Positions 1-64,000 of a DNA stretch of 64,000 bases are shown in pieces. The translations under genes were made by a program, and so were the position numbers. Each line of letters begins with the position of its first letter. Positions within the stretch are counted from its first letter, which is position 1. This stretch comes from Streptomyces sp. NBC_01314 (lineage in GTDB: Bacteria > Actinomycetota > Actinomycetes > Streptomycetales > Streptomycetaceae): contig NZ_CP108394.1 of NCBI RefSeq assembly GCF_041435215.1, positions 2,418,001 through 2,482,000 on the forward strand. Reading direction: 5' to 3'. The notes under the pieces were generated by a model, which was not told where the DNA came from, did not search any database, and saw only the letters and a program-made list of their open reading frames with translations.

Positions 1-514
1 CCGTCAGGTTGTCCAGATGCTCGAACGAGGCGTGCTCGGCGGCCTCCCACACGGAGCCCTCGGCGAGTTCGCTGTCGCCGCACAGCACCCACACCCGGTA
101 GTCGGTGTGGTCCAGCCGCTTCCCGGCGAGCGCGATGCCGACGCCGACGGGCAGCCCCTGGCCGAGCGAGCCGGTGGCCGTCTCCACCCATGGCAGCCGC
201 CGTGGCGTGGGGTGCCCTTCGAGCCGGCTGCCCAGCTTCCGGAAGGTCATCAGCTCGGTCTCGCTGATCGCGCCCGCCGCCTTGTACGCGGAATACAGCA
301 AGGGCGAGGCGTGCCCCTTGGACAGCACGAAGCGGTCGTTGCCGGGGTGCTGGGGGCGTTCGAAGTCGTACCGCAGATGCTTGGCGAGCAGTACCGCCAT
401 CAGCTCGGCGGCCGACATGGACGACGTCGGATGCCCGGAGCCCGCGGTCCCGGACGCGCGCACGCTGTCGACCCTCAACTGCTGGGCCAGCTCGCTGAGT
501 TGACGGCTGTTCAT
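1..514 (-). CDS. tkt: Transketolase, N-terminal part (cut by window edge)
   Basis: Thiamine-diphosphate enzyme of the non-oxidative pentose phosphate pathway; cytoplasmic. Only the first 171 codons are inside the window. Visible family blocks are SGTAGSGHPTSSMSAAEL near residue 21, NDRFVLSKGHASPLLYSAY, GSLGQGLPVGVGIAL, and the cofactor/Mg-binding block CGDSELAEGSVWEA, which is the GDGE-type motif of ThDP enzymes. The ATG (512-514) overlaps the stop of the upstream oxidoreductase as ATGA, so the two are probably translationally coupled in one leftward operon. The reading frame was derived directly from the minus strand. The C-terminal domains are not visible, so a split or variant transketolase cannot be excluded. 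Confidence 0.93.
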   Translation of the reverse strand, partial: MNSRQLSELAQQLRVDSVRASGTAGSGHPTSSMSAAELMAVLLAKHLRYDFERPQHPGNDRFVLSKGHASPLLYSAYKAAGAISETELMTFRKLGSRLEGHPTPRRLPWVETATGSLGQGLPVGVGIALAGKRLDHTDYRVWVLCGDSELAEGSVWEAAEHASFEHLDNLT

Positions 515-2229
515 GACTCTCCTTCCGAACCCCTGGCGGGCTTCGACGGGTCTTCGCGGGCCGGGCTCTCCGACCGCGGCGACTGCGGCCGCCCCTCAGC
601 CGCACCCGACACGGCCGGCGTCCCGGGCTTGGCAGGGCTGTGCTTGGCAGGGCTGTGCTCATCGGGGGCGGGCTTGGCGGGACCTGGCTTGGCGGGGCTG
701 TGCTCATCGGGGGCGGGCGCGGAGTCGTCGGGCGCTCCACGCACCGGTGAGGAGGGCGGTTGCCCGGGGGCTCCTGGCACCGCCGTGGGTCCCGGCCTGT
801 CGGGGGCTTGCTGCTTGTGCGCGGCTCCCGGCCCGCCCGACACCCCGACCCGGTCGGGCCCGGTGCGTTCGTCCGCAGCGTCCCGTTTCTCGGACGTCGC
901 CGGCGGCCTCCGGCCCTTCTCCGGCGCACCCGGCATCCTGGCCAGCTCCGGCGACGCCGTGTCGAGCGGCACCGACCAGGACCGTACGAGCCCCAGCTGG
1001 ACGCCCTGGCGGGGCAGTACGGCGTCGAGGAGCCAGTCGGCGGCGACGCGGACACGGTTGCCGGGCATGGCGGCGAGGTGGTAGCCGCGTGTGACGGCGC
1101 CGGCTGCGAGGCCGGACAGCGGTATGCCGAGGGGGTTGGCGGCGGCCTTGACGCCCCCGAGGTCCACGACGAAGCCCAGGTCGCTGTGGCGGTAGGGCTT
1201 GGGCTCGCCGCGACCGAGGGACGCGGCGACGTTGTGCCCGGCCACCTTGCCCTGCCGCCAGGCGTGCTGCGCGGTCATCGGCGTGTATGCGCCGGGCTTG
1301 GTCAGATCGGGCACGGCGGCCGCGTCCCCGCAGGCGAACACCTCGGGCCGGCCGGGCACCTGCAGCGTGGGCTCGACGAGCAGCCGACCGCGTTCCATCG
1401 GCAGCCCGAGCGACTCGGCGAGCGGATCGGGCCGTACGCCCACGCACCACACCAGCGTGCGCGTGTCGACGAACTCCCCGTCGCTCAGCAGCACTCCGCC
1501 CGGTGTCGCCTCCTGCACGGAGGTCCCCATCCGCACGTCGACACCCCGCTGCCGCAGCACCTTGTCGGCGGTCCGCGACAGCTTCTCGTCCATCTCGGGC
1601 AGCACCCGCTTCGCGATGTCGAGCAGTATCCAGCGCGGCCGCATGCCCTCCCGCAACGGCTGTTTCCGTACCAGCGCGTCGGTGAACATCTGGCCCTGCG
1701 CGGCGACCTCGGTCCCGGTGTACCCGGCGCCGACCACCACGAAGGTGCACCGCGCGCCGCAGCTCTTGGGGTCCTCGCTGCCGGCCGCCAGCTCCACCTG
1801 CCGTGTCACATGGTCCCGGAGATACAGCGCCTCGGGCAGCCCCCGGAAGCCGTGGGCGTGTTCGGCGACGCCCGGGATCGGCAGCAGCTTGTTGACGCTG
1901 CCGGCCGCGAGCACCAGCCGGTCGTAGGTCAGCGTGCCGACACCGCCCTCGGGGTCCGAGTAGCGCACCGTACGCGCGTCGAGGTCGATGTCGTCGGCCT
2001 CCCCGAGCACCAGGCGTACGTGGCGCAGGGTGCCGGTCAGGGAGACGGTCACCCGGCGTGGCTCCAGGATGCCGGCGGCGACCTGGGGCAGCAGGGGCAG
2101 ATACAGAAAGTAGTCGGTCGGGTTGAGCAGAGTGATGTCGGCCCTGTTCCGGGTCAGCCGTGCAAGGGTGCGGGCCGTCCGGTAGCCGGCGAAGCCGGCT
2201 CCGACGATCACGATGCGGGGTCGACTCAC
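511..2229 (-). CDS. NAD(P)/FAD oxidoreductase, type II NADH dehydrogenase-like, with disordered tail
   Basis: Membrane-associated flavoprotein that would pass electrons from NADH to quinone without proton pumping. It has two Rossmann folds: FAD site VIVGAGFAGYRTA at the N-terminus and NAD site VVVGAGYTGTEVAA near residue 165. The FAD-binding block VFACGDAAAVPDL lies near residue 310, followed by the TAQHAWRQG helix. The start is taken as GTG at 2229 because GGAGG lies 7 nt upstream; an ATG nine codons earlier has no comparable site. After about residue 440 the protein changes to a Pro/Ala/Glu/Lys-rich low-complexity tail of about 130 residues, with repeats such as APDEHSPAKPGPAKP. This tail is not part of the usual 430-460 residue enzyme. 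Its stop overlaps the transketolase start. Confidence 0.88.
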   Translation of the reverse strand: MSRPRIVIVGAGFAGYRTARTLARLTRNRADITLLNPTDYFLYLPLLPQVAAGILEPRRVTVSLTGTLRHVRLVLGEADDIDLDARTVRYSDPEGGVGTLTYDRLVLAAGSVNKLLPIPGVAEHAHGFRGLPEALYLRDHVTRQVELAAGSEDPKSCGARCTFVVVGAGYTGTEVAAQGQMFTDALVRKQPLREGMRPRWILLDIAKRVLPEMDEKLSRTADKVLRQRGVDVRMGTSVQEATPGGVLLSDGEFVDTRTLVWCVGVRPDPLAESLGLPMERGRLLVEPTLQVPGRPEVFACGDAAAVPDLTKPGAYTPMTAQHAWRQGKVAGHNVAASLGRGEPKPYRHSDLGFVVDLGGVKAAANPLGIPLSGLAAGAVTRGYHLAAMPGNRVRVAADWLLDAVLPRQGVQLGLVRSWSVPLDTASPELARMPGAPEKGRRPPATSEKRDAADERTGPDRVGVSGGPGAAHKQQAPDRPGPTAVPGAPGQPPSSPVRGAPDDSAPAPDEHSPAKPGPAKPAPDEHSPAKHSPAKPGTPAVSGAAEGRPQSPRSESPAREDPSKPARGSEGES

Positions 2230-2252
2230 GGGTTCGCCTCCGGCGGGGTCGC

Positions 2253-2345
2253 GCATACGGAGTCCTCAGCGTCCTCGGGCGTATGGGATCTGAGCGTTCT
2301 CGGGCCGTATGGGTCCTGAGCGTTCTCAGGCGTATGGGTCCTGTG
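2253..2345. repeat. Imperfect ~26-bp tandem repeat upstream of the NADH dehydrogenase-like gene
   Basis: Three to four degenerate copies of a unit of about 26 bp containing GTATGGG, CCTGAGCG and TTCTCGGGC stand head to tail between the divergent oxidoreductase and LLM oxidoreductase genes. Copies two and three differ at only a few positions. The first copy runs into the leader of the minus-strand gene. No protein-coding role is apparent; it may be a replication-slippage product or a regulator binding array. Confidence 0.6.
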
Positions 2346-2493
2346 ACGTACGAGCCTTCCGCGTCCCCCTGGTCAGGGCGCCCAAACCGGCCGGCCCCCG
2401 GACGTCCGCGGGTTTCCCCTGTGACCTCCGGGTACCCGGACCGCGACCCGGCCCCGAACCGTTCGCATGCGCACATCTCGCGGAGGTACCCCC

Positions 2494-3459
2494 ATGCCCG
2501 AGTACGGATACTTCCTGGCGACCGAGGAGTTCGGTCCCACGGAGTTGATCGAGCAGGCGAGGATGGCCGAACAGGCCGGATTCGACTGTCTGTGGATCTC
2601 GGACCACTTCCACCCGTGGAACGACGCCCAGGGCCAGAGCCCGTTCGTGTGGTCGGTGATCGGCGCGCTCTCCGAGGCCGTGTCCCTGCCCGTCGAGACG
2701 GCGGTGACCTGCCCGACCGTGCGGATCCACCCGGCGGTCGTCGCACAGGCGGCGGCGACCAGCTCGGTGATGACCGGCGGCCGCTTCCGCCTCGGCATCG
2801 GCTCCGGCGAGGCGCTCAACGAGCACGTCCTCGGTACTCGCTGGCCGCCGGCGGACGTCCGCCTGGAGATGCTGGAGGAGTCGGTCCAGGTGATGCGGCG
2901 CCTGTTCACCGGCGAGGAGGTCACCCATCGCGGCCCTCACTTCACGGTGGAGAACGCCCGCTTGTACACGGTCCCCGACGAGCCCGTCCCCATCGACATC
3001 TCCGGCTTCGGCCCCAAGGCCACCGCACTCGCCGCCCGCGTCGGCGACGGCTTCATCACCATGGGCCCCGACGAGGATCTGGTCACCCAGTACCGCAAGG
3101 GCGGCGGGGGCGCGAACCTCGTCAGCGGCGGTACGAAGGTGTGCTGGGGCGCCGACCGCGACGCGGCCGTCCGTCTGGTGCGCCGCCTCTGGTCGAGCCA
3201 GCTCCTCCCCGGCGAGATGGCCCAGATCCTGCCCACACCCAGCCACTTCGAGCAGTTGGAGCCACTGGTCACCGAGCAGATGGTCGGCGAGAACACGGTC
3301 TGCGGCGACGACGTCGACGAACACGTCGCCGAACTGACCGCCTTCGCCGACGCCGGCTTCGACCGCGTCCACGTCAGCCAGATCGGCCCCGACCAGCGCG
3401 GCTTCTTCGACTTCTACCGCACGAAGGTGCTACCCCAGCTCCGGCAGGGCTCCCGCTGA
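2494..3459 (+). CDS. LLM-class F420-dependent oxidoreductase (G6PDH-like family)
   Basis: Luciferase-like TIM barrel of the actinobacterial F420-dependent glucose-6-phosphate dehydrogenase-related group; substrate unknown. The protein opens with PEYGYFLATEEFGPTELIEQ and carries DCLWISDHFHPWNDAQGQ, the family's N-terminal signature with the catalytic-region DHFHPW block. GRFRLGIGSGEALNEHVLG and the C-terminal FDRVHVSQIGPDQRGF block also match the family. ATG at 2494 is chosen because GGAGG stands 9 nt upstream; an earlier in-frame ATG lacks a site. The length of 321 residues is normal. It is divergent from the NADH dehydrogenase-like gene, and a strong hairpin region follows it. Confidence 0.88.
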   Translation: MPEYGYFLATEEFGPTELIEQARMAEQAGFDCLWISDHFHPWNDAQGQSPFVWSVIGALSEAVSLPVETAVTCPTVRIHPAVVAQAAATSSVMTGGRFRLGIGSGEALNEHVLGTRWPPADVRLEMLEESVQVMRRLFTGEEVTHRGPHFTVENARLYTVPDEPVPIDISGFGPKATALAARVGDGFITMGPDEDLVTQYRKGGGGANLVSGGTKVCWGADRDAAVRLVRRLWSSQLLPGEMAQILPTPSHFEQLEPLVTEQMVGENTVCGDDVDEHVAELTAFADAGFDRVHVSQIGPDQRGFFDFYRTKVLPQLRQGSR

Positions 3460-3480
3460 CCGCGCCACCACCCGAGATTC

Positions 3481-3521
3481 TCGGCCCAGACGGTGTTTTC
3501 TCTCCCCATCGTCTGGGCCGA
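3481..3521. terminator. 12-bp stem hairpin after the LLM oxidoreductase gene
   Basis: TCGGCCCAGACG (3481-3492) pairs perfectly with CGTCTGGGCCGA (3510-3521) across a T-rich 17-nt loop. It lies 22 nt after the LLM oxidoreductase stop and before a convergent gene. GC-rich hairpins without a U tract are the common terminator form in Streptomyces. Confidence 0.75.
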
Positions 3522-3570
3522 GCCCCATCGTCATCGCCTGGCCCGAGCCCCATCGTCCGAACCGAGCGCA

Positions 3571-3625
3571 CATGGAGTCATGGTGTGGGGCCGGGACGTT
3601 CATGCCGTCCCGGCCCCACTCCATG
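3571..3625. terminator. Second strong hairpin between convergent genes
   Basis: TGGGGCCGGGACG (3586-3598) pairs with CGTCCCGGCCCCA (3606-3618) around a 7-nt loop, and an outer CATGGAGT/ACTCCATG pair extends the structure. It sits between the converging LLM oxidoreductase and holin-like genes and can terminate both directions. Confidence 0.75.
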
Positions 3626-3635
3626 CGCCTTTCTC

Positions 3636-4124
3636 TCACCGGCCCCGGTGGCGTTGTTCCTCGGATTCGGCACTGGCCGGCGCCGATGTACCCACGGGCC
3701 CGTTCCCGGTCCCGACGCCGGGCGCGACGGGCGGCGCCGGCGGATAACCGGCCGGCCCCGTCCCACCCGGGGGCGTCCCCGGCGCCGTACCGCCGACGAC
3801 CGTTCCCTCGCGCTCGGCGTTCGGCCGGGACGCCGAAGGCCGCGCGGCGCCCCTCAGCACATACGCCGCCGCACCGAGCACGACGGCCGTGATCAGCGCG
3901 GCGGCCCAGTCGGGCAGGCCCAGCGACAGCACCAGCCCGAGGGCCAGCGCCAGGGCGGCACCCGCGTACAGGGCGAGCGTCCCGGACGCGGCATACAGCG
4001 CGGCCCTGCGCCGCTGCTTACGGGTCTGCTGCCGCAGCTCCTCGCGGATGGTCTCGCGGGCCACCTGCGTCAACTCGTCGACCAGATGCCTGTCCAGATG
4101 TTCCAGATGATCCAAGCGGTCCAT
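3636..4124 (-). CDS. Phage-holin-family (actinobacterial holin-X type) membrane protein
   Basis: Small chromosomal membrane protein of the actinobacterial holin-X type; the name reflects family resemblance, not a demonstrated lytic role. Residues 1-45 form a charged amphipathic helix (HLVDELTQVARETIREELRQ). Two hydrophobic helices follow: about residues 46-68 (AALYAASGTLALYAGAALAL) and 72-92 (DWAAALITAVVLGAAAYVL). The last 65 residues are a Pro/Gly-rich tail. No phage genes lie nearby. It is convergent with the LLM oxidoreductase gene. Confidence 0.7.
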   Translation of the reverse strand: MDRLDHLEHLDRHLVDELTQVARETIREELRQQTRKQRRRAALYAASGTLALYAGAALALALGLVLSLGLPDWAAALITAVVLGAAAYVLRGAARPSASRPNAEREGTVVGGTAPGTPPGGTGPAGYPPAPPVAPGVGTGNGPVGTSAPASAESEEQRHRGR

Positions 4125-4179
4125 CGCACCCGGGTACCCGGGCCCGTAGCCGCGTAACGCGACTCACGACCGGGACCGC

Positions 4180-4206
4180 GACGGGGACAGGGACGGGGAC
4201 GGGGAC
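4180..4206. repeat. Short 6-bp tandem repeat (ACGGGG-type)
   Basis: Four to five near copies of a GGGACG/GGGACA hexamer stand between the divergent holin-like and VOC genes. This is simple-sequence DNA in a promoter interval with no obvious function. Confidence 0.5.
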
Positions 4207-4238
4207 AACCCCGCTCGGCCCCAACTAGGCTCGTACAC

Positions 4239-4592
4239 ATGGAGATTCTCGGTACCACGCTCCGCATCTGCGTCGACGACCTGGAAGCGGCGGTCCCGTT
4301 CTACGAGAGACTCTCGGGCGGACCGGCGATGCGCTTCGAACGCGGTGGCGTCCAGGTCGCCGCCGTCGGCTGTTTCCTGCTGATGAGCGGCCCGGAGTCA
4401 GAGCTTGAGGTCCTGCGGAAGGTCACGGCCACCATCGCGGTCGAGGACGTCGACGAGGCCAACCAGGTCCTCACCGCTTCCGGCGCCCACGTCCTGGCCG
4501 GCCCGATCCCCACCCCCGTCGGCCGCAACCTCATCGCGGTCCATCCCGACGGCTCGGTCTACGAGTACGCGGACCGCAGAGCGGCGGGGTAG
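4239..4592 (+). CDS. VOC (glyoxalase/dioxygenase fold) family protein
   Basis: One-module vicinal-oxygen-chelate protein of 117 residues with two beta-alpha-beta-beta-beta repeats. The first spans LGTTLRICVDDLEAAVPFYE to CFLLMSG and the second TATIAVEDVDEANQVLTASG to NLIAVHPDGSVYEYADR. The C-terminal E of VYEY matches the usual metal-ligand position, but the substrate cannot be read from the sequence. The gene stands alone. Confidence 0.82.
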   Translation: MEILGTTLRICVDDLEAAVPFYERLSGGPAMRFERGGVQVAAVGCFLLMSGPESELEVLRKVTATIAVEDVDEANQVLTASGAHVLAGPIPTPVGRNLIAVHPDGSVYEYADRRAAG

Positions 4593-4635
4593 CCCCAGGG
4601 ACGCGGGAACGGTCGAGGAGCCCGACGGCGGCCGA

Positions 4636-5547
4636 TCACCCTGTAGAGGCCGGGTCGGCGAAGGCGTTCACGACGATGTCCGTGAGCAGCGCGCCCGCCG
4701 TGCCGTCGGGATCCAGATCCGGGTCGTAGATGGTGATGTTGAGGCCGACACAGTGCGGTGAGCGGACCAACGGGCTGAGCAGCGCGGTCAGTTCGTCGGG
4801 GAGGAGCCCGTCGGGGTCGGGGCTGTCGACGGCGGGCATGACGGACGGGTCGAGGACGTCGGCGTCCAAGTGCACCCAGAAACCGTTCAGTTCGGGCGTC
4901 TCGAAGCTCTGGGCGGTGACCTGGGCGAGATCGTCCGCGCCCCAGGTGCGCAGGTCTCCGACCGTCACGACCGGGATCTTCAGCGCGGCCAGCTCGCTGC
5001 GGTCGTCCTCGAACTCGTCCCGGATCCCGAAGAGCCGTACGTCCTCGTCGCGCAGATAGGGCCCCAGCCCTTCCAGATCGGTCAGGTCCGCCTGCCCGCG
5101 GCCGGTGGCGAGCGCCAGCTCCTCGCCGCCGGCCGCCCCGACCCGGTCGGAGTTGCCCGGATGCCGGAAGTCGGCGGACGCGTCGATCGCGACCAGCCCG
5201 TACCGCCCGATCCGCCGCAGTGCCAGCGACGCGCCGAGCTGGATCGAACAGTCCCCGCCGAGGACGACGGGCAGCTCACCGGCCCTGACATGCCGCTCGA
5301 TCCGGTCGGCGAGCCTGCGCGTGTACGAGGCGATCGCGGCGGCGTTGAAGACGCCGTCGCCCTCCTGCCAGTCCCCGCGGTCGTAGCGCGGCGGCACCAC
5401 CACCCCGCCCTCCAGCGCACCGAGCCGCCGCACGATGCCCTGCTCCCGCAGGGCGCCGGCGAGCTTGTGACAACCGGGCACGGTCCCCGGGGCGGGCGGC
5501 CGCAGGCCGAGGTTCGAGGGGGCGTCCACGACGACGATGTTCCGCAT
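4636..5547 (-). CDS. Arginase/agmatinase-superfamily protein with altered metal motifs
   Basis: Ureohydrolase fold, 303 residues. Family motif 1 reads VVLGGDCSIQLGAS (canonical GGDHS), motif 2 reads IDASADFRHPGNS (canonical DAHxD), and motif 3 reads HLDADVLDPSVMPAVDSP (canonical DxDxxDP, intact). Both histidine Mn ligands are therefore replaced, by Cys and Ser, while all aspartates remain. The substrate and even the catalytic status are uncertain. Start ATG at 5547 is chosen for the AGGA 8 nt upstream; longer in-frame starts exist to 5610. It lies downstream of a GNAT gene on the same strand. Confidence 0.82.
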   Translation of the reverse strand: MRNIVVVDAPSNLGLRPPAPGTVPGCHKLAGALREQGIVRRLGALEGGVVVPPRYDRGDWQEGDGVFNAAAIASYTRRLADRIERHVRAGELPVVLGGDCSIQLGASLALRRIGRYGLVAIDASADFRHPGNSDRVGAAGGEELALATGRGQADLTDLEGLGPYLRDEDVRLFGIRDEFEDDRSELAALKIPVVTVGDLRTWGADDLAQVTAQSFETPELNGFWVHLDADVLDPSVMPAVDSPDPDGLLPDELTALLSPLVRSPHCVGLNITIYDPDLDPDGTAGALLTDIVVNAFADPASTG

Positions 5548-5637
5548 GAAGCTCATCCTGCGCGACAGCCAGGCGGCCGGGGCGGGAACGACCCATTCCG
5601 CCGGGCTCACGCCCGAGACACCGCCATGCCCGCCCGC

Positions 5638-6246
5638 CTAGGACGCCGGAGACACCGGAGACACCGGGGGCACCGGGGACCCGCCTGACCTCCGGTCGTC
5701 CTCCCGGCGCCTCATCTCCGCGGTGAGCGCCCACCGCTGGTGGTCCCGCCACGCCCCGTCGATGAACAGGAAGTCCGGCGAGAACCCCTCCAGCCGGAAC
5801 CCGCACCGCCGGGCGAGCGCGATGGAGGCGGCGTTCCCGGGCTGCACATTGATCTCCAGCCGGTGCAGCCCCATGAAAGCAAACGCGTATTCGACGACCA
5901 GCCCGAGCCCCTCGGCCATCAGCCCTCGTCCGGCGGCATGCGCGAAGGCCCCGTAGCCGAGAGCACCGCTCTGGAAGCCGCCCTCCACGATGTTGTTGAT
6001 GTTGACGAACCCGGCGATCGACCCGCCGTCGTGCTCGCACACCAGGAACCCGGCCTTCGTCGGATCCTCGATGAGCCGCCCCGCGTACGCGGCGTACGCG
6101 GCGGGCGTGGCCGGCGGGAACAGCCACGGTTGGTGCAGATCCCTGCTCTCCCGCACCCGCGCGGTGAACTCGGATCCGTCGTCGGGCGTGAAGTGCCGTA
6201 TCCCGACGCGGGGTCCTGCGATGAGGTGACGAACGTTCTCGGACAC
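5638..6246 (-). CDS. GNAT N-acetyltransferase (RimJ/RimL type)
   Basis: Acetyl-CoA-dependent N-acetyltransferase of the ribosomal-protein-alanine type. Blocks include GPRVGIRHFTPDDGSEF, the motif A region around GRGLMAEGLGLVVEYAFAFMGLHRLE, and the motif B region NVQPGNAASIALARRCGFRLEG. The start is taken as GTG at 6246; an in-frame ATG at 6282 would add 12 residues, and neither has a strong ribosome site. The C-terminus ends in a repetitive PVPPVSPVSP stretch encoded by short GGAGACACC-type repeats. The substrate is unknown. Confidence 0.83.
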   Translation of the reverse strand: MSENVRHLIAGPRVGIRHFTPDDGSEFTARVRESRDLHQPWLFPPATPAAYAAYAGRLIEDPTKAGFLVCEHDGGSIAGFVNINNIVEGGFQSGALGYGAFAHAAGRGLMAEGLGLVVEYAFAFMGLHRLEINVQPGNAASIALARRCGFRLEGFSPDFLFIDGAWRDHQRWALTAEMRRREDDRRSGGSPVPPVSPVSPAS

Positions 6247-6253
6247 CCCGCCA

Positions 6254-6306
6254 CGGTACGTCGGCGCGGTACGACGCCACACGATAGGTCGGCGCGGTAC
6301 GTCGGC
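6254..6306. repeat. Direct repeat GGTCGGCGCGGTACG-type between GNAT and LapA genes
   Basis: Two near-identical copies of a GTCGGCGCGGTACG unit lie about 30 bp apart, with a third half copy, just before the GNAT gene on the minus strand. Possibly a binding site; nothing else is visible in this interval. Confidence 0.45.
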
Positions 6307-6313
6307 GCAGGCG

Positions 6314-6562
6314 TCACTTGCGCCGTCTCATGAAGTACGCCCCGCACACCGCACCGACCAGGCCCGTTGCCAGCAACGCCATCCACAGGGGCATGGAGAC
6401 GTCGGAGACCAGCAGCTGGATCTCGGTGTTCTGGGTGTTCTGGAAGATGAAGACGAGAGCGAGCACCGCGAGCAATCCCACGATGACCCTGCCGGGCGTC
6501 AGCAGGTCACCCCACCGCTTCCGCCTGTGCGTCCCGACCCCTTCCGATGTCTTCGGGCTCAT
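6314..6562 (-). CDS. LapA-domain (DUF1049) small membrane protein
   Basis: The 82-residue product has a basic N-terminus and two hydrophobic helices: about residues 27-44 (VIVGLLAVLALVFIFQNTQN) and 57-78 (MPLWMALLATGLVGAVCGAY), ending in RRRK. The FIFQNTQNTEIQLL junction is characteristic of the LapA domain family. Function in Streptomyces is not known. It is the last of a leftward series. Confidence 0.8.
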   Translation of the reverse strand: MSPKTSEGVGTHRRKRWGDLLTPGRVIVGLLAVLALVFIFQNTQNTEIQLLVSDVSMPLWMALLATGLVGAVCGAYFMRRRK

Positions 6563-6597
6563 ACCTCCAGAATGACCCGAGCGGACGTGACGCGCCC

Positions 6598-6615
6598 GGT
6601 GGGACGCGTCCCACC
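6598..6615. terminator. 18-bp perfect palindrome downstream of the LD-carboxypeptidase gene
   Basis: GGTGGGACGCGTCCCACC is self-complementary over its full length, giving a 7-bp stem with a CGCG loop. It lies 16 nt beyond the stop of the minus-strand S66 peptidase gene and before the LapA gene. A terminator is the simplest reading; an operator for the LapA gene is the alternative. Confidence 0.6.
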
Positions 6616-6631
6616 GTCCCGGCGGGGGCTG

Positions 6632-7561
6632 TCAGGTCAGCGCCGGCTCGTCCAGCGTCAGCGTCCCCGCCTCCGTGTCCAGCTCCGCCATCACCCCGAA
6701 CGGGATGGTCAGCGCCCCTTCCCCGTGCCCGAATCCGAACTCCTCCACCACCGGCACCCCGACCCCGCCGATCCGGTCCACGAGCAGCGCGCGCACCTTC
6801 TCGTACGGATCGCATTCCGCCCAGGAGCCGAGGACGATGCCGGCGACGCCGTCGAGCCAGCCCGCGCGGAGGAGCTGGGTGAGGTAGCGGTCCAGGCGGT
6901 AGGTCTCCTCGCCGACGTCCTCCAGGCAGAGGAGGGCGCCCCGGGCGGAGGGACGGGCGTGGGGGTTGCCGAGCTCGGCGGCGAGCAGGCAGAGGCAGCC
7001 GCCGAGCAGGACGCCCCGGGCGCGGCCGGGTATCAGGGCGGTGCTTCCTTCGGCGGCCCGGATCGTGCGTACCGTCTCGGGGGAGAACAGGGTGGCGCGC
7101 AGGTGGTCCTGGGCCCGGATGTTCTTGATGAAGTCGACGCCCGCCGCCATGGGGCCGTGCAGGGTGACCAGTCCCGCGCGGGTGGCGAACGCCTCGTGGA
7201 GGGCGGTGATGTCGCTGAACCCGACGAGCGTCTTGGGGCCCGCCGCCCGCAGCGCGTCCCAGTCGAGCAGGTCGACCATGCGCTGGACGCCGTAGCCGCC
7301 GCGGGCGCACAGCACGGCGGACACGGACGGGTCGCACCAGGCGGCCTGGAAGTCGGCGGCACGGTCGGCGTCCGTGCCCGCGAGGTAGGGGAACTCCGGG
7401 TGCCGGTCGAGGGTGTGCGGTGCGACGACGGGGTCGAGGTCCCAGCCGCGCAGAATGTCCAGCCCGGCACTGAGCCGCTCCTCGGCCACCGGCCCGCTGG
7501 GCGCGACGACGGCCACACGGGCACCGGGCGCGAGACGAGGGGGTCTGGTCAGTGGTGTCAC
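6632..7561 (-). CDS. Muramoyltetrapeptide LD-carboxypeptidase (peptidase family S66)
   Basis: Cytoplasmic serine peptidase that removes the terminal D-Ala from recycled murein tetrapeptides. The nucleophile region is LVGFSDITALHEAF (Ser), the Glu of the triad is in LCLEDVGEETYRLDR, and the His is in FGFGHGEGALTIPFG; this is the Ser-Glu-His arrangement of S66. The length of 309 residues fits. GTG at 7561 overlaps the stop of the upstream S9 peptidase as GTGA, so coupling is likely. The same frame stays open far upstream, but the family N-terminus (PPRLAPGARVAVVAPSGP) begins just after this GTG. Confidence 0.9.
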   Translation of the reverse strand: MTPLTRPPRLAPGARVAVVAPSGPVAEERLSAGLDILRGWDLDPVVAPHTLDRHPEFPYLAGTDADRAADFQAAWCDPSVSAVLCARGGYGVQRMVDLLDWDALRAAGPKTLVGFSDITALHEAFATRAGLVTLHGPMAAGVDFIKNIRAQDHLRATLFSPETVRTIRAAEGSTALIPGRARGVLLGGCLCLLAAELGNPHARPSARGALLCLEDVGEETYRLDRYLTQLLRAGWLDGVAGIVLGSWAECDPYEKVRALLVDRIGGVGVPVVEEFGFGHGEGALTIPFGVMAELDTEAGTLTLDEPALT

Positions 7562-9564
7562 TTGGTGAGCTCCAGAGTAGGGATTCCCGGAGGATTCAAC
7601 CCGAAGACCTGCGCGTACAGCGACAGCTCCGCCTCCAGGACGCGCACCGTCGTCTCCGCCCGCCGGAAGCCGTGGCCCTCCCCCTCGAAGGCGATGTACG
7701 CGTGCGGCACCCGCCGCTCCTCCATCCTGGCCAGGAAACGGTCGCACTGCGCGGGCGGGCAGATCACGTCGTCCAGGCCCTGAAGCAGCAGGAAGGGTGC
7801 GGTGATCCGGTCGGCGTGCTCGGTGGGCGACCGCTCCGCATACCGCATCGGCTCCTCGGCCGACGACCCCACCAGGCTCTCCAGGTACTGGGACTCGAAG
7901 TCGTGCGTTTCCCCCGACCCCCAGTTCGTGAGGTCGAGGATGGGATACAGGATGGTTCCGCAGGCGTAGACGTCGGTCGTGGTGAGGGACACGGCGGCGG
8001 TCCAGCCACCCGCGCTGCCGCCCCTGACGGCGAGCCTGGTCCGGTCGGCAGTGCCCTCGTCGGCGAGGGCCAGCGCCACCGCCGCACAGTCCTCGACGTC
8101 CACGACACCCCACTGCTCGCGCAGCCGGTTGCGGTACTCCCTCCCGTACCCGGTCGACCCCCCGTAGTTGACCTCGGCGATCCCGATGCCGCGTGAGGTG
8201 AAGTAGGCAATCGCCAGGTCGAGGACCAGGGGCGCCCGGCTGGTGGGCCCGCCGTGCGCCCAGACGACGTACGGCGGCAGCTCGGTGCTGAAGGCGACGC
8301 AGCCGGGGTGGTGCGGCGGGTAGATGTGCGCGTGGATCTCGCGTCCGGCGGGGCCGAGAAAGGAGCGGATCTGGGGTTCGGGATAGTACGCGGGGTCGAC
8401 CGGGTCGTCGTGCGCGGCCCCGATCACCCGGGCGTCGCCGGTGGCCGCGTCCAGCTCGACCACCTCGTACGCGCTGCGCGGGCTGGCCCCGACGGCGATG
8501 ACCCGGCTGCCGTGCACGGCGAGCGACGGGGCGAACTCGGTCCACGGTCCGTCCGCGTCGACGACCTGGCCGGTCTCGATGTCGAGGATGCCGAGCGCGG
8601 TGGCGCCCCGCCCGTGCACCACGGCGGCGAGCCCGTCGCCCAGCAGCGCGAACCAGCGCCAGCCGACCTTCCACAGCGGCCCGCCGAACTCCTCCTCCCG
8701 GGCGCAGAGAGCCGTGCGGTCACCGCCGTCGCGGTCGAGACGGTAGAGGTTCCAGTAGCCGGTGGTGTCGCTGGAGTAGACAAGGGTCCCGTCGGCGGCC
8801 CACTCGACCTGGGCGACCGACTCCTCCGGGCCGCCCGCGACGGTCCGGTTCTCGCCCAGCAGGCCGTCCTCGGTCACCTCGGCGACGAGCAGCGACGTGC
8901 CGTCCCACGGCATGAGCGGATGGTCCCAGGCCAGCCACGCCGCGTGACGGCCGTCGGGCGAGAGCCGGGGGCCGGTGACGAACCGCCGACCGCCGTCGGT
9001 GAGTTCGCGTACGGCGTCCCGGTCCTCGGCAGCCGAGCCGTCCAGCGGCACCGCGGCGACGACCCGGCGTACGTCGCTGGGCCCGTCGCCGGTGAACTCC
9101 TCCAGGACGCACCACACCTCGTCCCGCTCCGGATGTGGTCGCGGGTCCACCCAGCGCAGGCCGCCGCCCACCGAGGACACCGGGGTGAGCGGAACGGGCT
9201 CGCCACCCGGTTCGTACCGGTAGAGGCGCTGGTCGGCGTAGTTCACGAAGACCACGAGGGGCCCGGTGTCCCGCATGACACCGGCCCAGGGCTGCCCGCC
9301 GTACTCCATGACCCGGCTGCGCACGTTCCACGGGGCCGGCAGCACCGACTCCTCCGTGCCGTCGGCCGTGCGTCGCACCAGGGTGCGCCGGCCGCCCTCG
9401 GTGGGCCGTGGCTCGGTCCACCACGCCTCGTCGCCGACGAAGCCCACGAACTCGGGATGCCCGTCGTGCGCGGCAGCGAGCGCCGCGTCGATCGGCGAGG
9501 GCCACGAACCGTACGCCAGGGTCTGCACCTTGTCCCCCATTTCCCTCGGTCCCCCGTCTGCCAT
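7558..9564 (-). CDS. S9 family prolyl-oligopeptidase-like peptidase
   Basis: Serine peptidase of 668 residues with an N-terminal beta-propeller and a C-terminal alpha/beta hydrolase domain. Catalytic elements: Ser in AVRGGSAGGWTAAVSLT, Asp in LLQGLDDVICPPAQ, His in FEGEGHGFRRAET. The propeller shows repeated WaaDG-type strands (VEWAADGTLVYSSDTTGYWN). No signal peptide is visible, so it probably acts in the cytoplasm. ATG at 9564 begins three bases after the M20 gene's stop; a second ATG at 9540 is possible. It belongs to the four-peptidase cluster. Confidence 0.9.
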   Translation of the reverse strand: MADGGPREMGDKVQTLAYGSWPSPIDAALAAAHDGHPEFVGFVGDEAWWTEPRPTEGGRRTLVRRTADGTEESVLPAPWNVRSRVMEYGGQPWAGVMRDTGPLVVFVNYADQRLYRYEPGGEPVPLTPVSSVGGGLRWVDPRPHPERDEVWCVLEEFTGDGPSDVRRVVAAVPLDGSAAEDRDAVRELTDGGRRFVTGPRLSPDGRHAAWLAWDHPLMPWDGTSLLVAEVTEDGLLGENRTVAGGPEESVAQVEWAADGTLVYSSDTTGYWNLYRLDRDGGDRTALCAREEEFGGPLWKVGWRWFALLGDGLAAVVHGRGATALGILDIETGQVVDADGPWTEFAPSLAVHGSRVIAVGASPRSAYEVVELDAATGDARVIGAAHDDPVDPAYYPEPQIRSFLGPAGREIHAHIYPPHHPGCVAFSTELPPYVVWAHGGPTSRAPLVLDLAIAYFTSRGIGIAEVNYGGSTGYGREYRNRLREQWGVVDVEDCAAVALALADEGTADRTRLAVRGGSAGGWTAAVSLTTTDVYACGTILYPILDLTNWGSGETHDFESQYLESLVGSSAEEPMRYAERSPTEHADRITAPFLLLQGLDDVICPPAQCDRFLARMEERRVPHAYIAFEGEGHGFRRAETTVRVLEAELSLYAQVFGLNPPGIPTLELTK

Positions 9565-9567
9565 CGC

Positions 9568-10980
9568 TCAGGCCGTCCGCAGGAAGCGGTCGAGTACGCG
9601 GACGCCGAAGTGGAGCGCCTCGACCGGGACGCGCTCGTCGACGCCGTGGAACAGCGCCGCGTAGTCGAAGCCCTCGGGGAGCTTCAGCGGCGAGAAGCCG
9701 TAGCCGGTGATGCCGAGGCGCGAGAACTGCTTGGCATCGGTGCCGCCCGCCATGCAGTACGGCACCACGTGCCCCTCGGGCGCGAACTCCTCCACGGCGG
9801 CCCGCATCCGCGCGTACGTCACCGAGTCCACCGGTGCCTGGAGGGCCACCTCCCGGTGCTCGAACTCCCACTCCACATCGGGCCCGGTGAGCCGGTCGAG
9901 GGTCTCCCGGAACTCGTCCTCGCCACCCGGCAGATACCGCCCGTCCACGCGCGCGGCGGCCTCCCCCGGGATCACGTTGATCTTGTAGCCGGCTTCCAGC
10001 ATGGTCGGATTGGCACTGTTGCGCACGGTCGCCTCGACCAGGGCGGCGGCCGGACCGAGCTTGTCGAGCAGCCGGTCGACGCCGTCACGGTCGTCGAGGT
10101 CGGCCTCGACGCCGTACAGCGCGGCGAGTTCGGTGAGGGCCGCGCGGACGGTCGGGGTGAGCCTGAGCGGCCACTCGTGCGCGCCGATCCGGGCGATCGC
10201 CGCCGCCAGCCGCGTCACCGCGTTCGCCCGGTTCACCTTTGAGCCGTGGCCGGCCCGGCCGCGCGCGGTGAGCTTCAGCCAGCCGGTACCGCGCTCCCCG
10301 GCCGCGATCGGGTAGATCTGCCGGCCCGCGCCGTCGTGGAAGGTGAACGCCCCCGACTCGCTGATGCCCTCGGTGCAGCCCTCGAAGAGACCGGGGTGCG
10401 CGTCGGCGAGAAACCCGGAGCCGTCCACGGCGCTCGCCTCCTCGTCGGCGGTGAACGCGATCACGATGTCCCTGCGGGGCCGTACGCCCGTGCGCGCCCA
10501 GTGCCGGGCGACCGCGAGGATCATCGCGTCCATGTTCTTCATGTCGACCGCGCCCCGGCCCCACACCACGCCGTCGCGGATCTCCCCGGAGAACGGGTGC
10601 ACGCTCCAGTCCGCCGCCTGCGCGGGCACCACGTCCAGATGACCGTGGACGAGCAGCGCGTCCGCCGACGGGTCGGTGCCCTCGATCCGCGCGACGACGT
10701 TCGTACGGCCCTCGGTGCGCTCAAGGAGCGTGGGCTCCAGACCGACCTCGCCCAGCAGCGCGGCGGCGTACTCGGCGGCGGGCCGCTCCCGGCAGTCCCC
10801 GCCGCCGCGGTTGGTGGTGTCGATGCGGATGAGGTCGGAGGTGAACCGGACGACCTCGTCCAGTGCCCGCTGTTCCATGCCCCCTGCCGACGCCGCCCCC
10901 TCCACGCGCTGCACGGTTTTCCCGCGCTCCGCAGTCCCCTCGCGCTCCGCAGTCCTCACGGGCTTCGCGGACTCAGCCAT
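9568..10980 (-). CDS. M20/M25/M40 family metallopeptidase
   Basis: Di-zinc exopeptidase/deacylase of 470 residues. Metal and catalytic residues are visible: ALLVHGHLDVVPA (His, catalytic Asp), GRGAVDMKNMDAM (bridging Asp), AFTADEEASAVDGSG (catalytic Glu and Glu ligand), ALFHGVDERV (C-terminal His). The dimerisation domain is present (GRAGHGSKVNRANAV). ATG at 10980 has GGAGGAG 5 nt upstream and overlaps the upstream M55 gene by 8 nt. The first 35 residues are a low-complexity charged extension. Probably co-translated with the M55 and S9 genes. Confidence 0.9.
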   Translation of the reverse strand: MAESAKPVRTAEREGTAERGKTVQRVEGAASAGGMEQRALDEVVRFTSDLIRIDTTNRGGGDCRERPAAEYAAALLGEVGLEPTLLERTEGRTNVVARIEGTDPSADALLVHGHLDVVPAQAADWSVHPFSGEIRDGVVWGRGAVDMKNMDAMILAVARHWARTGVRPRRDIVIAFTADEEASAVDGSGFLADAHPGLFEGCTEGISESGAFTFHDGAGRQIYPIAAGERGTGWLKLTARGRAGHGSKVNRANAVTRLAAAIARIGAHEWPLRLTPTVRAALTELAALYGVEADLDDRDGVDRLLDKLGPAAALVEATVRNSANPTMLEAGYKINVIPGEAAARVDGRYLPGGEDEFRETLDRLTGPDVEWEFEHREVALQAPVDSVTYARMRAAVEEFAPEGHVVPYCMAGGTDAKQFSRLGITGYGFSPLKLPEGFDYAALFHGVDERVPVEALHFGVRVLDRFLRTA

Positions 10981-11806
10981 ATGTCTCCTCCACCGCGGCC
11001 GAGACGATCGTGGTGACCGCCTTGAAGGTGCGGATTCCCTCGTACATGGTCGGGCTGGTGTACGCGACCTTGCGTTCGCCGGTACGGGCCACACCCGGCA
11101 CCACGGTCGCGGCCATCGCCAGGTGTTCGGCGTCGAACTCCAGCGCCACGGTGAACGGTCCGCCCCTGACCGGCTCATGACGCACGGCGAGTGACGCGGC
11201 CTCCTTCGCCGCCGCACGGATGTCGGCGGCCGTTCTCGCCGGCGTGCGGCACACCGCCGCGTACCGCGACACATGATCCTTGACCGCCACTTTGAGCGCC
11301 TCGGGCGCATACCCCAGGGCGTCCTCGCAAGCCACGTCGTCGCCAGTCACCAGCACCACCGGTACCCCGTACTCGGCCACGACATGCGAGTTGAGCAGCC
11401 CCTCGCTGGCCCGCTCGTCGTTCACCCACACCCCGGTGATCGAGTTGGCGAGGTAGGTGTGGGCGAGAACGCCCTCCATCCCCGCGCCCGCGTGGTACCC
11501 GACGAACGCGATGCCGTCCACGTCACCGTGCTGCACGCCCTCCACCATGGACAGCGCCTTGTGCCGCCCGGTCAGCATCTGGGCGCGCTCGTCCAGCTCC
11601 TCCAGCAGCAGATTGCGCATCGTCCAGTGCGCCTCGTTGATCAGCACCTCGTCGGCCCCGCCGTGGAAGAAACCGAGCACGGCGGCGTTCACGTCCGAGG
11701 TGAACATCGAACGACACCGCTCCCATTGCGGTGTCCCCGGCAGCACGTCGGCCGGCCATGTGACGCCGGTGGCGCCCTCCATGTCGGCGCTGATGAGGAT
11801 CTTCAT
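10973..11806 (-). CDS. M55 family D-aminopeptidase (DppA-like)
   Basis: Zinc D-aminopeptidase related to Bacillus DppA, which trims D-amino-acid peptides. The N-terminal metal site is MKILISADMEGATGVTW (Asp8, Glu10); the further ligands are probably in LINEAHWTMRN and IAFVGYHAGAGMEG. The length of 277 residues equals the family norm when started at ATG 11806; an upstream in-frame start would add 31 unsupported residues. It is the first gene of the peptidase cluster. With the LD-carboxypeptidase it suggests degradation of peptidoglycan-derived D-peptides. Confidence 0.88.
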   Translation of the reverse strand: MKILISADMEGATGVTWPADVLPGTPQWERCRSMFTSDVNAAVLGFFHGGADEVLINEAHWTMRNLLLEELDERAQMLTGRHKALSMVEGVQHGDVDGIAFVGYHAGAGMEGVLAHTYLANSITGVWVNDERASEGLLNSHVVAEYGVPVVLVTGDDVACEDALGYAPEALKVAVKDHVSRYAAVCRTPARTAADIRAAAKEAASLAVRHEPVRGGPFTVALEFDAEHLAMAATVVPGVARTGERKVAYTSPTMYEGIRTFKAVTTIVSAAVEETYG

Positions 11807-11918
11807 GGCTCGAAACCGTACGCGTTCCCGCCGATCCGTGTCGGACCTGTGGATAACTCTCACCGCCGCGGCCCACCGACGCCGACCGGGACGGCTCACG
11901 GACCCGCCCGAGCTGCCC

Positions 11919-12644
11919 TTACGCCGTGCGCCCCGCCACGTACCACCTCGACGGCAGTTCGATCCGGGTGCCGTCGGCCGTGTGTTCCGTGGTGATCAGC
12001 GGGAGTTCGCCCTCGGCGACGAGGGTGAGGCCGGCCGCGCGCAGGTACCGCGGGACCGCGGCGTCGGAGACCTCGCCCGGGGCGATTCCGTGGCGGAAGA
12101 TCGGGGCGAGTTTGGCAGGGGGGCCGGTGGGGCTCTGGGCGAGGCCCATGAGGACGGGCTTGGCGGCCTCGGCGAGTTCGACGAGGCAGACCCGCCCGCG
12201 CTCCCCCAGCAGCGTGGCGATGGTGTGGACGAGGCGCAGGCGGTCGTCGGGCTCGCACTGGTGGAGCACACCGCGTACGTAGACGTTGGCGTCGCCGAGG
12301 TCGGCGTGGAGGGTCTCGGCGTCCGTGGTGTCGGCCGCGTCGAGCAGGCGGTACGTGGCCCGGCCGCCGGGGTCGGCGCGGCGGGCCCGGTCGAGGGCGG
12401 CGGTGGAGAGGTCGGCGCCGATCACCCGGGCGAAGCGGTCGGCCAGGTAGCGGGTCTGGGTGCCGTTGCCGCAGCCGAGGTCGACGAGGGGCAGGTCGGC
12501 GGCCGTCAGGTGCGGCTCGAACAGGGCGAGATGGACGGCCGCGGTCCGTTCGGGCCCGGCGTCCCAGAAGACCTCCCCCGGTCCGTCGGGAGCCTCCCGC
12601 CAGAACGCCTCCCAGGCCTCCCGGTACCGACTCGTCACGCTCAT
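11919..12644 (-). CDS. Class I SAM-dependent methyltransferase
   Basis: Small-molecule methyltransferase of 241 residues. SAM-binding motif I is LVDLGCGNGTQTRYLADRF; motif II region is VIGADLSTAALDRARR, and RLLDAADTTDAETL provides the adenine-site acidic residues. Start ATG at 12644 (SVTSRYREAWEAFW) has a GGGGGTTGGA purine run upstream; a longer frame exists but its extra residues are not methyltransferase-like. Substrate unknown. Monocistronic. Confidence 0.85.
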   Translation of the reverse strand: MSVTSRYREAWEAFWREAPDGPGEVFWDAGPERTAAVHLALFEPHLTAADLPLVDLGCGNGTQTRYLADRFARVIGADLSTAALDRARRADPGGRATYRLLDAADTTDAETLHADLGDANVYVRGVLHQCEPDDRLRLVHTIATLLGERGRVCLVELAEAAKPVLMGLAQSPTGPPAKLAPIFRHGIAPGEVSDAAVPRYLRAAGLTLVAEGELPLITTEHTADGTRIELPSRWYVAGRTA

Positions 12645-12881
12645 TCCAACCCCCGAAATAGCGACGCGGGCCGCCGCTCCGGCGGCCCAGATCGGTCTAC
12701 CGTGCCCAGAACGCACGGACAAGCACAGTGCGCGTACTTTCACCCCCCTTCCAGATCGCCCGCCCGAACCCGCCGCACGCGCCTCTTGCCCCAGCCAGTG
12801 GCCGCGGAGCCGTCGCCCGCCAGCCGTCAGCCATCAGCCGCCAGCCGCCTCAGGGCACCGCCGTCACCGTCCCCCGTCGCC
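12645..12881. other. Intergenic region between phosphatase end and methyltransferase start
   Basis: Holds the leader and presumed promoter of the methyltransferase gene and the 3' region of the phosphatase gene. A degenerate CAGCC(G/A)TCAGCC run of four short copies lies at about 12817-12852. No gene was recognised. Confidence 0.5.
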
Positions 12882-15344
12882 TCAACGCCGTCGCGGCAGC
12901 GTCAGTTCGAACCACACCGTCTTGCCCGCCCCCGTCCGGGTGGTCCCCCACTCGCGGGCCAGGGTCGTGAGGACGCGCAACCCGCGGCCGAACTCGTCCG
13001 TGGGCGCCGCGTTGAGCAGGGTCGGCAGGGTGGGGTCGTCGTCGTGGACCTCGCACTGCAGGGTGTCGCCGCGGACGAGGCGGAGTTCGATACGGCGCCC
13101 GCGCGCGTGTCGTACGGCGTTGGTGACGAGTTCGTCGACGAGGAGCACCGTGGTGTCCGCGAGGGCGTCGAGGCCCCAGACATACAGCTGTTCGCGGACG
13201 ACTGCGCGGGCGCGGGCGGCCTCGCTCGGGTCGGGGGCCAGGCGCCACTCGGCGACGTCCTCGGGTTCGATGCCGTTGAGCCGGGCCATCAGCAGGGCCA
13301 CGTCGTCCTTGCGGCCGCCGCGCGTGTTGAGGGCGCGGATGATCGTGTCGCAGGCGTCGTCCATGGAGGCGGCCGGGTGGGCGGCGGACTCGCAGAGCGT
13401 CGCGAGGCCCACGCCGATGTCCTCACCGCGCACCTCGACCAGGCCGTCGGTGCACATCACGAGCCGGTCGCCGGGCTCCACGCGCACGCGTACCGCCTCG
13501 AAGGGCACCCCGCCGACGCCGATGGGCGCGCCCGTGGGCAGGTCGAGCAGTTCACTGCGGCCGTCCACCGCGCGGACCAGCACGGGCGGGATGTGCCCGG
13601 CGTTGGCGAGGTGCAGTTCGCCCGCGATGGGGTCGTAGACGGCGTAGAGGCAGGTCGCGAGGTAGTGCTCGCCGAGGCGCTGGGCGAGGTCGTCGAGGTT
13701 GCGCAGCAGCTGTGCGGGCGGCAGGTCCAGGGCGGCCATGGTCTGGACGGCGGTGCGCAGCTGGCCCATCATCGCGGCGGAGTTGAGGCCGTGTCCCATG
13801 ACGTCGCCCACGACCAGGGCGGTGCGGGCGCCGGGCAGTTTCACCGAGTCGAACCAGTCGCCGCCGACCCGTCCGAGCAGGGTGCCCGGGAGGTAGCGGG
13901 TGGCGATGTCGCAGCCCGCCATGTGGGCCTCGATCTGCGGGAGCATGCTGTCCTGGAGCGTCTCGGCGACGTTCTCCTGGTAGGTGTACATGCGGGCGTT
14001 GTCGAGGACGAGGCCCGCGCGGGCGGCGAGTTCGGCGCCGGTGACGCGGTCCATGTCGTCGAAGACCTCGCGCTCCGGGTGGCGCAGCAGGATCATGAAC
14101 CCGAGCACCACGTTGCGGGCCTTCAGCGGCACGACCAGCATGGAGCGGTTGCTGATCAGCGGCCGGATGTCACGCTTCTCGAACTGCGCGGCGATCGCGT
14201 GCCCCATCTGCTCGCTGATGCGCGGCACGAGGACGGGCTCGCCGGTGGTCATGCACTGGAAGAACGGGGTGTGCGCCGGGAACGGCATGGCCTCGCCGAC
14301 CGGTACGACGTCGTCCCAGCGGCCCGGCTCGTCCGTGTGCTCCAGGGCCACCCGGTGCCACATGGTCGTCGTGTCCGGCACGCCTTCGGGGAAACCCTCA
14401 CCGGCGACGACCTGTTCGCGCAGATAGGTGCCGGCGACGTCGGTGAAGCGGGGCACGACCGCCTTGCTCACCTCGACGATGGTCCGGGACAGGTCGAGGG
14501 AGGTGCCGATGCGTCCGCTGACCTCGTTGAGGAACTCCAGGCGCTCGCGTACGGCCGCGTACTCGAGGTCCTCGCCCTCGTCCCGTACGTCCTGCGGGAC
14601 CGGCAGCCCCTCGGCGACGGCGCGCGCGGCCCGCTCACGGCGCGCCCGCCGTTCCGCACGCCGGGGCACGCCCCAGTCGGGGGTCACGGGCACCCGGTCG
14701 TTCTGGCTGAACTCCAGCACCGGATAGCCCAGTTCGAGGACCTGGGCGACGATGCGGGCGCTCTCGCCGACGCTCATGCTGGGCAGGATCTCGGGGAGCC
14801 TGCGGGCCAGTTCCTCGGCGCCGGGGAAGTCGGTGTGCAGGGCGAAACCGGGCGCGATGCGTTCGACGGCGACGGCCGCCCCGTCGTCCCGCCGACGCAG
14901 TGTCTCGGCGTCGGCGGCCAGCACGAGGAGGCGCTCCCGGCCGGGGCCGACCAGGGGGTACGCCCACCACAGGACGTCTATCCGGTCGCGGCCGGGCACG
15001 GTGAGCCGGGCGCGGCCGGCCGCCGGGTAGGACAGGTGTCCGTCGAGGGAGGTCTCCAGGTCGTGGCCGAGTGCGTCGTACGGGCCGTAGGCGCCGTGGG
15101 CCGGGGGGTCGTCCTCGTCCGGGAGGGCGCCGGAGACGGGCAGCAGGTCGAGGGCGGGGTGGCCCACCGCGTCGTCCTTGGTGGTGCCGAAGAGCCGGCG
15201 TGCGCCGGTGCTCCAGTGCGACACGAGGCCGGCGCGGTCGACGACGACCACGGCCAGGGGGATGCGGCCGACCGCGGCGTGCCCCGCCGTGCCGTCACCG
15301 GCTCCGTGGCCGGTGGTCGCGCCCGTGTCGATGCCACGGTCCAT
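12882..15344 (-). CDS. PAS-GAF-SpoIIE (PP2C) phosphatase with C-terminal RsbW-like ATPase domain
   Basis: Multidomain partner-switching regulator of 820 residues. A PAS domain lies at about 25-145 (VVVVDRAGLVSHWSTGARRL) and a GAF domain at about 270-455. The PP2C/RsbU phosphatase spans about 475-690 with GRVGGDWFDSVKLPG, VVGDVMGHGLNSAAMMG and the metal-binding GRKDDVALL. The last 120 residues are a GHKL anti-sigma-like ATPase (LLVDELVTNAVRHARG, DEFGRGLRVLTTLAREWG). Such proteins both dephosphorylate anti-anti-sigma factors and bind sigma or antagonist proteins. Start ATG 15344 with AAAGG upstream; a TTG two codons earlier is possible. No sigma or anti-anti-sigma gene is adjacent. Confidence 0.92.
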   Translation of the reverse strand: MDRGIDTGATTGHGAGDGTAGHAAVGRIPLAVVVVDRAGLVSHWSTGARRLFGTTKDDAVGHPALDLLPVSGALPDEDDPPAHGAYGPYDALGHDLETSLDGHLSYPAAGRARLTVPGRDRIDVLWWAYPLVGPGRERLLVLAADAETLRRRDDGAAVAVERIAPGFALHTDFPGAEELARRLPEILPSMSVGESARIVAQVLELGYPVLEFSQNDRVPVTPDWGVPRRAERRARRERAARAVAEGLPVPQDVRDEGEDLEYAAVRERLEFLNEVSGRIGTSLDLSRTIVEVSKAVVPRFTDVAGTYLREQVVAGEGFPEGVPDTTTMWHRVALEHTDEPGRWDDVVPVGEAMPFPAHTPFFQCMTTGEPVLVPRISEQMGHAIAAQFEKRDIRPLISNRSMLVVPLKARNVVLGFMILLRHPEREVFDDMDRVTGAELAARAGLVLDNARMYTYQENVAETLQDSMLPQIEAHMAGCDIATRYLPGTLLGRVGGDWFDSVKLPGARTALVVGDVMGHGLNSAAMMGQLRTAVQTMAALDLPPAQLLRNLDDLAQRLGEHYLATCLYAVYDPIAGELHLANAGHIPPVLVRAVDGRSELLDLPTGAPIGVGGVPFEAVRVRVEPGDRLVMCTDGLVEVRGEDIGVGLATLCESAAHPAASMDDACDTIIRALNTRGGRKDDVALLMARLNGIEPEDVAEWRLAPDPSEAARARAVVREQLYVWGLDALADTTVLLVDELVTNAVRHARGRRIELRLVRGDTLQCEVHDDDPTLPTLLNAAPTDEFGRGLRVLTTLAREWGTTRTGAGKTVWFELTLPRRR

Positions 15345-15596
15345 GGCCAAGGCCCTTTCTCCCCATGGCTCGCAAGATCTGCGCCGCCCCCACTACCGTA
15401 CGGCTGCGTAGCGTCGCGATGTGTGGCAATACGGGAATTGCTCCATGGGAGCCTCCGGCGCACACGCAGGCCACGCGGGCGGCGCACGGATCACTCGCAC
15501 GCCCCCGCACGACCACCGGCCGATCACGGCTGACCACTGGCCGATCACCGGCTGACCAGCACCCGACCACCGGCCCGCGTTCCCGTGGCCGACCGC
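15345..15596. other. Intergenic region with a short direct repeat
   Basis: Promoter region of the minus-strand phosphatase. At about 15515-15560 two copies of a GGCCGATCAC...GGCTGACCA unit lie head to tail, with a third half copy. No gene seen. Confidence 0.45.
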
Positions 15597-18041
15597 TCAG
15601 TCCGTGTACCCCAGCCGCAGGTCCGATTCCGTCCTGCCACCACCGGCGACCTGGAGGACCGTCGCCACGGGGGGATATCCGGTGGCGATGACCGTGTACT
15701 CGCCGGCGGAGAGGTCGACGAACTGGAACGTGCCGTCGATGCCGGTGGTGATCGTGTCGGCGACGTTCCCGGCGGCGTCGAGGAGCGTCACGCGCGCGTC
15801 CTCCACCGGTCGGCCGCCCCCGGCGCGGACCGTACCCCGCAGGACGCCGCCCCCGGTGAGTTCGACGTCCTGTCGGGTCTCGCGGGCGGCCCGGACGGTG
15901 ACGGGGATCGCGGCCGGGCGGTGGGGGTGGGCGCTCGCGGCGAGGGTGTACTCCCCGGCGACCAGCTCGGTGATGAGGTACTCGCCCTCCTGGCCGCAGC
16001 GGGTGGTCACGACGACCTCGCCGTGCACATCGGTGAGTGTGACGGTCGCGTCGCTCACCGCCCGCCCGTCCGCCGTCCGTACGGCCCCGGCCAGGCGCCC
16101 CGCGCCGCCGAGCACGATGTCGACCTCCACGGGGCGCTCCCCGACGGTGACGGTCACGGCCTGCGGCTGGTGGCCGCCGGCGGCCGCGATCAGCACGTAC
16201 GCCCCCGGCCCGGGGGTGGACAGCGCGTACCGCCCGTCCTCGCCGCTGCCGCCGCGACCGGTCTGCCGGCCGGTGGCGTCGATGAGGGTGAGCGCGGCCC
16301 GGGGCACGACGGTGCCGTCGGGGTGCTGGACCGTGCCGCGGACGGGGACGGGGACGCCGGAAACGCACGGCGAGCGGAGCGGGATGGGGGTCTCCACGCC
16401 CGAAGGGTGCGGGAGCGCCCGCGGGACCCGGACGGAGGGCGCGGCCTTGGACGCGTGTTCGGGCTCGGGCGTCGGCGCGGACCCGGCGGGGACCTCGTCG
16501 AACGCCGCCGGGGTCTTCTCCTTGAGGAAACAGGCGATGAGGAGACCGAGGACGAGCACCGGCGTGAGGTACAGGAAGATCCTCGGCATGGCCTGCGCGT
16601 AGGCCTCGACGTACGCCTCGCGCAGCGGGGCGGGCAGGGTGTGGACGAGGTCCGGGGTGAGGGAGCCCGGGTCGGGGAGGACGGCGCCCGCGCGCTCGGG
16701 AAGGCGGTCGGCCAGCCGGGCCGCGAGGAGCGCGCCGAAGGCGGCCACGCCCACGCAGCCGCCGATCTGCCGGAGGTAGTTGCCGGCGGCGGTGGCGGCC
16801 CCGAGGTCGGCGGGGCGTACGGAGTTCTGCACGGCGAGGATCAGGACCGGCATCACCATGCCGATGCCGGCGCCGAGGACGGCCGTCCAGATGCCGAACT
16901 GCAGCCGGGGCGTGTCCGTCTCCAGGCGGGACAGCAGCCATACGCCGAGGGTGGTCAGGGCGCTGCCGAGAACGGGGTACGTCCGGTAGTGCCCGGTGTG
17001 GGCGATGAGTTGGCCGCAGACGACGGACGCGCCGACGATGCCGGCCATCATCGGCAGCATGAGCAGCCCGGACTCGGTGGCGGAGATGCCGCCGACCATC
17101 CGCAGCTGGGTCGGCAGGTAACTGGCGGTGCCGAAGAGGGCGATGCCGACGGCGATCCCGACGAGGCCGGTCACGACGAAGGCCGGGTCCTTGAACAGCC
17201 GCGGCGGGAGCAGGGGTTGGGTCGCGAAGCGTTCGACGACGAGGAGAAGGACGGTCGCCGCGACCGCGCCGGCGGCGAGACCGAGGACGGGCCGCGAGTT
17301 CCAGGCGTACCCGGTGCCGCCCCAGCCGGCCAGCAGCACCACGCAGGTCGAGGCGGCGGCGAGCAACAGCGTGCCCAGGACGTCGAGGCGCCCCCTGGTC
17401 GTGCGCTTCGGCAGTCTCAGCGCGAAGGCGACGACGGCCAGGGTGATGAGCCCGAAGGGCACATTGACGTAGAAGCACCACCGCCAGGAGATGTGGTCCG
17501 TGAGCCATCCGCCCAGGAGCGGGCCCGCGACGGAGGCGAGGCCGAACGCGGCGCCGACCAGGGCCAGGTAGCGGCCGCGGTTCCGGGAGGGCACGATGTC
17601 GGCGATGATCGCCTGCACGCCGATCATGAGACCGCCCGCGCCGACGCCCTGGAGCGCGCGGAACGCGATGAGCTGGTCCATGCTGCGGGAGAACCCGGCG
17701 AGCGCGGAGCCGGTCACGAAGACCACGAGCGCGAACTGGAAGACACCCTTGCGGCCGTGGAGTTCGCCCAGCCTGCCGTAGACGGGCAGGGTGACGGTCG
17801 CGGTGAGCAGATAGGCCGTGATCGCCCAGGACATACGGTCCACGCCGTGCAGCTCGCCGACGATCTCGGGGAGGGCGGTGGCGACGACCATCTGCTCAAG
17901 CGCGGCGAGGAGCAGGACGAGCAGCAGGGCGGAGAAGATCAACCGGACCCGGTGCGGACCGAGTTGCGCGGGCTCGTCCGCCGGTGGTGGTGTCGCGGGT
18001 GTGGTGGTCGGTTCGTCCTTCACCAGTGTGATCGCGTCCAT
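15597..18041 (-). CDS. MFS (DHA2/EmrB-QacA) exporter fused to three carboxypeptidase-regulatory-like domains
   Basis: Residues about 30-525 form a 14-helix drug:H+ antiporter of the EmrB/QacA type: conserved GRLGELHGRKGVFQ (motif A), DQLIAFRALQGVGAGGLM (motif B) and LVGAAFGLASVAGPLLGG (motif C). A roughly 45-residue linker follows. Residues about 570-814 contain three beta-sandwich repeats, each with the pattern G.V....G..V..A.VTL.D..G......T...G.Y.......GEYT (for example VRTADGRAVSDATVTLTD and VRAGGGRPVEDARVTLLD). These match the carboxypeptidase regulatory-like fold. The exporter would sit in the cytoplasmic membrane; the role of the tail is unknown. ATG at 18041 is the only good start. Confidence 0.9.
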   Translation of the reverse strand: MDAITLVKDEPTTTPATPPPADEPAQLGPHRVRLIFSALLLVLLLAALEQMVVATALPEIVGELHGVDRMSWAITAYLLTATVTLPVYGRLGELHGRKGVFQFALVVFVTGSALAGFSRSMDQLIAFRALQGVGAGGLMIGVQAIIADIVPSRNRGRYLALVGAAFGLASVAGPLLGGWLTDHISWRWCFYVNVPFGLITLAVVAFALRLPKRTTRGRLDVLGTLLLAAASTCVVLLAGWGGTGYAWNSRPVLGLAAGAVAATVLLLVVERFATQPLLPPRLFKDPAFVVTGLVGIAVGIALFGTASYLPTQLRMVGGISATESGLLMLPMMAGIVGASVVCGQLIAHTGHYRTYPVLGSALTTLGVWLLSRLETDTPRLQFGIWTAVLGAGIGMVMPVLILAVQNSVRPADLGAATAAGNYLRQIGGCVGVAAFGALLAARLADRLPERAGAVLPDPGSLTPDLVHTLPAPLREAYVEAYAQAMPRIFLYLTPVLVLGLLIACFLKEKTPAAFDEVPAGSAPTPEPEHASKAAPSVRVPRALPHPSGVETPIPLRSPCVSGVPVPVRGTVQHPDGTVVPRAALTLIDATGRQTGRGGSGEDGRYALSTPGPGAYVLIAAAGGHQPQAVTVTVGERPVEVDIVLGGAGRLAGAVRTADGRAVSDATVTLTDVHGEVVVTTRCGQEGEYLITELVAGEYTLAASAHPHRPAAIPVTVRAARETRQDVELTGGGVLRGTVRAGGGRPVEDARVTLLDAAGNVADTITTGIDGTFQFVDLSAGEYTVIATGYPPVATVLQVAGGGRTESDLRLGYTD

Positions 18042-18059
18042 GCGTACCGCTCCCCTCGT

Positions 18060-18109
18060 CGCACTTACCGCACAATTCCCGCGTTAAGCGGCAACTGTCG
18101 GCAAGTGCG
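18060..18109. promoter_or_regulatory. Candidate operator upstream of the MFS exporter
   Basis: CGCACTTACCG (18060-18070) and CGGCAAGTGCG (18099-18109) form an inverted repeat matching at 10 of 11 positions, 19 bp upstream of the exporter's ATG. No regulator gene is adjacent, so the binding protein is unknown. Confidence 0.45.
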
Positions 18110-18233
18110 GCGAGTTACGGCATTCCGGGGAGCGCCAGGGAGATCCACCCGAACCGGTGAGGGCGGCAACGCGCCCCGTCGGGGCCGTTCGTTGGGCCGG
18201 GCGCCGTGCGCGACACAACTCCTGGCCCAGGCG

Positions 18234-18677
18234 TTACTTCTCCACCTCGCCGGCGAGGTTGGCGAGCAGGGCGTCGTAGATCCGGCCGAGGCCCTTGGGG
18301 GCGAAGGTCTTCTCGAAGAAGCCGCCGATGCCGCCGGCGCCCTGCCAGGTGGTGGTGACGACGACACGGGAGCCGCCCTCGCCGGCCGGGGTGACCCGCC
18401 AGACGGTGACCATGGAGGAGTTGCGGTCCTTCTCCACGAGCTCGCCGTCGGAGGGCTCGGTGACCTCCAGGAGGCAGTCGCGCACGCGCTTGCTGGTGGC
18501 CTGGAGCCTCCAGTGGACGAGCGTGCCCTCGCCGTCGCCGCCCTCGCGCACCTCGTACTCGCTGAAGTGCTGCGGCATCAGCTTCTCGCGCGCGCCGCTG
18601 TAGTCGGCCAGGGTGTCGAACACAGTCTCCGCGTCCGCCGCGACGACTCGTTCAGTCGTGGCCTCGACCTGCGCCAT
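18234..18677 (-). CDS. SRPBCC (START/Bet v1-like) family protein
   Basis: Single-domain ligand-binding fold of 147 residues: N-terminal strand ATTERVVAADAETVFDTLADY, central strands RVVVTTTWQGAGG, and C-terminal helix KGLGRIYDALLANLAGEVEK. ATG at 18677 has GGAGGAAG well placed upstream. It is divergent from the split radical SAM gene. The ligand is unknown. Confidence 0.85.
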   Translation of the reverse strand: MAQVEATTERVVAADAETVFDTLADYSGAREKLMPQHFSEYEVREGGDGEGTLVHWRLQATSKRVRDCLLEVTEPSDGELVEKDRNSSMVTVWRVTPAGEGGSRVVVTTTWQGAGGIGGFFEKTFAPKGLGRIYDALLANLAGEVEK

Positions 18678-18841
18678 TGCACTTCCTCCAGCACTTGGTA
18701 ACTCGGGGATGTGCGGAAAGCCAACCACCCCCCGGCCGGACGGCCCAAATCGGGGTGCCCCAACGGCCCGGAGCGACCTGCCCGGAAGACCCCCGACGAG
18801 ACCTCCACACGATGTTCGAAAACCAGTTCGCGCGATCAAGG

Positions 18842-18853
18842 GAACATGTGTTC
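18842..18853 (+). promoter_or_regulatory. LexA-type SOS box in front of the radical SAM gene
   Basis: GAACATGTGTTC is a perfect GAAC-N4-GTTC palindrome 33 bp upstream of the ATG at 18887, followed directly by a TATTCT -10-like hexamer (18854-18859). Actinobacterial LexA binds GAAC-N4-GTTC cores. As recalled, M. tuberculosis Rv2578c, the family namesake, is also a LexA-regulated gene. Confidence 0.75.
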
Positions 18854-18886
18854 TATTCTGGGCTCAGGGCAACCGAGGAGGCGTCC

Positions 18887-19156
18887 ATGCGCTGGGACCA
18901 TCTGGCCGAGAACCCCGCCACGGCCCGGGACGCCGCGCTGTTCGGCGCGGACATGGTGACGAGCCGCACCTTCGACACTCCCGAGTTCCGCGGCATGACC
19001 TTCCACGAGGTCCGGGCGAGAACGATCGTGAACCGGGTGCCGGGAGCCTCCCGGATGCCGTTCGAGTGGACGGTGAATCCCTACCGGGGCTGCTCGCACG
19101 CGTGCGAGTGCCGGGCAGAAGATGCGCAACGGGTCGGCGCGGCCGACCACCCGTAA
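18887..19156 (+). pseudogene. Rv2578c-type radical SAM protein, 5' fragment (split by integrative element)
   Basis: The first 73 codons of a radical SAM enzyme, up to NPYRGCSHAC, which holds the first two cysteines of the CX3CX2C [4Fe-4S] motif. The frame then runs into element DNA at the core CGTGCG (19101-19106) and ends 16 foreign codons later. The missing part starts at 32120 with VYCFARKTH. Joining 18887-19106 to 32120-32943 gives exactly 348 codons with no frameshift. ATG 18887 has GAGGAGG upstream, and a LexA-type box precedes it. The family is related to spore-photoproduct-lyase-like proteins, and its exact reaction is unknown. In this state the enzyme should be inactive. Confidence 0.93.
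19101..19106. repeat. Left attachment core (attL), CGTGCG
   Basis: CGTGCG here is repeated at 32114-32119 and marks the element's left junction. Left of it lies radical SAM coding sequence; right of it coding similarity stops. The central TG (19103-19104) is the likely crossover dinucleotide of the serine integrase. Confidence 0.85.
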
Positions 19157-19163
19157 CCGCAGG

Positions 19164-20135
19164 TCAGCGGGCTGCTTCCGCCCTGGCCAGCGCGTCGCGG
19201 TGTTCCTGAGTCCAGTGTGCGGCGGCCAGCTCGGACGGCAGTCCCGACAGCCCTGCGGTGATGTGGTCGGCCGCGTCGGCGTAGCGGGCCAGCCCCAGGT
19301 TCGCCAGACCCATGTTCAGGCGGTTGAACTCGGGCGTCAGCCAGTAGGCCGTCTCGGGTGGCGGCACCGCTGACGCTGCGTCCATCAGTCCTTCAGCGGC
19401 GCCCACAAGCCGTATCGCGTCGTCCTGCTGCCCCAGCTCTGCCAGGCCAGCGGCTGCCTGAAGCATGTCCCCGAGACGCTGCGCCGGGTGCGCACCAGGT
19501 GTGTACGCCGCTGCTGCGTACCAGCGGGCCACGCCCTGCGGTCTGCCTTGCTGCCGCGCCAGGTAGCCACGGAAGTTGAGCGCCTGGGCGGCCAGGGTGC
19601 CGTTCCCCACTTCGTCGGCAAGGTCAACGGCTTCGTTCAGCAGCCGGACGGCCGCCGCGTCCTGTCGGTCCTGGGCGAGCAGCCACCCGCCGAACTGGAC
19701 GAACTCTGAAGTGACTTCGGCCAGCCGGTCGCGGTGGGGGCCACGGGCGCCTTTGAGCAGGTGGGTGACCTCTTTCATCTGCGCCAGGGTCGCCGGAAGG
19801 ACCGACCGTGGCTGTACCGAGTCGTCCAGCCGTCTGTACGCGGCCAGGACGCCCGCCAGCGCGTCCACGGTCCCCGCGTCCAGCCTGCTGGGGTTCGCCG
19901 CGCTGCGCGCCGCTCGTGCACTCTCGTCGGCGTCCAGGACGGTTGCGGCCAGAGCCCCGCCGGTCGACAGCAACTCGTCCAGCCGTCTGGCCAGCGCCGC
20001 GCTGGGCCGCTGCTTCGAGTTGAGAACGCGTGACAGGTACCCAGGATCAACGGGTATCGCCTTCGCGGCGGCGGTGGCTGTGTAGCCAGCGTCACGAAGC
20101 GCGCGGCGTGCGACGTCGGCGAAGGTGTCACTCAT
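19164..20135 (-). CDS. XRE helix-turn-helix regulator with TPR-like C-terminal region
   Basis: DNA-binding regulator of 323 residues. The N-terminal HTH is GYTATAAAKAIPVDPGYLSRVLNSKQRPS (residues about 17-45). The remainder is alpha-helical with TPR-like pairs (AAVRLLNEAVDLADEVGNG, ALNFRGYLARQQGRPQG, AEGLMDAASA). ATG at 20135 has GAAGGGG upstream. It is the leftmost gene of the element. In the circular form it would stand 103 nt upstream of the integrase gene on the same strand, so read-through could feed int expression. Host SOS-driven transcription from the split gene would be antisense to it. Confidence 0.85.
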   Translation of the reverse strand: MSDTFADVARRALRDAGYTATAAAKAIPVDPGYLSRVLNSKQRPSAALARRLDELLSTGGALAATVLDADESARAARSAANPSRLDAGTVDALAGVLAAYRRLDDSVQPRSVLPATLAQMKEVTHLLKGARGPHRDRLAEVTSEFVQFGGWLLAQDRQDAAAVRLLNEAVDLADEVGNGTLAAQALNFRGYLARQQGRPQGVARWYAAAAYTPGAHPAQRLGDMLQAAAGLAELGQQDDAIRLVGAAEGLMDAASAVPPPETAYWLTPEFNRLNMGLANLGLARYADAADHITAGLSGLPSELAAAHWTQEHRDALARAEAAR

Positions 20136-20234
20136 GGGCACCCCTTCACGCGGGGGTTGACTGATGTTGCAACCCGTATCCGGCAAGGATAGTCAACTGG
20201 TGTGTGACCAGGCAGTGACTTGACCCTGGACGGC

Positions 20235-20411
20235 ATGGCGAAGCAGCAGGCTGACGAAGCCCAGACCCTGATGACCCTGCGGGTGTCACGCGACGGCGGA
20301 CAGACGTGGACTGACCGGACGGTGGTCCGCAGCACGGAACCCCTGATGCCTGACCTGTCATCACAGTGGCCGCCGTGCCGGTGCCCGAAGTGCCGCCAGC
20401 GGCGCGGGTAG
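20235..20411 (+). CDS. Small protein with C-terminal CxCPKC motif
   Basis: 58 residues, rightward: LRVSRDGGQTWTDRTVV, then WPPCRCPKCRQRRG. The PPCRCPKC end recurs, as far as I recall, in short hypothetical proteins of Streptomyces and its phages, and could bind a metal. It is followed at once by a strong bidirectional terminator, which supports a real transcript. Function unknown. Confidence 0.6.
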   Translation: MAKQQADEAQTLMTLRVSRDGGQTWTDRTVVRSTEPLMPDLSSQWPPCRCPKCRQRRG

Positions 20412-20421
20412 GGTGACATGC

Positions 20422-20458
20422 AGAACGGCCGCCCCCACTTCGGATAGGGGCGGCCGTT
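20422..20458. terminator. Bidirectional terminator hairpin
   Basis: GAACGGCCGCCCC (20422-20434) pairs perfectly with GGGGCGGCCGTTC (20446-20458) around an 11-nt loop, between the convergent small protein gene and the membrane-protein gene. Confidence 0.85.
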
Positions 20459-20480
20459 CGTCGTGCGGTGCGGCTGCGGG

Positions 20481-21584
20481 TCAGGCTGCCGTCTGGCCGC
20501 CCTGCTCGGCGGCCAGGTTCAGGTACCGCTTCGCCGTCTTCGCGGACACCTTCCAGCGCGCCACGATGGCGTCCACGTCCAGCCCTTCGGACCGGACAGC
20601 CGCGATGCGTCCGTCCGTCCGCGCGGCACGCGCCGCGTTGGCCTGTCCCAGCGCGTTTCCGCTGGACAAGCCGACTGCCACCGGCCTGTCCAGCGGCCTG
20701 TCCACGTCTACCCGGACCGTGGCCGTCAGCCGCTTCGGACCGCTGGCCGCGACCGCCTTCGTGTCGTCCTGGCCGACCGGAAGGGCGGGCCGGACCGGGG
20801 ACACCGGACCGAGCACCGGAAGGGCCAGCTTCGGCAGGACCGCGTCACCGGCCAGCCAGTCGCGGAACTGGTCCGCGTGGGTACCGTGCGTCTGCTGCGC
20901 CTGGTCGACCTTTCCCCACAGTCCGGCCGCCTGCTCGTCGCTCTTGATGCGCTCTGCGACCACCAGGGCAGCAAGGGCACGCTGGTGCCGCTCATTGTCG
21001 GCGTGCGCGGCCAGCTCGGCTTCCGCCCGCCGGTCGCGCTCGGCGCTCGTCAGACTCATGTCCGCGTTGTGCACGGCCAGTGCGTCGCGCTCGGTGTCGA
21101 AGCGCTGCGCGATGCTGACCGCCGTGGACCGGCTGGCGTAGAACGCGTCCATCAGGACCGTGGCCGCCCGGACCGCGAAGGCCACGGCGGGCAGATAGGA
21201 CAGCGCGGGCAGGTGGCCTACCTTGACCAGCATCACGACACTGGCGGCCGTGGCACCGGCGGCCAGTGCGCCAGCGATGCCTGCCCGGACGTACTGCCGT
21301 GCCTTCAGCGCCGTGTCCGCCTGCTGCGTGAAGCCCAGCCAGAGCAGATCGAACAGGACCGCGATACCGGCGCCCGCGATGAACCCCGTCTTCCCTTCCA
21401 GGCCAACCATGTGGCCGAAGCGCTGCGCCAGACCGCCGATCACCACGCACAGCGTCACGGTGGTGGCCGCGTGGCTGACGACGTGCACCGGCTTGCTGGC
21501 GACGTACGCGGCCACGCCGCGCGCCCGGTCCCGGGCGGTCGGCTTCGGCTGCTCGTCCGTCCTGCTCGTCTCGTTCGTGCTCAT
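20481..21584 (-). CDS. Element membrane protein with C-terminal HTH-like segment
   Basis: 367 residues. Four hydrophobic helices lie within residues about 38-145 (TVTLCVVIGGLAQRFG, TGFIAGAGIAVLFDLLWLGF, AGIAGALAAGATAASVVMLV, LPAVAFAVRAATVLMDAFY). A charged coiled-coil-like stretch follows (LTSAERDRRAEAELAAHADN), then a linker, and a terminal HTH-like block DAIVARWKVSAKTAKRYLNLA. The arrangement loosely recalls Spd/DUF2637-type plasmid membrane proteins of actinomycetes, but I do not recognise a specific family. ATG 21584 has GGAAGGCG upstream. Its promoter overlaps that of the divergent AlpA-like gene. Confidence 0.75.
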   Translation of the reverse strand: MSTNETSRTDEQPKPTARDRARGVAAYVASKPVHVVSHAATTVTLCVVIGGLAQRFGHMVGLEGKTGFIAGAGIAVLFDLLWLGFTQQADTALKARQYVRAGIAGALAAGATAASVVMLVKVGHLPALSYLPAVAFAVRAATVLMDAFYASRSTAVSIAQRFDTERDALAVHNADMSLTSAERDRRAEAELAAHADNERHQRALAALVVAERIKSDEQAAGLWGKVDQAQQTHGTHADQFRDWLAGDAVLPKLALPVLGPVSPVRPALPVGQDDTKAVAASGPKRLTATVRVDVDRPLDRPVAVGLSSGNALGQANAARAARTDGRIAAVRSEGLDVDAIVARWKVSAKTAKRYLNLAAEQGGQTAA

Positions 21585-21603
21585 GGTCAGTCGCCTTCCG
21601 TTG

Positions 21604-21674
21604 TTGTCGTTCTGACAACGACAAAGCTATACCGGGATGATGCAGTTGTCAAAGCGACTTCTTCCAGCTACTGT
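21604..21674. promoter_or_regulatory. Overlapping divergent promoters with a perfect operator palindrome
   Basis: Rightward: -35 TTGTCA (21646-21651), 17-bp spacer, -10 TACTGT (21669-21674), placing the start of transcription at about the ATG at 21682, so the AlpA-like mRNA would be leaderless. Leftward: -35 TTGACA is the complement of the same bases, then 17 bp, then -10 TAGCTT. Just downstream of the leftward -10 lies TTGTCGTT-CTGAC-AACGACAA (21604-21624), a perfect 8-bp inverted repeat, and another TTGTC half-site lies inside the shared -35. This looks like a two-way genetic switch. Confidence 0.7.
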
Positions 21675-21681
21675 GATGCTC

Positions 21682-21909
21682 ATGAGCGACGACGCGAAGA
21701 ACACGAAGCAGCAGGTCAGGCCGGAAATCTGGGACACGGCGGCCGTCGGCCGCTTCCTGGGCGTCGCGGCGAAGACGGTCCGGGACTACGCGACCAGGGG
21801 CGACATCCCGAAGCCTGACGGCCACCTGGGACGGACGCCGTACTGGTTCGCGGACACGATCCGGGAACACGAGCGTCCGGGACGCGGGCGCAGCAAGCCG
21901 AAGGACTGA
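21682..21909 (+). CDS. AlpA/MerR-type helix-turn-helix protein (putative excisionase/activator)
   Basis: 75 residues: IWDTAAVGRFLGVAAKTVRDYATRGDIPKPDG (winged HTH of the excisionase/AlpA type), followed by GRTPYWFADTIREHERPGRG, the usual second wing with the W-x-x-x-x-I pattern. Such proteins direct excision or activate satellite and prophage genes. The ATG at 21682 appears to be the first transcribed codon. The -35 hexamer is shared with the divergent membrane-protein gene. Confidence 0.8.
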   Translation: MSDDAKNTKQQVRPEIWDTAAVGRFLGVAAKTVRDYATRGDIPKPDGHLGRTPYWFADTIREHERPGRGRSKPKD

Positions 21910-21977
21910 CCAGTCCAGAGCAGCAGCACGAAGGACCCGCTACCGGCTGCCGGTGGCGGGTCCTTCGTCGTTGGCGC

Positions 21978-22169
21978 CTACGGCCGCGCCGCGTCGCCCG
22001 TCCGCCCGTCCAGCACGGTGCGCAGCAGCGCGGGCACCGTGACGCCACGCTGCGCAGCCAGTTCCCTCAAACGATCACGTTCGGACCGGCGCATCACCAC
22101 GCCAACCAGGTCATCAGGACCGGGCAACCGCTTCGCGTAGGCCGACACGTTCCCGCCGCGCGCCGACAT
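21978..22169 (-). CDS. Ribbon-helix-helix-like small DNA-binding protein
   Basis: 63 residues. PDDLVGVVMRRSERDRLRELAAQRGVTVPALLRTVLDG fits an Arc/CopG-type strand followed by two helices. ATG 22169 shares one base with the stop of the preceding gene (TGATG), so translation is coupled. It might repress its own operon or act in plasmid-like partition or mobilisation; this is inference. Confidence 0.65.
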   Translation of the reverse strand: MSARGGNVSAYAKRLPGPDDLVGVVMRRSERDRLRELAAQRGVTVPALLRTVLDGRTGDAARP

Positions 22170-22588
22170 CAGCGTGTTCCCACACGACGCGGACCGGACC
22201 ACAGCGGCTGACCGGGGCGCAGCTTCGGCCTGGCGGTCGCCGTCGCCGTCCATGTCCCGCCGTCACGCTGCCAGTTGCTCACAGCCCAGCCTTCACGGGC
22301 CAGCTCGAAGACCAGCGCGCGTGTGTCGAAGACAGCGCCGTCCGTCCGGGTGGCGAAGACGTCCCGGCCGTGGCTGCCGGTCACCGCGACCGCGTACCCG
22401 TCGCCGTCCTGCGTGGCCGTGGCCCGGTAGACGCGCGCGGCGGGGACTGCTTCGCCCAGCGCCAGGACGGCCGCCTGGACGAACGCAGCCGCGTCCCCGA
22501 CGTCCTGGCCGCTGTCGCGCTGGAAGGCCGCCAGGCGGGCGCGCAGCCCTTCCAGGTCGCTGGTCAGTTGCTGTGCTTCGGTGCCCAT
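22169..22588 (-). CDS. Hypothetical element protein
   Basis: 139 residues, no family recognised. The N-terminal half is helical (AQQLTSDLEGLRARLAAFQR, DAAAFVQAAVLALGEAVPAA); the C-terminal half is beta-rich (RVYRATATQDGDGYAVAVTG, GGTWTATATARPKLRPGQPL). ATG 22588 has GAGGAA upstream; a GTG at 22618 overlapping the previous stop as GTGA is an alternative. It is part of the leftward cluster 21978-23781. Confidence 0.6.
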   Translation of the reverse strand: MGTEAQQLTSDLEGLRARLAAFQRDSGQDVGDAAAFVQAAVLALGEAVPAARVYRATATQDGDGYAVAVTGSHGRDVFATRTDGAVFDTRALVFELAREGWAVSNWQRDGGTWTATATARPKLRPGQPLWSGPRRVGTR

Positions 22589-22614
22589 GCCGGGGTTCCT
22601 CACGTCGTCGGGGT

Positions 22615-23031
22615 TCACAGAGACTTTGACCAGCGGTCCGCGCGGATGCTGGCCAGCGGGTCGGGACGCTCGGGCGCAGGGTCTGGCGCAGCGGCGGCTG
22701 TAGGCGCCACCGGCGGCCGTGGCGCGGCTGGGACCGGCTGGGGCTGCTCGTCGGCGGGCGGGTCGTCCGGCTGCTCGGGGACCGGGGTGCAGCACTCAGT
22801 GACACCGACGATGCAGCCCAGGCAGACACCGACCACAGACAGCGCCGTCCCGCCGCGCATCACCATCGTGCCGGTCACCGTGCCGTCCGGCTGCTCGTTC
22901 CGGTACGTCTTCACCGTGGACGTACGGCTGGTGAGCACACCCAGGCCGGACGTGTCCGGCATCGCGGCGCGGGCTGACCGCCGTTGGTCCGCAGCGCGCC
23001 GCACGGCCGCGACGTCAGCGCGACTCACCAT
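22615..23031 (-). CDS. Hypothetical membrane-anchored, proline-rich element protein
   Basis: 138 residues. Basic N-terminus (VAAVRRAADQRRSARAA), one hydrophobic segment at about 60-78 (GGTALSVVGVCLGCIVGVTE) with a CC pair, then a Pro/Ala-rich tail of about 45 residues. Probably a single-pass membrane protein. It overlaps the upstream TerS-like gene by 7 nt. Function unknown. Confidence 0.6.
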   Translation of the reverse strand: MVSRADVAAVRRAADQRRSARAAMPDTSGLGVLTSRTSTVKTYRNEQPDGTVTGTMVMRGGTALSVVGVCLGCIVGVTECCTPVPEQPDDPPADEQPQPVPAAPRPPVAPTAAAAPDPAPERPDPLASIRADRWSKSL

Positions 23032-23591
23032 GACGCGTCTTCGTCCGCACCGGCCAGCTTCCGCTTCAGCTCGTCCAGCTCAGCGGCCAGCGTGACGACG
23101 TCGCGTACCTTCACCATCTGGTCCAGCGTGGCCGTGGCTGCCCGGACTTGCGTGGCGGTGGCGTCACCCTTGCGCCCGAGCGCCAGCGTGGCGACAGCGT
23201 CCAGCCCGTCAGCGACCAGCGCACCGGCCACCGCGTCGTACATCTCGCTGCGAATGGCTTTGATCAGGTCAGCGCATCCTTCCCAGTTAGCGGAAACGCG
23301 CGTCCGGCAAGTCGACTCGGGGAAGCCGTTGTCCTGCGCCGCACCGTGGACCGACCGGCCGCGTGCCACGGCCAGGATGAACGCGTCCCAGCGGTCGGCT
23401 TCAGCAGCCGCCACGACGGCCGCCACACGGTCGCTGGGTGCCTTCGGGGTTCCCTGGCGCCGCGATTCGTCGCGGCTGGCGGCTGCCCCGGACGGCTGCT
23501 CGATGCCGTGCCAACGGCACTCACCGGCCTTCGACTTGCAGGGCGTGCCGTCGCGCTTCTCAGCGCCGCACAGCTCGGACTGGTCAGTCAC
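23025..23591 (-). CDS. Terminase-small-subunit-like protein with N-terminal Cys/His motif
   Basis: 188 residues. An N-terminal ELCGAEKRDGTPCKSKAGEC...H segment could bind zinc. It is followed by an HTH, FILAVARGRSVHGAAQDNGF-PESTCRTRV, and a helical tail (ADGLDAVATLALGRKGDATA, AATATLDQMVKVRDVVTLAA, ELDELKRKL). This architecture resembles phage terminase small subunits: recognition HTH, then paired oligomerisation helices. GTG 23591 overlaps the upstream gene by 8 nt. No large terminase is present. A generic HTH regulator is the alternative. Confidence 0.55.
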   Translation of the reverse strand: MTDQSELCGAEKRDGTPCKSKAGECRWHGIEQPSGAAASRDESRRQGTPKAPSDRVAAVVAAAEADRWDAFILAVARGRSVHGAAQDNGFPESTCRTRVSANWEGCADLIKAIRSEMYDAVAGALVADGLDAVATLALGRKGDATATQVRAATATLDQMVKVRDVVTLAAELDELKRKLAGADEDASW

Positions 23592-23781
23592 AGTCGGTCC
23601 CCGCCTTCCCCGTTCCGTACGACGCCACCAGCCGCGCCGTGTTGGCCTCTTCGGCTTCCAGTTCCCGCACAGCTCGGGCAGCCGCGTCAGGGCTGGCGTA
23701 GTCGGTCTCTGCGGCCACCTGCTTCCACGTGGCACCCGTGGACCGGATCTGACGCGCCCGGTACGCCCGTACCGTCGCCAT
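23584..23781 (-). CDS. Small helix-turn-helix protein
   Basis: 65 residues: RAYRARQIRSTGATWKQVAA-ETDYASPDAAARAVRELE, a compact HTH similar to those found beside phage terminase and recombinase genes. The start at ATG 23781 has weak Shine-Dalgarno support; an in-frame ATG at 23820 lies inside the operator palindrome. First gene of the leftward cluster 21978-23781. Confidence 0.6.
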   Translation of the reverse strand: MATVRAYRARQIRSTGATWKQVAAETDYASPDAAARAVRELEAEEANTARLVASYGTGKAGTDCD

Positions 23782-24280
23782 GACGCACACCGACTTCCTG
23801 TCGAAACTTTGTACCGTCATTTGTACCGCTACAAAGAACAGTACAACGCGGCGGCCGGTCGTCACCGCGTCCGGCTGTCCGCTGACGGCTCGATGCCGAC
23901 GCCAGCCGCGCGGCGGACGATCTTGACGGCGGGACGTTCCTCGCGGGAATTCGCGTGCGCGTGTTGCATCGGCTTTGTACTGCGCGTTGTAGCGCAGCGC
24001 GCGGGCGCGTGCACGCGTACGGATACGGACAGGCCGGACCGGCTGCCGTTGGTCACCGGCTGACTGTTGGCCGGTCCGGTCGGCGGTCCCCCGGCGGCTT
24101 CCAGAGTCAAGTTGCAAGGCTGCCGAACTGTCGCCCTGCGCGGACACGACGAGAGACCCCTTCCACCCTGGGAATGTCAAGAGTTGTGCAGGGGTTATGT
24201 ACATAGGTGCTTCGCACCGTCACGCAAAAGAACGGCATGTGACGGCGAGTGCAAATCGGGAAAGAACGGGCGGGGAAACG
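23782..24280. promoter_or_regulatory. Divergent control region with TTGTAC operator array
   Basis: About 500 bp without a convincing gene, between the leftward HTH/TerS-like cluster and the rightward Phd-like gene. TTTGTACCG occurs at 23808-23816 and again at 23820-23828. TTTGTA-CCGC-TACAAA (23820-23835) is a perfect palindrome, and GTACAA follows at 23841-23846. The 24190s hold TATGTACATA, a further palindrome near the Phd-like gene. One element repressor probably binds here; which one is unknown. Confidence 0.55.
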
Positions 24281-24649
24281 ATGACGAAGAGCATCAGCGT
24301 GGCGGGCCTGCGGGCGCGGCTGGCGGCCGTCCTGGACGCGGTCAGGGATGGCGACACGTACGCGATCACACGGCACGGCACGGCCGTGGCGTTCATCGTC
24401 CCGCCGTCCGTCCTGGCGAAGGTCGAGCGTGCCGACCGGCTGGCCGGACAGCTGGCCGTGGCGGAAGAGCGGCTGTCCGTGGCTGAGGCTGAGAAGCTGG
24501 CCGCGCAGATGACGCTGAACGACACGGTGGTGCGGCTGCGGTCGGCTGAGGCGAAGGCGGGTGAGCTGGCGGAAGAGGTCGACAACCTTCGTGATCTGAC
24601 GGACGGCCGGTCACCGGCTGCGAAGCGTGCGGCTGCTCGTCGCCGCTGA
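24281..24649 (+). CDS. Phd/YefM-type antitoxin-like protein without a toxin partner
   Basis: 122 residues. The N-terminal half, ISVAGLRARLAAVLDAVRDG-DTYAITRHGTAVAFIVPPS, is the Phd/YefM DNA-binding fold. The C-terminal half is a long coiled coil (AERLSVAEAEKLAAQMTLN, LRSAEAKAGELAEEVDNLR) ending in a basic tail. ATG 24281 has CGGGGAAA upstream. It is followed directly by a 21-bp-stem terminator, so no RelE/Doc-type toxin is co-transcribed. It may act as a solo regulator. Confidence 0.72.
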   Translation: MTKSISVAGLRARLAAVLDAVRDGDTYAITRHGTAVAFIVPPSVLAKVERADRLAGQLAVAEERLSVAEAEKLAAQMTLNDTVVRLRSAEAKAGELAEEVDNLRDLTDGRSPAAKRAAARRR

Positions 24650-24676
24650 CCGGCCGACATGTACACGTGTTGTACA

Positions 24677-24722
24677 CAGCAGGAAGGACCCCGGACCGAC
24701 TGGTCCGGGGTCCTTCCTGCTG
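24677..24722. terminator. Very strong bidirectional terminator (21-bp stem, 4-nt loop)
   Basis: Positions 24677-24697 pair without mismatch with 24702-24722; the loop is GACT. The core is GCAGGAAGGACCCCGGACC and its complement. It separates the convergent Phd-like and tyrosine-recombinase genes. Upstream, at 24660-24676, TGTACA-CGTGT-TGTACA repeats a palindromic hexamer twice. Confidence 0.92.
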
Positions 24723-24779
24723 CTCGGTGTGGGCACACGCGGCGGCCGGTCCCACAACCGGCCGCCGCTTCGCGTTGTG

Positions 24780-25979
24780 TCAGGCGTCGTGCTGAACGCG
24801 GTCCGCGCGGTCCAGCCGAAGCTGTGACATCGCTGCCGCGCGGTGGCGGTCCTGACCAGACCGGCCGCCATCACGACGGCCGCGCTTCACGTACTTGCCC
24901 ATGACGTCGGCGCTCTTCCAGTCGCCCAGCGCTTCCATGATCTCTTCAACAGTCATGTCTGTGCTGCGCCCCAGCTCGGTGGGCGCACCGGCCCGAAGGC
25001 CGTGTGCGGTCAGCGTCTTGACGTACGCGGGGTTGCTGGTGCCGTCCGGCAGGAACTCACCGAACAGTCCGGCGCGTTCAGCCGCAGCCTTCACCAGCGC
25101 GTTGACCGTCTGCCGCGTGATGCCGTCGCCCTCACCGGACTTGTCCCGGACGCCCTTGCCGTTGGGGCCCTTCACCAGCTTCCCGCCCGGCTTCCGGAAG
25201 GTGCCGTGGCGAGTGACCGACCGGAAGAACGGCAGTCCTGGCGCGTCGGCTTTCTGTGCTGCCAGGTCCGCCTTCCACGCCTTGACGGCCGCAATGCACG
25301 TCGGGTCGTCAATGTCGTACTCAATACCTTCGTCCTGCTTGTCTGCCTTGCTGGTCCGCTTCGTCACCACCAGCAGTTCGTCACCGTCGTGCAGTTCCAA
25401 GTCACGGTTGCGCAGCGCGGCCAGCTCGGACGCACGAGCGCGGATGAAGAAACCGAGCAGCATCACAGCGCGGTCACGGCGGCCGGTCGGTGTCGACTCG
25501 TCACACGCGGCCAGCAGGACTTCCAGCCGGTCCAGGTGCACCGGCGCCGACGTCTTCGTTTCCCGTCCGGCCTTCGCCCAGGCGTGGCGGTGGTCGGCAA
25601 GGATCGTCTTCGCCGGACGGTCGTCCAGGTCCAGGTTGCCCGCGCGCCTGTTCATCCACTGCACGGCCGCGATGGCGCGGCGGACGCTGGTGGGTGGGGT
25701 GTCCCGCTCGATCAGCGCGGCCACCCACGAAGTCAGGTTGCCTTCCTTCGTCGGGATCGCTGCGGCGCGGCCGTTAGAGACGCACCACTGGGCGAACGAC
25801 GTCCAGACGCTGAAGTACGTGTCCCGCGTGCCGGTCCGGCCGGACTCTTCGAGCATCTTCCTGGCGGCCAGTGTCAGCGTTTCGTTGACGTCCACGGTGT
25901 CCGGCAGACGGCCACTGGTGACTGCGGGCAGGTTGCCAGCTTCGCCCACGATCTCAGCTTCCATGATCTCTGCGTCCAT
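24780..25979 (-). CDS. Tyrosine recombinase (phage integrase family)
   Basis: 399 residues with a SAM-like N-terminal domain (RTGTRDTYFSVWTSFAQWCV) and a complete catalytic domain: Arg in GFFIRARASELAALRNRDLE, His-x-x-Arg in LTAHGLRAGAPTELG, His/Trp position in LGDWKSADVMGKYVKRG with the Tyr nucleophile in GKYV. ATG 25979 has AAGGGGAAG upstream. It lies mid-element, away from both junctions, so it probably does not perform the integration reaction. Dimer resolution of a replicating circle or a second site-specific event are possible roles. Confidence 0.88.
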   Translation of the reverse strand: MDAEIMEAEIVGEAGNLPAVTSGRLPDTVDVNETLTLAARKMLEESGRTGTRDTYFSVWTSFAQWCVSNGRAAAIPTKEGNLTSWVAALIERDTPPTSVRRAIAAVQWMNRRAGNLDLDDRPAKTILADHRHAWAKAGRETKTSAPVHLDRLEVLLAACDESTPTGRRDRAVMLLGFFIRARASELAALRNRDLELHDGDELLVVTKRTSKADKQDEGIEYDIDDPTCIAAVKAWKADLAAQKADAPGLPFFRSVTRHGTFRKPGGKLVKGPNGKGVRDKSGEGDGITRQTVNALVKAAAERAGLFGEFLPDGTSNPAYVKTLTAHGLRAGAPTELGRSTDMTVEEIMEALGDWKSADVMGKYVKRGRRDGGRSGQDRHRAAAMSQLRLDRADRVQHDA

Positions 25980-26023
25980 GATGCTTCCCCTTAACCCGCC
26001 CGGCTGCTCTTCGTCTTCGACCA

Positions 26024-26057
26024 TCCTAACTTACCCGAAGCACGGGTCAGGTAAGTT
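26024..26057 (-). promoter_or_regulatory. Promoter/operator of the tyrosine recombinase
   Basis: On the minus strand CTGACC, 16 bp, then TAGGAT forms a plausible promoter 45 bp upstream of the ATG. AACTTACC (26028-26035) and GGTAAGTT (26050-26057) form a perfect inverted repeat straddling it. A further ACTTACCCG lies at about 26135-26143, and TTTGGTATACCAAA (26115-26128) is a 14-bp perfect palindrome between them. Nothing coding is seen in 25980-26258. Confidence 0.55.
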
Positions 26058-26258
26058 GGACTGCTTGGTCAGTTCGGCGCAAGCCTCTGACCTGCGATGA
26101 TGCAATGTTGCAGCTTTGGTATACCAAACACCGTGACTTACCCGTTACGTCACGATCTGTGCCTGTTAAGCACCCAATGTGACGGATGCCAGACGACGAA
26201 GCACCCGCGACCGGCGGCCGGTCGCGGGTGCTCTGGTGGTGCCACTCACTACGTGCGG

Positions 26259-26468
26259 TCAGGAAGCGAACGGGTCCGGCGGGAAGGCCGCTTCCCAGCG
26301 CTCACGGTGGACCCAGGCCGGTCCGGTCCGCTCGTACCCGACACGTCGGCAGACCTCACCGGCCGCCGCGCCGCAACGGTCGCAGTCGGCCAGCGCCGTG
26401 GCTGGGTTCACGCGCCGACGCCCCCGCCGACGAGCAGCAGGGGCGCGGCCGGTGCGGCTGGCGGTCAC
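26259..26468 (-). CDS. Small zinc-finger-like protein
   Basis: 69 residues. A basic N-terminus (AARRRGRRRVNPA) is followed by CDRCGAAAGEVCRRVGYE and WVHRERW. This is the CxxCGAxxGxxC...H pattern of short actinobacterial and phage zinc-binding proteins. GTG 26468 overlaps the stop of the preceding Cys-rich gene as GTGA. Function unknown. Confidence 0.65.
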   Translation of the reverse strand: MTASRTGRAPAARRRGRRRVNPATALADCDRCGAAAGEVCRRVGYERTGPAWVHRERWEAAFPPDPFAS

Positions 26469-26866
26469 AGGATGGCTTCAGGGTCGGCAGCCGTCGCCTG
26501 GCTGGCCGCGTCGCGCAGCATCTCAGGAAGATGTCCACCACACGCGTACTCGGGTGTCAGCCGGTCGAAGCTGACGGCCATGACGGCTGGACGTCCGCAA
26601 GGACGTTCGCACGGGCCACCGTCCGCCCGGACACCCGACATGCAGGCCGTGCACTCACGGTCGGTGTTGCCGGTGCCCAGCCGCTTGAAGCGGTACGTCC
26701 CGACACCCTGGCCGTCCGCGTACGGCTGCTCGTCCGTCCAGCCGTCATGGCCCAGGCTCATGCCACCGACCGGCAGGCGCATCAGGTCGCGGACCGCCGC
26801 GTCCGCCTGGTCCGCGTGCGCCAGCTCAGCGGCCGTCAGGCTGTTGGTGGGGTCGAAGCTGCTCAT
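26465..26866 (-). CDS. Cys-rich hypothetical element protein
   Basis: 133 residues. Helical N-terminus (LTAAELAHADQADAAVRDLM), then six cysteines in ECTACMSGVRADGGPCERPC and EYACGGHLPEM, suggesting a metal site. ATG 26866 has GAGAGGAA upstream. It is coupled to the downstream zinc-finger gene. No family recognised. Confidence 0.65.
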   Translation of the reverse strand: MSSFDPTNSLTAAELAHADQADAAVRDLMRLPVGGMSLGHDGWTDEQPYADGQGVGTYRFKRLGTGNTDRECTACMSGVRADGGPCERPCGRPAVMAVSFDRLTPEYACGGHLPEMLRDAASQATAADPEAIL

Positions 26867-26930
26867 GATCAGTTCCTCTCGGGGTGTGATCGGGGCGGCC
26901 GGTGGTCGGCCGCCCCGTCTGCGTGGTGGG

Positions 26931-29321
26931 TCAGATGTCGTAGTCGAGCCCGAGTGCTGCGGTCGCCCACGGGTCGTTCGTGCTGAAGGGGTCGGCGTCC
27001 GCCTGCGCGCCGTTCAGGGACTCAGCGACCGCAGGGACCGCAGGGACCGGGCAGGGTGTGGCGGGTGCGTCAGCGGGCTGCTGCGGCTGCTCGGGCTGCT
27101 CGGGCTGCTCGTCGTCCGGCGCGGCCCAGCCGACGCCCCTCACCAGCTGCGCCCGGATACGAAGGCTGGTGTACGAAGGGACCTGCTTACCGTCCACGCG
27201 GGGCTTCGCCGACTCGATGCCGTTGCCGGTCGCGTACAGAGCCGCCGCGAACTGCGGGCCGGACATCGGGTGATCGATCTTCACCGACGTGCACCAGTCA
27301 GCGAAGGCGCCCATGACGTCGGTCTTCGGCGTGGTGGCGCCCGGAACGATCTCACACCACTCGTCAAGGAAGACGGACACCGGGGCGGACGCGACCTTCG
27401 TCATGTCCCGTACGGCCGTGGCCGACTTCGGCACCGTGAAGCGCCCGCCATTGCGGTTCAGCCGGTCGAGCCCTTCCAGTGCCCACAGGATGATGCCGTC
27501 CAGCTCACTGGTGACCAGCCGTTCCTTCAGGCCGAAGTCCTCACGACCGATGAACGACTTCGTGAAGGTGAGCAGCAGCGTCCGGCCTTCCAGTGCGGAC
27601 GACTCGTCAGGCAGTGACAGCGGGTTGTTCGTAGCGATGGCCAGCAGCCAGCCGGGGTGACCGTTCACCGGCTTCTCATACTTCCGGTTGATCTGGATAT
27701 CGTCGGTGGACGCCAGGGTCAGCAGGCGTTCCAGGACGAAGCTGTTGTCACCCTTGCCCAGCCGCGCGTCCCCGACGGTCACGAGCCGCTTTCCGATCGT
27801 CGTCTGAAGCCCGAAGTCCGTCGTGAAGTCACGCATGTTCAGGCCCTTCGCGTTGGCTTCACCGATCAGATGCGCCATGACGTGCAGGATCGTGCCCTTA
27901 CCGGACCGGCGGGGGCCCAGCATCAACAGGAACTTTTCCAGGTTGATCCGGCCGGACAGCAGGTACCCGAACCACTCTTGCAACAGCGCGATGGCGTCGG
28001 CGTCGTCGGCCCAGAGCTGGTCCAGGAACGTCAGCCACTCGACTGGCTTCGCCGCGCCCGCGTTGAAGTCGTACGGGACACACACCTGGCTGAACCACAG
28101 TGGCGTGTGGTCCAGGACCGTCCGGCCGCCGTTGACGTCCACCAGCCCGTTGCGGAAGGCCATGACCGGCTTGCCACCGGCGCGGCCGTCCAGCCACACG
28201 TTGCTGACCACGTCGGCGCCGATCTCGAAGGACACGTTCGTCAGTGCCTGAAGGGCACGCACCACATGGCTGACGCTGTTGGTGTTGGGGTTCCACGACG
28301 GGCAGACCGGCCGCCCCTGCTCGTCGTAGACCGGCTGGCCGTTCTTCGTCTTTAGGTAGTGGCTGTCAGCCAGCGCCAGGTGCACCAGGTCATGCACTTC
28401 GCTGGGCGTGCGCTCGACCCACTTCGTGCCGGTGTACTGATGCCAGACACCGTCCCGGCTGACCAGCGTGGCGTTCCCGTCCGCGTCCAGGTGGTCCGCC
28501 TGAAGGGTCACGGCAACTTCGTGAGTGAAGCCGGGCGCCGGAACCAGCCGCACGTCCTTGCACACCGGCGCCAGGCCGACGATGTCCCGGTACGCCTTCG
28601 CGGTGACGGTACCTTCCTTGTCCACGTCCACGGCGCCTTCCAGCGCGGTCGACATCAGGTCCGCCAGCAGTGCGGGACGGTCGCTGGCGGCCATCCGGCC
28701 CAGAATGTCGTCCAGCCCGTCCTTGTCGTTGCCCAGGCCGTCCAGGTCCACGAAGCCAGCACGAGCGGCACCCGCGTCCAGCAGGCCGGTGTGGATGGCC
28801 AGACCGCCGTTCCAGACGTCAGCGTTGACGCACAGATCGGCGTCCAACACCGTAGCGATGCTCAGCCCGTGCGCCCAGGACCAGTCCTGGTCAATCTTCG
28901 GGTTGCAGCCAGCAAGGACGTACACGCCGATGTGGTCCGGCAGTGCCTGAAGTGCGGCCAGGCCCTTCAGGTGCCCTTCGGCCAGCAGCGCCCGCCCGCC
29001 GGGCTGAACAGCGCGCAGCACCCAGACGCCGTACGGGTCGCCCTTGCGGAACACGTACTTCATGGGGCGGCCGTCTGCGCCCGCCTTCGGCTTGTCGGGG
29101 CGGTACTGGAACTCAATGGCGCCGTCCGTCAGCACGCGGACGAACAGCATTCCGGGGCTGGCGTACTGACGGCGCATCGGTTCGGGAAGGTCACCGCGCT
29201 TCGTGACCGGCCGGACGTGGTCGGCCGCCACGGCTTCGTTGTGCTCGATTCCGCGCACCGTCAGCGCGTCAATCGAAGCCTGGGAAAGGCTCGTGCCGGT
29301 AGGATCGGAAGCGGAATTCAT
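26931..29321 (-). CDS. DUF3854 (Toprim-like) / SF3 helicase primase-helicase
   Basis: Replication protein of 796 residues. The N-terminal part carries ALLAEGHLKGLAALQALPDH and VYVLAGCNPKIDQDWS, matching DUF3854, a Toprim-related domain of plasmid and phage primases. The C-terminal part is a phage/plasmid D5/P4-type SF3 helicase: Walker A MLGPRRSGKGTILHVM, Walker B region KRLVTVGDARLGKG, and motif C/sensor region LLAIATNNPLSLPDESSALE. The extreme C-terminus is a Pro/Gln-rich tail with PEQPEQPQQP. ATG 29321 has GGAAG upstream. The iteron array at 29867-30173 is its probable target. P4-type proteins open their own origin, which fits the layout. Confidence 0.9.
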   Translation of the reverse strand: MNSASDPTGTSLSQASIDALTVRGIEHNEAVAADHVRPVTKRGDLPEPMRRQYASPGMLFVRVLTDGAIEFQYRPDKPKAGADGRPMKYVFRKGDPYGVWVLRAVQPGGRALLAEGHLKGLAALQALPDHIGVYVLAGCNPKIDQDWSWAHGLSIATVLDADLCVNADVWNGGLAIHTGLLDAGAARAGFVDLDGLGNDKDGLDDILGRMAASDRPALLADLMSTALEGAVDVDKEGTVTAKAYRDIVGLAPVCKDVRLVPAPGFTHEVAVTLQADHLDADGNATLVSRDGVWHQYTGTKWVERTPSEVHDLVHLALADSHYLKTKNGQPVYDEQGRPVCPSWNPNTNSVSHVVRALQALTNVSFEIGADVVSNVWLDGRAGGKPVMAFRNGLVDVNGGRTVLDHTPLWFSQVCVPYDFNAGAAKPVEWLTFLDQLWADDADAIALLQEWFGYLLSGRINLEKFLLMLGPRRSGKGTILHVMAHLIGEANAKGLNMRDFTTDFGLQTTIGKRLVTVGDARLGKGDNSFVLERLLTLASTDDIQINRKYEKPVNGHPGWLLAIATNNPLSLPDESSALEGRTLLLTFTKSFIGREDFGLKERLVTSELDGIILWALEGLDRLNRNGGRFTVPKSATAVRDMTKVASAPVSVFLDEWCEIVPGATTPKTDVMGAFADWCTSVKIDHPMSGPQFAAALYATGNGIESAKPRVDGKQVPSYTSLRIRAQLVRGVGWAAPDDEQPEQPEQPQQPADAPATPCPVPAVPAVAESLNGAQADADPFSTNDPWATAALGLDYDI

Positions 29322-29436
29322 CGCAGGACTTCCATTCAAAGGTTCATGAGAAGCCCGGCCTAGCACCAGCGGCATTCAGGGTGTGGTGACCCTGTATGGT
29401 GTTGCTTGGCCCAGCTTCTTAGCGGTTGCAGGGCGT

Positions 29437-29481
29437 GAAGGTCCGGTGCTCAGTTGGGAAGCTGAGGCGCACCGGGCCTTC
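29437..29481. terminator. Terminator between the small XRE gene and the primase-helicase gene
   Basis: GAAGGTCCGGTGC (29437-29449) pairs with GCACCGGGCCTTC (29469-29481) with one T-G wobble; CTCAG/CTGAG extends inward. It follows the minus-strand XRE gene and isolates it from the primase-helicase gene. Confidence 0.75.
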
Positions 29482-29491
29482 GTTGTTTCCG

Positions 29492-29698
29492 TCAGGCAGG
29501 AATCAGCTGGCTGGTGTCGATGACGTCCGCGACGTCGTCCAGGCCGACGGTGCGCAGATACGTGGCCAGCTTCCGCTGAGACAGGTTGGCCTGGCCGCGC
29601 TCGACCAGCGACAGCATGGAACGGGTGCATCCGACGGCCGTGGCCACCTGGGACAGGCTGAGTCCGGCGGCCAGGCGTGCGGCGCGAAGACGAGTCAT
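29492..29698 (-). CDS. Small XRE-family repressor-like protein
   Basis: 68 residues, essentially one HTH_3 domain: LRAARLAAGLSLSQVATAVG-CTRSMLSLVERGQANLSQRKL. ATG 29698 has AAGGGAAA upstream. It lies between the origin array and the primase-helicase gene, where it could repress replication. TGTTGA-N7-TCAACA (29745-29763) in its leader is a candidate autoregulatory operator. Confidence 0.82.
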   Translation of the reverse strand: MTRLRAARLAAGLSLSQVATAVGCTRSMLSLVERGQANLSQRKLATYLRTVGLDDVADVIDTSQLIPA

Positions 29699-29744
29699 GA
29701 TCGTTTCCCTTCGGGTGGTGTCCGCCAGCCCGGTTTCCCCGTGC

Positions 29745-29763
29745 TGTTGAGGACTATTCAACA
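29745..29763. promoter_or_regulatory. Inverted repeat upstream of the small XRE gene
   Basis: TGTTGA and TCAACA are separated by 7 bp, 47 bp upstream of the XRE ATG; suitable as a dimer site for the 68-residue repressor. Further upstream a CTAGATCTAG palindrome stands at about 29840. Confidence 0.45.
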
Positions 29764-29866
29764 CCCTTGCCAGCAGCTGCACTTGTACAGAAACCGCTGG
29801 TCAGAGCCATTTTCCTAGGGGCGCCGGGGGCGGAAGCACTAGATCTAGCGCGTGGCCTGTCCAGGT

Positions 29867-30173
29867 GATCCGGGTCAGATCCGGGTGGTGATCCGGGTGA
29901 TCCGGGTGGTGATCCGGGTCAGATCCGGGTACCCGGATCACTGTTTCCGCAGGTCACACCCCCTGTGATCCGGGTGATCCGGGTGATCCGGGGGGATCGG
30001 GATTCCTTCTACACATGTACGGCAGGACTGGCACCCCAACTGAAAAACTCTTTCGCGTTATCCATTTCCCCCCGGATCACCCGGATCACCTGGATCACAG
30101 CACGTCTGACCTGGGCTTTTAGTGATCCGGGTGGTGTGCGTCCACCCGGATCACCACCCGGATCACCCGGATC
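29867..30173. other. Candidate replication origin: 14 perfect GATCCGGGT iterons around an AT-rich core
   Basis: GATCCGGGT occurs forward at 29867, 29878, 29890, 29899, 29911, 29922, 29967, 29976 and 30124, and reversed (ACCCGGATC) at 29931, 30079, 30144, 30156 and 30165. One-mismatch copies are at 29985, 30070 and 30088. Spacing is mostly 9-12 bp, about one helical turn. Copies at 29922 and 29931 abut as an 18-bp palindrome. Between the left and right clusters, about 30041-30068 is unusually A+T-rich for this genome (GAAAAACTCTTTCGCGTTAT). It lies next to the primase-helicase gene, as expected of a P4-type origin. Confidence 0.8.
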
Positions 30174-30296
30174 ACCCCTAAACGATCTTCCAGCCCAGCC
30201 GGTCGGCCGCCGCTTCGCCCCGGACAACACGAAGCCCTGTACGGCCGCCTGACGTTCTGCCAGCCGGTCCCCGGTGCGCGGGTGTCCAGACACGCG

Positions 30297-30329
30297 GAAC
30301 GGCCGTCAGCAGCCCGCTGACGGCCGTTC
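30297..30329 (-). terminator. Terminator of the serine integrase gene
   Basis: GAACGGCCGTCAGC (30297-30310) pairs perfectly with GCTGACGGCCGTTC (30316-30329) across a 5-nt loop, 17 nt beyond the integrase stop. The interval 30174-30296 holds no recognisable gene. Confidence 0.85.
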
Positions 30330-30345
30330 GCGGTGCTGCTCGTCC

Positions 30346-32073
30346 CTACGCCAGAGCGGCCCGTACAGCCTGCTTCGTCTCGCCGTCCAGCTCGGGCGCA
30401 CCGGCCGCGATACGGCGCACCGCAGCAGTCACAGCCGACTGCGGGTCCAGGTCGTACGTGAACCCCAGGTCCCAGTCCGCCTTCCACTGCTGGGTCATGG
30501 CCGCCGCGTCGGCGGGGACGACCACCCGCCCGCCGCGCTTCACCTGGACCGGGAAGCCGCCGGACCGCAGCGTGTCCGCCAGGTCCCTGGCGACCGCCGG
30601 TGCGCCCAGGTCGAGTGTGACTGTCTCGCCCGGAACGGCTGGCTTCGGCCGTCCGCCCTTCAGCACCACCGCGACGCTGGACGGCTGGAACCCCAGGGTC
30701 TTCGGCAGTCCAGCGGCGGACAGCAGGGTGACCGACTCGAACAGCGACGTGATCACAGACCTGAAGCGGTCGAGCGGAAGCGCGTTGACGGCCGCCTGGA
30801 CATCGTCTGTGTCCACCACGCCGACGAGCGCGCTGGACTGCTGGGCGCCTTCCAGAACGGCTTCAGCGGCCCGCTGACGGACGTTCACGGCGCGCCTGGC
30901 GTCCCGGTAGGCCACGACGTCGTCAGCGTCGTCAGAGTCCGCGTACGCGTCCGCCAGGGCGTCCAGCTTCCGGCGGCACCGCGCCACTTCGTCGCGGGCA
31001 CTCTGGACCGCCGGGTCTTCGCCGTCGTCCGCCAGCAGTTCGTCCCGGTCACGGTCCACCACAGCCGCCACCAGCGCACGCATGTACTCGTCAATGGGCG
31101 TGGCCGCCCTGGCCAGATGCTTGACCGGTCCGGCGCACCGGTAGACGGCCACGGGCCCCGCGTCGCCCTTCCCGCCACGTGACCCCGACGTCACCAGGTG
31201 CGCGCAGCCGTCCATGCCGCACCGGCCGATGGACGACAGCGCCCAGCGGGAAGCCGGACCGGGCGACGTACGGCGCCCCTCGTCGCCCAGCAGCGCCCGC
31301 GCGGCCCTCACGGTGTCTTCGTCCACGATGCGCGGCCAGACGCCCGGCCAGACCTTCCCGTCCGCGTCCTCACGGACGGCCGCATACCGCAGGTTGGCCA
31401 GCAGGTGACGGCACGTCCCCGCGCTGTGAGGCTTCCCGCCACGCGTCAGCAGGCCGGTGGCGTTCAGCTGACGCGCGATACCGGTCAGGGACGAACCCGC
31501 CAGCAGTGACGCGAACGCTGCGCGTACCGCGTCAGCTTCGGCTTCCACCAGTTCCAGGCTGTCGGCGGTGTACCCGAAGACGCGTGCGGAACCTGCGGGC
31601 AACCCGAGTTCGAGCCGTCTGCGCAGCGCGCGGCGGGTGCGCTCACTCTGGGCTTCCACTTCATGCGCCGCGACTTCGGCCAGCACACCGGCCACCAGGC
31701 GCCCGCTGGCGCTGGCCAGGTCCACGTCCACGCCGCGCAGCACCAGCAGGCTGACGCTGTGGCGGGCCAGCGCTTCGTACACGTCCACACGTTCGCGGCG
31801 GCTTCGCGTCAGCCGGTCCGTGTTGCGCACCAGGATGTGGCTGATCTCGCCCCGGTTGACGGCCGCCATCATCGCGTTGAAGTCCGGCCGCGTCTTGCTG
31901 GTCCGGCCCGGCAGTTCGGCCGCGCTGATGTCGCTGTCCCGGTAGATGTGCGCCAGCTTCAGTCCGCGCGACGTCGCCAGGGCTTCCACGTCTTCGACCT
32001 GCGTTGTGATGCTGTCGTCTTCGCGGCTGCGGGACAGTCGCACGTACCCAACTGCTCTTCTCTGCTGCGTCAT
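30346..32073 (-). CDS. Large serine recombinase (integrase)
   Basis: 575 residues. Resolvase catalytic domain about 6-150 with the nucleophile in GYVRLSRSREDD (Ser14), plus ILVRNTDRLTRSRRERVDVY. The recombinase DNA-binding domain is at about 160-270 (RVFGYTADSLELVEAEADAV, IARQLNATGLLTRGGKPHS). A zinc ribbon with GRCGMDGCAHLV...VYRCAGPVKH lies near 290-325, and a coiled coil near 360-430, as in phiC31-type integrases. ATG 32073 (TQQRRAVGYVRLS) lies 41 bp from the right core. It probably catalyses attP x attB at the TG core. No good promoter or ribosome site is visible between the ATG and the junction. Confidence 0.93.
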   Translation of the reverse strand: MTQQRRAVGYVRLSRSREDDSITTQVEDVEALATSRGLKLAHIYRDSDISAAELPGRTSKTRPDFNAMMAAVNRGEISHILVRNTDRLTRSRRERVDVYEALARHSVSLLVLRGVDVDLASASGRLVAGVLAEVAAHEVEAQSERTRRALRRRLELGLPAGSARVFGYTADSLELVEAEADAVRAAFASLLAGSSLTGIARQLNATGLLTRGGKPHSAGTCRHLLANLRYAAVREDADGKVWPGVWPRIVDEDTVRAARALLGDEGRRTSPGPASRWALSSIGRCGMDGCAHLVTSGSRGGKGDAGPVAVYRCAGPVKHLARAATPIDEYMRALVAAVVDRDRDELLADDGEDPAVQSARDEVARCRRKLDALADAYADSDDADDVVAYRDARRAVNVRQRAAEAVLEGAQQSSALVGVVDTDDVQAAVNALPLDRFRSVITSLFESVTLLSAAGLPKTLGFQPSSVAVVLKGGRPKPAVPGETVTLDLGAPAVARDLADTLRSGGFPVQVKRGGRVVVPADAAAMTQQWKADWDLGFTYDLDPQSAVTAAVRRIAAGAPELDGETKQAVRAALA

Positions 32074-32113
32074 TGCAGCATGATGACAGATTGCGCGTCT
32101 TCGCGTGGGGACT

Positions 32114-32119
32114 CGTGCG
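32114..32119. repeat. Right attachment core (attR), CGTGCG
   Basis: Second copy of the 6-bp core. Joining the inner flanks gives attP as GGGGACTCG-TG-CGAGTGCC, with ACTCG/CGAGT arms symmetric about TG. Joining the outer flanks gives attB inside the codons for CSHACVYC. Confidence 0.85.
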
Positions 32120-32943
32120 TCTACTGCTTCGCCCGCAAGACCCACAGCTATCTGGACCTCGACACGGGCGCCGACTTCGACTCGCAGATCGTCGTGAAGA
32201 TCAACGCGCCCGACCTGCTGCGCCGGCAGCTGGCCTCACCGCGCTGGCACGGCGAGCACATCGCGATGGGCACCAACGTGGACTGCTACCAGCGCGTGGA
32301 AGGGCGTTACCGCCTGATGCCGGGCATCATCGCGGCCCTGCGCGACCACGCGAACCCCTTCTCGATCCTGACCAAGGGCACGCTGATCCTGCGCGACCTG
32401 GACCTGATCCGGCAGGCGGCGGAGGTCACCGAGGTCGGCATCTCGGTCTCCGTCGGCTTCACCGACCACGAGCTGTGGCGCACGGCCGAGCCGGGCACCC
32501 CCGCGCCGGAGCGCCGGCTGGACGTCGTGCGCGCCTTCGCCGGCCTCGGCATCGACTGCGGAGTGCTGATGGCCCCCGTGCTCCCCTTCCTCAGCGACCG
32601 TCCCGACCGGCTGCGCGAGACCGTGCGGGCCGTCGCGGCCTCCGGTGCCACCTCCGTGACCCCGCTGGTGCTGCATCTGCGGCCCGGCGCACGCGAGTGG
32701 TACATGGCCTGGCTGGAGCGCCATCACCCCCATCTCGTAAGGCGTTACGAGCTGCTGTACGCGGAGGGCGCCTACGCCCCGAAGTGGTATCAGCGGCAGA
32801 TCACCCGTCAGGTCCACGAGCTGGCCCAGGAGTACGGCATGGGTCCCCGGCGCGCGCAGCTGCCGAGACGGACACCCGTGCGCGAGTCCGCCGTGCCGGA
32901 GACGGCCGGGGACGCGGCACCGATCCAGCTGACCCTTCTCTGA
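32120..32943 (+). pseudogene. Rv2578c-type radical SAM protein, 3' fragment
   Basis: 274 codons continuing the split gene: VYCFARKTHSYLDLDTGADF supplies the third cysteine of CX3CX2C, then the barrel (FSILTKGTLILRDLDLIRQA, GISVSVGFTDHELWRTAEPG) and the C-terminus ending PIQLTLL. Element DNA supplies in-frame ATG codons at 32080 and 32083, so a 286-residue product could be made. Upstream of its CVYC it reads SSRGDSC, so the first cysteine of the cluster is missing and it should be inactive. Excision would restore a 347-residue protein. Confidence 0.92.
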
Positions 32944-33089
32944 CACCTCCGGGAGCATCCGGGCGCTTCTCCCGCCCCGTTCGGGTCAAGTCTCGGCGGA
33001 ACGCGTTCCGCTGAGGGTGCGGTCCGGGACGATGCGACGAAGGCCGTGACGTGCACGGCCCGAAATCCTCCGTCCTGGGAGGCCTGACG

Positions 33090-34661
33090 ATGAAGAAACG
33101 CGCAGCTGCTCTGTGTGGTGCCGCCGCCTTGTTGGCCGCGATGGTCACGGCGGTCCCGGCCGGCGCGAGCGGCGCTTCCGCCACCGCCCCGGTGGCGAGG
33201 CCCACATGGAAGAAGTGCGCCACCGGCACCTACCGGACGCTCCAGTGCGCTTCCCTGAAAGTGCCGCTGAACCACCTCAAGCCCAACGGCAGGAAGATCA
33301 CGCTCGCTCTTTCCCGCGTTCCCCACACCGCGAAGACGTACCAGGGCCCCCTGCTGGTCAACCCCGGCGGCCCCGGCGGCAGCGGCCTCACCCTCGCCGG
33401 GTTCGTCGCGTCCTCGCTGCCGAAGAAGGTGGCGGCGCAGTACGACGTCATCGGCTTCGACCCGCGCGGCGTCGGCGCCAGCAAGCCCGCGCTGAACTGC
33501 AGGCCGGGCCACTTCTCGTCGGTGCGCCCCGACTCCCTGCCGAGCACCTCGGCGATCGAGCGGGCCAACCTCAAGCGCGCCGAGGCCTTCGCCAAGGCCT
33601 GTGCCAAGAAGTACGCGGGCGTGCTGCCGTACATCGACACGATCAGCGCGGTCAAGGACATGGACGCCATCCGCGCGGCCCTCGGTGCCAAGAAGATCAG
33701 CTACTTCGGGTACTCGTACGGCACCTATCTGGGCGCGGTGTACGCCAAGCTCTTCCCGAACCGCGTACGGCGGGCGGTGCTGGACTCCGTCGTCGACCCC
33801 ACGGGGGTCTGGTACGAGGGCAACCTCCGCCAGGACCAGGCGTTCAACGACCGCCACCGGGCGCTGATGGCCTGGATCGCCAAACACGACAGGACGTACA
33901 GGCTCGGCACCGATCCGGAGAGGATCGAGGCCAAGTGGTACGCGATGCGGGCGGCGCTGGCCAAGAAGCCCGCGGACGGCAGGGTCGGCGCCTCCGAGCT
34001 GGAGGACACCTTCATGCCCGGCGGCTACTACAACGGCTACTGGCCCTATCTCGCCGAGGCGTTCGCCGCCTTCGTGCACAAGAAGAACGACGATCCGCTG
34101 GTCGAGGCGTACGAGAACTTCGGCGCCGTCGACGCGGCCGGCGACAACGGCTACAGCGTCTACGCCTCGGTGCAGTGCCGTGACGCGCGCTGGACCCGCG
34201 ACTGGGACGAGTGGCGCGACGACAACTGGGCGGTGTACGAGAAAGCGCCGTTCATGACCTGGAACAACGCCTGGTACAACGCGCCCTGTGCGTTCTGGCC
34301 CACGAAGTCTCTGGACCCCGTCGATGTCTCCAACACCCGGCTGCCGCCGGTCCTGATCTTCCAGGCGACGGACGACGCGGCCACTCCGTACGAGGGCGGA
34401 GTCGTCACCCATCATCTGCTGCGCGGCTCCAGCCTGGTCGTCGAGGAGGGCGGCGGGAACCACGGCGTCTCGCTGAGCGGCAACGCCTGCCTGGACAAGC
34501 ACCTGACGGCGTATCTGACCGACGGCAGGGTGCCGCGCGGTCAGGGCGAGACCGACGCCGTCTGCAAGAAGCTCGCCGACCCGAAGCCGCTGAGCGCCAA
34601 GGCCGCGTCCGCCGCGTCCCGTGGCTCGACGCTGCACGGCCTGCTGGGCTTCCGCGGCTGA
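33090..34661 (+). CDS. Secreted tripeptidyl aminopeptidase (S33 alpha/beta hydrolase)
   Basis: 523 residues. Signal peptide at residues 1-30 (KKRAAALCGAAALLAAMVTA, then PAGASGASA). Oxyanion region LLVNPGGPGGSGLT, nucleophile in YFGYSYGTYLGAVYA, Asp in FQATDDAATPYEGG, His in EGGGNHGVSLSGN. Cysteines in the C-terminal half can form the disulfides usual in exported Tap/SlpD-type enzymes, which cleave tripeptides from protein N-termini. ATG 33090 has GGGAGG upstream. It is followed by a strong terminator. Confidence 0.92.
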   Translation: MKKRAAALCGAAALLAAMVTAVPAGASGASATAPVARPTWKKCATGTYRTLQCASLKVPLNHLKPNGRKITLALSRVPHTAKTYQGPLLVNPGGPGGSGLTLAGFVASSLPKKVAAQYDVIGFDPRGVGASKPALNCRPGHFSSVRPDSLPSTSAIERANLKRAEAFAKACAKKYAGVLPYIDTISAVKDMDAIRAALGAKKISYFGYSYGTYLGAVYAKLFPNRVRRAVLDSVVDPTGVWYEGNLRQDQAFNDRHRALMAWIAKHDRTYRLGTDPERIEAKWYAMRAALAKKPADGRVGASELEDTFMPGGYYNGYWPYLAEAFAAFVHKKNDDPLVEAYENFGAVDAAGDNGYSVYASVQCRDARWTRDWDEWRDDNWAVYEKAPFMTWNNAWYNAPCAFWPTKSLDPVDVSNTRLPPVLIFQATDDAATPYEGGVVTHHLLRGSSLVVEEGGGNHGVSLSGNACLDKHLTAYLTDGRVPRGQGETDAVCKKLADPKPLSAKAASAASRGSTLHGLLGFRG

Positions 34662-34689
34662 GCGCACCGACCACGCTGAGCACGACCTG

Positions 34690-34734
34690 ACGGCGGGGCC
34701 GGGGACGCGAAATACGCGTCCCCGGCCCCGCCGT
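34690..34734. terminator. 20-bp stem terminator after the aminopeptidase gene
   Basis: ACGGCGGGGCCGGGGACGCG (34690-34709) pairs perfectly with 34715-34734 around AAATA. It lies 28 nt past the stop. Confidence 0.9.
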
Positions 34735-34753
34735 CTCCCTTTAGTGTGCCGCC

Positions 34754-35284
34754 ATGAACGACACCCCCCATGACCTCCGCATCCGCGAGATGACCCTGCC
34801 CGACTGCCGCCCCGTGTCCGAGATCCGCGTGGGAGGCTGGCGGACCGCGTACGCCGGGCTCGTCCCGCGGTCGTACCTCGACGCGATGGACGTGGAGGAG
34901 GATGCCGAGAAGCGCCGGGTGATGCTCGCGAAGGCCGGCAACCCCGTGGTGAACCTGATCGCCGAGCGGGCAGGAGAGGTCGTCGGCTGGGCGGCGTACG
35001 GCCCCTACCGTGACGGCGAGGTCCGCACCGGAGACGCCGAGTTGTACGCGCTCTACATACGGCCGGGGCACTTCGGCGCCGGAGTGGGCACCGCGCTGCT
35101 GAGGGAGTCCGCCAAGCGCTGCGAGGCCGCCGGCCTCGGCCGCATGCTCCTCTGGGTCCTGAAGGAGAACACCCGGGCCCGCCGCTTCTACGAACACCAC
35201 GGATTCACCGCGGACGGCGCCGAGGAACCCTTCGAGGTGCACGGGGTCGAGGTCCCCGAGGTCCGATACGTACGCGCCCGGTAA
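34754..35284 (+). CDS. GNAT N-acetyltransferase
   Basis: 176 residues; acetyl-CoA binding motif A is AELYALYIRPGHFGAGVGTA (the R/Q-x-x-G-x-A loop here is GAGVGTA), motif B is GRMLLWVLKENTRARRFYEH-HGF. The N-terminal IREMTLPDCRPVSEIRVGGW-RTAYAGLVP is typical of the amino-acid or small-amine acetyltransferase group. Substrate unknown. Monocistronic after a terminator. Confidence 0.87.
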   Translation: MNDTPHDLRIREMTLPDCRPVSEIRVGGWRTAYAGLVPRSYLDAMDVEEDAEKRRVMLAKAGNPVVNLIAERAGEVVGWAAYGPYRDGEVRTGDAELYALYIRPGHFGAGVGTALLRESAKRCEAAGLGRMLLWVLKENTRARRFYEHHGFTADGAEEPFEVHGVEVPEVRYVRAR

Positions 35285-35375
35285 GAGGTACGGGGAACCG
35301 CGCGACAAGCCCCCACCGGACCCACAGCCGCATCACGGCCCCGGCAGCGCGGCGCTACCGCTGCGCCGGGATGCG

Positions 35376-35951
35376 CTACCGCTGCGCGGGGATACGCGCA
35401 AGCGCGTGCACCGCCGCCTCCGCGAGCGTCGGATGCGCCAGGGCCTCGTTCAGTACGGTCCTGGCGCGGGCGTCCCCCAGAGACCCCAGCCCCTCCACGC
35501 ACGCGAGCGCCACCCGGCGGTAGGGATCGTGCGGTCTCAGGCGGCGCTGGAGCGTGGTGATCAGGGCGGGTACGGCCTCGGGGGCTCGGAGCTCGACGAG
35601 GAGGCGAACCGGGTGCAGGGCATAGGCGACGCGGAGCTCGTTCGTCGCGAGGGCGGCCGCCGCGCGGGCGGTGCGGGGGTCGCCGAGGCGGGCGAGGGCG
35701 TACGAGGCGGAGGCGCAGCGCGGGGGGTCGCGGTGGTTGAGGAGGAGGACGAGGGACTCGAAGGCCCGCCGGTCCCCCACGACACCCAACCGGAACGCGG
35801 CCAACTCCCGCGCCCACAACGGCTGCCCCTGTTCGACGAGCACGGCCGCCAGCTCGTCCGTGGACTCGGTCGTGACGAGCCGGTCGTATCCCGCCGCGCC
35901 CCCCGACTCGCTCCGCACACGCTCCGTGAGTGATCGCAACTCCTCGTCCAT
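35376..35951 (-). CDS. HEAT-repeat protein
   Basis: 191 residues built of antiparallel helix pairs: WARELAAFRLGVVGDRRAFE, ASASYALARLGDPRTARAAA, RVALACVEGLGSLGDARART, ALAHPTLAEAAVHALARIPA. The A.LG..G...A pattern is that of HEAT/PBS-lyase-like repeats, which act as protein-binding scaffolds. ATG at 35951 gives the sequence DEELRSLTERV; upstream codons in frame are not conserved-looking. Function unknown. Confidence 0.8.
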   Translation of the reverse strand: MDEELRSLTERVRSESGGAAGYDRLVTTESTDELAAVLVEQGQPLWARELAAFRLGVVGDRRAFESLVLLLNHRDPPRCASASYALARLGDPRTARAAAALATNELRVAYALHPVRLLVELRAPEAVPALITTLQRRLRPHDPYRRVALACVEGLGSLGDARARTVLNEALAHPTLAEAAVHALARIPAQR

Positions 35952-36323
35952 GTCGTCGAGCGTACGGGCGCGTGGCGGACTTGGGGGACGTACCTCACAA
36001 ACACGGGGACTGGCGCGCTCGTTACCCACCGGTTAAGCTCAGACGAGCGAGATACCCACTCGTGTTCGCTCGCGACGGTTTGGTGACGCAGCCGTTGTGA
36101 GCACAGTCGGTTCGGTACCTGGAGTACCAGTACGGCTCGGCCTCGGGACAGGGCCGGTCGGTTCAGCCGTTCTCCCTGGGCGTGTGTACGCCCACGGTGA
36201 CGGCACCGGGCGTGTGCGTTCATCAGCCCGGCACCACCAACACCCGCACGCCACGCGCCGGTTGCGCGCTCTTCGCGTACCCGCGGCGTTTCCCTCAGTC
36301 GTCACCACATCTGGAGTCCCGCG
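35952..36323. promoter_or_regulatory. Divergent promoter region upstream of the hydroxyacyl-CoA dehydrogenase gene
   Basis: About 370 bp with no gene seen. It contains a 7-bp inverted repeat CGAGCGA...TCGCTCG at about 36043-36071 and GGTAC...GTACC near 36114-36128. These could be sites for the TetR regulator encoded just downstream; this is inference. Confidence 0.45.
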
Positions 36324-38147
36324 ATGGCCACTCCCCTTTCCGACTCGTCGCTGTCCCCGCTGTCTCCGCAATCCCCGTTCAAGACGATCGCCGTGGTCGG
36401 CCTCGGCACCATGGGCACCGGTATCGCCGAAGTGCTGGCCCGGTCCGGCCGCGAGGTCGTCGGCATCGACGTCAGCGAGGCAGCCGGCGTCCGTGCCGTC
36501 GCCGCGCTGGAGGCCTCGACCGAGCGCGCCGTGGTCCGCGGACGCATCACCGAGCAGGAGCGCGGCGACGTTCTCGCCCGCTTCCGCACCTTCACCGACC
36601 TCCAGGCCGCGGCCGACGCCGACCTGGTGATCGAGGTGGTCCCGGAGTCGTACGAGATCAAGCAGCAGGTCTTCCGTGACCTGGACGCGATCGTGCGTCC
36701 GGAGGCCGTCCTCGCCACCGGCACCAACGCCCTGTCGGTGACCCGGCTGGCCGCCGAGTCGGCGCATCCGGAGCGGGTGCTCGGGCTGCACTTCTTCAAC
36801 CCGGCACCCGCGATGAAGCTCGTCGAGGTCGTCTCCTCGGTGCTGACCGCGCCGCAGGCGGTCGCCGCGGTCACGGATCTCGCCCTCGACCTGGGCAAGG
36901 AGCCCGTCGCGGTCGGCGACCGGCCCGGTTTCGTCGCCGACGGGCTGCTGTTCGGCTACCTCAACCAGGCCGCCGCGATGTACGAGGCCAAGTACGCCTC
37001 CCGCGAGGACATCGACGCGGCGATGCGGCTCGGCTGCGGACTGCCGATGGGCCCGCTGGCGCTGCTGGACCTGATCGGCGTCGACACCGCGCGCACGGTC
37101 CTGGAGGCCATGTACGCGGCCTCGCACGACCGGCTGCACGCCCCGGCGCCCATCCTCAGGCAGCTCAGCGAGGCGGGCCTGACCGGCCGCAAGTCGGGGC
37201 GCGGTTTCTACTCCTACGAGGCCCCCGGCTCCGCCACCGTCGTGCGGGACGCGCTGACGCCGCAGGACGGCGTCGCCACGGTCCCCGGGCGCACCGTCCG
37301 TTCGGTGGGTGTCGCGGGCTCCGGGACCATGGCGTCCGGGATCGCCGAGGTGTTCGCGAAGGCCGGGTACGAGGTCGTGCTGGCCGCCCGCAGCGAGGAG
37401 AAGGCGCAGGCCGCGAAGGCCCGGATCGGCAAGTCGCTCGCGCGCTCCGTCGACAAGGGCCGGATGACGGCCGAGGCCGCCGCCGAGACGCTGGACCTGA
37501 TCACCCCGGCGGGCTCGTACGACGCCTTCGCGGACGTCGACCTGGCGTTGGAGGCCGTGGCCGAGGACCTGGAGGTCAAGCGGCAGCTGTTCGCGGCCTT
37601 CGACAAGGTCTGCAAGCCGGGCGCGATCCTCGCCACCACCACCTCCTCGCTGCCGGTCGTCGCGTGCGCCCGTGCCACGTCGCGTCCGCAGGACGTGATC
37701 GGGATGCACTTCTTCAACCCGGCGCCGGCGATGAAGCTGGTCGAGGTGGTCCGCACGGTCCTGACCGCAGACGACGTGCACGCCACCGTCCGCGAGGTGT
37801 GCGCGAAGGTCCGCAAGCACCCGGTGGACTGCGGCGACCGGGCCGGTTTCATCGTGAACGCGTTGCTGTTCCCGTACCTGAACAACGCGATCAAGATGGT
37901 CCAGGAGCACTACGCGACGCTGGACGACATCGACGCGGCCATGAAGCTGGGCGGCGGCTACCCGATGGGTCCGTTCGAACTGCTGGACGTGGTCGGGCTG
38001 GACGTCTCGCTGGCGATCGAGAAGGTCCTGCACCGCGAGTTCCGCGACCCGGGGCTGGCCCCGGCGCCGCTGCTGGAGCACCTGGTGGCCGCGGGTTGCC
38101 TCGGCCGCAAGACGGGCCGTGGCTTCCGCGAATATGCCAAGCGCTGA
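36324..38147 (+). CDS. 3-hydroxyacyl-CoA (3-hydroxybutyryl-CoA) dehydrogenase, internally duplicated
   Basis: 607 residues made of two complete dehydrogenase modules. NAD sites: AVVGLGTMGTGIAEVLARSG in the first and VGVAGSGTMASGIAEVFAKA in the second. The catalytic His/Glu block HFFNPAPAMKLVEVV occurs in both. C-terminal dimerisation domains are GYLNQAAAMYEAKYASREDI and PYLNNAIKMVQEHYATLDDI. It would supply (S)-3-hydroxybutyryl-CoA or remove acetoacetyl-CoA at the entry of the ethylmalonyl-CoA route encoded downstream. Start ATG 36324 with TGGAG upstream. The duplication is a known form in actinomycetes. Confidence 0.9.
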   Translation: MATPLSDSSLSPLSPQSPFKTIAVVGLGTMGTGIAEVLARSGREVVGIDVSEAAGVRAVAALEASTERAVVRGRITEQERGDVLARFRTFTDLQAAADADLVIEVVPESYEIKQQVFRDLDAIVRPEAVLATGTNALSVTRLAAESAHPERVLGLHFFNPAPAMKLVEVVSSVLTAPQAVAAVTDLALDLGKEPVAVGDRPGFVADGLLFGYLNQAAAMYEAKYASREDIDAAMRLGCGLPMGPLALLDLIGVDTARTVLEAMYAASHDRLHAPAPILRQLSEAGLTGRKSGRGFYSYEAPGSATVVRDALTPQDGVATVPGRTVRSVGVAGSGTMASGIAEVFAKAGYEVVLAARSEEKAQAAKARIGKSLARSVDKGRMTAEAAAETLDLITPAGSYDAFADVDLALEAVAEDLEVKRQLFAAFDKVCKPGAILATTTSSLPVVACARATSRPQDVIGMHFFNPAPAMKLVEVVRTVLTADDVHATVREVCAKVRKHPVDCGDRAGFIVNALLFPYLNNAIKMVQEHYATLDDIDAAMKLGGGYPMGPFELLDVVGLDVSLAIEKVLHREFRDPGLAPAPLLEHLVAAGCLGRKTGRGFREYAKR

Positions 38148-38361
38148 GGGACCGGGCGACGCGGTCGGAGCGGATCCGGACCGATACGCCCTGCCGACGG
38201 CGGGCCCGGACTGGGGCGGGCTGCTCGGCCCGGGCAGCCGTCCCGGGCCGGCCCGCTCCGCCGCTCCCCCGCCCGCCCACCTGGCCACTCCCCCGTCCGA
38301 GCGGGCCGGGGGGATGGCCGGACACGCGCACGCTCCTGCACGGATGCAGTACGTTCGGGGC
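38148..38361. other. Intergenic region before the TetR gene
   Basis: About 210 bp of GC-rich sequence between two same-strand genes. No terminator, promoter or small gene is convincing. Confidence 0.4.
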
Positions 38362-39171
38362 ATGTCCCAGCCCGCCAAGTCCTCACGTACATCAGCTGCG
38401 CCCGACGCTCCGGAGAGCGCCGCGGGAAGCCGTGCCGCCGCCCAACGCCTCAAGATGCGCCGGGAACTGGCGGCCGCGGCCATGGAGCTGTTCTCGACCA
38501 AGGGGTACGAGGCGACCACCGTCGACGAGATCGCGGCGGCGGCCGGGGTCGCCCGCCGCACCTTCTTCCGCCACTTCCGCTCCAAGGAAGAGGCGATCTT
38601 CCCGGACCACGACGACACCCTGATCCGCGCGGAGGCGGTGCTCAACGCGGCACCCCAGCACGAGCACCCGCTCGACACGGTGTGCCGCGGCATCAAGGAA
38701 GTCATGAAGATGTACGCGGCCCGGCCGGAGATCTCGGTCGCCCGCTACAAGCTGACCCGTGAGGTCCCCACCCTGCGGGAGGCGGAGATCGCCTCCGTGG
38801 CCCGCTACGAGCGCCTGTTCACCCGTTATCTGCTGGGCCACTTCGACGAGCACGCCCACCACGACGCCGGCAACGACGACCCGCTGCTCGCCGAGGTGGC
38901 CGCGTCGGCGGTCGTCACCGCCCACAACCACGTGCTGCGGCGGTGGCTCAGGTCAGGCGCGCAGGGCGACGTCGAGACGCAGCTCGACCACGCCTTCGCC
39001 ATCGTGCGCAGGACGTTCGGCACGGGCATCGGCGCGGGCCGCACCATGGCACCCGAGCCGGTCGCCGCGACGGCCTCGACCCACGGCGAGGTCCTGGTGA
39101 CGGTCGCCCGCACGGACGCCCCTCTCGACGAGGTCATGCGGACCATCGAAGAGGCACTCCGGGACCGCTGA
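38362..39171 (+). CDS. TetR/AcrR family regulator
   Basis: 269 residues. The HTH is near residues 35-75: RRELAAAAMELFSTKGYEAT, TVDEIAAAAGVARRTFFRHF and RSKEEAIFPDHD. The ligand domain contains SVARYKLTREVPTLREAEIA; the C-terminal 50 residues are poorly structured. It lies between the dehydrogenase gene and ccr, so it is probably the pathway's repressor responding to an acyl-CoA; this is inferred from position only. ATG 38362 has GGGG just upstream; an ATG at 38344 is an alternative. It is followed by an intrinsic terminator. Confidence 0.87.
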   Translation: MSQPAKSSRTSAAPDAPESAAGSRAAAQRLKMRRELAAAAMELFSTKGYEATTVDEIAAAAGVARRTFFRHFRSKEEAIFPDHDDTLIRAEAVLNAAPQHEHPLDTVCRGIKEVMKMYAARPEISVARYKLTREVPTLREAEIASVARYERLFTRYLLGHFDEHAHHDAGNDDPLLAEVAASAVVTAHNHVLRRWLRSGAQGDVETQLDHAFAIVRRTFGTGIGAGRTMAPEPVAATASTHGEVLVTVARTDAPLDEVMRTIEEALRDR

Positions 39172-39213
39172 GACCCCATCCGAACCACCTTTTACTCATC
39201 GGTAACTGTGATG

Positions 39214-39240
39214 ACGGCCACCCCACGGGGTGGCCGTTTT
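39214..39240 (+). terminator. Intrinsic terminator after the TetR gene
   Basis: ACGGCCACCCC (39214-39224) and GGGGTGGCCGT (39227-39237) form a stem followed by TTTT, one of the few U-tract terminators here. It separates the TetR gene from ccr. Confidence 0.85.
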
Positions 39241-39337
39241 GGCACGTCAGAGGCCCTTTTCGACCCTCGCCTGATCGATCATCGCTCACGTGTTACGTAA
39301 AGATTTCACCTGAGCGAAGTTTCTGGCACTCGGTGCC

Positions 39338-39366
39338 TTGCGGGGTGACACGGCGTGCCATACGTT
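39338..39366 (+). promoter_or_regulatory. Probable promoter of the ccr operon
   Basis: TTGCGG (39338-39343), 17-bp spacer, TACGTT (39361-39366). The predicted transcript start near 39373 gives a leader of about 220 nt before the GTG of ccr, long enough for leader-level control. No known riboswitch was recognised in it. Confidence 0.55.
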
Positions 39367-39591
39367 GAAGGAGTCCGGGCGGCCGGCGTGCAGAGAACTC
39401 TCTTACGTCGGCTGTCCCCGCAGACCACGGTCCGCGTGCCCGGACGCCTGCGTCACAGGCACCCTTCCGCGCCACAAAGCGCCGCCGTAGCACCACCTCC
39501 GCCGAACCGACGGCATCACACCCAGCTCAGCACCCGACGTAACCCTCAGCAGCGTCCCTCCCTCAGGACGCTCGTCGCCGGAGGCACCACC

Positions 39592-40929
39592 GTGAAGGAA
39601 ATCCTGGACGCGATCCAGTCGCCGGACTCCACGTCCGCCGACTTCGCCGCTCTGCCGCTCCCCGAGTCGTACCGCGCGATCACCGTGCACAAGGACGAGA
39701 CGGAGATGTTCGCGGGACTCACCACCCGCGACAAGGACCCCCGCAAGTCGATCCACCTCGACGAGGTCCCGCTCCCGGAGCTCGGCCCCGGCGAGGCCCT
39801 GGTGGCCGTCATGGCCTCCTCGGTCAACTACAACTCCGTGTGGACCTCGATCTTCGAGCCGATGTCCACCTTCGGCTTCCTGGAGCGCTACGGAAAGCTC
39901 TCCGAGCTGACCAAGCGCCACGACCTGCCGTACCACATCATCGGCTCCGACCTGGCGGGCGTCGTCCTGCGCACCGGCCCCGGCGTCAACGCCTGGCGGG
40001 CCGGCGACGAGGTCGTCGCGCACTGCCTGAGCGTGGAGCTGGAGTCGTCCGACGGCCACAACGACACGATGCTCGACCCCGAGCAGCGGATCTGGGGCTT
40101 CGAGACCAACTTCGGCGGCCTCGCCGAGATCGCGCTCGTCAAGTCCAACCAGCTGATGCCGAAGCCCGACCACCTCAGCTGGGAGGAGGCCGCCGCCCCG
40201 GGCCTGGTGAACTCCACCGCCTACCGGCAACTGGTCTCCCGCAACGGCGCCGACATGAAGCAGGGCGACAACGTGCTCATCTGGGGCGCCAGCGGCGGCC
40301 TGGGCTCGTACGCCACCCAGTTCGCGCTGGCCGGCGGCGCCAACCCGATCTGTGTCGTCTCCAGCGAGCAGAAGGCCGGCATCTGCCGGGCCATGGGCGC
40401 CGAGGCGATCATCGACCGCACCGCCGAGGACTACAAGTTCTGGAAGGACGAACACCACCAGGACCCGCGCGAGTGGAAGCGCTTCGGCAAGCGCATCCGT
40501 GAACTCACCGGCGGCGAGGACGTCGACATCGTCTTCGAGCACCCGGGCCGCGAGACCTTCGGCGCGTCGGTGTACGTCACCCGCAAGGGCGGCACGATCG
40601 TCACCTGCGCCTCGACGTCGGGCTTCAACCACGAGTACGACAACCGCTATCTGTGGATGTCGCTGAAGCGGATCATCGGCTCGCACTTCGCGAACTATCG
40701 CGAGGCCTGGGAGGCCAACCGCCTCATCGCCAAGGGCAAGATCCACCCGACGCTGTCCAAGGTCTACTCCCTGGAGGAGACCGGGCAGGCCGCGTACGAC
40801 GTGCACCGCAACCTCCACCAGGGCAAGGTCGGCGTCCTCGCGCTGGCCCCCGAGGAGGGCCTCGGCGTGCGCGACCACGAAAAGCGCGCCCGGCACATCG
40901 ACGCCATCAACCGCTTCCGGAACATCTGA
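39592..40929 (+). CDS. ccr: Crotonyl-CoA carboxylase/reductase
   Basis: 445 residues; reductively carboxylates crotonyl-CoA to (2S)-ethylmalonyl-CoA with NADPH and CO2. Medium-chain dehydrogenase fold: VMASSVNYNSVWTSIFEPMS with the Asn of the CO2 pocket, RIWGFETNFGGLAE with the Phe-Glu pair, NADPH loop WGASGGLGSYATQFALAGG, and IIGSHFANYREAWEAN with the His of the pocket. The start is GTG 39592, with GGAGG 7 nt upstream. First gene of a five-gene operon and the defining enzyme of the ethylmalonyl-CoA pathway; also a source of polyketide extender units. Confidence 0.97.
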   Translation: MKEILDAIQSPDSTSADFAALPLPESYRAITVHKDETEMFAGLTTRDKDPRKSIHLDEVPLPELGPGEALVAVMASSVNYNSVWTSIFEPMSTFGFLERYGKLSELTKRHDLPYHIIGSDLAGVVLRTGPGVNAWRAGDEVVAHCLSVELESSDGHNDTMLDPEQRIWGFETNFGGLAEIALVKSNQLMPKPDHLSWEEAAAPGLVNSTAYRQLVSRNGADMKQGDNVLIWGASGGLGSYATQFALAGGANPICVVSSEQKAGICRAMGAEAIIDRTAEDYKFWKDEHHQDPREWKRFGKRIRELTGGEDVDIVFEHPGRETFGASVYVTRKGGTIVTCASTSGFNHEYDNRYLWMSLKRIIGSHFANYREAWEANRLIAKGKIHPTLSKVYSLEETGQAAYDVHRNLHQGKVGVLALAPEEGLGVRDHEKRARHIDAINRFRNI

Positions 40930-40937
40930 GGTCCACG

Positions 40938-43112
40938 ATGAGCGAGCGTCAGCCCGTCGAAGGCAGGCAAGGGCCCGCGGCTGCGTCCGAGGGCGCGCCC
41001 GTGTCGAAAGAGGAGACGAAGGCGAGGGAGCGCGGCGACCGCGGACCGAGGAACGTCGACTCGGGCACCGAGCGCCCTCGGACGCAGCCGCCGAAGGAAA
41101 AGGACCGGCCGTGGCTCATGCGCACGTACGCCGGTCACTCCACGGCCGAGGCGTCCAACGAGCTGTACCGGCGCAACCTCGCCAAGGGGCAGACGGGTCT
41201 GTCGGTCGCGTTCGACCTGCCGACCCAGACCGGCTACGACTCCGACCACATCCTCGCCCGCGGCGAGGTCGGCCGGGTCGGCGTCCCGGTGGCCCATCTC
41301 GGTGACATGCGCAGGCTGTTCCAGGACATCCCCATGGAGCAGATGAACACCTCGATGACCATCAACGCCACCGCCATGTGGCTGCTGGCGCTCTACCAGG
41401 TCGTCGCGGAGGAGCATGGTGCGGACATCACCCAGCTCCAGGGGACGACCCAGAACGACATCGTCAAGGAGTACCTGTCACGGGGCACCCATGTGTTCCC
41501 GCCGGGACCCTCGCTCCGGCTGACGACGGACATGATCGCTTACACGGTCTCGCACATGCCGAAGTGGAACCCGATCAACATCTGCAGCTACCACCTGCAG
41601 GAGGCGGGCGCCACGCCGGTGCAGGAGATCGCGTACGCGATGTCCACGGCGATCGCGGTGCTGGACGCCGTCCGCGACTCGGGGCAGGTCCCGGCCGAGA
41701 AGTTCGGTGACGTCGTCGCCCGTATCTCCTTCTTCGTGAACGCGGGCGTCCGCTTCATCGAGGAGATGTGCAAGATGCGGGCGTTCGGGCGGATCTGGGA
41801 CCGGATCACCCGCGAGCGGTACGGCATCGAGAACCCCAAGCAGCGGCGCTTCCGGTACGGCGTCCAGGTCAACTCCCTGGGTCTGACCGAGGCGCAGCCG
41901 GAGAACAACGTCCAGCGGATCGTCCTGGAGATGCTGGCCGTGACGCTCTCCAAGGACGCGCGGGCCCGGGCGGTCCAGCTGCCGGCCTGGAACGAGGCCC
42001 TCGGGCTGCCCCGGCCGTGGGACCAGCAGTGGTCGCTGCGGATCCAGCAGGTGCTGGCGCACGAGAGCGATCTGCTGGAGTACGAGGACATCTTCGAGGG
42101 CTCGCACGTCATCGAGGCGAAGGTGACCAGCCTCGTCGAGGAGTCGTTCGCCGAGATCGACCGGATCCAGGAGATGGGCGGCGCGATGGCCGCCGTCGAG
42201 TCCGGCTACCTCAAGTCGCAGCTGGTCTCCTCGCACGCCGAGCGCCGGGCGCGGATCGAGTCCGGCCAGGAGAAGATCGTCGGCGTGAACGTCTACGAGT
42301 CGACGGAGCCGAACCCGCTGACCGCCGACCTGGACGCGGCGATCCAGACGGTCGACCCGGCGGTCGAGGCGCGGGTGATCACGTCGCTCCAGAACTGGCG
42401 TGACACCCGCTATCAGCCGCCCTTCAACCACCCGCGCCCGTGCAAGGCGCTGGAGCGGCTGAAGGAGGCCGCGAAGGGCACCGGCAACCTCATGGAGGTC
42501 ACCCTGGAGTGTGCCCGTGCCGGGGTCACGACCGGCGAGTGGGCCGGGGCCCTCCGTGAGGTGTTCGGGGAGTTCCGGGCACCGACCGGTGTGTCGTCGG
42601 CGCCCGTGGCCGTCTCCGCCGAGGAGGGCTCGGCCATGTCGGAGGTCCGCCGCAAGGTGGAGCTGACGGCGAAGGACCTGGGCGTCGGCAAGCTCCGCTT
42701 CCTGGTCGGCAAGCCCGGCCTGGACGGGCACTCCAACGGGGCCGAGCAGATCGCCGTGCGGGCCCGTGACGCGGGCTTCGAGGTCGTCTACCAGGGCATC
42801 CGGCTCACCCCTGAGCAGATCGTGGACGCGGCGATCGCCGAGGACGTGCACGCGGTCGGCCTGTCCATCCTCTCGGGCTCGCACGCCCAGCTGGTGCCGG
42901 ACGTGCTGGAACGGCTGCGCGAGGCAGGCGCCCACGACATCCCGGTGATAGCCGGCGGGATCATCCCGAACGCGGACGCCGCGCAGCTCAGGGCCGCCGG
43001 AGTGGCCGCCGTCTTCACCCCGAAGGACTTCGACATCACCGGGATCATCGGCCGTATCGTCGACGAGATCCGCAAGGCCAACAAGCTCGACCCCCTGGAG
43101 GTCCCCGCATGA
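40938..43112 (+). CDS. ecm: Coenzyme B12-dependent ethylmalonyl-CoA mutase (MeaA-like)
   Basis: 724 residues. The catalytic barrel begins near residue 58 (RPWLMRTYAGHSTAEASNEL, SVAFDLPTQTGYDSDH). The cobalamin domain at about 590-715 has the ligand motif KPGLDGHSNGAEQIA (DxHxxG), GLSILSGSHAQLVPDVLE and VIAGGIIPNADAAQL. The first 55 residues are a disordered charged extension. The fused single-chain form and the place after ccr indicate conversion of (2R)-ethylmalonyl-CoA to methylsuccinyl-CoA rather than methylmalonyl-CoA. It starts 8 nt after ccr, with GAGGTCC upstream. Confidence 0.93.
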   Translation: MSERQPVEGRQGPAAASEGAPVSKEETKARERGDRGPRNVDSGTERPRTQPPKEKDRPWLMRTYAGHSTAEASNELYRRNLAKGQTGLSVAFDLPTQTGYDSDHILARGEVGRVGVPVAHLGDMRRLFQDIPMEQMNTSMTINATAMWLLALYQVVAEEHGADITQLQGTTQNDIVKEYLSRGTHVFPPGPSLRLTTDMIAYTVSHMPKWNPINICSYHLQEAGATPVQEIAYAMSTAIAVLDAVRDSGQVPAEKFGDVVARISFFVNAGVRFIEEMCKMRAFGRIWDRITRERYGIENPKQRRFRYGVQVNSLGLTEAQPENNVQRIVLEMLAVTLSKDARARAVQLPAWNEALGLPRPWDQQWSLRIQQVLAHESDLLEYEDIFEGSHVIEAKVTSLVEESFAEIDRIQEMGGAMAAVESGYLKSQLVSSHAERRARIESGQEKIVGVNVYESTEPNPLTADLDAAIQTVDPAVEARVITSLQNWRDTRYQPPFNHPRPCKALERLKEAAKGTGNLMEVTLECARAGVTTGEWAGALREVFGEFRAPTGVSSAPVAVSAEEGSAMSEVRRKVELTAKDLGVGKLRFLVGKPGLDGHSNGAEQIAVRARDAGFEVVYQGIRLTPEQIVDAAIAEDVHAVGLSILSGSHAQLVPDVLERLREAGAHDIPVIAGGIIPNADAAQLRAAGVAAVFTPKDFDITGIIGRIVDEIRKANKLDPLEVPA

Positions 43113-44068
43113 CCGTCAACCGTCTGCGTCCGCGCCGCTCGTGTCTCGCGGTCCCCGGAAGCAACCCCCGCTTCCTGGAGAAGGCGCAGGGCCTCCCGGC
43201 GGACCAGGTCTTCCTCGACCTGGAGGACGCCTGCGCCCCCCTCGCCAAGCCCGAGGCGCGGCACACCATCGTCAAGTTCCTCAACGAGGGCGACTGGACC
43301 GGCAAGACGCGGGTCGTGCGGGTCAACGACTGGACGACGGAGTGGACGTACCGCGATGTCGTCACCGTCGTCGAGGGTGCCGGTCAGAACCTCGACTGCA
43401 TCATGCTGCCGAAGGTGCAGACCGCCCAGCAGGTCGTCGCCCTCGACCTCCTGCTGACGCAGATCGAGAAGACGATGGGCTTCGAGGTCGGCAAGATCGG
43501 CATCGAGGCGCAGATCGAGAACGCTCAGGGCCTCAACAACGTCAACGAGATCGCGACGGCGTCCCAGCGCGTCGAGACGATCATCTTCGGCCCGGCCGAC
43601 TTCATGGCGTCGATCAACATGAAGTCGCTGGTCGTGGGCGAGCAGCCGCCCGGCTACCCGGCGGACGCCTACCACTACATCCTGATGAAGATCCTGATGG
43701 CCGCCCGCGCCAACGACCTCCAGGCGATCGACGGCCCCTACCTGCAGATCCGCAACGTCGACGGCTACCGCGAGGTCGCGCAGCGCGCCGCCGCGCTGGG
43801 CTTCGACGGCAAATGGGTGCTGCACCCGGGTCAGGTCGAGGCGTCCAACGAGATCTTCTCGCCCTCGCAGGAGGATTTCGACCACGCCGAGCTGATCCTG
43901 GACGCGTACGACTACTGCACGTCCGAGGCGGGCGGCAAGAAGGGCTCGGCGATGCTCGGCGACGAGATGATCGACGAGGCCAGCCGCAAGATGGCCCTGG
44001 TCATCTCCGGCAAGGGGCGGGCGGCGGGAATGGCCCGCACGTCGAAGTTCGAGATCCCGGAGGGCTGA
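43109..44068 (+). CDS. mcl: HpcH/HpaI-type beta-methylmalyl-CoA / malyl-CoA lyase
   Basis: 319 residues, CitE-like barrel: RRSCLAVPGSNPRFLEKAQG, metal region VFLDLEDACAPLAKPEAR, IGIEAQIENAQGLNNVNEIA with the catalytic/metal Glu, ETIIFGPADFMASINM with Asp. Splits beta-methylmalyl-CoA into glyoxylate and propionyl-CoA. ATG overlaps the mutase stop as ATGA. The assignment rests on fold plus operon context. Confidence 0.9.
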   Translation: MTVNRLRPRRSCLAVPGSNPRFLEKAQGLPADQVFLDLEDACAPLAKPEARHTIVKFLNEGDWTGKTRVVRVNDWTTEWTYRDVVTVVEGAGQNLDCIMLPKVQTAQQVVALDLLLTQIEKTMGFEVGKIGIEAQIENAQGLNNVNEIATASQRVETIIFGPADFMASINMKSLVVGEQPPGYPADAYHYILMKILMAARANDLQAIDGPYLQIRNVDGYREVAQRAAALGFDGKWVLHPGQVEASNEIFSPSQEDFDHAELILDAYDYCTSEAGGKKGSAMLGDEMIDEASRKMALVISGKGRAAGMARTSKFEIPEG

Positions 44069-44073
44069 GCGCA

Positions 44074-44643
44074 ATGCAGTTCGGACGCACCTACGAGGAG
44101 TTCGAGATCGGGGCGGTGTACAAGCACTGGCCAGGCAAGACGGTCACCGAGTACGACGACCACCTGTTCTGTCTCCTCACCATGAACCACCACCCCCTCC
44201 ACATGGACAGCAACTACGCCGAGAAGACGACCGACTTCGGCAAGAACGTCGTGGTCGGGAACTACATCTACTCGCTGCTGCTGGGCATGTCCGTCCCGGA
44301 CGTCTCCGGCAAGGCGATCGCCAACCTGGAGATCGAGTCGCTGAAGCACGTGGCGCCGACCTTCCACGGCGACACGATCTACGGCGAGACGACCGTGCTC
44401 GACAAGTGGCCGTCGAAGTCGAAGAACGACCGCGGCATCGTCCACGTCGAGACCAAGGGCTACAAGCAGGACGGCACGCTGGTGTGTGTGTTCCGCCGCA
44501 AGGTCATGGTGCCGACCGAGACGTACATCAAGGAGCGCGGCGGCGAGCAGCCGGGCCGCCCGCCCGTCTCCCACCACCACCCTCAACCGACGTCCCTGCG
44601 GGACGGCACCTCTCGTTCCGAGCCGAAGGCACAGGAGAAGTAG
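44074..44643 (+). CDS. mch: MaoC-family hydratase, probable mesaconyl-CoA hydratase
   Basis: 189 residues, single hotdog domain with the hydratase motif MNHHPLHMDSNYAEKTTDFG (catalytic Asp/His pair) and the core NYIYSLLLGMSVPDVSGKAI. A C-terminal tail of about 35 residues is low complexity with HHHPQPTS. ATG 44074 has GGAGG upstream, 5 nt past the lyase stop. It would hydrate mesaconyl-CoA to beta-methylmalyl-CoA. The single-domain form differs from the longer proteobacterial enzyme. Confidence 0.87.
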   Translation: MQFGRTYEEFEIGAVYKHWPGKTVTEYDDHLFCLLTMNHHPLHMDSNYAEKTTDFGKNVVVGNYIYSLLLGMSVPDVSGKAIANLEIESLKHVAPTFHGDTIYGETTVLDKWPSKSKNDRGIVHVETKGYKQDGTLVCVFRRKVMVPTETYIKERGGEQPGRPPVSHHHPQPTSLRDGTSRSEPKAQEK

Positions 44644-44645
44644 CC

Positions 44646-45851
44646 ATGGCGCGACTCGCCCAGACCGCTGGTCTGACCGACATCCAGCAGGAGATCCTGT
44701 CCACCGTCCGCGACTTCGTGGACAAGGAGATCATCCCGGTCGCGACCGAGCTGGAACACCGCGACGAGTACCCGCAGGCGATCGTCGACGGGCTGAAGGA
44801 ACTGGGCCTGTTCGGCCTGATGATCCCCGAGGAGTACGGCGGTCTGGGCGAGTCCCTCCTCACGTACGCGCTGTGCGTGGAGGAGATCGCCCGGGGCTGG
44901 ATGTCCGTGTCCGGGATCATCAACACGCACTTCATCGTGGCGTACATGCTGAAGCAGCACGGCACGCAGGAGCAGAAGGACCACTTCCTGCCGAGGATGG
45001 CGGCCGGTGACGTCCGGGGTGCCTTCTCGATGTCGGAGCCGGGGCTCGGTTCCGACGTGTCGGCGATCACGTCCAAGGCGGTCAAGGACGGCGACGACTA
45101 CGTCCTGAACGGTCAGAAGATGTGGCTGACGAACGGTGGGACGTCAACACTCGTCGCCGTGCTCGTCCGAAGTGACGAAGGACACCCCGAGGGTACGGCC
45201 CCGCACAAGTCGATGACGACCTTCCTCGTCGAGAAGGAACCCGGTTTCGGAGAGGTCCGCCCCGGCCTCACCATTCCCGGGAAGATCGACAAGATGGGCT
45301 ACAAGGGCGTCGACACGACCGAGCTCATCATGGACGACCTGCGCATTCCGGCCAATCGCGTGCTCGGCGGCGCCACCGGCCGAGGGTTTTACCAAATGAT
45401 GGACGGCGTCGAGGTGGGCCGGGTCAATGTGGCCGCACGTGGCTGCGGAGTCGCTCAGCGTGCGTTCGAACTCGGTGTCTCGTACGCCCAGCAGCGCCAC
45501 ACCTTCGGAAAACCGATCGCCCAGCACCAGGCGATCCAGTTCAAGCTGGCCGAGATGGCTACCAAGGTCGAGGCCGCCCATGCGATGATGGTGAACGCAG
45601 CTCGCAAAAAGGACTCGGGTGAACGAAACGACCTCGAAGCAGGGATGGCGAAGTACCTCGCCTCCGAATACTGCAAAGAGGTCGTCGAGGACGCTTTCCG
45701 GATCCACGGCGGTTACGGCTTCTCCAAGGAGTACGAGATCGAGCGCCTCTACCGTGAGGCACCGATGCTGCTGATCGGTGAAGGTACCGCCGAAATCCAG
45801 AAAATGATCATTGGTCGTCGGCTGCTCGAGGAGTATCGGTTCCAGGGCTAG
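44646..45851 (+). CDS. mcd: Acyl-CoA dehydrogenase, probable methylsuccinyl-CoA dehydrogenase
   Basis: 401 residues, FAD-dependent: FSMSEPGLGSDVSAI (FAD site), YVLNGQKMWLTNGG, RHTFGKPIAQHQAIQFKLAE, and the catalytic-base block LLIGEGTAEIQKMIIGRRLL. Oxidises methylsuccinyl-CoA to mesaconyl-CoA, by operon context. It starts two bases after the hydratase stop, with CAGGAGAAG upstream. It lacks the long N-terminal extension of proteobacterial methylsuccinyl-CoA dehydrogenases. Last gene of the ccr operon; a hairpin follows. Confidence 0.9.
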   Translation: MARLAQTAGLTDIQQEILSTVRDFVDKEIIPVATELEHRDEYPQAIVDGLKELGLFGLMIPEEYGGLGESLLTYALCVEEIARGWMSVSGIINTHFIVAYMLKQHGTQEQKDHFLPRMAAGDVRGAFSMSEPGLGSDVSAITSKAVKDGDDYVLNGQKMWLTNGGTSTLVAVLVRSDEGHPEGTAPHKSMTTFLVEKEPGFGEVRPGLTIPGKIDKMGYKGVDTTELIMDDLRIPANRVLGGATGRGFYQMMDGVEVGRVNVAARGCGVAQRAFELGVSYAQQRHTFGKPIAQHQAIQFKLAEMATKVEAAHAMMVNAARKKDSGERNDLEAGMAKYLASEYCKEVVEDAFRIHGGYGFSKEYEIERLYREAPMLLIGEGTAEIQKMIIGRRLLEEYRFQG

Positions 45852-45884
45852 TCAAGGGCTGATCGAGGGTCGGTTGCCTGTTCA

Positions 45885-45917
45885 GGGGTGTTTTCTTCGA
45901 GAAGAAGATCACACCCC
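45885..45917 (+). terminator. Terminator of the ccr operon
   Basis: GGGGTGT (45885-45891) and ACACCCC (45911-45917) enclose an inner TTCTTC/GAAGAA pair, giving a two-part hairpin 34 nt after the mcd stop. Confidence 0.75.
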
Positions 45918-46042
45918 GTCAGCAGTCTTCGGCCGTCGACTCGACTTCCTGGCTTGCCCAGTTGCGGTCTGCGACCGGTACGATCCCGGGAAAGCCGCCG
46001 TCCCCAGTCACCGCGCGGCATCATCCGCTACGAAGGTCATCC

Positions 46043-46690
46043 ATGCCCCACAGCCAAACCTCTGCACCACGCGGCCGGGTCCGCCTCGCGCGCGGAGCAT
46101 CGCCGTGGCTTCTCCCGACCGTTGCCACCGCAGCACTCAGCCTCGCCCGTTCGCGCCGCTCCGGTGCCGCTCGGGCCGTGGCCGTACCCGCCACCGCGCT
46201 GGCGGCGGGCATGCTGTGGTTCTTCCGCGACCCCGAGCGTGAGATCGCCCAGGGCCGGGTCATCTCGCCCGCCGACGGAGTGGTGCAGAGCATCATGCCG
46301 TGGAAGGACGGCCGCACCCGCGTCGCGATCTTCATGAGCCCGCTCAACGTCCACGTCAACCGCGCGCCGCTGTCCGGCACGGTGACGTCGGTCGAGCACA
46401 TCCCGGGCGGGTTCGTACCGGCGTTCAACAAGGAGAGCGAGAACAACGAGCGCGTCGTCTGGCACTTCGACACCGAACTCGGTGACATCGAGATGATCCA
46501 GATCGCCGGCGCCGTGGCTCGCCGCATCGTCCCGTACATCCCCGAGGGCACGAAGGTCGAGCAGGGTGACCGGATCGGACTCATCCGCTTCGGCTCGCGG
46601 GTCGACATCTACCTGCCCGAGGGCGTGGAGATCGACGTCGAGGTGGGTCAGAAGACCGTGGCTGGGGTGACTCGCATTGACCGTGACTGA
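46043..46690 (+). CDS. psd: Phosphatidylserine decarboxylase (short, class II)
   Basis: 215 residues. Makes phosphatidylethanolamine at the membrane. WFFRDPEREIAQGRVISPAD, KDGRTRVAIFMSPLNVHVNR and NNERVVWHFDTELGDIEMIQ are family blocks. The self-cleaving site that forms the pyruvoyl group is LIRFGSRVDIYLP (Gly-Ser). One hydrophobic N-terminal segment (VPATALAAGMLWFF) anchors it. ATG 46043 has GAAGGTC upstream. The 3' end overlaps pssA. Confidence 0.93.
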   Translation: MPHSQTSAPRGRVRLARGASPWLLPTVATAALSLARSRRSGAARAVAVPATALAAGMLWFFRDPEREIAQGRVISPADGVVQSIMPWKDGRTRVAIFMSPLNVHVNRAPLSGTVTSVEHIPGGFVPAFNKESENNERVVWHFDTELGDIEMIQIAGAVARRIVPYIPEGTKVEQGDRIGLIRFGSRVDIYLPEGVEIDVEVGQKTVAGVTRIDRD

Positions 46691-47549
46691 TCCGGAAACC
46701 CAGCCCGGCCAGACCGGGACGGGCTGGGTGCCCGAGGTCGACGAGGTGGAGCACGACGCGGAGGAGATGCCGCTGTCGCTCCGCCTGTCGATAGCGGACA
46801 CCCTCACCCTGGGCAACGCCACGTGCGGCTTCATGGCGGTGTACTTCACCACCACGGGCATCCTGATCCCGCACCTCACCGGCAGCCAGGAGTCGGGCAT
46901 GGCCCGCCACAGCGCGGCCACGGCCGTGATCCTGATGCTGTGCGCGGCGATCTTCGACCTGTTCGACGGGCTGGTGGCGCGCAAGCTCCGCTCCTCGCCG
47001 ATGGGCGCGGAGCTGGACAACCTCTCCGACCTGATCAGCTTCGGCCTGGCACCGGCGTACTTCGTCCTCGTCTACGGCATGGTCGCGGACGACGCGCACC
47101 AGCGGGTGGCGGCGGTGGGCGCGATCGTCGTCCTGCTGGCCGTGGTGCTGAGACTCGCCAGATTCTCCTGCGTGACGGTCAAGGACGGCACCTTCCAGGG
47201 CATGCCGTCGCCGTTCGGCGCGCTGACCGTCGTGTCGATCGTCCTCCTGGAGCTGCCCTTCGTGGCGACCCTCCTGGCGATCATCGGCACGGCGTGGCTG
47301 ATGGTGAGCCGGGTCGAGTACCCGAAGCCGCGGGGCCCCCTCGCGGTGGCGATGCTCTCCTGGATCGTCCTCTCCATGGGGCTGCTGATGGCCTGGGCCT
47401 TCGACGCCCCCGGCGGCCAGCTCCTCCTCCAGACCGGCTGCGCCCTGCAGCTCGTCATGGGCGCGGTGATCCCGCTGTTCGCCACGGCGCGACGGGTGAA
47501 CAACTTCCGCGGCAACCGCCGTGAGGCGCGTGCCGCGCAGCTGCCCTGA
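46677..47549 (+). CDS. pssA: CDP-diacylglycerol-serine O-phosphatidyltransferase
   Basis: 290 residues with 6-8 membrane helices. The CDP-alcohol phosphotransferase motif D-x2-DG-x2-AR-x8-G-x3-D-x3-D is seen as DLFDGLVARKLRSSPMG followed by AELDNLSD. It supplies phosphatidylserine to the decarboxylase encoded immediately upstream. The start is TTG 46677 with GGGGTGA 6 nt upstream, or GTG 46683; either overlaps the end of psd, so the pair is coupled. A terminator follows. Confidence 0.93.
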   Translation: MTVTDPETQPGQTGTGWVPEVDEVEHDAEEMPLSLRLSIADTLTLGNATCGFMAVYFTTTGILIPHLTGSQESGMARHSAATAVILMLCAAIFDLFDGLVARKLRSSPMGAELDNLSDLISFGLAPAYFVLVYGMVADDAHQRVAAVGAIVVLLAVVLRLARFSCVTVKDGTFQGMPSPFGALTVVSIVLLELPFVATLLAIIGTAWLMVSRVEYPKPRGPLAVAMLSWIVLSMGLLMAWAFDAPGGQLLLQTGCALQLVMGAVIPLFATARRVNNFRGNRREARAAQLP

Positions 47550-47565
47550 CCTTCGTTCCAGCACT

Positions 47566-47607
47566 GACAGGTGTGGCCCGAGCCTTCCCGGCCCGGGCCA
47601 CACCTGT
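47566..47607 (+). terminator. Terminator after pssA
   Basis: CAGGTGTGGCCCG (47566-47578) pairs with CGGGCCACACCTG (47592-47604), followed by TTT, 17 nt after the stop. Confidence 0.85.
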
Positions 47608-47752
47608 TTCGCGTTCAAGGGCGCCCGCGATGCGGCCCTTGAGGGGTCAACTACCTCGTGTGGGCGCCGAGTTGCTGAGGGTGAGGAAGGGGAGCACGGT
47701 GGAAGAGGGGGACTTCACCTCACTTGTTCCACTCCATGGTCAGGAGATGGGC

Positions 47753-48976
47753 ATGACCTCATACACACTCACAGAGCACATGGTCAAGCACACGTCGACG
47801 GTCCCGGCGACCGACGGCGTCGAGATGGAACTGCCCGTCCGGGAGTACGACGGCACCCCTGGCAACGGGCACGCGCACGACCGCGAGCCGGTACTGATGC
47901 TGCACGGCAGAAGCGTGCCGGAGCTGGCGGGCTTCGACCTCGCGCCGGTGCCCGGCGGCGACCCCAACCGGTACAGCTGGGCACAGGAACTGGCGGCGGC
48001 CGGTTACGACGTCTTCCTCGCGGACCTCCAGGGCTCCGGCCGCTCACCCCGCCCTGGGCAGATGGACGATCCGTACAACGCCAATCCGGCACAGCAGCAA
48101 CCAGTCCTCGTCGACCACACCATCCCGGCGCCCGGCCCGCCCCCGTACAAGTCCGAGCTGGGCAATTCCGACAGTGATGAGGCAGAGCTGGCGACGGTGG
48201 TGAAGTTCATCAAGTCCCAGGTCGGCCCGGGGAAACGGATCCGCTTCGTCGGCTGGTCCGCGGCCGCGTTCGTCATGGGCCCCTACACCCTCCAGCACCC
48301 CGGCGACGTTGAGAGCCTCTTCCTGCTCGCTCCGATGTTCCCGCCACGAGGACGGTGGTCGGGAAACCCCGACGACCCCTTCGGGCTCCCGTCGGGGGTC
48401 ACGGCGCTGCCCGTGGGCAAACCGGCCAACCTGTTCGGCTTCCCGATGCATGTCGCCAGCAAGGCCGGATTCAAGAAGTCGCTGACCGGCACCCCCTCCC
48501 TGTGGGAGGCCGGCATCGACGAGCGTGTGTGGGCCGCCTGCATGGAAAACGACCCCGTCGGCAGCAAGTGGGGACCCCAGACGAACGGCGACTACGAGGG
48601 TGTCCTGCGGTACCGGAACACCTACTGGTGGGGCTGGAACAACAAGACCGTGCCGCTCAAGAGCGAGGGCAGGTACGTGCTCGGCGACCGGGTTCCCGTG
48701 CTCATCCTCTACGGGGAACTGGACCGGACGGCCAACAGTCCGACGCCGATGATCGACGACCTGCACTTCTCCGTCCCGGATCTCTATGCGGCCATCGGGG
48801 GTACGAAGAAGCTGATGTTCTGCTTCGAGGGATCCAGCCACTCCCTGGCGTGGGAGACCACCGCCCGGGCCATCCACCACTTCTCGAAGCTCTGGTTCAA
48901 GAACGGCAAGGTGGAGGGCCTCAGCAGCGGCAAGTACTTCAGGGAACTGGACGGCAATCTCATCCCCCTGCCGTAG
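47753..48976 (+). CDS. Alpha/beta hydrolase
   Basis: 407 residues. LMLHGRSVPELAGFD is the oxyanion region, nucleophile elbow RFVGWSAAAFVMGPY (Gly-x-Ser-x-Ala rather than Gly-x-Ser-x-Gly), Asp in LILYGELDRTANSP, His in FEGSSHSLAWETTAR. A large lid segment (residues about 180-290) carries many Trp and Pro residues. No signal peptide. ATG 47753 has AGGAG upstream. Substrate unknown. It converges on the glycerate kinase gene with 3 bp between stops. Confidence 0.82.
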   Translation: MTSYTLTEHMVKHTSTVPATDGVEMELPVREYDGTPGNGHAHDREPVLMLHGRSVPELAGFDLAPVPGGDPNRYSWAQELAAAGYDVFLADLQGSGRSPRPGQMDDPYNANPAQQQPVLVDHTIPAPGPPPYKSELGNSDSDEAELATVVKFIKSQVGPGKRIRFVGWSAAAFVMGPYTLQHPGDVESLFLLAPMFPPRGRWSGNPDDPFGLPSGVTALPVGKPANLFGFPMHVASKAGFKKSLTGTPSLWEAGIDERVWAACMENDPVGSKWGPQTNGDYEGVLRYRNTYWWGWNNKTVPLKSEGRYVLGDRVPVLILYGELDRTANSPTPMIDDLHFSVPDLYAAIGGTKKLMFCFEGSSHSLAWETTARAIHHFSKLWFKNGKVEGLSSGKYFRELDGNLIPLP

Positions 48977-48979
48977 AGG

Positions 48980-50149
48980 TCAGGTGAGGAAGTCCCGGGC
49001 GATCCCCTCGGCCACCCGCTCCAGGATCGGCCCCGGATCGGCGATGCAGCGCTCCACGTCGGGCTCGACGTCGGTCAGGGGATACGCCCGGCGAATTCCG
49101 GCCCGCCCCAGCGCCTCCGGCCGCAACGCGAGCCGCCCGCACACGGCGACGACCTCCTTGCCGACGGCGCGGGCGGCCGCCGCGACCCCCGCCGGGGCCT
49201 TGCCGTGGAGGGTCTGCTCGTCGAGGGAGCCTTCGCCGGTGATGACGAGGGTGGCCTTCTCCAGCGCCGTCGCGAAGCCCAGCACGTCGAGCATGACCTC
49301 GATACCGGGCCGGAACCGCGCGCCGAGGATGAGGGCGCCGTAGCCGATGCCACCGGCGGCACCCGCGCCGGGGGCGAGAGCGTGCTCGGCGGTCCGACCC
49401 CCGATCGTCTTCTCCAGGACGGCCGCGAAGTGGACCAGGGCCGCGTCCAACGCGGCCACGTCGTCGGGGCTCGCGCCCTTCTGCGGCCCGTAGACGGCGG
49501 GGGCGCCCTTCGGCCCGGTCAGCGGGTTGTCGACGTCGCTGGCCAGGACGAGGTCGATCGACGCGAGTCTCTCGTCGAGGCCCGTCAGGTCCGCCGTGAC
49601 CAGGTCGCGCAGGCCCCCTCCCCCGGGCCCGACGGGCTCGCCCGCCGCGTCCAGGAAGCGCGCCCCGAGCGCGGCGAGCATGCCCGCGCCGCCGTCCGTC
49701 GTGGCGCTGCCGCCGACGCCGAACACGATCGTGCGGGCGCCCGCGTCCAGGGCTGCGCGCAGCAGTTCGCCGGAGCCGTACGTCGAGGCCGTGAGCGGCG
49801 CGAAGACCCCGGCGGGGAGCCGCTGCAAGCCGCTCGCCTCGGCCATCTCGACGACGGCCGTGTCGCCGCGCAGCGCGTACGCGGCGGCGACGGGCTCACC
49901 GAGTGGGCCGGTGACCCGTACCTCGCGTCGTTCGAAACCGGCCGCGACCGCAGCGGCCACCGTGCCGTCACCGCCGTCGGCGACCGGCAGCGCCTCGACC
50001 TCCAGGTCGGGCACCACCCTGCGCAGGCCCGCCGTGACCCGCTCGGCGACCTGGACGGCCGTCAGCGTGCCCTTGAACTTGTCCGCGGCGATCAGCACCC
50101 GCGGGGTCGCCCGGTCCGTGTCGATCCCGTCCACTGCGGCGTTCGCCAC
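48980..50149 (-). CDS. Glycerate kinase (GarK/GlxK family)
   Basis: 389 residues; phosphorylates D-glycerate. Signatures: VLIAADKFKGTLTAVQVAER, ALPVADGGDGTVAA, IVFGVGGSATTDGGAGMLAA, DNPLTGPKGAPAVYGPQKGA and LVITGEGSLDEQTLHGKAP. GTG 50149 is chosen because GAGGGG lies 8 nt upstream. Monocistronic. It would return glycerate from the glyoxylate side of central metabolism. Confidence 0.92.
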   Translation of the reverse strand: MANAAVDGIDTDRATPRVLIAADKFKGTLTAVQVAERVTAGLRRVVPDLEVEALPVADGGDGTVAAAVAAGFERREVRVTGPLGEPVAAAYALRGDTAVVEMAEASGLQRLPAGVFAPLTASTYGSGELLRAALDAGARTIVFGVGGSATTDGGAGMLAALGARFLDAAGEPVGPGGGGLRDLVTADLTGLDERLASIDLVLASDVDNPLTGPKGAPAVYGPQKGASPDDVAALDAALVHFAAVLEKTIGGRTAEHALAPGAGAAGGIGYGALILGARFRPGIEVMLDVLGFATALEKATLVITGEGSLDEQTLHGKAPAGVAAAARAVGKEVVAVCGRLALRPEALGRAGIRRAYPLTDVEPDVERCIADPGPILERVAEGIARDFLT

Positions 50150-50496
50150 CTTGCGTTCCCCTCGCTCATCGGGCCTTGCGCACGTCAAGGCAGTCGCGCC
50201 GCTGCGACCCTAACCGCCCTGCACCCCGTACGTCATGCCCCGTCCCGCCCACCGAACACCGTGCGCGGTGCCGCCGAGGGGCCCTCGCCCACCGCCGGCC
50301 GGGAGTCCCCGGGCGCCACCGCACACGAGTCCGGGGCGTCCCTCCGGCGCGGCGCCCGCGCTCCGGGAGACCTCCGGCCCACGCGCGAGCCTCGCCCGTA
50401 CGGCCCCCGGGCACCACGCACGGGCCGCACCCGCACGGGCCGCACCCGCACCTCGGTCCCCGAGCGGGCGTGCCCGGAAGTGGGTAGACCTCAACC
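50150..50496. other. Divergent intergenic region with a 15-bp tandem repeat
   Basis: Nothing coding. GGGCCGCACCCGCAC occurs twice head to tail at about 50421-50450, with a partial third copy. Promoters of the glycerate kinase and ADP-ribosylglycohydrolase genes must lie here but no clear boxes are visible. Confidence 0.45.
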
Positions 50497-51594
50497 ATGA
50501 CGCCCACGAGCCCCGCGACCCTCACGCCCCCGGTGGGGGCCGAACTCGCCGACCGTGTTCTCGGGGGCTGGCTGGGCCGGATCGCGGGGAACATGCTCGG
50601 GAAGCCGGTCGAGCAGGGGGACCTGTGGACGCGGGAGCGCATCGACCGGTATCTGCGCCAGGCCGGGGCCCTGCCCCTCACCGACTATCTTCCAGAGCCG
50701 GCCACCGAGAGCGACGGGCTGGCGCTGCGGCCGGAGTGGCGCAGTTGCGTGCGCGGCCGGATCCACGGCAGCTGCCGCGACGACGACGTCGACTACGCGA
50801 TCCTCGGGCTGCACCTTCTGGAGACGCACGGTTTCGGCTTCAGCACCGAGCAGGTCGGCGACCTGTGGCTGCTGCGGCTGCCGTATCTGCAGACGTTCAC
50901 GGCGGAGCGGGCGGCCTACCGCAACCTCGCCCAGGGCCTGAAGCCGCCGCTGACCGCCACGTACGACAACCCGTACCAGGAGTGGATCGGCGCCCTCATC
51001 CGCGCCGACGTCCACGGCTGGACCTGGCCGGGCCTGCCCCGGCGCGCGGCCTCACTGGCCCGGCGCGACGCGGTGCTCTCGCACACCGGCAACGGGGTGT
51101 ACGGCGCCATGTGGGCGGCGGCGCTGGTGGCGGCGGCCTTCACGGCGCCGGGGGTACGGGCTGCCCTGGACGAGGCCCTGGCGGTGATCCCGGCGGGCAG
51201 CCGCCTCGCCCGGACCGTGCGCCGGGTCGTGTCGCTGCACGACGCCGGACTGGGCTGGGAGGACACGCTCACCACGGTGGGCGAGGAGACGGCCGGGCTG
51301 GGCTGGATCCATGTCGTGCCGAACGCGGCGGTGCTGACCGCCGGGCTGCTGTACGGCGAGGGTGACTTCACCCGGACGATCGCGCTGACCGTCCGCGGCG
51401 GCCTGGACACCGACTCGAACGGGGCCACCGCCGGTTCGGTGGCGGGTGTGCTGTGCGGGGCGGCGGCGATTCCGGACCGGTGGAAGGACCCGTTGGAGGA
51501 CACCATCCGCAGCGCGGTGTTCGGCTTCGACGGGGTGCGCATCAGCGAACTCGCGGAGCGCACGGTGCGGTTGGCGGAGGCCTCCGGCTCCTGA
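50497..51594 (+). CDS. ADP-ribosylglycohydrolase family protein
   Basis: 365 residues, DraG/ARH-like all-alpha fold. Metal residues sit in CRDDDVDYAILGLHLLE and in the C-terminal RGGLDTDSNGATAGSVAG (DTDxNGA). LGGWLGRIAGNMLGKPVE is the N-terminal signature. It probably removes ADP-ribose from protein or nucleic acid. The NUDIX gene 64 bp downstream and the sirtuin gene at 55161 make an NAD/ADP-ribose theme plausible; this is inference. Confidence 0.88.
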   Translation: MTPTSPATLTPPVGAELADRVLGGWLGRIAGNMLGKPVEQGDLWTRERIDRYLRQAGALPLTDYLPEPATESDGLALRPEWRSCVRGRIHGSCRDDDVDYAILGLHLLETHGFGFSTEQVGDLWLLRLPYLQTFTAERAAYRNLAQGLKPPLTATYDNPYQEWIGALIRADVHGWTWPGLPRRAASLARRDAVLSHTGNGVYGAMWAAALVAAAFTAPGVRAALDEALAVIPAGSRLARTVRRVVSLHDAGLGWEDTLTTVGEETAGLGWIHVVPNAAVLTAGLLYGEGDFTRTIALTVRGGLDTDSNGATAGSVAGVLCGAAAIPDRWKDPLEDTIRSAVFGFDGVRISELAERTVRLAEASGS

Positions 51595-51658
51595 GCGCCG
51601 GTCGTTCCACTCCCCGAGCGCCGATTTCAGGCCCTTCGGAGCCGTTTATTCTTCCTGG

Positions 51659-52147
51659 ATGACCACTTCGGACTTCGCCGCGTACATCGCGAGCCTGCCC
51701 CGGGTCCTCGCGGGCGCCGCCGCTGTCTTCCGGGACGCCGAGGGGCGGGTGCTGCTCGTCGAGCCCAACTACCGCGAGGGATGGGCGCTTCCGGGCGGGA
51801 CGATCGAGTCGGACGGCGGGGAGACCCCGAGGCAGGGCGCGCGGCGCGAGACCCTGGAGGAGATCGGGCTGGACATCGAGCCGGGGCGGTTGCTCGCCGT
51901 GGACTGGGTGCACGGGGTGGGGCGGCCGCCGCTCGTGGCGTACGTGTACGACGGCGGGGTGCTCGGCGAGGAGGACCTGGAGCGGATCCGGTTGCAGGAG
52001 GAGGAGCTGCTGTCGTGGCGGCTCGTCCCGCGCGCCGAACTCGCCGGGTATCTCCCGGGAACGCTCGGCCTCCGGGTGCTCGCCGCCCTCGACGCGCTGG
52101 CGGACGGGGGCACGGTCGAGCTGGAGAACGGAGACCGGGTGGGCTGA
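51659..52147 (+). CDS. NUDIX hydrolase
   Basis: 162 residues with a full Nudix box, GGTIESDGGETPRQGARRET-LEEIGLD, at residues about 46-71 (metal-binding REtxEE). Substrate not predictable; ADP-ribose is an attractive guess next to the ADP-ribosylglycohydrolase gene. ATG 51659. Confidence 0.9.
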   Translation: MTTSDFAAYIASLPRVLAGAAAVFRDAEGRVLLVEPNYREGWALPGGTIESDGGETPRQGARRETLEEIGLDIEPGRLLAVDWVHGVGRPPLVAYVYDGGVLGEEDLERIRLQEEELLSWRLVPRAELAGYLPGTLGLRVLAALDALADGGTVELENGDRVG

Positions 52148-52561
52148 ACCACCGAAGGGCTGGTCGCGGACCGGCGAAGATCGGCCACGGCGGTGTTGCT
52201 CGACTGCCGCCCCTGTTGACAGGAGTCACCTGACTTCAGGTCAACTGCCCTGTACAGAACGTGAGAAGCGTGAACCCTCCACTTAATAGAAGTCTAAAGC
52301 GCTGGCCGAAAACGCTGCCCGTTTGTCACTCCAGCCCCTAGGCTGACGTCAACCCCGTCCGAGTGATCGCGCCCCGTGGCCTCACTCGGGAACCGGGGCA
52401 GTACTCGGGACACCCGTGACCGGCGGCCCGAGCGCGGGCCGTGGCTCCGGTAGATCCGGAGCACCTGGGGGAGCGGTCACCGGGAGCCGCCCGGAGCAGT
52501 CGGTCTCCCCCCACCTGCGGGCCGATCCTCGCCCGTCCTCACCGAACAGGCAGCTGAGGTC
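52148..52561. promoter_or_regulatory. Upstream region of the Ser/Thr kinase gene with an ACCTGA-CT-TCAGGT palindrome
   Basis: 414 bp, no gene seen. ACCTGACTTCAGGT (52228-52241) is a perfect 14-bp palindrome, and TTGAC (52216-52220) and GTCAA (52240-52244) form an outer repeat. ACTT-AATAG-AAGT lies at about 52282-52294 in a locally A/T-rich stretch that could hold the promoter. Confidence 0.5.
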
Positions 52562-55078
52562 ATGGAACCACTGGGCTCAGACGATCCCGAGGAACTAGGT
52601 CCCTACCGTCTCGTGGCACGGCTCGGCGCAGGAGGGATGGGACGGGTCTATCTGGCGCGCTCCCCGCAAGGGCGGATCGTCGCGGTCAAGGCCATCCGTC
52701 CCGAGCTGTTGGGGGACAAGAACTTCCGCATCCGCTTCCGCCGGGAGGTGGAGGCCGCCGGAGCGGTCAGCGGCCGATACACCGCGCCCGTGGTGGACGC
52801 CGACCCGGAGGGCCCCATCCCGTGGCTGGCCACGGACTACATCGCCGGGCCGACCCTGGCCGAGGCGGTCGCCATGCACGGCCCGCTCCCGGTGGAGTCG
52901 GTGCTCGTCCTGGGCGCCGGCATCGCCGAGGCGCTGATCTCGGTGCTGGCCGCCGGGCTGGTGCACCGCGACCTCAAGCCGTCCAACGTGCTGCTCGCCG
53001 CCGACGGCCCGCGCGTCATCGACTTCGGCATCGTCCGGGCGAGCGACGGGTACGACCTCACCCGCTCCGGCGCCGTCTTCGGCTCCTTCGAGTACATGTG
53101 CCCCGAGCAGGCCACGGGCGAGCCGCTGGGCCCCGAGGGGGACATCTTCTCGGTGGGCTCGGTGCTCACGTTCGCCGCGGCCGGACACGCGCCGTTCAGC
53201 GGCACCGCCGCGGCCACGCTGCTCTACCAGGTCGTGCACAGCGCACCCGACCTGTCGGGCGTGCCCGAGCCCCTGGACAAGATCATCAGCCTCTGTCTCA
53301 CCAAGGACCCCCGGCTGCGGATCACCCCGGACAAGCTGGCCGCGGCCTGCGTGCCCGGGGGCGTGGAGCAGTTGACGGGCGACGGCTGGCTGCCCCCGTC
53401 GGTGACCTCCTCGATCGCGCTGCGCGCGGCGGCGGTGCAGACCCTGGACGCCGCACCGAACACCCCGGTCGCCTTTCCCCTGACCGGCACCGGGACCGGC
53501 CCCGAACCGGACGCGTACGGCCGGGACCGCTCCTCCCATGGCCGCGACCAGGGCCGGGCGGCGCACGCACACCACAGGGACCGGGCCGCGTACGACTTCC
53601 AGCAGGAACGTGCCTCCTACGGGTCACAGCAGGACGCGGCCGCGTACGACTCGCGGCAGAGCGGGGCCGCGTACGACTTCCGGCGGGACCAGGCGCCCGG
53701 TCCCGCGGAGACCCCGGCGGCGTCCGGCTCCGATCGCTTGTACGACGGCTCCGTGCACCCGGGCCGACGGGGTGAAGTGCCGTCGCCCGGCGGTACCGGC
53801 GGCGAGATGCCGGTATCCGTGCTTCACTCCCGTACGGAGCCCCGTTCCGCTCCCGAGGAGCCGGAGCCGTACCGCCCCTCCTCCCCCGGGCATCGCCGCG
53901 CCGTGCCGCGGCCCGGTCCGTCACGGCGTACGGTCCTCACCGTGTCGGCCGGCGGCGCCACCGCCGCAGCCGCCGGCGCCGCCCTGGTGCTCGGCCGGCC
54001 GACGAAACCGGCCGCGCGGTCCACGACACCCGCCGGCCCGGCTCCGAAGCCGCTGTGGACCTACCGCAGCGACCCGCTGCTCCAGGCGCCCGCCGTCTTC
54101 AACGACGGCACGGCCCTGCTGAAGACCCGGCATGGCGACATGGTCTGCCTCGACCTCAAGGACGGCACCCGGCCCAAATGGGTCTACCAGGGCATCAGCC
54201 AGTCACCCACCCCGACCGTGCTGGCCTTCGACGCCGCGATCGCGCTCGGTGAAGGGTCGACGGTGATCGGGGTCGACCCGGTCGACGGAGGGGAACGTTT
54301 CACCATCGACTTCGGGCCGGACTTCCGGTTCAACACCCTGCTCGGCGCCACCGACGACCGGGCCGTCTCCGTCATCGGTGTCCGGCTCCAGCGGGATTCC
54401 GACGACCAGGGCGTGGCGACCTCCACGGACACGGTGTTCGGCGTCGACCTCGCGGGCCGTCGCGCCGAGGTCATCCCCATCAGCCCCGAGGACGTCGGTA
54501 TCCGGCTGGCGCCGGTCCTCCTCCCCGGGCTCTTCGTCTACGCCGACGGCCTGCGCAACGTCACCGCCCGGAGCACCAAGAGCTCCGGCGTCCTGTGGCG
54601 GTACCCCGTCGGCTACGACCTCCGGCCCGGCCTCGCCGTGCTCAACCGCACGGTGTTCGCCATCGGCGCGGAACTGAAGGCCCTGAACCTCACCACCGGC
54701 AAACTGCGCTGGCGGGTCAAGCCCGAGCGCGGCATGTTCGCCTCCCTGGGCGTCTACGGCAACACGGTCTACGTCACCGGCACGGACCCCGCCGGCGTGT
54801 ACGCCTTCAACGCCGGGACCGGCGCCCGCCGTTGGTTCTGCCCCACGCCGCGCCTCAGCATCGACCACCCCGTCACCGCGGGCCCCGACGCCGTCCACGT
54901 CCCCGCCTACCAGAACAGGGACGGCATCTACGCGATCGGAGCCGCCAAGGGCAGACTCCTCTGGAACTTCACCGACGGCGTGGAGACCGGCGTCAACGAC
55001 TGGCAGCTCTCCTGCGACCACAGCGGCGTCCTGGTCGCCCAGCACTACGACCGTACGTACGGCCTGCCCGCCTCCTGA
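52562..55078 (+). CDS. Ser/Thr protein kinase with membrane segment and PQQ-type beta-propeller
   Basis: 838 residues. Kinase at about 16-275: RLGAGGMGRVYLARS (Gly loop), VAVKAIRPELL (Lys), VHRDLKPSNVLLAADGPRVI (catalytic loop), DFGIVRASDG. The APE position reads CPE. A linker to about 450 has YDFQQ/YDSRQ-type repeats. Residues about 455-482 (RRTVLTVSAGGATAAAAGA, then ALVLG) form a single hydrophobic segment. The rest is a PQQ-like propeller (KPLWTYRSDPLLQAPAVFND, LKALNLTTGKLRWRVKPERG). A cytoplasmic kinase with an extracellular sensor is the usual topology. Spacing of GAGG to the ATG is short. Confidence 0.93.
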   Translation: MEPLGSDDPEELGPYRLVARLGAGGMGRVYLARSPQGRIVAVKAIRPELLGDKNFRIRFRREVEAAGAVSGRYTAPVVDADPEGPIPWLATDYIAGPTLAEAVAMHGPLPVESVLVLGAGIAEALISVLAAGLVHRDLKPSNVLLAADGPRVIDFGIVRASDGYDLTRSGAVFGSFEYMCPEQATGEPLGPEGDIFSVGSVLTFAAAGHAPFSGTAAATLLYQVVHSAPDLSGVPEPLDKIISLCLTKDPRLRITPDKLAAACVPGGVEQLTGDGWLPPSVTSSIALRAAAVQTLDAAPNTPVAFPLTGTGTGPEPDAYGRDRSSHGRDQGRAAHAHHRDRAAYDFQQERASYGSQQDAAAYDSRQSGAAYDFRRDQAPGPAETPAASGSDRLYDGSVHPGRRGEVPSPGGTGGEMPVSVLHSRTEPRSAPEEPEPYRPSSPGHRRAVPRPGPSRRTVLTVSAGGATAAAAGAALVLGRPTKPAARSTTPAGPAPKPLWTYRSDPLLQAPAVFNDGTALLKTRHGDMVCLDLKDGTRPKWVYQGISQSPTPTVLAFDAAIALGEGSTVIGVDPVDGGERFTIDFGPDFRFNTLLGATDDRAVSVIGVRLQRDSDDQGVATSTDTVFGVDLAGRRAEVIPISPEDVGIRLAPVLLPGLFVYADGLRNVTARSTKSSGVLWRYPVGYDLRPGLAVLNRTVFAIGAELKALNLTTGKLRWRVKPERGMFASLGVYGNTVYVTGTDPAGVYAFNAGTGARRWFCPTPRLSIDHPVTAGPDAVHVPAYQNRDGIYAIGAAKGRLLWNFTDGVETGVNDWQLSCDHSGVLVAQHYDRTYGLPAS

Positions 55079-55160
55079 CAGCACCGGGGCCGGGGCTCCG
55101 CACCCGACCCCGGCCCGATATCCGCTCGCCCCCACCGGCCGGCCGACCTACCCTCGCCCC

Positions 55161-55895
55161 ATGAACAAGCCCCTCGTCGCCATCCTCAGTGGCGCAGGCA
55201 TCTCCACCGACTCCGGCATCCCCGACTACCGAGGCCCGAACGGGCTGTGGCGGCGGGATCCGGAGGCCGAGAAGCTGGTGACGTACGAGTACTACATGGG
55301 CGATCCCGAGATCCGGCGGCGCTCGTGGCAGATGCGGCGGCAGAACCGGACACTGAAGGCGGAGCCGAACGTGGCGCACCGGGCGGTGGCCGAGCTGGAG
55401 CGGTCCGGTGTCCCGGTGCGGGTGATCACACAGAACGTGGACGGGCTGCACCAGCTCGCCGGGATGCCGGCCCGCAAGGTCCTCGAACTCCACGGCACCG
55501 CGCGGTCCGTGGTGTGCGTCGAGTGCCATGCCCGTGCGCCGATGGAGGACGCACTCGCCCGGGTCGAGGCGGGCGAGGACGATCCGCCCTGCCTGAAGTG
55601 CGGCGGTGTGCTGAAGTCCGCCACAGTGATGTTCGGTGAGCGCCTGGACCCCGTGGTTCTCGGCGAGGCCGTCTCGATCACCAAGGCCTGTCAGGTCTTC
55701 ATCGCCGTCGGCACCAGTCTCCAGGTGCAGCCCGCCGCCGGGCTCGCCGGAGTCGCCGCCGACCACGGGGCACGCCTGATCATCGTCAACGCCGAGCCGA
55801 CCCCGTACGACGAGCGGGCGGACGAGGTCGTACGCGAGCCGATCGGGACCGCGCTGCCGGAGGTGCTGCGGGAGATCGGCGCCGCGGGCGGCTGA
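55161..55895 (+). CDS. NAD-dependent protein deacylase, sirtuin (Sir2/CobB) family
   Basis: 244 residues. AILSGAGISTDSGIPDYRGP (NAD site), VITQNVDGLHQLAG, catalytic His in LELHGTARSVV, four zinc cysteines in CVECHARAP and PPCLKCGG, VMFGERLDP, and IAVGTSLQVQPAAGL. Length and motifs are complete. Removes acyl groups from lysine, producing O-acyl-ADP-ribose. Converges on the methyltransferase gene. Confidence 0.95.
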   Translation: MNKPLVAILSGAGISTDSGIPDYRGPNGLWRRDPEAEKLVTYEYYMGDPEIRRRSWQMRRQNRTLKAEPNVAHRAVAELERSGVPVRVITQNVDGLHQLAGMPARKVLELHGTARSVVCVECHARAPMEDALARVEAGEDDPPCLKCGGVLKSATVMFGERLDPVVLGEAVSITKACQVFIAVGTSLQVQPAAGLAGVAADHGARLIIVNAEPTPYDERADEVVREPIGTALPEVLREIGAAGG

Positions 55896-55908
55896 GGGGC
55901 CGAGCGGC

Positions 55909-56766
55909 TCACGGGCTGAGCGGTTCGGCCGGTTCGGTCGGTTCGGACATCTCGGTCGGTTCCGTCGGCTGGGTCGGCTGGGCAGCGGCGGGGCGGGTGA
56001 CGCGGATCTTGGACTGGCCGTGCGGCAGTTTCTCCCAGTCGTCCATGAGGCGGGCCTGGAGGCCGTGCTTCGCGGCCAGGGCGACGAGCGTCTCGGTGCG
56101 GTAGTAGAAGTCCTCCCTCAGGACGTGGTGTTCCGTGCCCTCGGTGCGGTCGAAGGTGAAGTCGAACCAGCCGTCCGGGGTCAGCACCCGGCCTATGTGG
56201 GACAGGCACTCCTCGATGACGTGCAGCGGTGAGTGCGAGAAGACGCTGTGCGCGTGCACCACGTCGAAGTGGGCGTCGGGGAGGAACCGGAGCGTCAGGT
56301 CGCGTACGGGGGTGAGGGTGGGGAGGCGTTGCTGCAGCCCCATCTCCACGATCGTGTCCTGGGCCGCGGCGAGGATGTCGGGCGAGATGTCGATGCCGTA
56401 GTAGTGCCCGGGTTCCAGGTGGCGGATGAACCGCCAGCCGCCCCGCAGGTTGCCGCAGCCGATCTCCAGCATGCGGTGCTCGGGGCGCAGACCGTGGCCG
56501 AGCAGATAGTCGAACTGCATCGCGCCCAGCGCCAGCCACCGTTCACGGCTGCGGCTGCCGACCGCCGCGTCCGGGTCGGCGCGGGTGTCGGAGCGCATCA
56601 CCGCGCGGTAGTAGTCGATGTGGTCGGGGTGGCGGTGGCGCAGCCACATGTCCCGGACGACACGCACCAGGTGGCGCGGCACCCGGTCGGGGTGGCGCAG
56701 CGCGTAGGTGATGCGATGGCCGAGGGCGGCCCGGTTGACGGTGACGTTCTTCTCGGTCGGCGGCAC
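55909..56766 (-). CDS. Class I SAM-dependent methyltransferase with repetitive C-terminal tail
   Basis: 285 residues. SAM motif I is MLEIGCGNLRGGWRFIRHLE; GHYYGIDISPDILAAAQDTI is motif II; FDVVHAHSVFSHSPLHVIEE is the post-motif region. The final 25 residues are a TQPTEPTEMSEPTEPAEP repeat encoded by GGTTCGGTCG-type repeats. Substrate unknown; the N-terminal basic region (HPDRVPRHLVRVVRDMWLRH) is unusual. Divergent from the two-component system. Confidence 0.85.
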   Translation of the reverse strand: MPPTEKNVTVNRAALGHRITYALRHPDRVPRHLVRVVRDMWLRHRHPDHIDYYRAVMRSDTRADPDAAVGSRSRERWLALGAMQFDYLLGHGLRPEHRMLEIGCGNLRGGWRFIRHLEPGHYYGIDISPDILAAAQDTIVEMGLQQRLPTLTPVRDLTLRFLPDAHFDVVHAHSVFSHSPLHVIEECLSHIGRVLTPDGWFDFTFDRTEGTEHHVLREDFYYRTETLVALAAKHGLQARLMDDWEKLPHGQSKIRVTRPAAAQPTQPTEPTEMSEPTEPAEPLSP

Positions 56767-56958
56767 GGGGTTTCCTTCCCAATGGACTTTGGGGGTGCTT
56801 CCCGAGGTGGCTCGGGTCGTACTGCCAGCCTCGGGGCGGCGGCGGGCGTTCGGCTCGGTCGACCGGCTCCGGTCCGCGGGCGGTTCGGGCGATCCTCGTA
56901 TCAGCCGATCGGTTGATGCGGTCGGGAGCCGGTCACGTTAGACACAGGAGGGCGACCT

Positions 56959-58260
56959 GTGAAGTACCCCGACGAGTACGACAAGAGAGCCGGTGGCGGG
57001 ATGAGTTGGCCGGAGCACCAGCGCACGGACCCGGACGGGCGCTGGCTGGCCGCCGTCGTGCACGCCGCGTTCTTCCTGCTGCTGTGCTCCTCGTTCGCCC
57101 GGTTCCTGACGCGTGCACAGGGCGGGACGCGTACCGGCTGGGTGGTGGCGCTGTTCGCGGTGTTCGGGCTCCTCTACGCCCTCGGACAGCTGCTGGCTCC
57201 CGCGCCGCCTTCCGGCAGCCGGCCGTCCACCCGGCATCTGGCCTGGCTGGGATCCGTCACGGCGGTCTGGGTCGTCCTTCTCGCGCTCACGCCGAGTGCC
57301 ACGTGGTGTGCGATGCCGCTGCTGTTCGCAGGGCTCCACACGCTGCCCCCACGGATCGCCGTGCCGCTGGCGGTCCTGCTCACCACGCTGGTCGTCGCCG
57401 CCGAGATACGGGTGTCCGAGGGCACCATCAACCCCAACATGGTGGCCGCCCCGCCCGCCATGGCGGCGGTCGCCACCGCCGTCTTCGTCCATCTGCAGCG
57501 GCAGGCGGCCCGGCAGCGCGTCCTGATCGACGACCTGGTCCGTACCCGCCGTGATCTCGCGGCCACGGAACGGCGGGCGGGCGTCCTGGCGGAGCGGCAG
57601 CGGCTGGCCACGGAGATCCACGACACCCTCGCCCAGGGGCTGTCCAGCCAGCGGATGCTGCTCCAGGCCGCCGAGCGCGTCTGGGGCACGGACCCGGACG
57701 CGGCCCGTGGTCACATCGGGAAGGCGGCCGAGATCACCTCCCACAGCCTCGCCGAGGCGCGCCGGTTCGTCCACGATCTGGCGCCGGCCGATCTCGCGGA
57801 GCACTCCCTGCCCGACGCGCTGGGTGCCCTCGCCGCGCGGGAGAGCGGGCCGGGTCTGACAGTGGAGTTCCGCCTCGACGGCACGCCGGGCCCGCTGTCC
57901 GAACGCGCCGAGGCGGCACTGCTGCGCATCGCCCAGGGCGCCCTGGCCAACGTACGCGAACACTCCGCCGCGACCCGGGCCGCACTGACCCTGACCTGCC
58001 TCGACGACCAGGTCTCGCTGGACATCGCCGACAACGGGCGGGGCTTCGACGCCGACCGCCGGTCCATCGCCGAGGGGGGCCGGGCGCCGAGCGCGACGGG
58101 CCGGGAACGCGGGCACGGGCTGCCGGCCATGCGGATCCGGGCCCGGCAGTCGGGCGGCACGCTCACGGTGGAGTCCACGCCGGGCGAGGGCACCGTGGTG
58201 TCGGCGGCCGTCCCCCGTGCGCCGATCGCCCTCGACACCACCAAGGAGTACGTCCGATGA
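56959..58260 (+). CDS. NarL-type sensor histidine kinase
   Basis: 433 residues. Five to six hydrophobic helices in residues about 30-180 (VVHAAFFLLLCSSFARFL, GWVVALFAVFGLLYALGQLL). HisKA_3 box RLATEIHDTLAQGLSSQRML (phospho-His) and ATPase boxes LANVREHSAATRAALTLT (N box), DIADNGRGFD (G1), GHGLPAMRIRARQSGGTLTV (G2). GTG 56959 has GGAGGGCG upstream. The stop overlaps the response regulator start (ATGA). The signal is unknown. Confidence 0.93.
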   Translation: MKYPDEYDKRAGGGMSWPEHQRTDPDGRWLAAVVHAAFFLLLCSSFARFLTRAQGGTRTGWVVALFAVFGLLYALGQLLAPAPPSGSRPSTRHLAWLGSVTAVWVVLLALTPSATWCAMPLLFAGLHTLPPRIAVPLAVLLTTLVVAAEIRVSEGTINPNMVAAPPAMAAVATAVFVHLQRQAARQRVLIDDLVRTRRDLAATERRAGVLAERQRLATEIHDTLAQGLSSQRMLLQAAERVWGTDPDAARGHIGKAAEITSHSLAEARRFVHDLAPADLAEHSLPDALGALAARESGPGLTVEFRLDGTPGPLSERAEAALLRIAQGALANVREHSAATRAALTLTCLDDQVSLDIADNGRGFDADRRSIAEGGRAPSATGRERGHGLPAMRIRARQSGGTLTVESTPGEGTVVSAAVPRAPIALDTTKEYVR

Positions 58261-59024
58261 GCGAATCGGCCCCCTCACCCCCGGTTGCGTCGCCGCCCGT
58301 CGCGCCACTGCCCGTCGTCCGGCCGTCCGTCGCTCCACCGTCCGTCGCTCGGCCGCCGGTGCGGCTCCTGCTGTGCGACGACCACGCCGTCGTACGCGCC
58401 GGGCTGCGCGCGCTGCTGTCCAGTGCCGACGGCATCGAGGTGGTCGGTGAGGCGGGCACCGGCGAGGAGGCGCTCGCCATGGCCGCCCGCCTCCATCCCG
58501 ACGTGGTGCTGATGGACCTGCAACTCGGCGACGGAGTGGACGGCGTGACGGCCACCAGGCAGCTGACAGCACGGTCGGCCGACGCCCGGTCCTCCCCCGC
58601 CGACGACCCTTCCGTCCCGCCCGCTCCGGTCCCCCGCGTTCTCGTGCTCACCATGTTCGACACCGACGCCGACATCAGCCGAGCCATCGAAGCGGGTGCC
58701 ACCGGCTATCTCCTCAAGGCCGAGCGGCCCGACGAGTTGTTCGCGGCGATCCGCGGCGCCGCGTCCGGCCGTACCACGCTGTCGGCTCCGGTGGCCGACC
58801 GCCTGCTGGCCCAACTGCGCAGCCCACGGCCCGCGTTGTCCGAGCGTGAGCACGAGATCCTCGGCCAGCTGGCCCGCGGTCTGGGCAACCGGGAGATAGC
58901 CCGAGCCCTCTTCATCAGCGAGGCGACCGTCAAGACCCACCTCGGTCGCATCTACGGCAAGCTGGGCGTGGAGACGCGGTCGGGCGCGGTGGCCGTGGCG
59001 AAGGAGCGCCGCCTGCTGCCGTGA
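58257..59024 (+). CDS. NarL/LuxR-type response regulator
   Basis: 255 residues. A Pro/Val-rich N-terminal repeat of about 30 residues (PVAPLPVVRPSVAPPSVARP) precedes the receiver: LLLCDDHAVVRAGLRALL, phospho-Asp in DVVLMDLQLGDGVDGV, switch VLVLTMFDTDADI, Lys in YLLKAERPDELF. An unusual 20-residue Ser/Pro/Asp insert (SADARSSPADDPSVPPAPV) lies between alpha-3 and beta-4. The LuxR HTH is LSEREHEILGQLARGLGNRE, IARALFISEATVKTHLGRIY. Coupled to the kinase by ATGA. Confidence 0.93.
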   Translation: MSESAPSPPVASPPVAPLPVVRPSVAPPSVARPPVRLLLCDDHAVVRAGLRALLSSADGIEVVGEAGTGEEALAMAARLHPDVVLMDLQLGDGVDGVTATRQLTARSADARSSPADDPSVPPAPVPRVLVLTMFDTDADISRAIEAGATGYLLKAERPDELFAAIRGAASGRTTLSAPVADRLLAQLRSPRPALSEREHEILGQLARGLGNREIARALFISEATVKTHLGRIYGKLGVETRSGAVAVAKERRLLP

Positions 59025-59072
59025 CGGACCGCCCCACGCACCCACCGGCGCCCCCTCCGCCCGTCACGCCCG

Positions 59073-59597
59073 TCAGAAGAGGGCCGTCCCCCGTTCGAAG
59101 TCCAGCAGGCGCTGCTTGCGCTCCACGCCGCCGCCGTATCCGGTGAGGCTGCCGTCGGAGCCGACCACGCGGTGACAGGGGACGATGATGCCGACGGGGT
59201 TCCTGCCATTGGCCAGGCCGACCGCGCGGGATGCCTGGGGGTTGCCCAGAGCGCCGGCGAGATCGCCGTACGAGCGGGTGTCGCCGTAGGGGATCCGCGC
59301 GAGCTGTTCCCAGACCAGACGCTGGAACGGGGTTCCGTGCAGCCTGAGTTCGAGGGTGAACTCCTTCAACTCGCCCGCGAAATACGCGTCCAACTGCTCC
59401 TCCGGCTCGGCGAAGAGCGTGTCGTCGCGTACGCCGAAGCTCTCCTCCGGCGGGCGGTGGCGCTGCTCGGTCATGTAGAGGCCGCACAGGACACCGTCGT
59501 CGGCGACGAGGGTGAGGGGACCGTAGGGACTGTCGACGACGGTGTGCCGCTTCTGCTCGTTGATCCGCTTCTCCATGTGCTTCCGCGGGTGCTTCAT
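59073..59597 (-). CDS. ogt: Methylated-DNA-protein-cysteine S-methyltransferase
   Basis: 174 residues. Suicide repair of O6-alkylguanine. Active site NPVGIIVPCHRVVGSDGSLT (PCHRV), helix GTPFQRLVWEQLARIPYGDT, and RSYGDLAGALGNPQASRAVG. ATG 59597 (KHPRKHMEKRINEQ) has AAGGACC upstream; a second ATG seven codons later is possible. It lies 37 nt after the Ada/AlkA gene, so the two repair genes form one operon. Confidence 0.95.
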   Translation of the reverse strand: MKHPRKHMEKRINEQKRHTVVDSPYGPLTLVADDGVLCGLYMTEQRHRPPEESFGVRDDTLFAEPEEQLDAYFAGELKEFTLELRLHGTPFQRLVWEQLARIPYGDTRSYGDLAGALGNPQASRAVGLANGRNPVGIIVPCHRVVGSDGSLTGYGGGVERKQRLLDFERGTALF

Positions 59598-59634
59598 GGG
59601 AGGTCCTTGAGAGGTGTGTCCGCCCGGAACGGGC

Positions 59635-61131
59635 TCAGACGGGAAGGAAGTTGATGGGGTGGCTGTCCGTCGCCCACAGATACTGGACCGCGTACGCCCG
59701 CCACGGCCGCCAGGCCGCCGCACGGGCCGTGAGGGCCGCCGGGGTGGACGGAAGGCCCTGCTCCTGGGCCGCGCGCCGGATGCCGAGGTCGCCGGGGAGG
59801 AAGGCGTCCGGGTCCCCGAGGGCCCGCATGGCGATGACCTCGACGGTCCAGGGCCCGAAGCCGGGGAGGGCGAGAAGGCGGGCACGGGTCTGCGACCAGT
59901 CGCTGTCGACGCCCAAGTGCAGCTCGTTGTGCGCGAGTTGCCGTACCAGGGTGGTGAAGGTGGTCCGGCGGGTGCGGGGCATCGCGAGGGTCTCGGGGTC
60001 GACGGTCGCCAGCGCCTCGGGGGACGGGAAGAGATGGGTGAGACCACCCTCGGGGTCGTCGACCGGTTCGCCGTGCGCGATGACCAGCCGGGCCGCGTGC
60101 GTCCGGGCCGCGGCCGTGGACACCTGCTGACCGAGCACCGCCCGTACGGCGAACTCGGCCTCGTCGACGGTACGCGGCACCCGGCGCCCCGGCGCCTTGT
60201 CCACCAGCGGCGCGAGCACGGGGTCGGTACGCAGCTGCTCGTCGACGGCGACCGGGTCGGCGTCCAGGTCGAGCAGGCGGCGGCAGCGGCTGATGGCGAC
60301 GGGCAGGTCACGCAGATCGCCGAGGGTGAGCCGGCAGGCGATGTGGTCGGGCTCAGGTGTGAGGCCCACGATGCCGTGGCCGTACGGCAGACGGAGGGTG
60401 CGCCGGTACGCGCCGTCGCGCCACTCCTCCACCCCGGGTACGGCGGTCGCGGCGAGGTGACCGAAGAGGTTGTCGGGGTTGAGCGGGGCCCGGAACGGCA
60501 GCCGGAGGCTCAACACCCCTGACGCACCGGGGGAGTCGGAACGCTGCCGGGCCGACCGGGTGGCCCGCTCGCGCAGTTCGCTCGGCGACTGCGCGAAGAC
60601 CTCCCGCACGGTGTCGTTGAACGTCCGGATCGACGCGAACCCGGCGGCGAACGCGATCTCCGCCATCGGCAGCGCGGTCGTCTCGATCAGCAGCCGCGCG
60701 GTCTGCGCCCGCTGCGCACGGGCGAGCGCCAGGGGCCCCGCGCCCAACTCGGCCAGCAGCTGTCGCTCGATCTGCCGGGAGCTGTAGCCGAGTCGCCGCG
60801 CCAGCCCCGGCACGCCCTCCCGGTCCACCACGCCGTCCCCCACCAGCCGCATCGCCCGCGCCACGAGGTCCGCCCGCTGGTCCCACTCGGGCGACCCGGG
60901 ACTCGTGTCCGGCCGACACCGCTTGCACGCCCGGAACCCGGCCTGCTGACACGCCGCCGCACTGGGATAGAACGTCATGTTCTCCGCCTTCGGCGGTACG
61001 ACCGGGCAACTGGGCCGACAGTAGATCCGCGTGGTCACCACGGCCGTGAAGAACCATCCGTCGAACCGCGCGTCCTTCGACCGCACGGCCCGCACACACC
61101 GCTCCGTATCCGTGTACATCCCGTTCCGCAT
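59635..61131 (-). CDS. alkA: Ada-type zinc/AraC and AlkA DNA glycosylase fusion
   Basis: 498 residues. Residues about 1-80: Ada zinc domain, IYCRPSCPVVPPKAENM and ACQQAGFRACKRCRPD (four Cys, one the methyl-phosphotriester acceptor). About 90-190: AraC HTH (GVPGLARRLGYSSRQIERQL, IAFAAGFASIRTFNDTVREV). About 205-498: AlkA N-domain and HhH-GPD glycosylase with LPGFGPWTVEVIAMRALGDP, DAFLPGDLG (catalytic Asp). It senses methylation damage, activates repair genes and excises 3-methyladenine. A second ATG at 61119 is also plausible. Confidence 0.95.
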   Translation of the reverse strand: MRNGMYTDTERCVRAVRSKDARFDGWFFTAVVTTRIYCRPSCPVVPPKAENMTFYPSAAACQQAGFRACKRCRPDTSPGSPEWDQRADLVARAMRLVGDGVVDREGVPGLARRLGYSSRQIERQLLAELGAGPLALARAQRAQTARLLIETTALPMAEIAFAAGFASIRTFNDTVREVFAQSPSELRERATRSARQRSDSPGASGVLSLRLPFRAPLNPDNLFGHLAATAVPGVEEWRDGAYRRTLRLPYGHGIVGLTPEPDHIACRLTLGDLRDLPVAISRCRRLLDLDADPVAVDEQLRTDPVLAPLVDKAPGRRVPRTVDEAEFAVRAVLGQQVSTAAARTHAARLVIAHGEPVDDPEGGLTHLFPSPEALATVDPETLAMPRTRRTTFTTLVRQLAHNELHLGVDSDWSQTRARLLALPGFGPWTVEVIAMRALGDPDAFLPGDLGIRRAAQEQGLPSTPAALTARAAAWRPWRAYAVQYLWATDSHPINFLPV

Positions 61132-61288
61132 GACTCAAGCATCGGGGAGGGAGGGGGCGGAGGGCTGGCGAGAATACGACATCGAGGCAGGCCCGACCTG
61201 GTGACCGCCGAGACCCACAGGGGTGCGGGGAACTGCGCGACCAACCTCAACCGACCCACAGCCGCCTCACCACAGGCCCCCCTCCCCC

Positions 61289-63316
61289 TCAGGCGCGCGC
61301 AGCCTGCCGCCAGGCGGACTCTCGCAGCAACCGCAGCCCGTTGAGCCCCACCACCACCGTGGACCCCTCGTGCCCGGCCACCCCGAGGGGCAACGGCAGA
61401 TGCCCCACCAGATCCCACACCACGAGTACGGCGATGCAGACCCCCGCGATCACCAGGTTCTGCACCACCAGCCGCCGAGCCGCCCGCGACAACCGCACCA
61501 CCGCCGCGATCGTTCCCAGCTCGTCCCGCACCACCACCGCGTCCGCGGTCTCCAGCGCGAGATCGGACCCGGCCCGCCCCATCGCCACACCGGAGTGCGC
61601 GGCGGCGAGCGCGGGCGCGTCATTGACCCCGTCCCCGACGAACAGCACCTTGCGGCCCCCGCCCTGCAGCTCCCGTACGGCCGTCACCTTGCCCTCCGGC
61701 AACAGCCCGGCCCTGACGTCGGCGATCCCGGTGTCCGCCGCCACCCGGGCGGCGGCACGCGCGTTGTCCCCGGTCAGCAGGACCGCGGACGCCCCGGTCA
61801 CGGCGGCGAGCGCCGCCACCGCGGCGGGCGCGTCGTGCCGCAGACGGTCGGCCAGGGTGAGCGTCCCGACGGCACCCCCGTCCCGCGTGACGACGACCGT
61901 CGTCCCCGCGAAGTCCCCACCGTCACCGATCCCACCGTCACCGATTCCCGCGTCGTCGATCCCACCGTCACCGATTCCCGCGTCGTCGATCCCGCCTCCG
62001 GAGGCGCCGCCTCCGCTCTCCCCCGGCCGCCCCACAGTCACCACACGCCCCTCGACGGTCGCCCGAACTCCCCGCCCGGGCGTGGCCACGAAGTCCTCGG
62101 CGGCGGCCACCCTCAGCCCCCTGGCCCCGGCGGCGGCCACCACCGCACGGGCCAGCGGATGCTCACTGGGATGCTCGGCGGCCGCGGCCAGCGCCAGCAG
62201 CCCGTCCTCGTCGAGCCCGGACCCCCGCAGCGGCCGTACGGCCGTGACCTCGGGCGTCCCCTCCGTGAGCGTGCCGGTCTTGTCGAGGGCGGCGACATCG
62301 ATCTCGCCCAGCCGCTCCATGGCGACGGCGGACTTGACCAGCACACCGTGGCGGCCGGCGTTGGCGATGGCGGAGAGCAGCGGCGGCATGGTGGCGAGGA
62401 CGACCGCGCAGGGGGAGGCCACGATCATGAAGGTCATGGCGCGGAGCAGCGCGGCCGTGAGGTCCTCGCCGAAGGCCAGCGGGATTCCGAAGACGGCGAG
62501 GGTGGCGACGACGACGCCGACGGCGTACCGCTGTTCGACCTTCTCGATGAACAGCTGGGTGGGCGCCTTGGTGCGGGAGGCCTCCTCGACCAGGCTCACG
62601 ATGCGGGCGATCACGGAGTCGGCCGGGTCCCGTGCGACGCGGACGCGCAGCACGCCCGTGCCGTTGAGGGTGCCCGCGAAGACCTCGTCGCCCGGGAGCT
62701 TGGTGACGGGCAGCGGCTCGCCGGTGATGGTGGCCTGGTCGGCCTCGCTCTCCCCCTCCAGGACCTGCCCGTCGGCGCCGATGCGCTCGCCGGGACGGAC
62801 CAGCACCACGTCGCCCACGGCGAGTCGCTCGGCGGGCACGGTCTCCTCGGTGGAGCCGTCCGCCGACAGCCGGGTGGCCGTGGTGGGCGCGAGATCGAGG
62901 AGCCCCCGTACCGAGTCGGCGGTGCGGGCGGTGGCCAGGGCCTCCAGGGCACCGGAGGTGGCGAAGATGACGATCAGCAGGCCGCCGTCGAGGACCTGGC
63001 CGATCGCGGCCGCGCCCAGCGCCGCGACGATCATCAGCAGGTCGACGTCGAGGCTCTTCTCGCGCAGGGCCCGCAGCCCTTCGAGCGCGGGTTCCCAGCC
63101 GCCGGCCACGTACGCGATCGCGTAGAGCGGGCCGTACAGCCAGGCGGAGGCGCCGGCGAGGTCCAGCGGGAAGGCGAGCAGGAAGGCGACGGTCGACGCC
63201 AGCGCCCAGCGGGCCTCGGGCAGGGCGAGGATCCGGGTACGGCGGCGGGGGGTCGGCGGCGCGGACGTACGGCGGGCCGGTGACGGGGCGAGGGTGGCAG
63301 ACACGCGGCCCACCAT
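61289..63316 (-). CDS. P1B-4-type metal-exporting ATPase (Co/Ni, CtpJ/NmtA-like)
   Basis: 675 residues. Actuator TITGEPLPVTKLPGDEVFAG; metal site IVASPCAVVLATMPPLL (SPC); phosphorylation site VAALDKTGTLTEGTPEV; HP motif in AAEHPSEHPLARAVV; hinge VLFVGDGVNDAPALAAAHSG; last helix PLGVAGHEGSTVVVGLNGLR. SPC plus HEGxT is the signature of subgroup P1B-4. No N-terminal metal-binding domain. Residues about 440-475 carry a glycine/aspartate insert made by a 30-bp tandem duplication. A leaderless GTG at 63304 behind TATGGT is an alternative start. Divergent from the nmtR-like gene. Confidence 0.92.
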   Translation of the reverse strand: MVGRVSATLAPSPARRTSAPPTPRRRTRILALPEARWALASTVAFLLAFPLDLAGASAWLYGPLYAIAYVAGGWEPALEGLRALREKSLDVDLLMIVAALGAAAIGQVLDGGLLIVIFATSGALEALATARTADSVRGLLDLAPTTATRLSADGSTEETVPAERLAVGDVVLVRPGERIGADGQVLEGESEADQATITGEPLPVTKLPGDEVFAGTLNGTGVLRVRVARDPADSVIARIVSLVEEASRTKAPTQLFIEKVEQRYAVGVVVATLAVFGIPLAFGEDLTAALLRAMTFMIVASPCAVVLATMPPLLSAIANAGRHGVLVKSAVAMERLGEIDVAALDKTGTLTEGTPEVTAVRPLRGSGLDEDGLLALAAAAEHPSEHPLARAVVAAAGARGLRVAAAEDFVATPGRGVRATVEGRVVTVGRPGESGGGASGGGIDDAGIGDGGIDDAGIGDGGIGDGGDFAGTTVVVTRDGGAVGTLTLADRLRHDAPAAVAALAAVTGASAVLLTGDNARAAARVAADTGIADVRAGLLPEGKVTAVRELQGGGRKVLFVGDGVNDAPALAAAHSGVAMGRAGSDLALETADAVVVRDELGTIAAVVRLSRAARRLVVQNLVIAGVCIAVLVVWDLVGHLPLPLGVAGHEGSTVVVGLNGLRLLRESAWRQAARA
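61916..61990. repeat. Perfect 30-bp tandem duplication inside the metal ATPase gene
   Basis: Positions 61931-61960 and 61961-61990 are identical, and 61916-61930 repeats the first half once more. In the protein this is GIDDAGIGDG twice with a partial third copy, in the nucleotide-binding domain. The copies keep frame. Confidence 0.92.
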
Positions 63317-63323
63317 ACAGGAA

Positions 63324-63366
63324 CACATGAAGACTCGTTCATGCCTTCATGTGCGATGGGTAAGAT
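63324..63366. promoter_or_regulatory. SmtB/ArsR-type operator and nmtR promoter
   Basis: ATGAA-GACTCG-TTCAT (63327-63342) matches the ArsR/SmtB operator pattern TGAA-N6-TTCA. CACATGAAG (63324-63332) and CTTCATGTG (63345-63353) form a second, perfect 9-bp inverted repeat. TAAGAT (63361-63366) is a good -10 that puts transcription start at the ATG 63374, so the sensor mRNA is probably leaderless. On the other strand TATGGT (63317-63312) may serve the ATPase. Confidence 0.75.
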
Positions 63367-63373
63367 ATGCGCC

Positions 63374-63742
63374 ATGGGTCATGGAGCCGTCACCTCAGCG
63401 CAGGACGCCACCCCTCGCGTGCGCCTGGACGCGGCCAACGTCGCCAAGGTGGCCACCACCCTCCAGGCCCTCTCCACCCCGTCCCGCCTGCTGATCCTGG
63501 CCCGACTGCGCGAAGGCCCGCTCCCGGCGACCGAGTTGGCCGCCGAGGTCGGGATGGAACAGTCCGCCTGCTCCCACCAGCTGCGTCTGCTGCGCAACCT
63601 CGGCCTGGTCGTGGGCGAGCGGCGGGGCCGTTCGGTGGTGTACGCGCTGCACGACCACCATGTCGCCGAGCTGCTGGACCAGGCCGTCTACCACGTCGAG
63701 CACCTGAAGCTGGGGCTCAGCGACGCACCGGACGGGGACTGA
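63374..63742 (+). CDS. nmtR: NmtR-like ArsR/SmtB Ni(II)/Co(II) sensor
   Basis: 122 residues. It opens with MGHG, as does M. tuberculosis NmtR, whose N-terminal His helps bind Ni. The winged HTH is LQALSTPSRLLILARLREGP and MEQSACSHQLRLLRNLGLVV. Helix alpha-5 carries DHHVAELLDQAVYHVEH, giving Asp, His(+2), His(+13) and His(+16), the NmtR alpha-5 ligand spacing. It represses the divergent P1B-4 ATPase until metal binds. The start at 63374 is supported by the MGHG N-terminus and the TAAGAT box. Confidence 0.92.
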   Translation: MGHGAVTSAQDATPRVRLDAANVAKVATTLQALSTPSRLLILARLREGPLPATELAAEVGMEQSACSHQLRLLRNLGLVVGERRGRSVVYALHDHHVAELLDQAVYHVEHLKLGLSDAPDGD

Positions 63743-63835
63743 GGGCGGTCACGTCGCGGGAAGCGCCGGCGGTGTCGCGGGCGTCAGGCCGCCGAGGACA
63801 CCACCGAGCAGGCCGGTGACCAGGCCGAGGACCGG

Positions 63836-64000
63836 CTACAGGAGACCGGTGACGACTCCGAGGACCGGCGCGAGCAGACCGGTCACCGCGCCCAGTACGG
63901 CGCCCAGGTCGAGCGAGGTCAGCGCCTTGAGAAGGGCGTCGACCGCGGCCTGGAGCGTGGCCGGCAGATCCGCGACCGGGTCGGCCGCCGCGGCGGCGCT
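63836..64000 (-). pseudogene. C-terminal end of a hydrophobic repeat protein with in-frame TAG
   Basis: Leftward frame entering from the right edge: DPVADLPATLQAAVDALLKA, then LGAVLGAVTGLLAPVLGVVT-GLL, stop TAG at 63838-63836. The same frame continues after the TAG with PVLGLVTGLLGGVLGGLTPA to a TGA at 63751-63749, repeating the same motif. The TAG thus looks like a recent nonsense change, or the repeat expanded past an old stop. Only the 3' end is visible, so the family cannot be named. Confidence 0.6.

Follow-up and report, generated by a model that had tools for sequence, protein, structure and literature searches.

A 13-kb mobile element occupies positions 19107-32119 of the window, by which we mean the whole analysed stretch of 64,000 nucleotides from Streptomyces sp. 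NBC_01314, and is exactly bounded. Judging from its sequence, the element can integrate and probably copies itself; its spread probably depends on another element, perhaps a phage, because no virion or conjugation gene was recognised in it. We consider it fairly likely to be a helper-dependent integrative replicon served by a phage or a conjugative helper. Carriage by a phage is slightly more likely than carriage by a conjugative element, and the phage form, in which the replicon would act like a phage satellite, is proposed tentatively.

Element limits and recombinases

The limits were set by the repeat and an empty-site comparison, with one copy of the 6-bp core CGTGCG at each junction (attL, 19101-19106; attR, 32114-32119). 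The element splits a radical-SAM gene, which we take to be of the Rv2578c-like family, into a 5' half (18887..19106, forward strand) and a 3' half (32120..32943, forward strand, with an in-frame ATG at 32080 within the element DNA). The insertion point falls in the Cys-motif codons, and the host protein is broken between NPYRGCSHAC and VYCFARKTHSY. The joined 107-nt empty site gave a single junction-spanning match in 70 of 99 other genomes and was matched in its own genome just as halves (nucleotides 1-47 and 39-107). An earlier note on this DNA had drawn the limits from the repeat and the split gene, and the placed cores and the site found intact elsewhere confirmed them.

The large serine integrase claimed for one end of the element was also recovered (protein O, 30346..32073, reverse strand), with matches to PF00239 (2e-23) and PF07508 (7e-9) in Pfam and to a PHROG integrase family (8e-75). 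It supplies the integrase expected of an AICE and, together with the specific att site, the integration functions expected of a phage-inducible chromosomal island (PICI), here of the serine type. All three relatives of O at 38% or more lay near the same host gene. The 3' half of that gene, used as an in-frame query, was present in locus L105 (76%) and was not found within the stretches examined of L104 and L156, where the 5' half alone was nearby. Integrases of this group point to a conserved Streptomyces gene as an insertion site.

A tyrosine recombinase, overlooked in the earlier note, is encoded as well (protein J, 24780..25979, reverse strand). Its PF00589 match (8.6e-6) fell slightly under the cut-off, PHROG 1 integrase matched at 1e-10, and the catalytic residues R, K, HxxR, W and Y were present in a by-eye reading. 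The identity of J to counterparts on seven Streptomyces plasmids was 41-43%; on one of these, pFP4, genes for TerS, TerL, portal and capsid come after the relative (43%). Another relative (44%) lay on a contig read as phage, with portal-, capsid- and tape-like ORFs recognised by eye, and others lay on large plasmids, where the stretch viewed contained no phage gene.

Replication module

Protein L (26931..29321, reverse strand) is a P4-family primase-helicase with a TOPRIM-like N-terminus (by eye), D5_N and a DUF5906 helicase. It scored 112.6 bits against TIGR01613 in NCBIfam (cut-off 108.7), which gives the element the P4-type primase-helicase of P4-like satellites, and it matched PF19263 in Pfam (1.5e-12). 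The iteron array (TGATCCGGG, 29865..30176) consists of two inverted clusters flanking an A+T-richer spacer (30004-30067), and the previously reported pairing of an SF3 primase-helicase with adjacent iterons stood. Sixteen copies of GATCCGGG occurred within 300 bp, as against at most four of any 8-mer in ten codon-shuffles, and the 17-mer GATCCGGGTGATCCGGG had five copies in the genome, all inside the element (reversed control, 0 matches). The array is a putative replication origin. At the level of genes and repeats, the pri-rep gene and iteron origin of PICIs are present, the origin function being predicted from sequence. The helicase domain was closer to AICE replication proteins (38-42%) than to the phage-side rows (23-30%); of the AICE replication modules (RepSA, RepAM or Prim-Pol/RepPP), Prim-Pol is absent from the window, and the helicase is kin to those of Prim-Pol AICE loci. 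No close relative of L was found in searches that included genome contigs and viral contigs.

Regulators and small proteins

The XRE repressors named earlier were both recognised: a regulator of 68 aa (protein M, 29492..29698, reverse strand; HTH_31 1.8e-10, HTH_3 1.6e-9) and an XRE+TPR protein (protein A, 19164..20135, reverse strand). The latter belongs to the NsdA family (NF053720, 3e-26, and HTH_31, both above cut-off), an identity that had gone unnoticed. The AlpA/MerR-like regulator, a small HTH protein (protein C, 21682..21909, forward strand), was supported by PHROG 597 (1.6e-15), though Pfam HTH_17 stayed below its cut-off; the protein also matched the PHROG 66 excisionase (4.5e-4) and is possibly an activator or excision factor. 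Regulators of the AlpA/Stl type, as in PICIs, are thus present, the AlpA match being moderate. Protein I (24281..24649, forward strand), likewise overlooked before, is a Phd/YefM-type antitoxin (PF02604, 6e-10; TIGR01552 above cut-off), and no partner toxin was recognised in the element. The reverse strand encodes a small ribbon-helix-helix-like protein (D, 21978..22160; RHH_10 0.003, below cut-off), a protein with no family at E ≤ 0.01 (E, 22169..22588), one with a possible membrane segment and a Zot-like PHROG match of merely 0.009 (F, 22615..23031), and a Cys-rich one without a family in Pfam, PHROG and PADLOC scans (K, 26465..26866). PADLOC recognised no defence gene among the ten element proteins scanned.

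Phage ties

The terminase-small-subunit-like protein of the earlier note was not upheld. Protein G (23025..23591, reverse strand), which is helical with a Cys/His N-terminus and an HTH, gave an HGGxSTG match (0.0017) that was weak and under the cut-off, HTH_23 at 0.05 and a poor fold model (pLDDT 54); no TerS profile in PHROG matched it at E ≤ 1, and G as a proven TerS was dropped. It had no close relative, the best non-self E-value among 256 genomes being 4e-4. The neighbouring protein H (23584..23808, reverse strand) is a short HTH protein of the phage family PHROG 645 (1e-4), and the DNA of G and H matched phages at chance level. The TerS-like protein of sister elements gave a single match among phages, to an HTH protein (E 0.05), and viral contigs searched with J, G, B and L yielded nothing informative. 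In all 17 phage records matched by DNA, the best places lay inside the primase gene. As to a packaging determinant, which in PICIs is a TerS homologue or a helper cos/pac site, G had no TerS profile match, and no phage DNA match lay outside the primase among the best places. The resident prophage was rejected as a shown helper: its DNA matched the element only weakly and over short lengths (56 bp at 77% and E 3e-4 for the best match, the E-values referring to a small database).

Capsid, tail, lysis, TerL, RepSA and FtsK families had no match in Pfam or PHROGs among the ORFs given, and the search for virion and transfer genes extended to NCBIfam (eight window proteins) and a local TraB profile (six frames). 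Within the reach of these tools, the claim that the element has no capsid, tail, lysis, large-terminase, RepSA or FtsK/Tra genes held; like PICIs, it showed no virion, lysis or TerL gene in Pfam and PHROG. P4-like satellites carry the capsid-size and activator genes sid, psu and delta, and none of these appeared among the general PHROG and Pfam matches.

Conjugation genes and protein B

The TraB profile reached a best E-value of 0.095 in six frames of the window and the iterated search was empty. The FtsK/SpoIIIE (TraB) transfer protein of AICEs was thus not recognised in the window, and an integrase and a replication gene without tra genes are what a mobilizable element or a remnant AICE would contain. 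Protein B (20481..21584, reverse strand), a probable membrane protein by eye, belongs to a rare family with three relatives of 361-385 aa (26-29%) in 3 of 294 other genomes of the genus. It had no family in Pfam, PHROG or NCBIfam, and comparison with phages and plasmids gave nothing informative. Its identification as a proven DUF2637/Spd protein was rejected (hhalign probability 5% against a DUF2637-like set), and B was absent from the 25 matches listed for a DUF2637-like profile, which were shuffles and other window ORFs. One relative of B adjoins a gene for an FtsK-like, conjugation-type ATPase (1e-31, local profile) and AAA_10/TraG-like genes; within 20 kb of the other two no FtsK was recognised. 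Recognition of a conjugation gene, which the earlier note had named as telling against its reading, therefore applies to relatives (this ATPase and the TraB-like translocases of L099 and L100 described below) and not to the window itself.

GACCCGGA is a clt sequence, and this prompted the idea that the iterons are a TraB clt common to the resident TraB loci. The idea was rejected, as the motif was unclustered at those of the loci that were examined and the 17-mer was confined to the element; GACCCGGA was not met as a clt sequence in the literature search. A second strong, clt-like repeat cluster was not found in the element, just a short GC-rich one at 24604.

Relatives and helicase tree

Helicase-domain trees were computed from 46 of 54 loci; L100, L150, L152, L153, L154, L182, L206 and L208 had no helicase match and were left out. 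Twenty AICE loci formed a clade supported at 100/99 or 100/100 in three of three trees. The window and its four TraB-less relatives by helicase, L106, L107, L108 and L036 (S. virginiae), branched outside this clade, the basal position of the window being uncertain because its branch is long. FtsK/TraB was present in 19 of the 20 (12 by the first tblastn, 19 by the iterated profile), and the twentieth is cut by a contig end. The presence of FtsK was judged on 23 of 29 non-self loci, namely the 20 AICE-type loci and L106-L108; G008, G136, G291, G087, G002 and G320 were set aside. As L037, L099, L100 and L188-L190 were seeds of the profile, their own matches arise by construction, and FtsK in them rests on other scans and the record annotation; the match on L190 (second contig) was below the Pfam cut-off.

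Iteron arrays of at least seven copies lay at or just past the primase end in L106, L107, L108 and L036, and five-copy clusters lay by the primase end also in three of the 20 AICE loci (L218, L223, L227). L106, whose right limit was not set, carries a phage antirepressor. Genes to the left of L107 may be missing, since it begins at a contig start; its twin L108 is uncut. A recent transfer of L107/L108 was rejected: the primase and iterons were 86.7% identical against 83-84% for the greater part of the core flanks (77% in one stretch), and thus gave no clear signal of transfer. The 16.3-kb circular element L036 (S. virginiae NBC_00125, NZ_CP108186.1) resembles the window in its integrase, its helicase (41%), its iterons after the primase and the absence of a recognised TraB. 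It differs in having a tyrosine integrase, Prim-Pol, DUF2637, WhiB and a large-terminase gene (PHROG 7579, 1e-45; PF03237 above cut-off); no capsid was recognised among the 8 of its 17 genes scanned. L099 and L100 of S. cyaneochromogenes MK-45 (NZ_CP034539.1) share with the window a serine integrase, an NsdA-like regulator and the N-terminal primase domain (37% and 32%), and L100 also AlpA and 9-bp TGATGGGGG iterons in inverted clusters. Unlike the window, both carry a short TraB-like translocase (FtsK PHROG for both; NF041214, 4e-9, for the L100 copy), and the L099 helicase falls in the phage-side clade (26%). No close relative of the element was found.

Likeness to known systems

In the AICE survey (Ghinet et al. 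2011, PMC3218068), Frankia AICEs have a pair of XRE regulators, small and NsdA-like, serine integrases occur in 19 of 144 AICEs, and the small XRE type measures 129-180 aa. The element resembles Prim-Pol-type AICEs in integrase, AlpA/xis-like protein, P4-type helicase kin, NsdA-like regulator and size, and differs from them in having no recognised FtsK/TraB and a TOPRIM-like rather than a Prim-Pol N-terminus. Its integrase is of the minority serine type, M is shorter than the small XRE type, and its helicase branches outside the AICE clade. With PICIs, as outlined in PMC6092414, it shares int, XRE/AlpA regulators, a primase with an iteron array, a size of about 13 kb and the absence of virion genes; unlike them, it has a serine-type integrase and no confirmed TerS or cos. 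The functional PICI set claimed for it is partly supported: it stands for the integrase, the regulators, the primase with iterons and the absence of a recognised virion gene, TerS was not confirmed, and the regulators and helicase are AICE-like. The gene set fits a satellite but does not single out a PICI, because the same parts make up an AICE minus its translocase; the earlier note's own alternative, a plasmid-like island with another means of movement, may also hold.

Mode of transfer

In the mechanism that we propose, an inducing signal would relieve the XRE/NsdA-type repressors, after which the integrase would excise a 13-kb circle and restore the host gene, aided by a directionality factor that may be the AlpA-like protein C. 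The P4-type primase-helicase would open and copy the DNA at the inverted iteron clusters, J could resolve multimers, and I might stabilise carriage or act in regulation. The circle or a concatemer would then exit by machinery that another element supplies, a phage capsid being the likeliest, since neither a virion nor a translocase gene was recognised.

The tentative phage form is favoured by the clean insertion into a site found unoccupied in 70 of 99 other genomes, the lack of a recognised virion or TraB gene, the module of P4-family primase and iterons with arrays of at least seven copies in TraB-less relatives, the kin of J on a phage-read contig (44%) and pFP4 (43%), the phage family of H, the large-terminase gene of L036 without a recognised capsid, and the L106 antirepressor. 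It is weakened by the unconfirmed TerS, the absence of phage DNA matches outside the primase among the best places, a resident prophage with nothing convincing, the lack of a PADLOC defence gene in the ten proteins given, and kin of J on large plasmids without a phage gene in the stretch viewed. The AICE-like regulators and helicase, the B relative adjoining a conjugation-type ATPase and the iteron clusters in three of 20 AICE loci also count against it. A possible though doubtful alternative is an integrative mobilizable element of AICE lineage. It would excise and replicate, its circle would be carried to recipients by the TraB/FtsK-type translocase that a resident AICE or plasmid supplies, and B would be a transfer- or spread-type membrane protein. 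The NsdA-like and small XRE regulators (described for AICEs in PMC3218068), the helicase percentages (38-42% versus 23-30%), the TraB-like translocase of the S. cyaneochromogenes relatives, the ATPase and AAA_10/TraG-like genes beside one of three B relatives and the AICE-like TraB loci of the own genome argue for it. No second strong repeat cluster offers a clt, however, the iteron motif is unclustered at the resident TraB loci examined, the kinship of B with DUF2637/Spd is unsupported, and two B relatives have no FtsK recognised in 20 kb. Recent losses of TraB would place the TraB-less relatives within the AICE clade, and they branch outside it.

That the element is an AICE- or plasmid-like island which has lost its transfer genes and now merely persists in the chromosome seems unlikely: the rarity of B and the lack of close relatives of L and G are consistent with it, but the att cores, the iterons and the long open frames of the integrase, recombinase and primase (in which small frameshifts would escape notice) speak against it, as do compact similar elements without a recognised TraB in other genomes. 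Self-transmission through an unrecognised translocase or an autonomous plasmid-like route is very improbable; B, E, F and K, which have no assigned family, leave room for it, while no Walker-type translocase was recognised and the TraB profile stayed at E 0.095. Returning to the phage form, it is improbable that the TraB-less, virion-less small replicons (the window, L106, L107/L108 and L036) are as a group phage satellites from which Prim-Pol AICEs arose by gaining TraB, a switch from satellite to conjugation that the tree of the replication protein would reflect.

Moved in phage particles, the element would be an integrating, primase-bearing Streptomyces satellite; moved by TraB, it would be a minimal conjugation hitchhiker. 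Either way, the results suggest that such elements fall between FtsK-based AICE screens and satellite screens built on other phyla. The Streptomyces satellites met in the literature searched were MulchRoom and MiniFlayer only, which carry capsid and packaging genes and no primases, the opposite gene set (PMC10690885); predicted PICIs of Actinomycetota are also mentioned there briefly, in another paper.

Insertion site and serine integrase

The genome of NBC_01314 comprises 11.3 Mb in two contigs, and the window lies at C1:2418001-2482000. Within it, a host radical-SAM gene is split, with NPYRGCSHAC ending the 5' half (18887-19106), VYCFARKTHSY opening the 3' half (from 32120) and the repeat CGTGCG at both element junctions (19101-19106 and 32114-32119). 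Of 99 other genomes, 70 contain the 107-nt joined site as a single junction-spanning match; NBC_01314 itself matches it only in two halves. This shows that the insertion, of 13,013 bp, is real. The repeats at both junctions and the joined-site matches confirmed the earlier note, which held that exact limits could be drawn from the repeat and the split gene. The G+C content of the element is 68.8%, versus 72.3% in the left flank and 70.9% in the right flank. An ORF at 32080-32943 starts from an in-frame ATG in element DNA, enters the radical-SAM 3' half and gains a new upstream Cys; this ATG and the start codon of the integrase gene, which is on the opposite strand, are six bases apart.

The best relatives of the serine integrase (30346-32073) were found in genomes G148 (42%), G142 (38%) and G145 (42%, over a fragment). 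In G142, the relative immediately precedes VYCFARKTHSY and both host-gene halves are present. In G148 and G145, it lies near the 5' half and the same neighbour gene, and the 3' half was not found in the stretches fetched. The islands at this radical-SAM locus (L104 in G148, L105 in G142 and L156 in G145) encode related serine integrases and carry different cargo, so the site is owned by the integrase group and not by the window's element.

Replication module and regulatory proteins

The primase-helicase (protein L) belongs to the P4-family primases (TIGR01613, 112.6 bits, cut-off 108.7) and carries a DUF5906 domain, together with a D5_N match slightly below cut-off. Its N-terminal domain was closest, among the sequences fetched, to those of the two S. 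cyaneochromogenes elements (37% and 32%). Identity of its helicase domain was 38-42% with Streptomyces integrative elements, 23-30% with viral contigs and 26% with one S. cyaneochromogenes element. By these comparisons, protein L looks like a domain chimera. Primases of the same N-terminal architecture also occur at two picocyanobacterial (Synechococcus) loci, L182 and L184, with integrase-like and HTH genes adjacent by eye. Upstream of the primase-helicase gene, an array of TGATCCGGG units forms two inverted clusters flanking an A+T-richer spacer; GATCCGGG is present 16 times in the array, and no 8-mer exceeded four copies in shuffles. Within the own genome, the iteron 17-mer is confined to the element. 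In one S. cyaneochromogenes element, TGATGGGGG units are likewise laid out as inverted clusters, with a core in eight copies; the two iteron 9-mers differ at two positions, and the resemblance is only suggestive.

The regulator A (324 aa) is of the NsdA family (NF053720, 3e-26, above cut-off), and the small XRE protein M has 68 aa. For actinomycete integrative and conjugative elements (AICEs) of Frankia, Ghinet et al. (PMC3218068) give 129-180 aa for small XRE proteins and 281-441 aa for larger NsdA-like ones; by these figures, A fits the NsdA-like type, whereas M falls below the small XRE type. The AlpA/MerR-like regulator noticed earlier was recovered as protein C by a profile match. The supposed small terminase subunit (TerS), protein G, was not confirmed as one and is at most a candidate: no TerS profile matched at E<=1. 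It has a Cys/His N-terminus (HGGxSTG, 0.0017, below cut-off) and an HTH, and its single-sequence model is mostly helical with a pLDDT of 54. The HTH protein H and the analogous S. cyaneochromogenes protein have PHROG 645 in common (1e-4 and 3e-8), a phage family labelled RNase E. Related hairpins occupy three intergenic gaps (21924-21971, 24677-24722 and 26192-26240; one perfect, two by eye); two lie between convergent genes, and they are likely bidirectional terminators.

Relatives of the helicase

We examined 23 of the 29 non-self loci from the helicase-relative search. Twenty formed one clade in helicase-domain trees (support 100/99 and 100/100), all with a tyrosine integrase, 19 with a Prim-Pol gene and 19 with an FtsK/TraB-like protein, the remaining locus being interrupted by a contig end; on gene content, these were taken for AICEs of the Prim-Pol type. 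The Pseudonocardia plasmid branches beside them. This 27-kb plasmid (L037, NZ_CP053567.1) has annotated capsid, terminase, DUF2637 and FtsK genes and is a phage/conjugative hybrid. The window, L106, L107/L108 and a 16.3-kb circular element of S. virginiae branch outside the AICE clade, and FtsK/TraB was found in none of these five (L107 starts at a contig start). The window branch is long, and we trust the split, not the exact branching order.

The S. virginiae NBC_00125 element encodes a tyrosine integrase, Prim-Pol, P4 primase, DUF2637, WhiB and a large-terminase (TerL) ATPase (PHROG 7579, 1e-45; PF03237 above cut-off). Another of its ORFs matches terminases weakly, and a scan of 8 of its 17 genes revealed no recognisable capsid. 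Its record (L036, NZ_CP108186.1), filed as a plasmid, may represent an excised satellite. L106 carries a tyrosine integrase, XRE, AlpA (HTH_17, 1e-9), primase and a phage antirepressor. The syntenic pair L107/L108 (G126, G027), adjoining what we take to be a whiG-like gene, carries a serine integrase, a Prim-Pol-helicase, GTGCCATAT iterons after the primase and small genes of no known kind. Packaging-type genes thus occur in one of the four TraB-less relatives and a phage regulator in one. In both S. cyaneochromogenes elements, GGCTCAGC-type repeats (L099, 12229-12453; L100, 6512-6580) lie within a DUF2637-like gene adjoining a short TraB-like gene and are a possible clt.

Recombinase J and probable membrane protein B

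Seven Streptomyces plasmids encode proteins that are 41-43% identical to the tyrosine recombinase J along almost its full length. These include pFP4, presumably a plasmid-phage, where the relative is followed by TerS, TerL, portal and capsid genes; another, linear and 90 kb long, carries peptidoglycan-recognition and collagen-like genes. A further relative, 44% identical, was found in G276 on a contig of 44.9 kb, whose ORFs include portal-, capsid- and tape-like ones (by eye). Phage genes were not seen in the inspected stretches near the relatives on two further plasmids and on the plasmid of a 38% relative. The simplest role for J would be resolution of episome multimers. A single element in G280 (L101 and L234, C67), in a host gene we assume to be comM, combines FtsK and a tape-measure-like gene with a serine integrase and a J-like recombinase (28%).

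Among 294 other genomes of the genus, three encode relatives of protein B that equal it in length and are 26-29% identical across the hydrophobic part. That of G081 (L242) adjoins an FtsK-like ATPase (1e-31 to a local profile; Pfam AAA_10 below cut-off), with an AAA_10/TraG-like gene also nearby at the Pfam cut-off, and its gene content marks a conjugation-type neighbourhood, which mildly favours a transfer role for B. Those of G166 and G074 (L243, L244) share a gene cluster of another kind, in which FtsK was not recognised.

Means of transfer

No route by which the element could leave the cell unaided was recognised. We place a phage helper narrowly first because J and H have phage-side kin, relatives carry a terminase or antirepressor, and the size is satellite-like. 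Carriage by a conjugative element and decay are close rivals, since the regulators and helicase are AICE-like and one B relative stands at a conjugation-type locus; the latter made us lower our already limited confidence in a phage helper slightly. The element should be filed neither as a phage-inducible chromosomal island (PICI), the packaging and helper features being unproven, nor as an AICE, because the AICE transfer gene (FtsK/TraB) was looked for in it and not recognised. Titles and abstract openings, mostly of non-subscription literature, yielded no account of this element or of a TraB-less grade basal to AICEs.

Possible helpers in the own genome are an HK97-type prophage, with TerL and capsid genes at 6.43 Mb, AICE-like TraB loci and the second contig, which is 17.6 kb long and carries an FtsK-like gene (below the Pfam cut-off); none of the three has convincing DNA in common with the element. 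Elsewhere in the window, outside the element, 44001-46000 is low in G+C (62-65%) among successive + strand genes.
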